Positions 1-29,764 of a DNA stretch of 29,764 nucleotides are shown piece after piece. Positions within the stretch are counted from its first letter, which is position 1; each line of letters starts with the position of its first letter. Position numbers and translations under genes: made by a program. Location: positions 66,647-96,410 of the forward strand of contig DBBN01000042.1 of NCBI GenBank assembly GCA_002292215.1, read 5' to 3'. The stretch is from Glaciecola sp. UBA983 (lineage in GTDB: Bacteria; Pseudomonadota; Gammaproteobacteria; Enterobacterales; Alteromonadaceae). The notes under the pieces were generated by a model that was not told the origin of the DNA, made no database searches, and was given only the letters and a program-made list of their open reading frames with translations.

Positions 1-9
1 TTATCTGAC

Positions 10-1683
10 TCAAACATACACCGGCAAGGTAAAATAGAACTCTGATACAAAAGCTCCATGTTGCCGGTATTGCAGCCGCCCACCATGTGCTTCGATAATA
101 GTTTTAGAAATCGATAATCCAATTCCCATGCCATTGGGTTTGGTGGAAGAGAAAGCATCAAACAACGTCGCTTGCATTTCTTTATCGACACCACCTCCGG
201 TGTCTTTTACCGCAAACTTTATCAAAGTCGGGCTTGTATTTACTGGGTGTTGTAATTCGGTACTAATTTCGATGGTGTTACCATGAGAGAATGCAAGAGA
301 TTGCATCGCTTCCATCCCATTTCGCAATAAATTTAACAGCACTTGCTGGATCTGCACGAGATCAACATATATTTGAGTAGCAGTAGCACAATCGACACGT
401 GTAATCGTGACCTGCCTTATGCGCGCATCCGACTCAATTAACTTAATTACGTCGCTAATGACGGTATTACTATCGACAATTTGCTTGAGGCGTTCACCTT
501 GATGCGTCATCATTTGCATGCGTTCTAGCACGGCACCGGCACGACGAGAATGCGTACTTAATTGATCAAAAATATCCGGCAAACGACCATATTGTTCATT
601 TTGACATAAATGTTTTCCCGATTGTGAAAACAAAGAAATCGCTGCTAAAGGTTGGTTTATCTCATGCGCTATGCCCGCAGCCATCTCACCTAATGAATTT
701 AATCTATCCATATAGGCCATATGCTCTACATGTTCGCGCATTTGATCTTCTGCCACTCTCTGTTGTGATATATCAGTAATAAACCCTTCTAAAATCAAAC
801 ATTGATGCACCACTGAATAGACCGCCTCTCCTCGCTCCCAGACTAATTTGGTCTGGTTATCTTTAGTGATAATGCGATACTCCAATTCAAAAATAGATTG
901 TTGCTCAACAGCGGTAGAGACGCATTGGTTGACGTATTCATAATCATTAGGATGAATCATACTGCCCCACAACACTTCCCCTTGCATTAAGGCGTTTCGG
1001 GAGTAGCCCGTTAAGTCCTTGCAACCATCATTAACCGCAATCATAGGCCAATCTGCTGAATTATAAGCCTGGTATGCCATACCCGGTAGAATGTTGAGTA
1101 AATGTTGGACTTTGTTTCGCTCATCCTTAAACAGTCTGGTCTCACTAATAACTGATAAAGCGGTAAGTGTCGCCAAAGCGACGGTCACACTGACTAAAAG
1201 ACCAAGTAATACCAAGATCCCAAAGAAACGATAATGCGAGCGATACAACAGATCCGCTTTAGGTTGACTCACTACTTGCCAGAGTTGTTGATTGATTAAA
1301 AAGGTGACTTCATGCTGCCAACTAGTCGCTACCGGGTTCAGGTCATTCACAGCTGATTCAGAGGAATAAACCACTTGCCCATCAATCGTAACCACAAAGT
1401 CATGGTCAAGTTTCAAATAAGCAGGGATCACATCAAACGCGTCGGCAATACTTCTCTGTTGTTGGAGTTGGAGTCCGTCTTGGATCAATACAGCGACACT
1501 GTTTGCGGTACTTTGCGTTAAACGTTCAATATGTTCGCGGCTTTGCTGTTCTAGTGCGATAATAATCACGCTGATCATACTGATAGCAAGTAATCCTGAG
1601 ATTATCGCATAGAGGAGCCGCGCACGAAGTGGCGCAGTAAAGATATTAAAATAGTGATGAGTGCCGCGCATAAACGATTCCAT
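10..1683 (-). CDS. PAS-domain membrane sensor histidine kinase
   Basis: This is an inner-membrane sensor kinase of 557 residues. A first membrane segment (about residues 22-44) is followed by a periplasmic sensor region (about 45-150) and a second membrane segment (about 153-178). A PAS domain follows (about 195-305, ending in the usual DITE-like FITDIS). The HisKA box around LGEMAAGIAHEINQPLAAI puts the phospho-acceptor at His340. The ATPase part has an N box (NLLRNGMEAM, 451-460), G1 (DTGGGV, 494-499), F box (FDAFSSTK) and G2 (GMGIGL, 518-523). The H-box form is that of the DctB/FixL type. The stop lies 9 bases from the window edge, and an ATG on the same strand at 17-15 overlaps it, so a partner regulator may follow outside the window. 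The signal sensed cannot be told. No strong ribosome site decides between Met1 and Met5. Confidence 0.93.
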   Translation of the reverse strand: MESFMRGTHHYFNIFTAPLRARLLYAIISGLLAISMISVIIIALEQQSREHIERLTQSTANSVAVLIQDGLQLQQQRSIADAFDVIPAYLKLDHDFVVTIDGQVVYSSESAVNDLNPVATSWQHEVTFLINQQLWQVVSQPKADLLYRSHYRFFGILVLLGLLVSVTVALATLTALSVISETRLFKDERNKVQHLLNILPGMAYQAYNSADWPMIAVNDGCKDLTGYSRNALMQGEVLWGSMIHPNDYEYVNQCVSTAVEQQSIFELEYRIITKDNQTKLVWERGEAVYSVVHQCLILEGFITDISQQRVAEDQMREHVEHMAYMDRLNSLGEMAAGIAHEINQPLAAISLFSQSGKHLCQNEQYGRLPDIFDQLSTHSRRAGAVLERMQMMTHQGERLKQIVDSNTVISDVIKLIESDARIRQVTITRVDCATATQIYVDLVQIQQVLLNLLRNGMEAMQSLAFSHGNTIEISTELQHPVNTSPTLIKFAVKDTGGGVDKEMQATLFDAFSSTKPNGMGIGLSISKTIIEAHGGRLQYRQHGAFVSEFYFTLPVYV

Positions 1684-1708
1684 TCGTTGCTAATGTTTAA
1701 CATGAAGA

Positions 1709-1760
1709 GATAAATAGGGTCAGATCCCAATTTAATAATTGGGATCTGACCCTATTTATC
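1709..1760. repeat. Perfect 24-bp inverted repeat, REP-like palindrome
   Basis: The arms at 1709-1732 and 1737-1760 are exact reverse complements around a 4-base loop (TAAT). The core is GGGTCAGATCCCAATT. It lies 4 bases past the stop of the yacL-like gene and 25 bases before the kinase start, both on the minus strand. It could act as a terminator or mRNA-stabilising hairpin between the two. Its form resembles dispersed extragenic palindromes of gammaproteobacteria, some of which are moved by REP-associated tyrosine transposases. No transposase is seen here and no second copy was found in the window. Confidence 0.85.
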
Positions 1761-1764
1761 GCCT

Positions 1765-2133
1765 TTATCCCACAAAGGCTTCCCACGAATCTAAGACACT
1801 GACAAAATCTGCTAAGCCACAGCCCGATATACAGCCATCATCACTAATTTCAGTCCCTTCTGGCATATCATCGGCATCGGGGATGTCAGCTTGTAAACTG
1901 TCAGCAGTGATTTCAATCTCATCCTGATTGAGTATCATTGTCAGCGTATTGCCTTTAATGATGTGCTCAATGATAGCGCCATTTTGGAGCTGGCTAATCA
2001 ATGTCTGAAGCTCTGTTATCTTGGCAGTATCGGTGCCTATTTCATCACAAAACCACTGCGTAAATAACTCAAATCCCATCTCAAATTCGGCTTGAGGCGT
2101 GCCTTCTATATCCCACACAAATTGGTAATTCAT
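1765..2133 (-). CDS. yacL: YacL-family (UPF0231) protein
   Basis: This is a small acidic protein of 122 residues and unknown function. It matches Escherichia coli YacL in outline: an N-terminal MNYQFVWDIEG, then a Met-Gly-x-Glu and Trp-Phe-x-x-Glu stretch, and a C-terminal CGLADFVSVLDSWEAFV that parallels CGVEDFLQVV...NFV. I chose the Met at 2133 because homologues begin Met-x-Tyr-x-Phe and a GAGAC ribosome site lies just upstream. An in-frame ATG at 2151 overlaps the upstream gene's TGA as ATGA and would allow coupled translation with six extra residues. It sits 14 bases behind the ygjP-like gene and is probably cotranscribed with it. The role of the family is not established. Confidence 0.85.
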   Translation of the reverse strand: MNYQFVWDIEGTPQAEFEMGFELFTQWFCDEIGTDTAKITELQTLISQLQNGAIIEHIIKGNTLTMILNQDEIEITADSLQADIPDADDMPEGTEISDDGCISGCGLADFVSVLDSWEAFVG

Positions 2134-2147
2134 AATTGTCTCAATGA

Positions 2148-2684
2148 TCAACGCGTTAATTTGGGGCGGTGGGATGCATGTGCATACACTTCCCCTTTTT
2201 GTTCTAGATGCGTTAAGTATACTCTAACATCGAACTCTATCTGATGATAATCGGGCAACATGTGTTGGCAAAGTTGATAAAACGCTTTGTTATGGTCTTT
2301 TTCTTTGAGATGCGCCAGCTCATGCACCACGATCATTTGTAAAAAAGCCTCAGGGGTATGCTTAAATAACGTACTGATACGAATTTCATTTTTACTTTTG
2401 AGTTTACCGCCCTGCACTCGAGACACAAAACTGTGCAACCCTAATGCGTTATTCACAACATGGATTTTTTTATCAAACACTACTTTGCTCAAAGGCGGAG
2501 ATTTTCTTAAGTACTGGTTTTTAAGATTAAGCACATACTCACGCAACGCACTATCATTGGGGACATTGTTAATGGTAGGGTATTTTTGTAATAAGTAATC
2601 GGTCAGGCGATCTTGCTCTAGCAAGCGCGCAATTTGGTCTTGTAATTGGGCTGAGTATGCGGATAAATAATTGGATGTAGACAC
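2148..2684 (-). CDS. ygjP: YgjP-like zinc metallopeptidase-fold protein (DUF45)
   Basis: This protein of 178 residues has the HExxH zinc motif VVHELAHLKEKDHNKAF (His121, Glu122, His125, with His131 further on) typical of the YgjP/DUF45 group. Similarity to E. coli YgjP runs through the whole length, including LKNQYLRKSPP and ALGLHSFVSRVQGGKLK. The start is GTG at 2684; the opening MSTSNYLSAYSAQL lines up with the YgjP N terminus, which supports this start although no clear ribosome site is seen. The YgjP family is related to WLM/SprT-like peptidases; the E. coli protein has been linked to UTP pyrophosphatase activity, so the cellular substrate is uncertain. It heads a minus-strand pair with the yacL-like gene. 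Confidence 0.9.
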   Translation of the reverse strand: MSTSNYLSAYSAQLQDQIARLLEQDRLTDYLLQKYPTINNVPNDSALREYVLNLKNQYLRKSPPLSKVVFDKKIHVVNNALGLHSFVSRVQGGKLKSKNEIRISTLFKHTPEAFLQMIVVHELAHLKEKDHNKAFYQLCQHMLPDYHQIEFDVRVYLTHLEQKGEVYAHASHRPKLTR

Positions 2685-2941
2685 GGTTCACGGCTGGTTT
2701 ACTAACATATTAAGATTGTACCGTGAGTACGAATGATTGTCTTTACTCATCTCTACCCCCGTCTATCAACACAACTTATCATCATTAATAAAATCTATAA
2801 ACTTGGATGATTAGCTCAACTCCCCTACTATCTTTAATACTGTTTAATATTTTTAATATTAATCAATTTTTCTTTCCATCAGTAGTGTACCCACCACTAC
2901 TTTACGCATTGCATAAGCTGTGTGAAATAAGGCTATATTTT

Positions 2942-4747
2942 ATGACGGATCCCATCTTAAACGACCGCGAAATTACATTTATATTGTACGAATTTTTGAA
3001 TACACAAAAGGTTCTGTCACGCGCAAGATACGCTGAACATTCTCGTGAAATATTTGATGCGACAATTGCTACGGCAAAGACCATCGCAGAAAAATACTTC
3101 CTAAACCATAACGCTAAAGGTGATGCCAACGAACCGGTGTTTGATGGCACAGCAGTCACATTAATTCCAGAAGTTAAAGTGGCATGGGATCATTTTAGTG
3201 AAGCGGGATTTTTTGCAGCCCACTATGATTTTGACGATGGCGGCATGCAATTACCTGAGGTGGTCCTCAGAGCATCTATGGCGTATTTTAACGCGGCGAA
3301 TATTGCCACATCAGGCTACCCTTTTTTGACCTTGGGTGCAGCCAATCTCATTAGTACCTTTGCAAGTAAAGCTCACCGCGATACGTTTTTAGCACCAATG
3401 CAAGATGGTCGTTTTGCAGGGACAATGGCGTTGACAGAGCCTGGCCAAGGCTCAGCACTTGCTGATATAAAGACCATCGCCAAACCTGCTGATGATGGCA
3501 GTTATCGTATATTTGGCAATAAAATGTATATCTCAGGCGGTGATCAAAACATCACTGATAATATTGTTCACATGGTACTGGCTAAAATCGACGGTGCGCC
3601 AAGTGGTGCAAAGGGTATCTCGTTGTTTATCTGCCCGAAGTTTTTGGTTAATCCTGATGGCTCATTAGGTGAACGCAATGATGTCGCATTGGCGGGATTA
3701 ATTCACAAAATGGGATATCGCGGCACAACGTCAACCGTTCTTAATTTTGGCGAAAAAGACGGTGCGATTGGTTATCTAGTCGGTGAGCCCCATTGTGGTC
3801 TTAAATATATGTTTCAGATGATGAATGAGGCGCGTATTGGCGTAGGTATGGGAGCAGCAGTACTTGGTTACCAAGGTTTTAGAGCGTCACTAGACTATGC
3901 AAAAGAACGACCTCAAGGTCGAAAACCTTCGAATAAATCTTCTGATTCGACTCAAGTCAAAATCATCGAACACGCCGATGTCAAACGTATGCTGCTAGCG
4001 CAAAAAGTGTATTCCGAAGGGGCGTTAGCGATGTGCCTGTATGCTAGTGAGCTATTCGAAGATAGCCATCATGCTGAAACCGAAGATGAACGTCAGTATG
4101 CAGCGCAAATTCTCGATTTGATTATTCCTATTGTCAAAAGCTATCCCTCTAAGTATTGCGTCAAAGCCAACGATTTAGCGATCCAAGTGCTCGGTGGCGC
4201 AGGATATACGCGTGAATATCCCGTTGAACAGTATTTTAGGGATAACCGCCTTAACCCCATCCATGAAGGTACTGAAGGAATACAAGGCCTCGATTTACTG
4301 GGTAGAAAAGTCATGGCTAATCGGGGACAACATTTTGCACAATTTATCGCATTGATCCAAGCAACATGCGCTCAAATTGAGGCTGGTAGTATCTGTCATC
4401 AGTATATTGCACCGATGCAACATGCATGTGAACTGCTGCATACTGTCACCATAAAGTTAACCCAAGCGTTAGCACAAGATCCGGATGTGGCTACGGCAAA
4501 TGCGACTGTGTATTTGGATATGTTTGGGCAAGTGACTGTTGCATGGATTTGGTTAAGACAAGCGGTGATAGCGCATAAGGCACTGACAACAAACACGTGT
4601 ACCAAGGATGATAACGCTTATTATCAAGGTAAGTTACAGGCTGCTAAGTTTTGTTTTGATTGGGAGCTACCCCGTATCGAGGCGCAAGCTGAATTATTGC
4701 TGAGTCTAAATCGTGTGACGGTAGATATGCAAGAAGATTGGTTTTAA
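2942..4747 (+). CDS. Acyl-CoA dehydrogenase, long (about 600-residue) FadE/DmdC-like type
   Basis: This FAD enzyme of 601 residues introduces a trans-2 double bond into an acyl-CoA. It shows the FAD/substrate segment MALTEPGQGSAL (162-173), KMYISGGD (194-201), the motif MMNEARIGVG (293-302) and the C-terminal HEGTEGIQGLDLLGRK, in which Glu442 is the likely catalytic base. Length and the extra C-terminal domain fit the group that includes the 3-methylmercaptopropionyl-CoA dehydrogenase DmdC and broad-range FadE-like enzymes; the exact substrate is not decided. I placed the start at 2942, not at the in-frame ATG at 2807: the upstream 45 residues are low-complexity and unlike the family, whereas MTDPILNDREITFILYEFL is the normal N terminus, with AAGG about 10 bases upstream. 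No partner genes adjoin it. Confidence 0.93.
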   Translation: MTDPILNDREITFILYEFLNTQKVLSRARYAEHSREIFDATIATAKTIAEKYFLNHNAKGDANEPVFDGTAVTLIPEVKVAWDHFSEAGFFAAHYDFDDGGMQLPEVVLRASMAYFNAANIATSGYPFLTLGAANLISTFASKAHRDTFLAPMQDGRFAGTMALTEPGQGSALADIKTIAKPADDGSYRIFGNKMYISGGDQNITDNIVHMVLAKIDGAPSGAKGISLFICPKFLVNPDGSLGERNDVALAGLIHKMGYRGTTSTVLNFGEKDGAIGYLVGEPHCGLKYMFQMMNEARIGVGMGAAVLGYQGFRASLDYAKERPQGRKPSNKSSDSTQVKIIEHADVKRMLLAQKVYSEGALAMCLYASELFEDSHHAETEDERQYAAQILDLIIPIVKSYPSKYCVKANDLAIQVLGGAGYTREYPVEQYFRDNRLNPIHEGTEGIQGLDLLGRKVMANRGQHFAQFIALIQATCAQIEAGSICHQYIAPMQHACELLHTVTIKLTQALAQDPDVATANATVYLDMFGQVTVAWIWLRQAVIAHKALTTNTCTKDDNAYYQGKLQAAKFCFDWELPRIEAQAELLLSLNRVTVDMQEDWF

Positions 4748-4766
4748 CTTTTTTGCCTAGGATAGA

Positions 4767-4813
4767 TAACAAAATCAGCTCAAAAATAATGTGTGCACGA
4801 GCTGATTTTGTTA
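4767..4813. terminator. Bidirectional intrinsic terminator
   Basis: A perfect 15-bp stem (4767-4781 with 4799-4813) encloses a 17-base loop. The core arm is AACAAAATCAGCTC, so A-rich and T-rich flanks serve both strands. It lies between the convergent acyl-CoA dehydrogenase and alkyl sulfatase genes. Confidence 0.85.
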
Positions 4814-4834
4814 GTATTTATTGCCTACCCGGTA

Positions 4835-6814
4835 TTAAGGAGTGACGATATTAAACCAGAACGGAAATTCTTCTAACATTTGCAATATCGATGTAAATGC
4901 AGTGATATCACCATCAAATTGAATCGCCCCACTTTTAACTAATTCAGGAAAACTTTTTACCTTCATTAACATCAAGTTCAAGTCACTCCGGTTCATGGTA
5001 ACCGTCACATCAGCACTTTGAGACTGTATTCCTTGAATATTATTTAGATGTGCATTTTTAAGTTCAAGTAAAAATGTCTCATCTTTGTCAGGAAATCTAA
5101 TATTGATCGTGAGCGTTTTACCCAGCGCTAACTCAGTGTTTAATCTGACGCCTAGAAAATCGAATATCAATTCAGAGCTCATAGCGACAATCATATCAGG
5201 TCCAGCCTTTGCGGTATTTATTTGCTCTGGAAGTCCATGCCTTAACTCGTGTGCACCGGCTAAATACGTATTGCGCCAACCTGCACTTTCTGCCTGATAG
5301 CCCAGTTGCTCAAAAATATTTGCTTGTAACAAACGAGCAGGAACATTATCTGGTTGGGCAAATATCACGTTATTGAGTAACTCGCCAGCCCAGCGATACT
5401 CGCCCTTATCATGTGCTGCTTGGGCCATTGCGATGACTTTATCTGAGCCGCCCATTGCCGCAACATATTTAGGTGCAGAATCAGCTGGACTAAGCTTGTC
5501 GAGGTTGGCAGGATTCATATCAAAGAAACCCAAATAACGATTTAATACCCCTCTAACGTTATGCGAGTATGACCCGTGATATCCCCTGTTGTACCACTCA
5601 TGTGCTAGCACATCAGGCACGGATAATTCATTATGAATTTCGTTTATTGTGACTCCTTTATTAGCCAAGTTGAGGGTTTTATCGTGTAAAAAACCATACA
5701 GATCGCGTTGTTTCTCTAGCACTTGTATCAGGTATTCATTGCCCCAACGTGGCCAGCTGTGTGAAGCAAACATGACATCTGCATTTTTAGCATAACTATG
5801 GATCAATGCATTAATATATTTGCTCCAACCTTGAGCATCGCGCACAGCTGCACCGCGCAAGGTATATACATTATGCATAGTACCAATGACATTTTCTGCC
5901 GTCCAAAGGGCTTTAAACTGGGGGAAATACGTGTTCATTTCCGAGGGTGATTCGGTATCAGGTGTGTTTTGAAACACCATTTCTACCCCATCTATCGTAA
6001 TCGTTTCCTCATCAGCCTCAACAATATGAGTTGGGGCAATCAGCCCAATCGCACCATTTGAAATGCCTTTACCTATAGCGGCATCCACTAAACCAAACTC
6101 AGATTTAGGTAATATACTCCCGTATTGATAAGTCGCTCGACGTGTCATTGCATTGCCTGCTAACACGTTTTCTTTTATTGCATGCTCCATAAAATCACGT
6201 GGTGCGAGTATTTTTACCTCACCACTATCAACCTGTGCTTGAGATACAATCCCTCTGATGCCACCGAAATGGTCGGCATGTGCATGACTATAGACCACGG
6301 CCCTGATAGGTAACTCACCAAGCTCTTGTGTGACTAATGCGAACGCCGCTTTTGCGGTAGGAGGGGTTAGCAACGTATCAAAAATGATCCAGCCAGTATC
6401 ACCTTTAATTAAGGTCATGTTAGCTAAGTCATACCCTCTAACTTGGTATATTCGGTCACTAACTTTGTATAAACCGTACAACATATTTAGTCTTGCTTGA
6501 CGCTCTAATGATGGGTTAATACTGTCATGGTAGTTTTCAGAGAGTAAAAATTTGTAATTACCCAGCTCCCACACTACGTTGCCGTTGTCATCCAGTATTT
6601 CGACTTTTTCAGGACGTTTAATCAAGCCTTTTTCAGCTAATGTAAAATCCCTTGTATCGGCAAATGGAAGTGCGTTGGTAACACTTTTCTGGTATTCCAA
6701 TGTAGCTTGAGACGCTGGTTTTGAAGATAGCTCGTCTGCACTTATCTGAAATATAAAAAATACGCCGACAAAGCTAATTATTTTGATCAAATTCATCTTA
6801 TTATTATTCCTCAT
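4835..6814 (-). CDS. Exported alkyl sulfatase (SdsA/YjcS-like metallo-beta-lactamase fold)
   Basis: This secreted hydrolase of 659 residues is close to the usual family length. It cleaves the sulfate ester of primary or secondary alkyl sulfates such as SDS. A signal peptide (about 1-26, ending ISA) precedes a metallo-beta-lactamase domain with YSHAHADHFGG (His177, His179, Asp181, His182) for the two zincs. TAENVIGTMHNVYTLRGAAV is characteristic of alkyl sulfatases. An alpha-helical dimerisation part and a C-terminal SCP2-like domain (about 535-659) follow. A GGGGAG ribosome site 8 bases upstream supports Met1. The gene is monocistronic, ending at the shared terminator. Whether it prefers primary or secondary sulfates cannot be read from the sequence. 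Confidence 0.92.
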   Translation of the reverse strand: MRNNNKMNLIKIISFVGVFFIFQISADELSSKPASQATLEYQKSVTNALPFADTRDFTLAEKGLIKRPEKVEILDDNGNVVWELGNYKFLLSENYHDSINPSLERQARLNMLYGLYKVSDRIYQVRGYDLANMTLIKGDTGWIIFDTLLTPPTAKAAFALVTQELGELPIRAVVYSHAHADHFGGIRGIVSQAQVDSGEVKILAPRDFMEHAIKENVLAGNAMTRRATYQYGSILPKSEFGLVDAAIGKGISNGAIGLIAPTHIVEADEETITIDGVEMVFQNTPDTESPSEMNTYFPQFKALWTAENVIGTMHNVYTLRGAAVRDAQGWSKYINALIHSYAKNADVMFASHSWPRWGNEYLIQVLEKQRDLYGFLHDKTLNLANKGVTINEIHNELSVPDVLAHEWYNRGYHGSYSHNVRGVLNRYLGFFDMNPANLDKLSPADSAPKYVAAMGGSDKVIAMAQAAHDKGEYRWAGELLNNVIFAQPDNVPARLLQANIFEQLGYQAESAGWRNTYLAGAHELRHGLPEQINTAKAGPDMIVAMSSELIFDFLGVRLNTELALGKTLTINIRFPDKDETFLLELKNAHLNNIQGIQSQSADVTVTMNRSDLNLMLMKVKSFPELVKSGAIQFDGDITAFTSILQMLEEFPFWFNIVTP

Positions 6815-6964
6815 AAAATTTGCTCCCCTTAACTTTCACTCCCCTTTTACCAGGGCAAAGTTACTGCTAACACGTTCAATAGTGTGTCTAAATTTTAAAG
6901 AATGTAAACTTCTTTTTTATGATGATAAGATAAAGTTATGAAAAAATCATATTAGATAAATCTC

Positions 6965-7181
6965 ATGAATTTTGATTACATAATAATTGGTGCTGGCGCA
7001 CTGCAATCACCTCAAATTCTGATGCTTGTAATGTAGTTTGCGGTAAAGAACGCCTTGGCCTTGTTTACCACCCTGTTGGTACCTGTAAAATGGGTCAAGA
7101 CGAATTGGCTGTGGTAATACTAACGCACCTACTATTGCCATTGCGGAGAAAATCGCTGACACAATAATAGCCGGTATTTAA
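6965..7181 (+). pseudogene. Collapsed remnant of a GMC (choline-dehydrogenase-like) oxidoreductase
   Basis: Only short conserved blocks of a gene of about 1.6 kb remain. From ATG 6965 one reads MNFDYIIIGAGA, the FAD-binding N terminus. It is fused directly to LQSPQILML, normally some 200 residues later, and then meets a stop. A second frame gives VYHPVGTCKMGQDELAVV (about 7069-7115), the GMC C-terminal active-site region. A third frame gives GNTNAPTIAIAEKIADTII and a stop at 7181, the normal C terminus. At least three internal deletions and a frame change separate the blocks. GAGA and the usual AGAL before QSP share sequence, so a microhomology deletion is plausible. Nothing functional is expected. 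Confidence 0.85.
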
Positions 7182-7267
7182 GATTAACCAGCGAAACGTA
7201 CTACAAATTCATGTTATCGAACTCAATTTGACTAATTCATGTAAATTGAAGGGACTCAATTTACTGA
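7182..7267. other. Short spacer without a gene
   Basis: AT-rich spacer between the GMC remnant and the fructokinase stop. ACTCAATTT occurs twice, at 7221 and 7254. No convincing terminator for the fructokinase gene is visible. Confidence 0.4.
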
Positions 7268-8230
7268 TTATTCTTTAACAATAAATTTTAATGACTCAAC
7301 TTCAGCTTCTGTTGGTAGTGCCGTCATTGCACCTATTTTAGAACAAACAAGACCACTTACTTTTTCTGAAAATTCAACAAACTCGCGTAGTTGAGATGCA
7401 TAAAAATCGGCTCCTTGAGGTTTATTTGACATTTTATAAAGTACAGCACCGATAAAAGCATCACCGGCTCCAGTAGTATCAACTGCATCAATTTCAAAAG
7501 CTGGAACTAAATATTGCTGCCCATTTTGCGACACAAAGCAGCCGCTACTTCCTAATGTTACTAATACAATTTTAATACCTTTTTCATGTAAAATTTGGCA
7601 GCCATCCTCCATAGTCGACGATTGAGTCAGTAATACGAGTTCTTCATCGCTTACCTTAACAATGTCAGCCAGTTGTAAATACTCATCACATTTCTGCCTA
7701 AATAGCGCTTCATTTCCACGCCACAGATCAACTCGATAATTAGGATCGAAAGAAATGATGTTGCCATTTTCTTTAGCAGCCAGTGCTATTTTACGATAAC
7801 TTAAGGCCAGTTCTCCTCCCATCAATGCGGTGGCAGATCCTAAATGTAAGATGGCATTCTCGAGCAAAACATTAATAGTGTCGTTACTTAAATTCAGAAG
7901 CTCATCAGCACCTCGATTAAACGCAAACTCACGCTCCCCGTCATCTGCCAAAGAAACAAAAGCTAATGTGGTTGGTGTGTTAGCCGTTTCTACGAAATCA
8001 ATATTTACCTGATAATGCGCAACTTCATTTTTCAAATAAGTACCGAATAAGTCATTACCTACTGCGGCAACGATCAGAGGCTCTCCTCCTAATTTACCAA
8101 TGCACGCAGCAACATTAGCCGGTGCACCACCCGTTTTTTTGATAAAATTAACCCCATTTTCAATACCTGTATTCGTATCCAAACATACAAAATCAATCAG
8201 CATTTCACCTACACATACAACCTTTTTCAT
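7268..8230 (-). CDS. scrK: Fructokinase, PfkB/ribokinase family
   Basis: This cytoplasmic sugar kinase of 320 residues probably phosphorylates fructose to fructose-6-phosphate. It has the N-terminal substrate-site signature GGAPANVA (34-41) and the PfkB signature 2 DTTGAGDAF (251-259), with Asp257 as catalytic base. FDPNYRVDLW (161-170) and GADELL are as in bacterial fructokinases. A ribosome site (AGGA, 8 bases before ATG) supports the start. The gene is divergent from the LacI-type regulator, and one exact copy of the 18-bp operator lies 63-80 bases upstream. This ties it to the fructan genes, where it would handle fructose released by GH32 enzymes. Ribokinase-family specificity is hard to fix from sequence; the context supports fructose. 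Confidence 0.92.
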   Translation of the reverse strand: MKKVVCVGEMLIDFVCLDTNTGIENGVNFIKKTGGAPANVAACIGKLGGEPLIVAAVGNDLFGTYLKNEVAHYQVNIDFVETANTPTTLAFVSLADDGEREFAFNRGADELLNLSNDTINVLLENAILHLGSATALMGGELALSYRKIALAAKENGNIISFDPNYRVDLWRGNEALFRQKCDEYLQLADIVKVSDEELVLLTQSSTMEDGCQILHEKGIKIVLVTLGSSGCFVSQNGQQYLVPAFEIDAVDTTGAGDAFIGAVLYKMSNKPQGADFYASQLREFVEFSEKVSGLVCSKIGAMTALPTEAEVESLKFIVKE

Positions 8231-8292
8231 TATAACTATCCTGTAAAAAATTATCTTTCAACATACAACACAAAGTAACAGAATGAAGACAA

Positions 8293-8310
8293 AAAGACAA
8301 CGTTGTTTAA
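8293..8310. promoter_or_regulatory. LacI-type operator, copy 1 (fructokinase/lacI-type intergenic region)
   Basis: AAAGACAACGTTGTTTAA is an exact copy of the site in front of the MFS and susC genes. It is palindromic about a central CG (ACAACGTTGT), as usual for LacI-family operators. It lies in the divergent region between the fructokinase and its presumed regulator and could serve both. Confidence 0.85.
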
Positions 8311-8386
8311 ATGATTTATGTGTTTGAACATGAAGTGAATTTTCACCTGCATTGCGCGTAACTAAACATCTGATACCGTTGTTTAT

Positions 8387-8400
8387 CAAACAATAGTTTG
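8387..8400. promoter_or_regulatory. Possible secondary regulatory palindromes upstream of the LacI-type gene
   Basis: CAAACAATAGTTTG is a 5+4+5 palindrome. It partly overlaps TTGTTTATCAAACAA (8379-8393), which carries the operator half-sites in everted order. They may be auto-regulatory or chance features of AT-rich DNA. Confidence 0.3.
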
Positions 8401-8463
8401 TAATTAATGGTGACACCTTTTTTATATGGTAGTATAAGATTATAATCAATATACACTTAATAT

Positions 8464-8492
8464 TTGATTATTTACCCCATTATGAGTGTTAT
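8464..8492 (+). promoter_or_regulatory. Candidate promoter of the LacI-type regulator
   Basis: TTGATT (8464-8469), a 17-base spacer and TGTTAT (8487-8492) lie just before the chosen start at 8513. The -10 is weak. A better -10 (TATAAT near 8440) has a poor -35. Confidence 0.3.
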
Positions 8493-8512
8493 ATGCATCT
8501 ACGAGAATATCA

Positions 8513-9505
8513 ATGGTAACAATCAAGCAAGTCGCAACGCATGCTGGCGTATCCTTTAAGACTGTATCGCGAGTCGTTAATAACGACCCTACTGTAAAAA
8601 AAATTAATCGCGATAAAGTGGTTAACTCCATTAAAGAATTAGGATATCGCCCGAATCGAGCTGCAAGCATTACTCGACGAAAAAAGTCTGGAATTATTGG
8701 TTTTATTGCAGATGATTTATTAAAGGTACCTTACACCTTTGATCTTATAAGGGGGGCACAGAAAGTAGCTTGGGAACAAAACAAAGAACTAATGGTACTG
8801 AATGTCACTGAAGATCGTTACAGCGCTGAGTTAGCTGCCCAACACCTGATGGAGCACAGAGTAGAAGGTATCATCTATGCAGCAATGTATCACCATGAAG
8901 TTATTTTACCTGAAATATTACTTGAGTGTCCTACCGTACTCGCTAATTGCTACTGTCAAAATACGCAATATCCAAGCATTGTTCCTGATGAGGTTAAAGC
9001 TGGCGAAACCGTGGCACTCGCATTGCTCGACGCCGGATATCGCAAAATCGCATTTCTCAACCTGAATGAACAAATCATCGCAGCACAAGATAGAAAGCAA
9101 GGCATAATTAATGCATTTATCCTTCGTGGCGTTCCATTGGAAAATTTGCATATTGAATCTGTTTTCCATGGGTCACCAGATAAAGAAGTTTCCAACTCAC
9201 GAGAGGCGACCGCCAGAATTGCGCGTGAATTCAAACCCGACGCCATTATTTGTGGACAAGATCCGATTGCAGTAGAAGCTTACTTTGTATTGCAGTCCAT
9301 GGGAATCCAAGTGGGTAGAGATATGGGCATCGCAAGCTTTGATGATTGGGATACTATCCCAGCCTTACTACAACCCGCTTTATCTACAATGGCACTGCCA
9401 CACTTTGATATGGGTAAATGGGCAATGGAATATCTGCTAGAGGAAAGGCAAGATATAGTGCACGAAAAACTTCCCTTCACCTTAGTTAAAAGAGGCTCTT
9501 ATTGA
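8513..9505 (+). CDS. LacI-family transcriptional regulator of the fructan locus
   Basis: This DNA-binding repressor has 330 residues. An N-terminal helix-turn-helix (MVTIKQVATHAGVSFKTVSRVVNN) and hinge are followed by a periplasmic-binding-protein-like sugar domain starting at SGIIGFIADD. The C-terminal part has FDDWD (as in IASFDDWDTIP), typical of the GalR/LacI group. I chose ATG 8513 rather than the in-frame GTG at 8486, because family members begin a few residues before the helix-turn-helix and a GAG ribosome site precedes it. It is divergent from the fructokinase and overlaps the convergent permease gene by 7 bases. It is the only regulator in the locus, so the four LacI-type palindromes here are most simply its operators. 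The inducer is probably a fructan-derived sugar or phosphorylated fructose. Confidence 0.93.
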   Translation: MVTIKQVATHAGVSFKTVSRVVNNDPTVKKINRDKVVNSIKELGYRPNRAASITRRKKSGIIGFIADDLLKVPYTFDLIRGAQKVAWEQNKELMVLNVTEDRYSAELAAQHLMEHRVEGIIYAAMYHHEVILPEILLECPTVLANCYCQNTQYPSIVPDEVKAGETVALALLDAGYRKIAFLNLNEQIIAAQDRKQGIINAFILRGVPLENLHIESVFHGSPDKEVSNSREATARIAREFKPDAIICGQDPIAVEAYFVLQSMGIQVGRDMGIASFDDWDTIPALLQPALSTMALPHFDMGKWAMEYLLEERQDIVHEKLPFTLVKRGSY

Positions 9506-10737
9506 GCTGTAGACTTTTTGTTAAGCACATCTTGCGTTGAACTGAGTAAAAAGTAAGAAACAATAGTAAAAAATAAAACTACCCCGCCTAAAATTTTGTA
9601 TGAAAGTGGAAAACCTAAATTGTCATACATCATACCGGCAAAAATAGACAATCCAGAAGCCATTAATTGTGTCGAAAACTGAAACCCGACAATATAAAGT
9701 GTTGCCGACATACGCGCGTCAAAGATTTGCGTTATATATTTAAATATGGCTACCAACATTATGGGTAATTCAACCGCGTGAAGTAGTTTCATTAAAGAAA
9801 TTGTGATTGTATCATCAGCATATCCTGAGCCAATGATACGAATCGCCATAATCAAACCACTTAATATTAGACTATTTTTAGCGCCAATTTTGATTACCAG
9901 AAACGGTGCTAAAAACATTCCTCCAGCTTCCAAAAATACTTGGAATGAATTTAAGTAACCATAGGTTGCATTTCCATCTTGCTGATTTTCAAACATGGAT
10001 GCAAAGTACACAGGGAACTGTTGGTCATAAACGGAATAGACGCAAGTCACTCCCATCACAAAAATCACAAATGCCCAAAATTCTCGCATGAATAACAAAC
10101 TTGAAACCAACTTCAAATCAAATTTTTCTTCATGTTCCTCATTTATTTTCTTAACAATCTGGTCTGTCTGACTAAGCGCAAGTGAAAAAATTAAAACAAT
10201 AAACACACAAGCACTCAATGACGCTAACCAAAAGTTAATGTCGGGTCCTTTGTTAAATAAGTAACCAGCACAAAAAGTAGCAACGGCCCACCCTAGTGAA
10301 CCCCACATTCGAGCGCGTCCAAATTCAAAACCACTTGTCCTGGCCACCCTCTCTACATAACTCTCAAGCACACCAATTGCAGCCCCAAAAGCAAGCGCAA
10401 AAAACAATCCGCCCAAAATAGCCGCTGAATAAAAATGACTAAGTAACAGAGGACTGTATACAAAAATAAAAAAAGGACCGACCGCCAGTAAGAGTAAGGC
10501 AATAAAGAACAGTAAATTTTTGCGTAAGACAAGTTTGTCTTGCAGATAGCCATAACATGGCATAACAAACAGTGCCGCTATAGCATTAAAACTGAAAATG
10601 ATGCCAATCATTTCTCCTGTAAGCCCAACATGTTGACTGAGCCAAATGGGAAATAATGAGAATGAGAATGACCAACATAAAAAGAAGCTAAAAAAAGCAC
10701 CACTTAAAATCCAGTAAGTTTTTTTCGAATTTATCAC
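9499..10737 (-). CDS. LacY/CscB-type disaccharide-proton symporter
   Basis: This twelve-helix inner-membrane MFS permease (412 residues) belongs to the oligosaccharide:H+ symporter family. Motifs match LacY closely. LESYVERV contains the counterpart of sugar-binding Glu126 (here Glu125). FEFGRARMWGSLGWA holds the counterpart of Arg144 (Arg143). KLLHAVELP retains the His and Glu of the LacY proton site, followed by FKYITQIFDARMSAT. Sucrose or a short fructo-oligosaccharide is the likely cargo in this setting, but lactose, melibiose or raffinose type cargo cannot be excluded. The start is GTG at 10737 with AGAGAG upstream. It converges on and overlaps the LacI-type gene. No clear copy of the 18-bp operator is seen upstream. 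Confidence 0.92.
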   Translation of the reverse strand: MINSKKTYWILSGAFFSFFLCWSFSFSLFPIWLSQHVGLTGEMIGIIFSFNAIAALFVMPCYGYLQDKLVLRKNLLFFIALLLLAVGPFFIFVYSPLLLSHFYSAAILGGLFFALAFGAAIGVLESYVERVARTSGFEFGRARMWGSLGWAVATFCAGYLFNKGPDINFWLASLSACVFIVLIFSLALSQTDQIVKKINEEHEEKFDLKLVSSLLFMREFWAFVIFVMGVTCVYSVYDQQFPVYFASMFENQQDGNATYGYLNSFQVFLEAGGMFLAPFLVIKIGAKNSLILSGLIMAIRIIGSGYADDTITISLMKLLHAVELPIMLVAIFKYITQIFDARMSATLYIVGFQFSTQLMASGLSIFAGMMYDNLGFPLSYKILGGVVLFFTIVSYFLLSSTQDVLNKKSTAQ

Positions 10738-10874
10738 TGATACTGCTCTCTGTGTATGGATTAACTTGGCATTTGAAAGCTATGTTCTTAGCTATATTGC
10801 CGCTTAATGTTTAAAACATAAATAATATTTGCAAATTTATAACACTAGATTTAGAAGCCAAATATGTTTGTTGT
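10738..10874. promoter_or_regulatory. Upstream region of the disaccharide permease
   Basis: AT-rich region between the permease start and the terminator of the five-module gene. It holds two palindromes unlike the fructan operator: ATGTTTAAAACAT (near 10808) and ATTTGCAAAT (near 10829). No confident -35/-10 pair could be assigned. Confidence 0.35.
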
Positions 10875-10911
10875 AAAAGACAGGCTATATTAAAAATAAC
10901 CTGTCTTTTTT
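10875..10911 (-). terminator. Intrinsic terminator after the five-module protein gene
   Basis: The stem AAAAGACAGG (10875-10884) pairs with CCTGTCTTTT (10900-10909), giving a T-run on either strand. It lies just past the minus-strand stop at 10929. Confidence 0.8.
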
Positions 10912-10928
10912 AGATAAGCTCCCAATGA

Positions 10929-13900
10929 TTACTTAAAGCGTGTTATTCCAGAAACAGAAATATCATCACTTTGCGCATACACTCCTACTTCACTCGTTGC
11001 AAGATCATACAGTCTAAAACTCAACGCTCTGAAGTCATTAACATAAACAGCACCAATTCCTTGCACAGGGTCAAGTAATATTTCGATATTAACTCCTAAC
11101 AAAGGGTCTATAGTACTCAGCACCTGTGGGTTAGCTGTATTGCTGCGATCATCTTTATTATAAAAAGTGACCTCATTAGTTGTACCGTTAATTTCCACAA
11201 AATGCTCACTGTTATCTGAAGTGTCTTTAAATTGCACGCCAAATATCGCACTTTCATTGTCGCTATTGATGGTAAATGAGAGTCTATTTTTACTCGCTTC
11301 ACTGGCTAGTAACATATGTGAACCCGCAGGTATATTAACCTCGCCAGAATTTTCGGTCACATTACCAGAAGCTGAAGCAGACGAAGTAGACAGAACGTTC
11401 ACCAATGCTTCTCGATATAGTTCAGGCATTTTAACCGCAAGTTGGCCATCATTAGTAACATCTAATTGATGAGCCATAAAGTTTCCGCCAAATTCTTCAC
11501 TACCAGAATCGCTTCGACCATCACTGCCAGCAACCCATGCCATTAACAATTTATCAGTACTTGAACCAGCAGACTTAGCGGCATAGAATCTGCGCCCGTC
11601 TAAAGAGTCCATAGTCGGTTTTACCCAAACGCCATTTTCTTTAACTAAATATTTCACCGTATGTTCTTCGTCTCGCTGGTCAGAATAAACAATAAATTCA
11701 TGACCATCTAACTGGATAAAGTCAGTGACTTCTAAATTAAGCGGTGACGTTTCTGTATAAAGTGGTTCCTGCGGTGTCCAAACTGATAAGTCATTCGAGG
11801 TATAAAGTCCAATGGCTGCCTCATTGTTATAGCGAGTGGTAATGAGCATCCAATAGTTTCCTGTAGATTGATTCCAAAATACCATTGGATCTCGAAAGTC
11901 AAAATCACTATAGCCGCTGCTGCCAGAGAATATCTCGTCTTCTAGCACCGTCCAATTGTACAAACTCTTATCTTCTGCTATTGCATGATAGACCTGTTCA
12001 ACTGGGCTAATTTGTCGGTTGTGCCCAGTAAAGAAGATGTGAGTTTTACCTTCTTGATCGACCAATACACTGCCCGAACCTAAAAACTGATCATGACGAT
12101 TGTCATCGCCCGACGCTTTCAATACTTCAACAGGCGCGGTTGAACTGATCAGATCTTCAGTTTTTATAAGGCCCCAAGAATGGTATCCAACGTTTTGCAA
12201 ATAAAACACGTGCAACACGCCATCTATCATAATTGGGTTAGGATCGATCATGTCCAAATTTAGTATTTGACTGTAAGTTTGGACTGAAGACACTACGCTA
12301 TCAGCTGCCGGTTGCGATGCAGCTTTATTTGCTTGACGAATTTGGTCAACAATAATAAAGGGGAAGCTTCCATCATCTTGTGCATTATCATGGTGATCCA
12401 TGACTTCAATTTGAGCCTGCATACCTATTAATGCCGATACATTCCAAGAATCCCAGGATAATTCTTTTTCTAATCCATTACCACTCGCTTGGCGAACAAT
12501 CTTACCATTAACACGCAAAACAATAGCTGTAGCATTATCCATGTCAAAGGTATTAGTGCCCCCCCCCACTAAGAAATTGATGTAGGAAGCACTAATCGTG
12601 AAACTGGGTGATTTTAGGGTACCGGTAGCTTCCCAACCTAAGAAACCAGCGTCAGTAGCATTGCTGTCGACAAACGATTCACCATAGGTAGCGAGCACCC
12701 TGTCACCAATATGGTTTGTGATATCAGCAGCCCATTGGCCGCCGTTCAGGTAGATCATATCGCCAGTGGCAAAAAAGTCGTGCTCTTGATAGGTATTATA
12801 TCCACCACAGCAAAACTCAAAACCGGCGATATTTTGTGCCTCTGCATTCAAACGAGTAAATGCCGGAGCACCGTCACTCTCAGGTGTACTTGTCAAAGCA
12901 CTGGCGCTAAAACTAATGACGCTGTCTGATTTTGGCACCGCGGCAGGTTCATCTGACGCCCTAAATTCATCTGCTAGAACATAAGCAAGGCTATTGTCAG
13001 AATTATCATCTGCATGATTATCTATAATCATTACTTGCGCACTTTCGCCTGCTAAATCTATCACATCCCAGGTTAGCCATTGCATGCTGTCATGCTCATT
13101 TTGTCCTGTCGCTTGACGAACAATATCCCCATTAACTAACAGTACAATAGCTGTCGCATTTGCTTGATCAAAACGATTAACACCACCGCCAATCAAAAAG
13201 TTGATGTAATTAGCATCGATGATAAAGGCCGGTGTTTTAAGTGAACCTGTTGCGGCTAAACCAATGTGTTCAGCGCTGGTATCAGAATCATTATCGAAAC
13301 CGTCACCGTAACTAGAAAAGACTCTTTCACCGATTGTGCCAGCAACGCCAGCGCCCCAAAAACCACCATCGAGTTTCAGAAAATCACCAGTGACTTCCTC
13401 AAATTCATGCTCTTGATAGGTGTCGTAGCCACCACAACAAAATTCAAACCCTGCTATATTTTGCCCCGGGTCAGATTGGCGGGCAAAAAGACTATGGCCT
13501 GAAGTACTTGGTGTTGTAGTTAATTGCACCTCAAATACGGGCGTATTATCTGGATCAAGAGGGTTGCTATCATCAACATCATTGATGCCGTCACCATCAT
13601 CATCTTCGTCTGCATTATTACCCACCCCATCATTATCGGTATCAATTGTTTCGCTTGGATCGGTTGGGAAAACATCATCAATATCATCCACGCCATCGCC
13701 GTCGTCATCATTATCATTAATATCTAAGATGCCGTCAGAATCGGTGTCTCTTTGCGCTTCATATGGGTCTCTTGCCGCTTTATCTGCCCCACGGAATTCG
13801 TCAGCCAAAAGATATGGCACTGATGCATCGTTGCCATCATCACTATGTAAATCAATAAATTGGACAACAGCACTTTGGCCCTTAAATTCCCTTACATCCC

Positions 13901-15839
13901 AACTGGTCCATTGCATGCTATTAGCAACATTTTGTCCGCTGGCAGAGCGCACTACGTCACCGTTAATAAGCAATACAACGGCAGTTGCAGCAGCACTACT
14001 ATAAGGGTTACTCCCGCCACCAACAAGAAAGTTAATATAGTTGCTATCTATTACAAATGCTGGACTTAACATTGTGCCAACCGCGGCACCACCTAATTGA
14101 GCGACTTGATCAGAACCTTCGTTAGCACCATCACCATAACTTGAAAAGACTCTTTCGCCTACATGACCGGCAACATCAGCTCCCCAAAATCCACCGTCTA
14201 ATTTAGCAAAGTCACCCGTTATTTCAGTAAACTCATGGACTTCGTACGTGCCAAACTTACCGCAGCAAAACTCAAACCCAGCAATATTCTGAAATTCATC
14301 AGCGGCGCGTAAAAATAAACTATTGCCCTCTGTAATCGGCGTCATTGTTAGCACAACAGGGGGTATTGTGGGTTCTACAACTGGACCCGTATCTTCAATT
14401 TCAGCTGCAGGAAGATTTGCGGCACGAAACTCATCTGCTAACAAATATGACAAAGTACTGTCATTGCCATCATTACTATTCAAATCAATGAATTTAATTT
14501 GCGCAGTCTTTCCAATATATGACGAGACATCCCAGCTTGTCCACTGCATGGCGTTAGCTACGTCACTACCACTTGCATCGCGCACTATGTCGTCTTCAAT
14601 TAACAGCGCCACCGCGGTTGCTTTATCACTATCAAATGAATGACTACCGCCACCCACTAAAAAGTTGATATATAGCGAATCAATTACAAAGGAAGGACTC
14701 AGCATTGTACCTACAGCTTCCCCACCTAATTGTGCAACTTGGTCAGACCCGTCCTCAGCACCATCGCCATAACTCGAGAACACGCGCTCGCCAATATGGC
14801 CTTCTACGTCAGCTCCCCAAAAACCACCGTCTAACTTGGCAAAATCACCCGTTATTTCGGTAAACTCATGTACTGCATAGGTACCAAATTTTCCACAGCA
14901 AAATTCAAATCCAGCAATGTTCTGAGCGGCGTCTGCTTCACGAACAAACAAGCTGTGTCCCTCTGACTCTGGGGTCTGGGTCAATTCTTTGCTCAGCTTG
15001 GTCGGTATTGCTGCTGGAATATCTGCCGCACGAAATTCATCTGCTAATAGATAAGGTAGGTGCGCATCGTTGCCATCATCATTGTGCATATCAATAAACT
15101 TTATGGCTGCTATTTGGCCTGTCATTTCTGATACATCCCAACTGGTCCAAACCATTTTGTCTGCAACATCGTCGCCACTAGCTGCTCGCACCACGACTCC
15201 ATTTACAACCAAGGCAACTGCGGTGGCTTTATCACTGTCATAAGGGTTGCTGCCCCCACCGACTAAAAAGTTAATGTAATTTGATTGAATTTCAAATTCA
15301 GGACTTTGCATTGTTCCCGTCGCAGCCCAACCTAGTTGTGCAACTTGATCGGAGCCATCTTCAGCACCATCGCCATAACTCGAGAAAACACGTTCTCCGA
15401 TATGTCCATCAATTGCCGCGCCCCAAAAGCCGCCGTCTAACTTCGCAAAATCTCCCGTTATATCTGTAAATTCATGGGCTTCATAGGTACCAAATTTACC
15501 ACAGCAAAACTCAAACCCTGCAATATTTTGAAAGACATCACCTTGTCGAACAAATAGACTATTACCCTCAGTTGCAGGTTGGTCAGTAATTTCAATTACT
15601 GGGCCTGTCGGAGGTGTAGTTGTCGGTGGTGTAGTTGTCGGTGGTGTAGTTGTCGGTGGTGTAACTACTGGACAACCTTGACTCGTTAACTCACAAGCAT
15701 CTTGCCCAACTTCAAGAACAACAACTTCTATATCTGTGTCTTGTTTATTGTCCCCCGAACAGGCGCTTAAATTGACTAAAGCTCCTACGCCAATCATTGT
15801 TGATATCGCAATCTTTCTCAATTTTAATATATGCATCAT
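10929..15839 (-). CDS. Five-module lipoprotein with divergent GH32-like catalytic propeller
   Basis: This large exported lipoprotein has 1636 residues, with a lipobox LSAC and Cys27. After a Pro-Thr linker (57-79) come five copies of a module of about 190 residues (83-273, 286-475, 497-686, 772-963, 981-1173), with thrombospondin-type-3 calcium repeats between the third and fourth (698-766). A five-bladed propeller of the GH32 kind (about 1189-1475) keeps the three acids as IDPNP (Asp1199), FRDP (Asp1317) and LEVTD (Glu1370). The normal NDPNG and ECPD boxes are altered. A C-terminal beta-sandwich (about 1490-1636) ends the chain. Each module carries YINFLVGGG, a VVRxASG turn and WTSWDV, shared with the inserted domain of the neighbouring GH32 protein. 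It is probably a surface fructan-binding and perhaps fructan-cutting protein. An AGGA ribosome site supports the start. A near-operator with a -10 box lies upstream. Confidence 0.85.
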   Translation of the reverse strand: MMHILKLRKIAISTMIGVGALVNLSACSGDNKQDTDIEVVVLEVGQDACELTSQGCPVVTPPTTTPPTTTPPTTTPPTGPVIEITDQPATEGNSLFVRQGDVFQNIAGFEFCCGKFGTYEAHEFTDITGDFAKLDGGFWGAAIDGHIGERVFSSYGDGAEDGSDQVAQLGWAATGTMQSPEFEIQSNYINFLVGGGSNPYDSDKATAVALVVNGVVVRAASGDDVADKMVWTSWDVSEMTGQIAAIKFIDMHNDDGNDAHLPYLLADEFRAADIPAAIPTKLSKELTQTPESEGHSLFVREADAAQNIAGFEFCCGKFGTYAVHEFTEITGDFAKLDGGFWGADVEGHIGERVFSSYGDGAEDGSDQVAQLGGEAVGTMLSPSFVIDSLYINFLVGGGSHSFDSDKATAVALLIEDDIVRDASGSDVANAMQWTSWDVSSYIGKTAQIKFIDLNSNDGNDSTLSYLLADEFRAANLPAAEIEDTGPVVEPTIPPVVLTMTPITEGNSLFLRAADEFQNIAGFEFCCGKFGTYEVHEFTEITGDFAKLDGGFWGADVAGHVGERVFSSYGDGANEGSDQVAQLGGAAVGTMLSPAFVIDSNYINFLVGGGSNPYSSAAATAVVLLINGDVVRSASGQNVANSMQWTSWDVREFKGQSAVVQFIDLHSDDGNDASVPYLLADEFRGADKAARDPYEAQRDTDSDGILDINDNDDDGDGVDDIDDVFPTDPSETIDTDNDGVGNNADEDDDGDGINDVDDSNPLDPDNTPVFEVQLTTTPSTSGHSLFARQSDPGQNIAGFEFCCGGYDTYQEHEFEEVTGDFLKLDGGFWGAGVAGTIGERVFSSYGDGFDNDSDTSAEHIGLAATGSLKTPAFIIDANYINFLIGGGVNRFDQANATAIVLLVNGDIVRQATGQNEHDSMQWLTWDVIDLAGESAQVMIIDNHADDNSDNSLAYVLADEFRASDEPAAVPKSDSVISFSASALTSTPESDGAPAFTRLNAEAQNIAGFEFCCGGYNTYQEHDFFATGDMIYLNGGQWAADITNHIGDRVLATYGESFVDSNATDAGFLGWEATGTLKSPSFTISASYINFLVGGGTNTFDMDNATAIVLRVNGKIVRQASGNGLEKELSWDSWNVSALIGMQAQIEVMDHHDNAQDDGSFPFIIVDQIRQANKAASQPAADSVVSSVQTYSQILNLDMIDPNPIMIDGVLHVFYLQNVGYHSWGLIKTEDLISSTAPVEVLKASGDDNRHDQFLGSGSVLVDQEGKTHIFFTGHNRQISPVEQVYHAIAEDKSLYNWTVLEDEIFSGSSGYSDFDFRDPMVFWNQSTGNYWMLITTRYNNEAAIGLYTSNDLSVWTPQEPLYTETSPLNLEVTDFIQLDGHEFIVYSDQRDEEHTVKYLVKENGVWVKPTMDSLDGRRFYAAKSAGSSTDKLLMAWVAGSDGRSDSGSEEFGGNFMAHQLDVTNDGQLAVKMPELYREALVNVLSTSSASASGNVTENSGEVNIPAGSHMLLASEASKNRLSFTINSDNESAIFGVQFKDTSDNSEHFVEINGTTNEVTFYNKDDRSNTANPQVLSTIDPLLGVNIEILLDPVQGIGAVYVNDFRALSFRLYDLATSEVGVYAQSDDISVSGITRFK
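11415..12275 (-). other. Divergent GH32-like five-bladed propeller domain
   Basis: Residues about 1189-1475 of the 1636-residue protein. Asp1199 (in IDPNP), Asp1317 (FRDP) and Glu1370 (LEVTD) line up with the GH32 nucleophile, transition-state stabiliser and acid/base. The intervening text (HIFFTGHNRQISPVEQVYHA, YWMLITTRYN) is of GH32 type. The acids suggest that activity may remain; the changed flanks suggest a changed substrate or linkage. Confidence 0.7.
12321..15593 (-). repeat. Five tandem GH32-associated beta-sandwich modules
   Basis: Coding repeats of about 190 residues at 15021-15593, 14415-14984, 13782-14351, 12951-13526 and 12321-12899. Signatures in each are AGFEFCCG, GDF.KLDGGFWGA (altered in the fifth), GERVFSSYGDG, YINFL(V/I)GGG and W.(S/T)W.V. 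Copies 1-3 share FCCGKFGTY and copies 4-5 share FCCGGYxTYQEH, suggesting two rounds of duplication. Synonymous sites differ, so the duplications are not recent. Confidence 0.9.
13542..13748 (-). repeat. Thrombospondin type-3 calcium-binding repeats
   Basis: Residues 698-766 of the 1636-residue protein hold repeated DxDxDGxxD motifs such as DDDGDGVDDIDD and DTDNDGVGNNADEDDDGDG. They form a calcium-stiffened spacer separating modules 1-3 from 4-5. Confidence 0.88.
15611..15670 (-). repeat. 15-bp tandem repeat encoding a Pro-Thr linker
   Basis: Four 15-bp units (G-A/T-GGTGTAGTTGTCG on the plus strand, the last diverged) encode PPTTT units just after the lipid-anchored N terminus. The copy number could vary by slippage in steps of five residues without a frame change. 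Confidence 0.85.
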
Positions 15840-15848
15840 TTCTTCCTA

Positions 15849-15878
15849 ATACCAATGTCATTATTGTCATATTGGTAT
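15849..15878. repeat. Inverted repeat in the leader of the five-module gene
   Basis: ATACCAAT (15849-15856) and ATTGGTAT (15871-15878) form an 8-bp stem ending 3 bases before the AGGA ribosome site. It may affect translation or be a dispersed repeat. Confidence 0.6.
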
Positions 15879-15909
15879 GCAGATTTGGATACTGATTATT
15901 CACTCTCGG

Positions 15910-15931
15910 ATAAACAAACTTGTTTATTATA
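15910..15931 (-). promoter_or_regulatory. Variant operator and -10 box of the five-module gene
   Basis: ATAAACAAACTTGTTTAT (15910-15927) is a perfect 8+2+8 palindrome. It matches the exact operator at most positions, differing mainly in the centre (AC for CG). On the minus strand TATAAT (15931-15926) overlaps its edge, the same -10/operator contact seen at the MFS and susC promoters. No good -35 was found. Confidence 0.6.
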
Positions 15932-16032
15932 ATAAAGTTATCAGTAATGAAATCTGCAACCGTTTTAATTATTTTTTATATTTCAAAATAAACTCGAAAT
16001 TCAGTTCATTCCCTAATTAGCATTCGCCTTAA

Positions 16033-18159
16033 TCATTTTTCGGCCTGCTCTGAAGAAACCCATACTGTCGAAAATTTAGCGATGCTAGCATCACTTACAG
16101 TAAAGTTTTCTAGTGACGATAGTGCTACGCCTGCCAATATAGATTGCGGAAAAACAAGCGCCGTCATTACGCTTTCGCCTTCATTGATGAAAATTTCAAT
16201 TGAGGAATTATCTACAATAATATCGACGGTATCTTTGCTGCCTTGCGAATGAAATGGAGCATATTGAATCCCTGCAAAACCCTCATGAAAGGATACGTCG
16301 CCTGATTTAGTGCGGTCGAGAGTAAGAGATGTGTTGACGGTATCAAGTGAGATTATCACTTTATCGCCAGCCAGATTGAACAGTTCAATCTCAATTATTT
16401 GCTGCTCTATATCGCTCAAAGCGAAATTCACTCTGAACGAATTATCAGATACGGAAGGAGAACTAAGTAGATACTTATTTTGACCCATAAACGGACCTAG
16501 TTCATCAATCACTTGCTCAGCAGCACTCACTTCTTTTACGGGTGACGACACTAACCTTACTCCTTCACTCGTGGTTTTCAGTGACAAGGTCCGAGGTATC
16601 GTCATTGCACTGCGAAACGACTTAGTAGGTACTTGATTAGCGTATTGCCAATTACTCATCCAGCCCATTAGAATCGAACGACCGTCGGTTTTGGGCATAT
16701 CAGAAAACGTTACTCCAGCATAATTATCCGTTCCAGTGTCAAGCCAAACTGCTGGTTCAATCCGGTTTGTTGCAAGCTCATCAGAAAAAACAATTTGATC
16801 AATATAGGTGTGTCCCCAACTGCCACTTTCTGAGTCGATTATTTTTATACTAGCTGTTTTCCCGATGTACTCATTGACATCCCATCCAGCAAATCTGAAT
16901 TGTTCACTGTTTATTCCTGTCGCAGAGCGCACCACAACATTATCTATGATGAGTTGCATGCCAACTTTGTTGAGGTGCTGTCCACCACCAATGTAAAAAT
17001 TGATAAACCCTTTGCTGATAATAAATGATTCAGATAACAGAGAACCTACGGCTGAATCACCGTCGCTAAAACTATTGATTAAATGATCGCCTAAATATCC
17101 GCTTAAGGGCGTCTGGTTAAGATGATGGCCTTGCGTTGGTGCGGCCGCAAAAGCTTCACCTGTTGATTGCCACTTTTCTAGACCATTTTCAAAATCATCA
17201 AACACCTCTCCTTCAGGAAAAAACGCTGGTATTTGTTTCAGCGCTTGCTCAAATGTTGGATCCAGCACGAATTTGCTGCCATCAAAGTCACCAATGAAAT
17301 ACTGTGTTGCTGAGCCGCCGTTAGGACCACCAGAACCAATACTAACGATTAAAACGTCCTTACGATTTCCGCTTTCATCTACCTGCAACGAAATTAGATC
17401 AGGACACTCCCAAACACCAGAGTGATTACCCCAGCCTTCACCAAAGTAGCTCTCAAACTTCCAATTGATTAGATTGTCAGATGAATAAAACCCAATCTGC
17501 TGGCCCTCGGCCAAGACCATAACCCATTTGTTCGCTGTGCTGTTCCAGCTCACTTTGGGGTCTCTAAAATCACGTATACCAGGGTTAAGCATTACGGGGT
17601 TATTGGCATATTTCTTCCAAGTACGACCGTTATCCAAACTGTAGGCCAGCCCTTGAGTTTGAAAATCTATCGCTCCCGTTTTTTCAGCCTTGGCATCATG
17701 ATAAGTAAAAATAGCGACCATTGCCGGATTCTCAAGAGATCCTAGACCGGAGGTGTTGTTCCAGTCGATAACTGCACTACCTGAGAAAATAGTGCCAAAT
17801 TCATCGGGATATAATGCAATGGGTAATTCTTCCCAATTAACTAAGTCCTTGCTTACCGCATGTCCCCAGTGCATTGGACCCCACACTGTCGACTCAGGGT
17901 GATATTGATAAAATAGATGATATTCACCTCGATAATAAACCATACCATTTGGGTCATTCATCCAGTAATTTTGCGGACTAAAGTGAATTTGTGGCCGATA
18001 CTGTTCGTGATATTCACTTGCATCCCACACACTTTGTGACACCGCGTTTTGGTTAACTGATTTTGTATCTAAACTCTTTTGAATCATTGAATTACATCCC
18101 GCTAGTAAAGTAATAGCTAAGAAGCCTGTAGTAAGTATTTTATTATTTGAAATTGACAT
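16033..18159 (-). CDS. GH32 fructan hydrolase lipoprotein (levanase/inulinase type)
   Basis: This exported lipoprotein has 708 residues, with lipobox LLAGC and Cys22. The GH32 triad is complete: WMNDPNG (Asp69 nucleophile), FRDP (Asp200) and WECPDL (Glu251 acid/base), with FSGSAV also normal. An extra domain (about 318-460: FDDFENGLEKW ... GWDVNEYIGKTASIKIID) is inserted in the propeller before its last blade, as in many Bacteroidota GH32 enzymes; propeller sequence resumes at WLDTGTDNYAG. A C-terminal beta-sandwich completes the protein. It should release fructose or short fructans from levan, inulin or sucrose at the cell surface or in the periplasm; exo- or endo-action is not decided. It begins 19 bases after the MFS stop, so the two are probably one operon under the operator at 19530. 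Confidence 0.95.
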   Translation of the reverse strand: MSISNNKILTTGFLAITLLAGCNSMIQKSLDTKSVNQNAVSQSVWDASEYHEQYRPQIHFSPQNYWMNDPNGMVYYRGEYHLFYQYHPESTVWGPMHWGHAVSKDLVNWEELPIALYPDEFGTIFSGSAVIDWNNTSGLGSLENPAMVAIFTYHDAKAEKTGAIDFQTQGLAYSLDNGRTWKKYANNPVMLNPGIRDFRDPKVSWNSTANKWVMVLAEGQQIGFYSSDNLINWKFESYFGEGWGNHSGVWECPDLISLQVDESGNRKDVLIVSIGSGGPNGGSATQYFIGDFDGSKFVLDPTFEQALKQIPAFFPEGEVFDDFENGLEKWQSTGEAFAAAPTQGHHLNQTPLSGYLGDHLINSFSDGDSAVGSLLSESFIISKGFINFYIGGGQHLNKVGMQLIIDNVVVRSATGINSEQFRFAGWDVNEYIGKTASIKIIDSESGSWGHTYIDQIVFSDELATNRIEPAVWLDTGTDNYAGVTFSDMPKTDGRSILMGWMSNWQYANQVPTKSFRSAMTIPRTLSLKTTSEGVRLVSSPVKEVSAAEQVIDELGPFMGQNKYLLSSPSVSDNSFRVNFALSDIEQQIIEIELFNLAGDKVIISLDTVNTSLTLDRTKSGDVSFHEGFAGIQYAPFHSQGSKDTVDIIVDNSSIEIFINEGESVMTALVFPQSILAGVALSSLENFTVSDASIAKFSTVWVSSEQAEK

Positions 18160-18178
18160 TATTTCGTCTCGTGTATTG

Positions 18179-19483
18179 TTAGTATTTAGTTGCCAGCTGT
18201 TCTAATGTTTTACCTTTTGTTTCAGGCATTAAAAAGATTACAAACAGAAGTTGTAAAAACATCATAAACGCAAAGAAGGTAAACACTGCTCCTGGCGTAT
18301 ATTGCTGCAGAAAAAATGGCATAAATAAGGTAATTAGTGCGGCGAATACCCAGTGAGTCCCAGACCCTAAAGATTGACCTTTTGAGCGCACACTGTTGGG
18401 GAATATCTCGGCAATAAATACCCAAATAACCGCACCTTGCCCAATCGCATGAGAGGCAATAAACATAAAGACAAAGAATACCACTACCATCCCTCCTTGA
18501 TCTGTATTGAATGCCCACGCAACCACAGCCAAAGAAACGATGTAACCCAATGAGCCTAAATACATCAAGGTTTTACGTCCCGCTTTATCAATGAGGTATA
18601 TGCCGATCATGGTAAATACTAAATTAATGACACCTATCCCCGCTGATGACAAAAGCGAAGAACTGGCATCTAATCCGGCTAGTTCAAACACTCGAGGTGC
18701 ATAATAAATGATGAAGTTTATTCCTGATAACTGGTTAAATGCCGCCAGTAAAAAGGCTAAGGTAATTGGGAAGTTAAAAGTACCAGAGAACAGTTTATCA
18801 GTTTTGTGTTGACCAGCTTCGGCCTGAACAGCGGCGACAATCGCCTCTGCATCTTTTTCTCCAAGGTCTAACAGTATTTCTTTTGCTTTTTCAGCTTTAT
18901 TGCCATGCAACACTAGCCAGCGAGGGCTCTCTGGTGCTTTAAGTATAAAGAGCAAGTAAATAAATGCAGGGACAGCTTCGACTCCCAACATAAGTCGCCA
19001 ATCAAAGCTGGAAGTACCGGCAATAAGATAATTTGATAAAAACGCAATCAAAATTCCAAATACAATCTGAAATTGATAAATAGCGACTAATCGACCGCGA
19101 TGTTTTGCCGGTGCAATTTCGGAAATATAAGCAGGCACCACTATCGATGAAATCCCTACACCCAAACCTCCGATGAAACGCAAAATAGCGAAGGTATAAG
19201 GGTCTTGAGCGATCGCCGAACCAATTGCAGATACTAAATATAATATTCCTATCAAGACCAAAGTAGGTTTACGACCAAATTTATCACAAGGATAGTTTCC
19301 TGCTAAAGCACCAATTACAGTACCCCACAGTGCTGATGACATAACAAACATGCCATGCATCAGCGGGCTTGTTTGCCAAAGCGTCTGAATTGGCTTGTCT
19401 GCCCCCGAAATAACAGCAGTATCAAAGCCAAATAAAAATCCGGCTACGGCTACTGTGATTGACCAAAATGCGATTTTATTCAT
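18179..19483 (-). CDS. Sugar-porter family MFS transporter, probable fructose uptake
   Basis: This twelve-helix inner-membrane symporter (434 residues) belongs to the sugar porter family (XylE/GLUT-like). Signatures are FLFGFDTAVISGA in helix 1, DKFGRK and DKAGRK after helices 2 and 8, PESPRWLV between helices 6 and 7, FNQLSGINFIIYY in helix 7, and PETKGKTLEQL at the C terminus. I chose the ATG at 19483, preceded by AGAG at 8 bases, over an ORF start 18 codons upstream that adds a non-family stretch. It lies directly ahead of the GH32 gene and behind an exact operator and a good promoter. Fructose released by GH32 is the natural cargo. Specificity within the family cannot be read directly. 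Confidence 0.92.
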   Translation of the reverse strand: MNKIAFWSITVAVAGFLFGFDTAVISGADKPIQTLWQTSPLMHGMFVMSSALWGTVIGALAGNYPCDKFGRKPTLVLIGILYLVSAIGSAIAQDPYTFAILRFIGGLGVGISSIVVPAYISEIAPAKHRGRLVAIYQFQIVFGILIAFLSNYLIAGTSSFDWRLMLGVEAVPAFIYLLFILKAPESPRWLVLHGNKAEKAKEILLDLGEKDAEAIVAAVQAEAGQHKTDKLFSGTFNFPITLAFLLAAFNQLSGINFIIYYAPRVFELAGLDASSSLLSSAGIGVINLVFTMIGIYLIDKAGRKTLMYLGSLGYIVSLAVVAWAFNTDQGGMVVVFFVFMFIASHAIGQGAVIWVFIAEIFPNSVRSKGQSLGSGTHWVFAALITLFMPFFLQQYTPGAVFTFFAFMMFLQLLFVIFLMPETKGKTLEQLATKY

Positions 19484-19529
19484 ATAAATCTCTATTTCAA
19501 AATTAGCAAGCGCAACTAACTTGCACAAA

Positions 19530-19547
19530 TTAAACAACGTTGTCTTT
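19530..19547. promoter_or_regulatory. LacI-type operator, copy 2 (MFS-GH32 unit)
   Basis: TTAAACAACGTTGTCTTT is the exact reverse complement of copy 1. It lies 47-64 bases before the MFS start and overlaps the promoter at its -10 side, so a bound repressor would block initiation. Confidence 0.88.
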
Positions 19548-19575
19548 TTATACCTTATGATTTAATTATATTCAA
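19547..19575 (-). promoter_or_regulatory. Promoter of the MFS-GH32 operon
   Basis: Reading the minus strand, TTGAAT (19575-19570), a 17-base spacer and TATAAA (19552-19547). The operator begins within the last base of the -10 box. Confidence 0.75.
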
Positions 19576-19626
19576 CATATTTCAACATTTAAGTCGAATA
19601 AAGTTAACATTCATCCGTTTACCTGC

Positions 19627-22600
19627 TCATTCTTTGTAGGTAATCATCATATGTTTGTTTGCTGGAACATTCTTAAGTTGCTGTTTTTGTCCATCAGGCC
19701 AAATAACAGTCAGTTTATCAACAATACTATTTAACCCTAGCCCAAAATGCGCAACTAGAGGGTCATTAGACAGATAGTTTGAGCCCAATCTGATTTCACG
19801 CAATTGTTGCATTTGTCCAGTTTGCACAATAATCTTAGCCCCTACTCCATCAGGATTGCCTAGTTTACCCACTAACTTTACGGATAAGTAGCCACTGCCT
19901 GATAAGTTATTATTACTGTACAAAGTTGGTCCAGCCCCATTGTTGGCGATAATGATATCTACATCTCCATCATTGTCGAAATCCAGACAGCTAATTCCTC
20001 TACCCTGACCAGTGTGGGTAATTCCCCAATCAAGCGACTTCTCACTAAAGGTCCCATCTTGATTGTTGATAAATAGGCGGCTGGGATCCTCATAAAATTG
20101 CCCTACCTGCGACTCTTCAGCAATCTGCCCAGTGCGCATGCCATTGGTATGAAAAATGTCTAACCAGCCGTCATTATTAAAGTCGGCAAAACAAGCTCCC
20201 CAGCCCCAATAACCTTGTCGAACACCAGCCCTATCGGTGGCATCCGAGAAATTACCTTGACCATCGTTATTATAAAGACGGTTTCCAGTTGTTCCGCCTT
20301 TATAGGCCTTTTGCTCAATGGGATTCCAAATAGAGCTTACAAACCAATCTAAGTCACCATCGTTATCGTAGTCCCCAAGGGCCGAGCCCATCCCATTTTC
20401 ATCATTTATGATTGGACTTGTTGCATCAACAAATTTCTTGTCCTCATTAAGCAAGACTTGCGTCGTTAAATAATCTGCTGCTATGAGTAAATCCAGATCA
20501 TTATCATTATCGATATCACTAAAAACAGGTACGAAATTTACATCTAAATCAGGATAAAGTGGTGATATTCTAGTTTGAGGTAGCAATGCACTAACGTCTT
20601 CAAACATGCCTTTTGCGCTGTTATTCCAAAGATACCCCTGACGCACAGTGGTTGTTACATCTCCCCAATGTGCAGCAAACAGATCCAAATCACCATCACC
20701 GTCATAATCACCAGCGGATAAGGAATGAGTGAATCGCTCAAAGCTTATGCCTGCCTTGTTAAACGAGGGACGCATAACACCACTTGGAAATTGAGTAAAG
20801 AGTCTGAAATATCCTTGATTAATGTCATCCTCTACCAGTAATAAATCTTTATCACCATCTTGGTCATAGTCCATAAACAATGCGCCCAATTGCCTACCGC
20901 TGAAATTGCCTAGTATTTTGGTGGTAACATCAACAAAGCCTCCTTTCTTGTTATTCACAAAAAGTTTACCTGGTTGCATAGAATGGCTAATAAATAAATC
21001 CTCCCAGCCGTCTGCATTAAAATCATCTACGGCAACGCCCCCCCCCATTAAATGGTATTCATCTGAAAAAGTAGGGGCCGCTAATTTATAATCCAAACCA
21101 CTTTGCTGAGTGACATCGCTAAACCAGCTAGCTCGCGGGTCTGTTTTTGGTAAATCACTGAGGGGACTTAATGCTTTAAATGCAGCGGGTGTGTAGGTAT
21201 CAGCTTGCTCAGAAAAGTTGGCAAAAACGCCCTGTAGCAAGTTTCCATCGGGTCCCTTGTCGTCGTTACTGGGTAACCATTTCTTTATACAGCTTGGGGT
21301 TTGTATACAAGGATCGGTGAGCGTAAATAAAAAGGCTTCCAGCAATAGAGCATCTTGTTCTGGCGTTGATGTATTCACGAGTTTTTTTGCATCAGGCGTG
21401 GCTAAAAAGGTTTGCAGTACCTCTGCGTTTATTGCCTTAGCACGATCGGGGCGTGCTGCAATATGACTAAATTGGGATAAGTGCTCGAGTCCAAAATTAT
21501 AATTTGCTAACGACGTTGATGGGTTAAAGTGATGTTTAATAACTTGCTTAAGATCCGCAAATGCACCGGCATGACTCCAAGGACCCGTTACCTGAACATT
21601 TAGCAACATGGGAGTGCGAAACTTGTATTTGTCGGTAATGATCGAAGTATTTAAGAGTCGGCCATGGTCGGTACCGCTAGAGTCTTTACCGCGCCCAATT
21701 TGCGGTGCTGCGATAGTATAGAACTTCTCATCACTGAAACCAGGGCCTGAATGGCAAGAATTACAAGCTAGCCCCCCTTGTTTTGGAGTACTAAAAAATA
21801 ACAAGGCACCTTTTTTAGCTTGTTCTGAAATGGCCTTTTTATTACCGGCTACATAGTCAAACCAAGGGTTAGTCGTCAGCACCAGTGACTTTTGATAGTG
21901 AGACAAGGCCTTAGTTACCCTATCAATGGTGATCACAGTTTCAACATTTTTCTGAGTATCCTCAAATGCGTTTTGAAACAAAGGCAACCATGGAGAGCTT
22001 TTGCTTATTTCGTCTGCTTTTAGCAGATTATTTAACACCAACCGTCGTTTTTGACTATTGCTGTCAAGTTTATTAGGACCATGACCAAACATCTCATGGA
22101 TTGCAATAATTGGAAATCTGGCTTGTGCCTGAATAAAGTCATTACCCGCATTCAAATCAGGCAAGTTCTTTACACTATCAGGGGTGCGCAAACGGATAGT
22201 CTTATTCTTGTTGTTTTGCCCTTCGCTGAGCTCTTCGTTTATCACTTCTACACGGCCATCCCAAAATGCCGCTTGTTTCAATAAGTGAAGATTAAAGATA
22301 GATGATGCATTTCGTGGCGCATTAGGACCACCATCAGCGCGGGGATCGACAAGTCGGTTGCCATCATGTACTCGTCCTGGTCCCAGTATGGATGGATCCA
22401 ATGCATTGACACCAACGGATAATGACAGTCCATCACCACCACCGAGCATGGGATGATGACATGACACACAGGCGACATCATTGTTCATACTTAAAGATTT
22501 GCTGAAAAAAAGTTGTTGACCTAGTTGCCATAGAGCACCATTTGTCAATGTATCTGTGTTTAAGTGACTGAGTTGCTTTTGCAGTTCAAGTTCTTTAATG

Positions 22601-22779
22601 CGGACACTTAGTAGCTTATCTAGCTCTGGTTCGCTAAGCTCACTGGTGTCAAAACCTGATGCTTTTATTAGAATGTCTTCACTAGCCTGAACCACATTTA
22701 AAGTGCAAAACACACAGAAAACACAGTAAATAAGAAAGCGATGGCATTTGTTAATAGTCTGAAATTGATAACTTAACAT
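19627..22779 (-). CDS. Di-heme cytochrome-peroxidase/FG-GAP propeller/UnbV fusion protein
   Basis: This exported protein of 1050 residues has three parts. A signal peptide (about 1-32, ending VQA) leads to a MauG/cytochrome-c-peroxidase-like domain (about 80-500) with two c-heme sites, CVSCHHP (Cys104-His108) and CNSCHSGPGFSD (Cys339-His343). Then come seven FG-GAP/VCBS calcium motifs (DDFNADGWEDL, DYDQDGDKDL, DYDGDGDLDL, DIDNDNDLDL, DYDNDGDLDW, DFNNDGWLDI, DFDNDGDVDI) between about 585 and 942, enough for one seven-bladed propeller. A C-terminal ASPIC/UnbV domain (about 965-1045, IWPDGQ) ends it. FG-GAP plus UnbV proteins (CRTAC1-like) are often seen near SusCD pairs; the heme part is the odd addition. 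It lies 67 bases after susD with a hairpin between, probably in the same transcript. Its redox substrate is unknown. Confidence 0.88.
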   Translation of the reverse strand: MLSYQFQTINKCHRFLIYCVFCVFCTLNVVQASEDILIKASGFDTSELSEPELDKLLSVRIKELELQKQLSHLNTDTLTNGALWQLGQQLFFSKSLSMNNDVACVSCHHPMLGGGDGLSLSVGVNALDPSILGPGRVHDGNRLVDPRADGGPNAPRNASSIFNLHLLKQAAFWDGRVEVINEELSEGQNNKNKTIRLRTPDSVKNLPDLNAGNDFIQAQARFPIIAIHEMFGHGPNKLDSNSQKRRLVLNNLLKADEISKSSPWLPLFQNAFEDTQKNVETVITIDRVTKALSHYQKSLVLTTNPWFDYVAGNKKAISEQAKKGALLFFSTPKQGGLACNSCHSGPGFSDEKFYTIAAPQIGRGKDSSGTDHGRLLNTSIITDKYKFRTPMLLNVQVTGPWSHAGAFADLKQVIKHHFNPSTSLANYNFGLEHLSQFSHIAARPDRAKAINAEVLQTFLATPDAKKLVNTSTPEQDALLLEAFLFTLTDPCIQTPSCIKKWLPSNDDKGPDGNLLQGVFANFSEQADTYTPAAFKALSPLSDLPKTDPRASWFSDVTQQSGLDYKLAAPTFSDEYHLMGGGVAVDDFNADGWEDLFISHSMQPGKLFVNNKKGGFVDVTTKILGNFSGRQLGALFMDYDQDGDKDLLLVEDDINQGYFRLFTQFPSGVMRPSFNKAGISFERFTHSLSAGDYDGDGDLDLFAAHWGDVTTTVRQGYLWNNSAKGMFEDVSALLPQTRISPLYPDLDVNFVPVFSDIDNDNDLDLLIAADYLTTQVLLNEDKKFVDATSPIINDENGMGSALGDYDNDGDLDWFVSSIWNPIEQKAYKGGTTGNRLYNNDGQGNFSDATDRAGVRQGYWGWGACFADFNNDGWLDIFHTNGMRTGQIAEESQVGQFYEDPSRLFINNQDGTFSEKSLDWGITHTGQGRGISCLDFDNDGDVDIIIANNGAGPTLYSNNNLSGSGYLSVKLVGKLGNPDGVGAKIIVQTGQMQQLREIRLGSNYLSNDPLVAHFGLGLNSIVDKLTVIWPDGQKQQLKNVPANKHMMITYKE

Positions 22780-22796
22780 ATTAATTTAATCGTAAG

Positions 22797-22827
22797 AGCA
22801 GGTCTGTCAAAATAAGACAGACCTGCT
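22797..22827. promoter_or_regulatory. Perfect hairpin between susD and the cytochrome fusion gene
   Basis: AGCAGGTCTGTC (22797-22808) pairs with GACAGACCTGCT (22816-22827) around a 7-base loop. On the minus strand no T-run follows, so it is a poor intrinsic terminator. A stability or attenuation element that sets the expression of susCD above the downstream gene is more likely. Confidence 0.7.
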
Positions 22828-22846
22828 AAATTACATTTAATCGAGC

Positions 22847-24559
22847 TTAATAACCGGGATTTTGTACATAGATCCCACCACTTAAGTTGATTTGTTGGTT
22901 AGGTATAGGTAAATACTCGTGTTTACCTTTCGTAAATGCTGCTGCTTCAAGATATGGCTTTCTGATGAGTTCAATCTCAAAATAAGCATCTAATGTTTCT
23001 TTTGTTACTCCCCAGCGCACTAAATCGAAGAAACGATGCCCCTCTAAACCCAGCTCTAAACGACGTTCCCAACGTAACGCATTAAAAGCTTCTTCTTTAC
23101 TAGCAAAACTACTGTAGGTATTGATGTTATAGATACTGGCATCATTTAACATACCTGTGCTATTAGCAGCTCGGGTGCGTAGACTATTGATAATTGGTAA
23201 TGCTTCCTCATAACGGTCTAATTGAATTAACGCTTCTGCTTTCCACAACAATACTTCAGCATAACGAACCAAAACAGTGTTCATTGACCAAATTGGGAAT
23301 GGACCATTTTCACCACGGCAATCGCAATCAGGATGTTCCAATTCTTTCATGCTAGTAAAATTTCCATAGATGCCCGGTGCGCGTGACCAAGAATCACCAC
23401 CATGAATTAATGTAGGATCATATTTAAAGGGTTTACCTTCCATTGCAACAGTATGGTCCAAACGTGGATCAACATTATCAGACAACATATCGTAATTAGC
23501 ATCATTATAATTTACAAATAATGGTAGTCCATTGTTGTTAGTTTTAAAGGCGTTGACGAAATTATCTGTAGGAACATGAAATCCGCAGCAGCCGAACCCA
23601 CCAGCCTGAGGTGCATTCAACGCAGTTGGCCATGAACCACGACCATCAGGTGAGCCGTCATCTAATGAACGCTGTATAGCGAAGACTGATTCTTTGCTAT
23701 TATCAAAGGCTGCCTGAAAGTTGTTTCCATAGTCATCAAGCAAACCGTAAATACCGGAAGCTTCAATTTCACTCACCAACGTAACAACTTCATTCAGTTT
23801 ATCACTATCAATAGACACGACCTCGTGCTTGTCATTTTGCACATACGCTTGATTCAACAATGTTTTTGCTAGGTAAGCTTTGGCAGAAAGGGCTGAAGCA
23901 CGGCCTACATCTTGCTGCACATCAGGTAAATTTTGTGAGGCAAAGCGGAAATCTTCAGCAATTTTATTCCATAATTGTTGATCAGTGAGATCACGGTTAG
24001 TGGTCGCTAATATTTCTTCTTGTGTCATATTTTCATCAATCCATGGAATATGCTTATGATGAATTTTCAAGTCAAAATAAAAAATAGAGCGTATAAAACG
24101 TAGTTCTGCCTGCTTCTCTTTTGCATTAGGAATACTTGCAGCATCGGCATTAGCAATAACTTGTAATCCGGCATTAGCTCGAGATATACCAGTATAATTC
24201 CGTGTCCATTTTTTATTGTTAAGATCAATTAGGTCAGGTGGAAAAGATTCCATATCTGGCACTAAAGGCGCAAACATTGATAGAGCATGATAGGCAAAGA
24301 TATCACTTGGCCCATTACCCCCTTTATGTGCATCTCCTGCACGTAAATTACCAGTTGGCCACAAAAACATAGGCGATGTGTAATGATCATTGCCTAAATA
24401 AGAATAGGCTGCAATGACCAAACCATCTATATTCTCAGCACTGGTGACCTGCGCTTGGGTTAATACGGCTTTGGGTGGAACATCAAGGTCGCCGCTGCCG
24501 CAAGATATAACGGACATAGCTATTAAACTACTTGCAAATAATTGATACATTTTTTTCAT
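22847..24559 (-). CDS. susD: SusD/RagB-family surface glycan-binding lipoprotein
   Basis: This outer-membrane lipoprotein of 570 residues is the substrate-binding partner of SusC. The lipobox SVISC (Cys20 from the chosen start) is followed by the usual N-terminal LDVPPKAVLT and an Ala-Tyr-Ser-Tyr-Leu helix. The C-terminal part has the SusD signature NTVLVRYAEVLLWKAEALIQL, then LRWERRLELGLEGHRFFDLVRWG and the closing LPIPNQQINLS. I chose the start at 24559 because AGAG lies at a good distance. ATG 24580 has its purine run too close, and GTG 24613 abuts the susC stop. SusD is typical of Bacteroidota. Here it follows susC by 54 bases within a LacI-controlled fructan locus. GGFGCCGFH holds adjacent cysteines. 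Confidence 0.94.
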   Translation of the reverse strand: MKKMYQLFASSLIAMSVISCGSGDLDVPPKAVLTQAQVTSAENIDGLVIAAYSYLGNDHYTSPMFLWPTGNLRAGDAHKGGNGPSDIFAYHALSMFAPLVPDMESFPPDLIDLNNKKWTRNYTGISRANAGLQVIANADAASIPNAKEKQAELRFIRSIFYFDLKIHHKHIPWIDENMTQEEILATTNRDLTDQQLWNKIAEDFRFASQNLPDVQQDVGRASALSAKAYLAKTLLNQAYVQNDKHEVVSIDSDKLNEVVTLVSEIEASGIYGLLDDYGNNFQAAFDNSKESVFAIQRSLDDGSPDGRGSWPTALNAPQAGGFGCCGFHVPTDNFVNAFKTNNNGLPLFVNYNDANYDMLSDNVDPRLDHTVAMEGKPFKYDPTLIHGGDSWSRAPGIYGNFTSMKELEHPDCDCRGENGPFPIWSMNTVLVRYAEVLLWKAEALIQLDRYEEALPIINSLRTRAANSTGMLNDASIYNINTYSSFASKEEAFNALRWERRLELGLEGHRFFDLVRWGVTKETLDAYFEIELIRKPYLEAAAFTKGKHEYLPIPNQQINLSGGIYVQNPGY

Positions 24560-24613
24560 AATTTTTCTCTGATTTTTCATCTTTAATCTGTCTATACTAT
24601 GGAATAAATACAC

Positions 24614-27598
24614 TTAGAAACTCACATCTATGCCGATAGTGATTCGTCGAGGAACCGGAAAGACCTCATTTGGAGCCTCAGGATCTTGGCTCAAGGTTCC
24701 GTTTGGAGTAATGGTTAATAAATTTGATCCCTGAAGATAAATACGGGCATCCTGAATACCATAGTCATCTAACACTGTGTCCTCAAATCTGTAACCCACC
24801 GACAAGTTTCGTAATTTCAAGTAGCTTCCATCTTCCCAAAAGAAACTCGACTGTCTACCTTCACCATTGTTGTCGACTAATGTTAACGCCGGTACTGTCG
24901 AGTCAGTATTAGCAAGTGACCATGCATCTAATACTCGCGAACCATAATTCGAACCAATATTTAATGAGGTGAAATCAGTAAATAGACGCCAGTTATTTCT
25001 GACAGACCCGCCTTTTACTCCTTGCCAAAACATATTGAAGTCCCATTGTTTATGATTAAGAGTAAAGTTGAAGCCGTAGATGAAATCAGGATCAGGGTTA
25101 ACAAAATAATCCTGATCATTTTCATCAATAATGCCGTTATTATCTAAGTCTGCCCAACGAATTCGTCCAAGCCCAGCAGCTGATTGAGCAGCGTGCTCTT
25201 CTATTTCTTGAAGGCTTTGAAATAATCCATCAGCAACATACCCATAGACAGAATTTATAGAGTTACCTAAAATAGTTTTATCTTGACCGTTACCGCCAAA
25301 TGAATTCACCACATCTTCAGGTAAAGCAATGACCTTGTTGTCTGCTTTAGAAATGTTAAAACTCATATCAACTTTCAATTCTTCATCCAAGAAATCAAAA
25401 TCTAAATAATCTTCGTATCCTATAATGAATTCGAAGCCACTATTATCGATAGTCCCGCCATTTACCCATTGCTGAGCTCCTTCGCCAAGCGTCGCAAGTG
25501 GTTGAGTTAAGGTGAGTATATCTTTGGTTTCTTTTTTGAAATAATCCAAGCTACCATAAACTGTTGTGTTTAAGAGCTGGAAATCTAGACCTACATTACT
25601 TTGAGTCGACGTCTCCCACTTCAAATCAGGATTGCCAGTTTGTGCTCTTACAAAACCAGAAGGTAACGTGCCACCATTGGCTCCAGCAATATCGTAAGCG
25701 GTACCCTCATCTTGTCTATCCGTGAACAAAGATTGAGTTGCATAGCGAGGTTGATAAGTCGTGTTTGTAGCAGTTGTTGGAATCTCCTGATTACCTGTTT
25801 TACCATAACTAGCACGCAATTTAAGCGTCGATACAAACTCGATATCAAAGAAATCTTCGTTGCTAATTACCCATCCGGCCGAGGCTGCTGGGAAATTACC
25901 ATATTGGTTGTTTTGACCAAACTTAGATGAACCATCTCTACGCATAGTCAAGCTAGCTAGATAACGTTGATCGTAACTATAATCGACCCGACCAAATATA
26001 GAATCTAAAGTCCATTCGTCGCCATAACCCTCGACCCTTACATTGTCAGTTGCTTGTGATAAGAATGCGAAATCACGATCATCCGATGCAAAACCAGACC
26101 CGATACCTCTTGATAATTCGGTTTCAAAATCAATTTGTTCTATACCTGCTAAGAAAGTAAATTTGTGCTTATCATCCAACAACAATTTGTATTCTGCGGT
26201 AGTAGCTAACACAATACTTCGATTCCAATTGTTTTCAACCGAAAGGTTATCGCTAAAATTTAGCGTGCCCGCCTGATATCCACGCTGGAAATTTCTAAAA
26301 TTGAACTGCCCATAGTCAATGCCAACACTACTGCGTAATTTTAGGTCTTCAATCGGCGAATATTCTAGAAAGAAACTACCTTGAAATTTGTTAAACGTAT
26401 GATTATTATCTCTATTTCTTTCAATTATACCTACTGGATTATCTCTATCAGTAATGCCTGGAACCGGTCCACCCCATCCGCCTGCATCATTATATACCGG
26501 TACGATCGATTGCTGTTCAATGGAAAGCCCTAGTATACTTCCTGCTAAATCATTTATTAGATTAGCTCGTTGATTAGTAACAAGTAAGGTTTGCCCAACC
26601 TTAAGTTTATTTTCAATAAGATCATGATCAGAATTGACCCTAAACGCAATCCGTTCAAATTTTGAGCCATCAACAACTCCTTCAGCATTAAAATAACCTA
26701 ATGAAGTATAAAATCGAGAACTGTCACTGCCTCCTGACAAAGATAAATTAAGGTCTCTTACTTGAGATGAGCGTGTTACTTCATTAAACCAATCCGTATC
26801 AGCTGGTCTTTGTACACCGTTTGGATCTGTAAAAGCTGGCAAGATCACCTTGTACAATTCAGGATTATCATAATCCTTATTCCAATCGAAGGTATACAAA
26901 GCACTTGCTCGATCAGGATTTGAACCATCATTAATAGCCGCTTGCCATACCGATTGTGCACGTTGCGCAGTGTTAAGAGGTCGTAGATCATAGTCAAAAT
27001 CTTCAAAAGTTTGATTGAATCTAAAGTTAAAGTCTAAACCCTCTCTACCCTTTTTAGTAGTTACTACAATTACGCCATTACCAGATCTAGCACCATAAAT
27101 GCTGGCTGCTGCTGCATCCCTTAACACCTGTATGTCTTCAATGTCATTACTGTTAATTTCGTGCAAACCACTTTTTGACGGAATACCGTCAATAATATAA
27201 AGGGGATCATTGTTACCCAATGGGCCTAAACCCTGACCACGAATGCGTACTGTCGCGGTGGAACTAGGGTTACCATTTGTAGTAATTTGCAAGCCAGGAA
27301 CCCTGCCTTGTAGATTTTGCATGACGTTACCCGCGGGTAAATCAATTACGTCTTCTAATTTCACCGTTGATATCGCACCGGTCAAGTCTGATTTTTCAAC
27401 AGAGCTGTAACCATAACTAACTTCTATTATTTCAATATCGTTATTTTTTTTAGCTACTTCACTGACAAGTAAATTAGCTGATTCTTTATTCTCAACGTCT
27501 TGTGCTTGCGCCATACTTGGAATCATTAGCATTAATGAACAGTTAAATAATACTGCCCTAATGCTAAATGAAAGTTGATTTAGTTTTAGATTTTTCAT
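24614..27598 (-). CDS. susC: SusC/RagA-family TonB-dependent outer-membrane transporter
   Basis: This outer-membrane barrel of 994 residues imports oligosaccharide with SusD. A signal peptide (1-32, ending AQA) is followed after only about 25 residues by a TonB-box-like IEIIEVSYGY and the plug domain. The SusC signature is clear: DLTGAISTVKLEDV, ATVRIRGQGLGPLGNNDPLY, IIDGIP, VLRDAAAASIYGARSGNGVI and VVTTKKG. The barrel ends in ITIGIDVSF, with a terminal Phe. The carboxypeptidase-D-regulatory-like domain found in many Bacteroidota SusC proteins before the plug is absent. The ribosome site AGGATGG supports the start. It is the first gene of susC-susD-cytochrome fusion, under a strong promoter and exact operator. 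Levan, inulin or fructo-oligosaccharide is the likely cargo from context. Confidence 0.95.
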   Translation of the reverse strand: MKNLKLNQLSFSIRAVLFNCSLMLMIPSMAQAQDVENKESANLLVSEVAKKNNDIEIIEVSYGYSSVEKSDLTGAISTVKLEDVIDLPAGNVMQNLQGRVPGLQITTNGNPSSTATVRIRGQGLGPLGNNDPLYIIDGIPSKSGLHEINSNDIEDIQVLRDAAAASIYGARSGNGVIVVTTKKGREGLDFNFRFNQTFEDFDYDLRPLNTAQRAQSVWQAAINDGSNPDRASALYTFDWNKDYDNPELYKVILPAFTDPNGVQRPADTDWFNEVTRSSQVRDLNLSLSGGSDSSRFYTSLGYFNAEGVVDGSKFERIAFRVNSDHDLIENKLKVGQTLLVTNQRANLINDLAGSILGLSIEQQSIVPVYNDAGGWGGPVPGITDRDNPVGIIERNRDNNHTFNKFQGSFFLEYSPIEDLKLRSSVGIDYGQFNFRNFQRGYQAGTLNFSDNLSVENNWNRSIVLATTAEYKLLLDDKHKFTFLAGIEQIDFETELSRGIGSGFASDDRDFAFLSQATDNVRVEGYGDEWTLDSIFGRVDYSYDQRYLASLTMRRDGSSKFGQNNQYGNFPAASAGWVISNEDFFDIEFVSTLKLRASYGKTGNQEIPTTATNTTYQPRYATQSLFTDRQDEGTAYDIAGANGGTLPSGFVRAQTGNPDLKWETSTQSNVGLDFQLLNTTVYGSLDYFKKETKDILTLTQPLATLGEGAQQWVNGGTIDNSGFEFIIGYEDYLDFDFLDEELKVDMSFNISKADNKVIALPEDVVNSFGGNGQDKTILGNSINSVYGYVADGLFQSLQEIEEHAAQSAAGLGRIRWADLDNNGIIDENDQDYFVNPDPDFIYGFNFTLNHKQWDFNMFWQGVKGGSVRNNWRLFTDFTSLNIGSNYGSRVLDAWSLANTDSTVPALTLVDNNGEGRQSSFFWEDGSYLKLRNLSVGYRFEDTVLDDYGIQDARIYLQGSNLLTITPNGTLSQDPEAPNEVFPVPRRITIGIDVSF

Positions 27599-27632
27599 AC
27601 ATCCATCCTGTGTGTGTGTTTGGATAACTCAT

Positions 27633-27650
27633 TTAAACAACGTTGTCTTT
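27633..27650. promoter_or_regulatory. LacI-type operator, copy 3 (susCD unit)
   Basis: TTAAACAACGTTGTCTTT is identical to copy 2 and the exact complement of copy 1. The identity with copy 1 extends to 22 bases (27629-27650 against 8293-8314). It lies 35-52 bases before susC, in the presumed transcription start region. Confidence 0.88.
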
Positions 27651-27655
27651 ATACA

Positions 27656-27684
27656 TTTATATAACGTTCATGTACAACTTTCAA
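27656..27684 (-). promoter_or_regulatory. Promoter of susC
   Basis: Reading the minus strand, TTGAAA (27684-27679), a 17-base spacer and TATAAA (27661-27656), a near-consensus sigma-70 promoter. The operator begins 5 bases past the -10. Confidence 0.8.
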
Positions 27685-27739
27685 CATATATTTAACAAAA
27701 GTTCTACTGTTTCGACCAGTTAATCAGGATTTAATAAGA

Positions 27740-27827
27740 TTTGTTTATCAATCACAAGACGAATTGGCTTTACGCGATCATAATTACGATTGCTAAAAGC
27801 GGTAGATTTAACTTAAATGCTCTGTGA
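27740..27827 (+). pseudogene. Possible thiolase gene remnant
   Basis: The plus strand reads QSQDELALRDHNYDC to a stop at 27794. A one-base shift then gives AKSGRFNLNAL to a stop at 27827. Together these resemble the thiolase segment of the form Q-D-x-x-A-x-x-S-H, some ten residues, then A-x-x-G-x-F. No other thiolase blocks were seen, so this is a weak call. The rest of 27685-27838 shows nothing recognisable. Confidence 0.25.
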
Positions 27828-27838
27828 TATTTGGACAT

Positions 27839-27880
27839 AAAAAGACCCCCAGTAATTGGATAGTCCAACTATTGGGGGTC
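27839..27880 (-). terminator. Intrinsic terminator downstream of gcvP
   Basis: The arms at 27844-27860 and 27864-27880 (GACCCCCA ... TGGGGGTC) form a 17-position stem with two non-Watson-Crick pairs and a 3-base loop, followed on the minus strand by five T (27843-27839). It ends the gcvP transcript 43 bases past the stop. A T-run also follows on the plus strand at some distance. Confidence 0.85.
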
Positions 27881-27922
27881 AGTCGCCTTTTTTTACTACT
27901 TAGAATAAAGAGTCATTCACTA

Positions 27923-29764
27923 CTATTCTAAGATCTCTCGATAACTATCCAAATCAGGACAGCTACATACCAAGTTACGATCTCCGTACACATCATCGAT
28001 ACGGTTCACTGATGGCCAGAACTTATTACGAGCTACCGCTGCCACTGGATACGCTGCGAGTTCACGCGTATAGCTGCGCTCCCAGTTAGCATCACAGATA
28101 TCAGCCAACGTATGCGGCGCATTATGTAATGGGTTATCAATCGCATCCCACTCACCTGATTGCACTTTAGCAATCTCATGACGAATACCAATCATCGCTT
28201 CGATAAATCTATCAAGCTCAACTTTCGCTTCTGATTCAGTCGGCTCAATCATCAACGTACCCGCTACTGGGAATGACATCGTTGGCGCATGGAAACCATA
28301 ATCGTTCAAACGCTTAGCCACATCCATCTCAGTGACGCCTGAGGCTTCTTTGAGTGGACGTAAATCAATAATACATTCGTGAGCGACGCGGCCATTCATC
28401 CCTTTGTACAAAATAGGATAATGCGCTTCAAGTTGCTGTGCGACATAGTTAGCATTTAATATTGCCACTTCTGTTGCACGCTTTAAGCCTTCGCTGCCCA
28501 TCATTTTGATATACATATAGCTGATCGGTAAGATTGATGCACTGCCCCACGGCGCTGCTGATACAGCACCATTACGCGCATCTGATGCACCTAATTGTTC
28601 ACCTGTACCACCGGCAACCACTTCCACTTGTGAGTGATTTGGTAAAAACGGCGCTAAATGCGCTTTAACACCAATTGGTCCCATACCAGGACCGCCACCA
28701 CCATGTGGGATACAGAATGTTTTGTGTAAGTTCAAGTGTGATACATCTGAGCCAATTAAGCCTGGCGATGTGATCCCCACTTGCGCATTCATGTTCGCGC
28801 CATCCATGTACACCTGACCACCAAATTCGTGGACAATATCACAGATCTCTTTAACCGTTTCTTCATACACACCGTGCGTCGATGGGTACGTAATCATGGC
28901 ACATGCTAGGTTATCAGCGACTTCTTCAGCCTTGCTGCGTAAATCCACTAAATCCACGTTACCCGCTTCATCACAGTTGACCACGACCACTTTATAGCTC
29001 ACCATCTGCGCTGACGCGGGGTTAGTCCCGTGCGCTGATTGTGGAATTAACACCACATCACGATGATCATCACCACGGCTTGCATGGTAGCGTTTAATCG
29101 CTAACAAACCGGCGTATTCACCTTGTGCACCTGAGTTAGGCTGCATCGACATCGCATCATAACCAGTAATATCAATTAACCAATCTGACAACTCGTCTAT
29201 CATGGTTTTGTAACCACCGGCTTGTTCAATTGGCGCAAATGGGTGTAACTGACCAAATTCAGGCCAAGTCACGGGGATCATCTCCGCTACTGCATTGAGC
29301 TTCATCGTACATGAACCTAATGAAATCATAGAGTGGTTCAACGCTAAATCTTTGTCTTCTAAAGATTTAATATAACGCAGCATTTCAGTTTCTGAGTGAT
29401 ATGAATTAAACACATCATGTGTCAAAAACTCACTTTCACGTACCAAACTATCAGGAATACCATGCATACCCGTTTGGGTTAACTGCGCATCAATCTGTGC
29501 GATGGTCTCAGCATAAAAACCGGCATCAGCTTGAGCACCCAAGAATACCGATAACAAATCAGCTAAGTCTTCACGCGTTGATGTTTCATCAAAAGCAACC
29601 GATACCGCACCATCTAAATCAGAGCGTAAGTTAATATCTAATGCTTGTGCTGCGGCAATAATGCCCGCCTTATCCGCGACATCGACTGTCACCGTATCAA
29701 AGAAAGTGTTGTGACGAACGCTTACGCCTTTACTAGCATCCTGAGCACTCGCTGCATTTAACGC
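27923..29764 (-). CDS. gcvP: Glycine dehydrogenase (decarboxylating), P-protein, C-terminal part
   Basis: The gene runs off the right edge. The open frame continues past the first in-window start codon to base 29764, so 613 C-terminal residues of a protein usually about 960 long are seen. The PLP enzyme of the glycine cleavage system decarboxylates glycine and passes the aminomethyl group to the H-protein lipoyl arm. [29 protein letters not shown] and the PLP-lysine segment [21 protein letters not shown] are normal. The C-terminal YDDRNLVC-like [18 protein letters not shown] is also typical. gcvT and gcvH would be expected upstream, outside the window. It is a housekeeping gene and marks the right border of the fructan locus. 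Confidence 0.97.

Follow-up and report, generated by a model that had tools for sequence, protein, structure and literature searches.

According to the available text of the literature on SusCD systems, susCD tandems are so far confined to Bacteroidetes (PMC4829426), and the thousands of susCD PULs of algal bacteria are mainly discussed for Bacteroidota (PMC10233909); once transferred to Proteobacteria, SusD seems to be lost, the protein being a poor fit to their physiology (PMC7874173, citing Thomas 2012). A phrase calling susD unique to Alteromonadales (PMC11678492) looks, in the part of that paper available, like a slip for Bacteroidetes, and we did not build on it. In Bacteroides, deletion of the N-terminal extension of SusC is described as harmful (PMC7782687). 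Regarding regulation, SuxR of Xanthomonas is an established gammaproteobacterial case of a LacI repressor acting on a TonB receptor (PMC1790865), and LacI-TF operators are described as typically even palindromes with a central CG, mostly 30-140 bases upstream (PMC4052901).

The window studied here, a stretch of 29,764 nucleotides from Glaciecola sp. UBA983, appears to hold a LacI regulon that includes susCD in a member of the Alteromonadaceae, a reading that we consider well supported by sequence analysis. A first-pass annotation had proposed LacI-type operators defining a fructan regulon with susCD, and this was supported in silico by footprinting over 12 genomes, co-occurrence, a kept recognition helix and promoter-like hexamers near the operator in 8 of 13 loci. 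The Bacteroidota setting that it implied had to be given up, the host being a gammaproteobacterium, and the same SusC is present in a Glaciecola MAG.

The reverse strand carries a PfkB-family sugar kinase, probably a fructokinase (7268..8230; its best NCBIfam model is fructokinase, at 193.8 bits against a cut-off of 450), a LacY-type oligosaccharide/H+ symporter according to domain and family models (9499..10737), a GH32 protein of 1636 residues (10929..15839), a 708-residue GH32 with an inserted module (16033..18159) and a sugar-porter MFS transporter (18179..19483). The larger GH32 contains five tandem copies of an unannotated module of ~198 residues, whose predicted structure had a mean pLDDT of 56.6, too low for a structure search. 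The regulator, a LacI-family protein of 330 residues encoded on the forward strand (8513..9505), scored over the cut-offs of PF00356, PF00532 and PF13377, which give it the LacI helix-turn-helix and a periplasmic-binding-like domain; as had been claimed, it stands alone, a Pfam scan of nine genes of the locus having shown no second DNA-binding regulator. The scanned set ends short of an ORF at the window edge (10-1683). By eye, that ORF resembles a PAS-type kinase.

Downstream of susD, on the same strand, lies a di-haem cytochrome c peroxidase (MauG-like) fused to FG-GAP repeats and ASPIC/UnbV (19627..22779). We are unsure of its membership in the regulon: a strong hairpin separates it from susD, so the gene may be outside. 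A fixed role for peroxidase/ASPIC in the regulon was rejected, as relatives occur in 51 of 196 genomes and the fused gene adjoins susCD in few, only G000, G142, G177 and G193 of the 13 SusD genomes.

The 18-mer AAAGACAACGTTGTTTAA occurs in exact copies at 8293-8310 (+), 19530-19547 (-) and 27633-27650 (-), where the first-pass annotation had placed it. Operator 1 lies between the divergent fructokinase and lacI genes, 62 bases from the fructokinase ATG (8230; counted on the sequence) and 202 bases from that of lacI, a distance that leaves us unsure about lacI autoregulation through this site. Operator 2 is located upstream of the sugar-porter gene, 46 bases from its ATG (19483), with the 708-residue GH32 gene next, starting 19 bases past the end of the sugar-porter gene; an alternative longer reading of the sugar porter, with a TTG start at 19537, would overlap the operator. 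Operator 3 precedes the susC ATG (27598) by 34 bases, and here a TTGAAA-17-TATAAA pair ends 8 bases ahead of the 12-base core. The site is an even palindrome with a central CG close ahead of its putative target genes, as in a local regulon of the LacI family. The fructokinase and susC copies are the two correctly reported to agree over 22 bases (AAAGACAACGTTGTTTAAATGA). Four sites had been mentioned; three are exact, and the fourth is at most a weak, degenerate candidate, AACAAGTTTGTT at 15913-15924 (-), which has lost the central CG and lies 73 bases upstream of the 1636-residue GH32 gene. A degenerate candidate before the large GH32 is also found in G142, a near-copy of G000. Upstream of the LacY-type gene no operator was seen.

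That three such copies cannot be chance agrees with both the shuffled and the genome-wide controls. With up to three mismatches allowed, 100 shuffles gave a mean of 0.04 matches and a maximum of 1. In the host genome (2,684,593 bases, 129 contigs) exact AAAGACAACGTTGTTTAA is limited to the three locus copies, and allowing two mismatches adds a single match with two mismatches (reversed-pattern control, 2), hence no pile of unrelated copies over 2.68 Mb. The core RACAACGTTGTT was found exactly at the same three places and once within an ORF read as ribosomal protein S1; with one mismatch allowed this 12-base core showed no genome-wide excess (70 matches vs 99 for the reversed control), therefore, at the scale of the genome, the near-exact site alone carries information. 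Over 19400-27760, a generic promoter scan gave 17 sites, fewer than the 22.7 in shuffles. The stretch between gcvP and susC resembles decayed mobile DNA by eye, which would fit the repeated 18-mer being chance or a mobile repeat with no regulatory role; given these controls, and a site that is conserved in further genera and hardly ever falls in coding DNA, we regard this as extremely improbable. Downstream of gcvP in the same-genus, locus-free relatives G181, G006 and G055 neither a window gene nor one from the adjoining 15.6 kb was found, one weak 27% match excepted; in the closer relatives G118 and G162 the contig ends ~0.2 kb and 1.4 kb past gcvP, respectively.

Conservation was surveyed in 196 genomes of the host family. 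An orthologue of the local LacI and SusD occur together in 12, SusD alone in 1, LacI alone in 2 and neither in 181 (Fisher, p 2.5e-16 by species and 2.7e-4 by genus; these genomes are related, and species counts overstate independence). Site and regulator are conserved together: the core RACAACGTTGT lies 35-44 bases ahead of the susC ATG in 12/12 genomes having both proteins, and in 0/3 gammaproteobacterial SusCD loci without the LacI orthologue (G063, L006 and L007). The core also precedes susC at this distance on a Paraglaciecola contig (L008), whereas those three loci and the Bacteroidota locus L009 contain no core site at all. Within the 12 loci, of which G142 nearly duplicates G000, 47 of the 48 core sites fall in non-coding DNA, which makes up 15% of bases when coding is defined as ATG frames of at least 90 aa. 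Hexamers of the form TTG(A)NN-17-TA, ending 4-8 bases ahead of the core, were seen in 8/13 susC upstreams, and none in the other five, which form the genus g50 group, probably Catenovulum. Both LacI-only genomes have the operator ahead of the sugar-porter gene. We considered that SusCD might have been swapped for a plain TonB receptor in one of them (G167) and rejected it, as the nearby receptor sits among GH43, SapC, halogenase and ThuA genes and has no exact operator. In the other (G076), a 928-aa ORF ahead of the sugar porter, cut at the contig end, matches only the GH32 C-terminal domain and is not a receptor by domain match.

The recognition helix of the regulator reads GVSFKTVSRVV, and its residues FKTV(S/A)RV are preserved among the LacI orthologues compared. 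Since the host genome encodes four LacI-domain proteins, another of them might bind these sites, the local LacI acting elsewhere or only at operator 1. The helices of the other three differ, however (LATV, QSTV and TATI vs FKTV), and RACAACGTTGTTNA follows the local orthologue, with 40 matches vs 27 for the reversed control in the 12 LacI+SusD genomes and 9 vs 59 in 22 others (20 of them searched for the orthologue, the exceptions being the genomes of L006 and L007); 35 of the 40 matches are inside susCD stretches. We therefore judge this assignment unlikely, and regard the local LacI as the probable regulator at these sites.

A Bacteroidota-type sensor encoded elsewhere, either a hybrid two-component system or a sigma/anti-sigma pair, could instead drive susCD, leaving the LacI sites to the sugar porter and the kinase. 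In Bacteroides, the levan locus answers to the hybrid sensor BT1754, according to the available text of PMC5967196 and PMC7782687, and the host does encode two long Reg_prop-repeat proteins, both on other contigs (C38 and C82). Nevertheless, the operator stands before susC in 12/12 genomes with LacI and SusD within a narrow range of distances, SusC has no STN domain in the Pfam scan, and no hybrid two-component or other such sensor is encoded by the nine genes of the locus that were scanned; this arrangement seems to us very improbable beside control of susC by LacI.

The SusC-like TonB-dependent transporter (24614..27598, -) scored 682.9 bits with TIGR04056 (cut-off 368.25), also matched TIGR04057, and consists of Plug and barrel only. 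It is directly followed by the SusD-like lipoprotein (22847..24580, -; PF07980 and PF14322 over cut-off), whose start was set at 24580 to match the 577-aa form in the database and whose open frame extends to 24613; together they form a SusC/RagA-SusD/RagB pair. The closest solved SusC chain is 5t3r_D, the Bacteroides levan importer (E 1e-239), and the closest solved SusD chains are the Bacteroides levan SusD (E 7e-124). In the alignment, four of eight named ligand contacts of levan SusD are identical (D67, C298, C299 and R368) and D41 and N43 are changed; by eye, W85 is replaced by Leu and Y395 by Phe. As only half of the contacts are kept, the substrate may be another fructan.

In the SusC tree the gammaproteobacterial sequences form one clade adjoining a Bacteroidota sister. 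The carboxypeptidase-regulatory-like N-terminal extension usual in Bacteroidota is absent from the window SusC according to Pfam. PF13715 was found in 8 of 21 aligned SusCs (8 Bacteroidota and 13 Gammaproteobacteria), a count unassigned to individual sequences; checked singly, the extension is in L011, L017 and an N-terminal piece of L009 and missing in L006 and L007, and the N-termini inspected by eye fit this pattern. SusD occurs in 13 of the 196 genomes, related SusCD pairs adjoin a ROK or another LacI regulator, and three further ORFs scanned at L009, the nearest Bacteroidota locus, included no regulator. NCBI already annotates proteins of this kind from Alteromonas, Pseudoalteromonas, Shewanella and Colwellia, which are therefore visible there; in literature searches reaching parts of papers without their supplements, no paper was recognised as describing these gammaproteobacterial SusCD proteins. 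A possible history, to which we give an even chance, is that a Bacteroidota fructan importer passed to Gammaproteobacteria, probably once, lost the SusC extension and was captured by different host repressors in each lineage: in Alteromonadaceae a LacI acting through the AACAACGTTGTT operator, in Cellvibrio and one Alteromonadaceae genus a ROK-family regulator, and in Pseudomaricurvus another LacI. If so, SusCD would be a module that can move between hosts and function with the TonB and lipoprotein export of Gammaproteobacteria, contrary to the idea that SusD is lost as incompatible.

Taken as a whole, we think it very likely that the 18-mers are operators of the local LacI, which would repress an apparently borrowed levan-type SusCD and the fructan genes until a fructan product arrives. 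Without a cytoplasmic fructan breakdown product, LacI would sit on the palindrome near the transcription starts and block transcription of what we take to be three units: fructokinase, sugar porter-GH32 and susC-susD. In the presence of fructan, a low basal level of uptake and hydrolysis would deliver a small product to the cytoplasm; as transport seems to depend on MFS permeases and not on PTS, the likeliest inducers are free fructose, sucrose and short fructo-oligosaccharides. Release of the repressor would raise SusCD uptake, GH32 cleavage, inner-membrane transport and phosphorylation together. An extension-less SusCD pair of levan-importer type and Bacteroidota ancestry would thus work under a host repressor.

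Such a locus, whose SusCD pair is intact in several genera and apparently controlled by a host repressor through an operator that can be read from the sequence, is at odds with Bacteroidota-only statements. Its extension-less SusCs may serve as natural versions in which the role of the extension and the needs of SusD become testable in tractable marine gammaproteobacteria; the DNA motif should aid annotation of fructan regulons, and susCD would not be a sure Bacteroidota marker in marine metagenomes.

The levan PUL of Bacteroides thetaiotaomicron (BT1754-65; SusCD BT1763/BT1762) supplies the closest solved SusC and SusD, and our locus has in common with it GH32 enzymes, a fructokinase and an MFS transporter and, at the SusD site, D67, R368 and the two vicinal cysteines; it differs at the SusD positions W85, Y395, D41 and N43, in the missing SusC extension and in having LacI, whereas control there lies with a fructose-binding hybrid two-component sensor, as far as the available text goes. 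In the SuxR-sux system of Xanthomonas a LacI repressor governs an outer-membrane TonB-dependent receptor along with a sugar enzyme and an MFS permease, but its substrate is sucrose and no SusD is named in the available text (PMC1790865). The RegPrecise LacI-TF regulons of Proteobacteria (PMC4052901) share the even palindrome, central CG, close sites and local sugar regulon, and the words susc, tonb and alteromonad are absent from the main text of that paper. A LacI beside SusCD is not new by itself, because a LacI-family gene is part of the SusCD xylan PUL of Gramella flava, which differs in its Bacteroidota host and in its substrate, with no operator mentioned in the text available (PMC5306329). 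The first-pass annotation had called the locus a different wiring; in a gammaproteobacterial host LacI control is ordinary, and it is the SusCD pair that stands out as unusual and apparently foreign.

The 18-mer AAAGACAACGTTGTTTAA occurs three times without a mismatch, as the first-pass annotation had described: at 8293-8310 (+ strand), 62 bases 5' of the fructokinase ATG; at 19530-19547 (- strand), 46 bases 5' of the sugar-porter ATG; and at 27633-27650 (- strand), 34 bases 5' of the susC ATG. Dinucleotide shuffles of the window (n = 100) gave a mean of 0.04 matches with up to 3 mismatches tolerated. Many unrelated genomic copies, which that annotation took as speaking against operators, did not appear, no fourth exact copy being found in the whole host genome (2,684,593 bases, 129 contigs); allowing up to two mismatches added one match, with both mismatches, versus two when the reversed pattern served as control. 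An extra exact copy of the core RACAACGTTGTT lies elsewhere in the genome, within an ORF read as ribosomal protein S1, and no genome-wide excess of the core with one mismatch was found (70 matches versus 99 in the control).

A scan of related genomes had also been proposed, and the operator finding can be put more strongly than in that annotation. The core RACAACGTTGT ends 35-44 bases 5' of the susC ATG in all 12 genomes of the family Alteromonadaceae carrying both the LacI orthologue and SusD, and likewise on the Paraglaciecola contig L008; it is absent from the 20-39 kb scanned in gammaproteobacterial SusCD loci without this LacI (the family genome G063, Cellvibrio L006 and Pseudomaricurvus L007) and in the nearest Bacteroidota locus, L009. 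The stretches read around susC in the 12 genomes covered about 20-59 kb, mostly about 40 kb (G158 20 kb, G129 22 kb, the host genome G000 59 kb). Core sites were non-coding in 47 of 48 cases over these 12 loci, in which non-coding sequence makes up 15% of the bases, taking ATG frames of at least 90 aa as coding and including G142, almost a copy of G000. In some of the 12, core sites also lie 5' of GH32, lacI, fructokinase and sugar-porter genes. Genome-wide, on both strands, so that a perfect palindrome may count twice, the stricter pattern RACAACGTTGTTNA gave 40 matches in the 12 genomes versus 27 for its reversed control, and 9 versus 59 in 22 other genomes, 20 of which were searched for the LacI orthologue. 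By coordinates, 35 of the 40 fall inside the susCD stretches, two lie on a contig of G177 (C19) that carries a second LacI/GH32 cluster, and three elsewhere; G168 has the susC site, yet none meeting the stricter pattern.

SusD (PF07980) was detected in 13 of 196 genomes and 5 of 52 genera of the host's family, in 6 of 394 genomes of its order and in 2 of 369 of its class; of these two, one is the host itself, while the second, from a genome with 7% contamination, matched only in part. The SusD proteins of the 13 family genomes align with that of the window at 54-100% identity. The LacI orthologue (E up to 1e-70) was present in 14 of the 196 genomes, from 6 of the 52 genera; 12 genomes had both proteins, one SusD only (G063), two LacI only (G076 and G167) and 181 neither. 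With species as units the Fisher p for this co-occurrence was 2.5e-16; with genera as units, the fairer count because related species are not independent, it was 2.7e-4. In protein database searches most matches came without an organism name; among the best 120 of 4386 SusD matches those named were Gammaproteobacteria, as far as abbreviated names show, and among the best 120 of 475 LacI matches they were Gammaproteobacteria plus one "Pseudomonadota bacterium" and one sediment metagenome. The regulator adjoining SusCD varies by lineage, being a LacI of the window type, a ROK protein (Cellvibrio L006 and G063) or another LacI (L007, 29% identity to that of the window). In these related SusCD fructan loci the ROK regulator adjoins a PfkB kinase, in LacI's stead, at L038:2401-4727 (G063) and L006:7344-9709.

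The first-pass annotation had also implied a Bacteroidota locus with unusual wiring, a part which does not hold, since the SusC matches in named gammaproteobacterial genomes identify the window as gammaproteobacterial: a Glaciecola MAG 100%, Paraglaciecola 91% (best segment), Cellvibrio 60% and Pseudomaricurvus 55%, the best Bacteroidota match, at 42%, coming from a Dysgonamonadaceae MAG. When 23 SusCs were placed in a tree, a branch with support 96/98, present in 94% of bootstrap trees, set the 14 gammaproteobacterial sequences apart; the Dysgonamonadaceae SusC neighbours them, and these 15 split from the other eight Bacteroidota with full support. A single entry of SusCD into Gammaproteobacteria is favoured and no more, because long branches meet at the gammaproteobacterial/Dysgonamonadaceae branch, as the tree program warned, and Bacteroidota sampling is thin. 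The N-terminal extension PF13715 was found in 8 of 21 aligned SusCs, a number equal to that of the Bacteroidota members; individual Pfam scans detected it in L011 and L017 and in the N-terminal piece of L009, and did not find it in L006, L007 or the window, a pattern with which the N-termini, by eye, are consistent. Deletion of the extension impairs growth, its role being left open in the available portion of PMC7782687. The susC of G089 (L041:14462-17424) is broken into two reading frames, by gene decay or sequencing error. In the gcvP-susC interval (27650-27900, - strand) there is a short decayed frame starting MSKYHRAFKLNL, which by eye resembles the beginning of an IS transposase.

Pfam and NCBIfam models identified in the locus a PfkB kinase, the LacI regulator, a LacY-type symporter, two GH32 proteins, a sugar-porter MFS protein, SusD, SusC and a di-haem peroxidase/FG-GAP/ASPIC fusion. 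The closest solved chains (SusC E 1e-239, SusD E 7e-124) include 5t3r and 6z8i, of the Bacteroides levan importer described in the available text of PMC7782687. Of eight sugar-touching SusD residues taken from that text, four are identical to the Bacteroides levan SusD (D67, C298, C299 and R368); Y395 is replaced by Phe and W85 by Leu (both by eye from the alignment), and D41 and N43 are altered in the alignment used. The 1636-aa GH32 protein (10929-15839, - strand) carries five tandem modules of about 198 aa with a FEFCCG motif, four of them 45-74% identical to the central one, and an insert of the 708-aa GH32 protein is related to them (32%, E 2e-15). No Pfam match was found for this module and its structure model is of low confidence; it may be a fructan-binding module that has yet to be described. 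The fusion of a MauG-like di-haem peroxidase, FG-GAP repeats and ASPIC/UnbV (19627-22779, - strand) separates susD from the sugar porter, with likewise fused relatives adjoining susCD in G142, G177 and G193 and database entries from Colwellia and Thalassotalea. A 12-bp perfect hairpin (22797-22827, - strand; -26.1 kcal/mol, z -6.2) 3' of susD may weaken or end transcription before the peroxidase gene.

The LacI orthologues compared share the recognition helix GV(S/A)FKTV(S/A)RV, and the helices of the other three LacI proteins of the host genome differ from it. With a loose pattern, a TTG(A)NN-17-TANNNN pair ending 4-8 bases 5' of the 12-base core was found in 8 of 13 susC upstreams, the five without it being those of genus g50; scanning 19400-27760 for promoters in general gave no excess of sites over shuffles. 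Given this spacing the operator would cover the transcription start, and in the classical reading LacI would act as a repressor blocking initiation there until relieved by a cytoplasmic sugar. Since the locus has MFS permeases and a sugar kinase, the inducer would more likely be fructose, sucrose or a short oligosaccharide than a PTS sugar phosphate. Elsewhere in G000, contigs C38 and C82 (L091 and L093) hold two frames of 1320-1340 aa bearing Reg_prop repeats, as in the sensors of hybrid two-component systems in Bacteroidota.

A literature search of main-text portions of some of the papers found, mostly in freely available journals, recognised no published description of SusCD in Gammaproteobacteria. 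The available portions of earlier papers state that susCD tandems are so far known solely from Bacteroidetes (PMC4829426), that the pair marks PULs unique to that group (PMC6262041) and that SusD seems to disappear once transferred to Proteobacteria (PMC7874173); expression of a fructan (GH32) PUL has been reported for a Glaciecola MAG, SusCD being unmentioned in the portion of the article available (PMC10108472). In Xanthomonas a TonB receptor is known to be controlled by the LacI-type SuxR, according to the available text of PMC1790865, and the interest of the present locus is that a Bacteroidota-type importer stands under gammaproteobacterial wiring.
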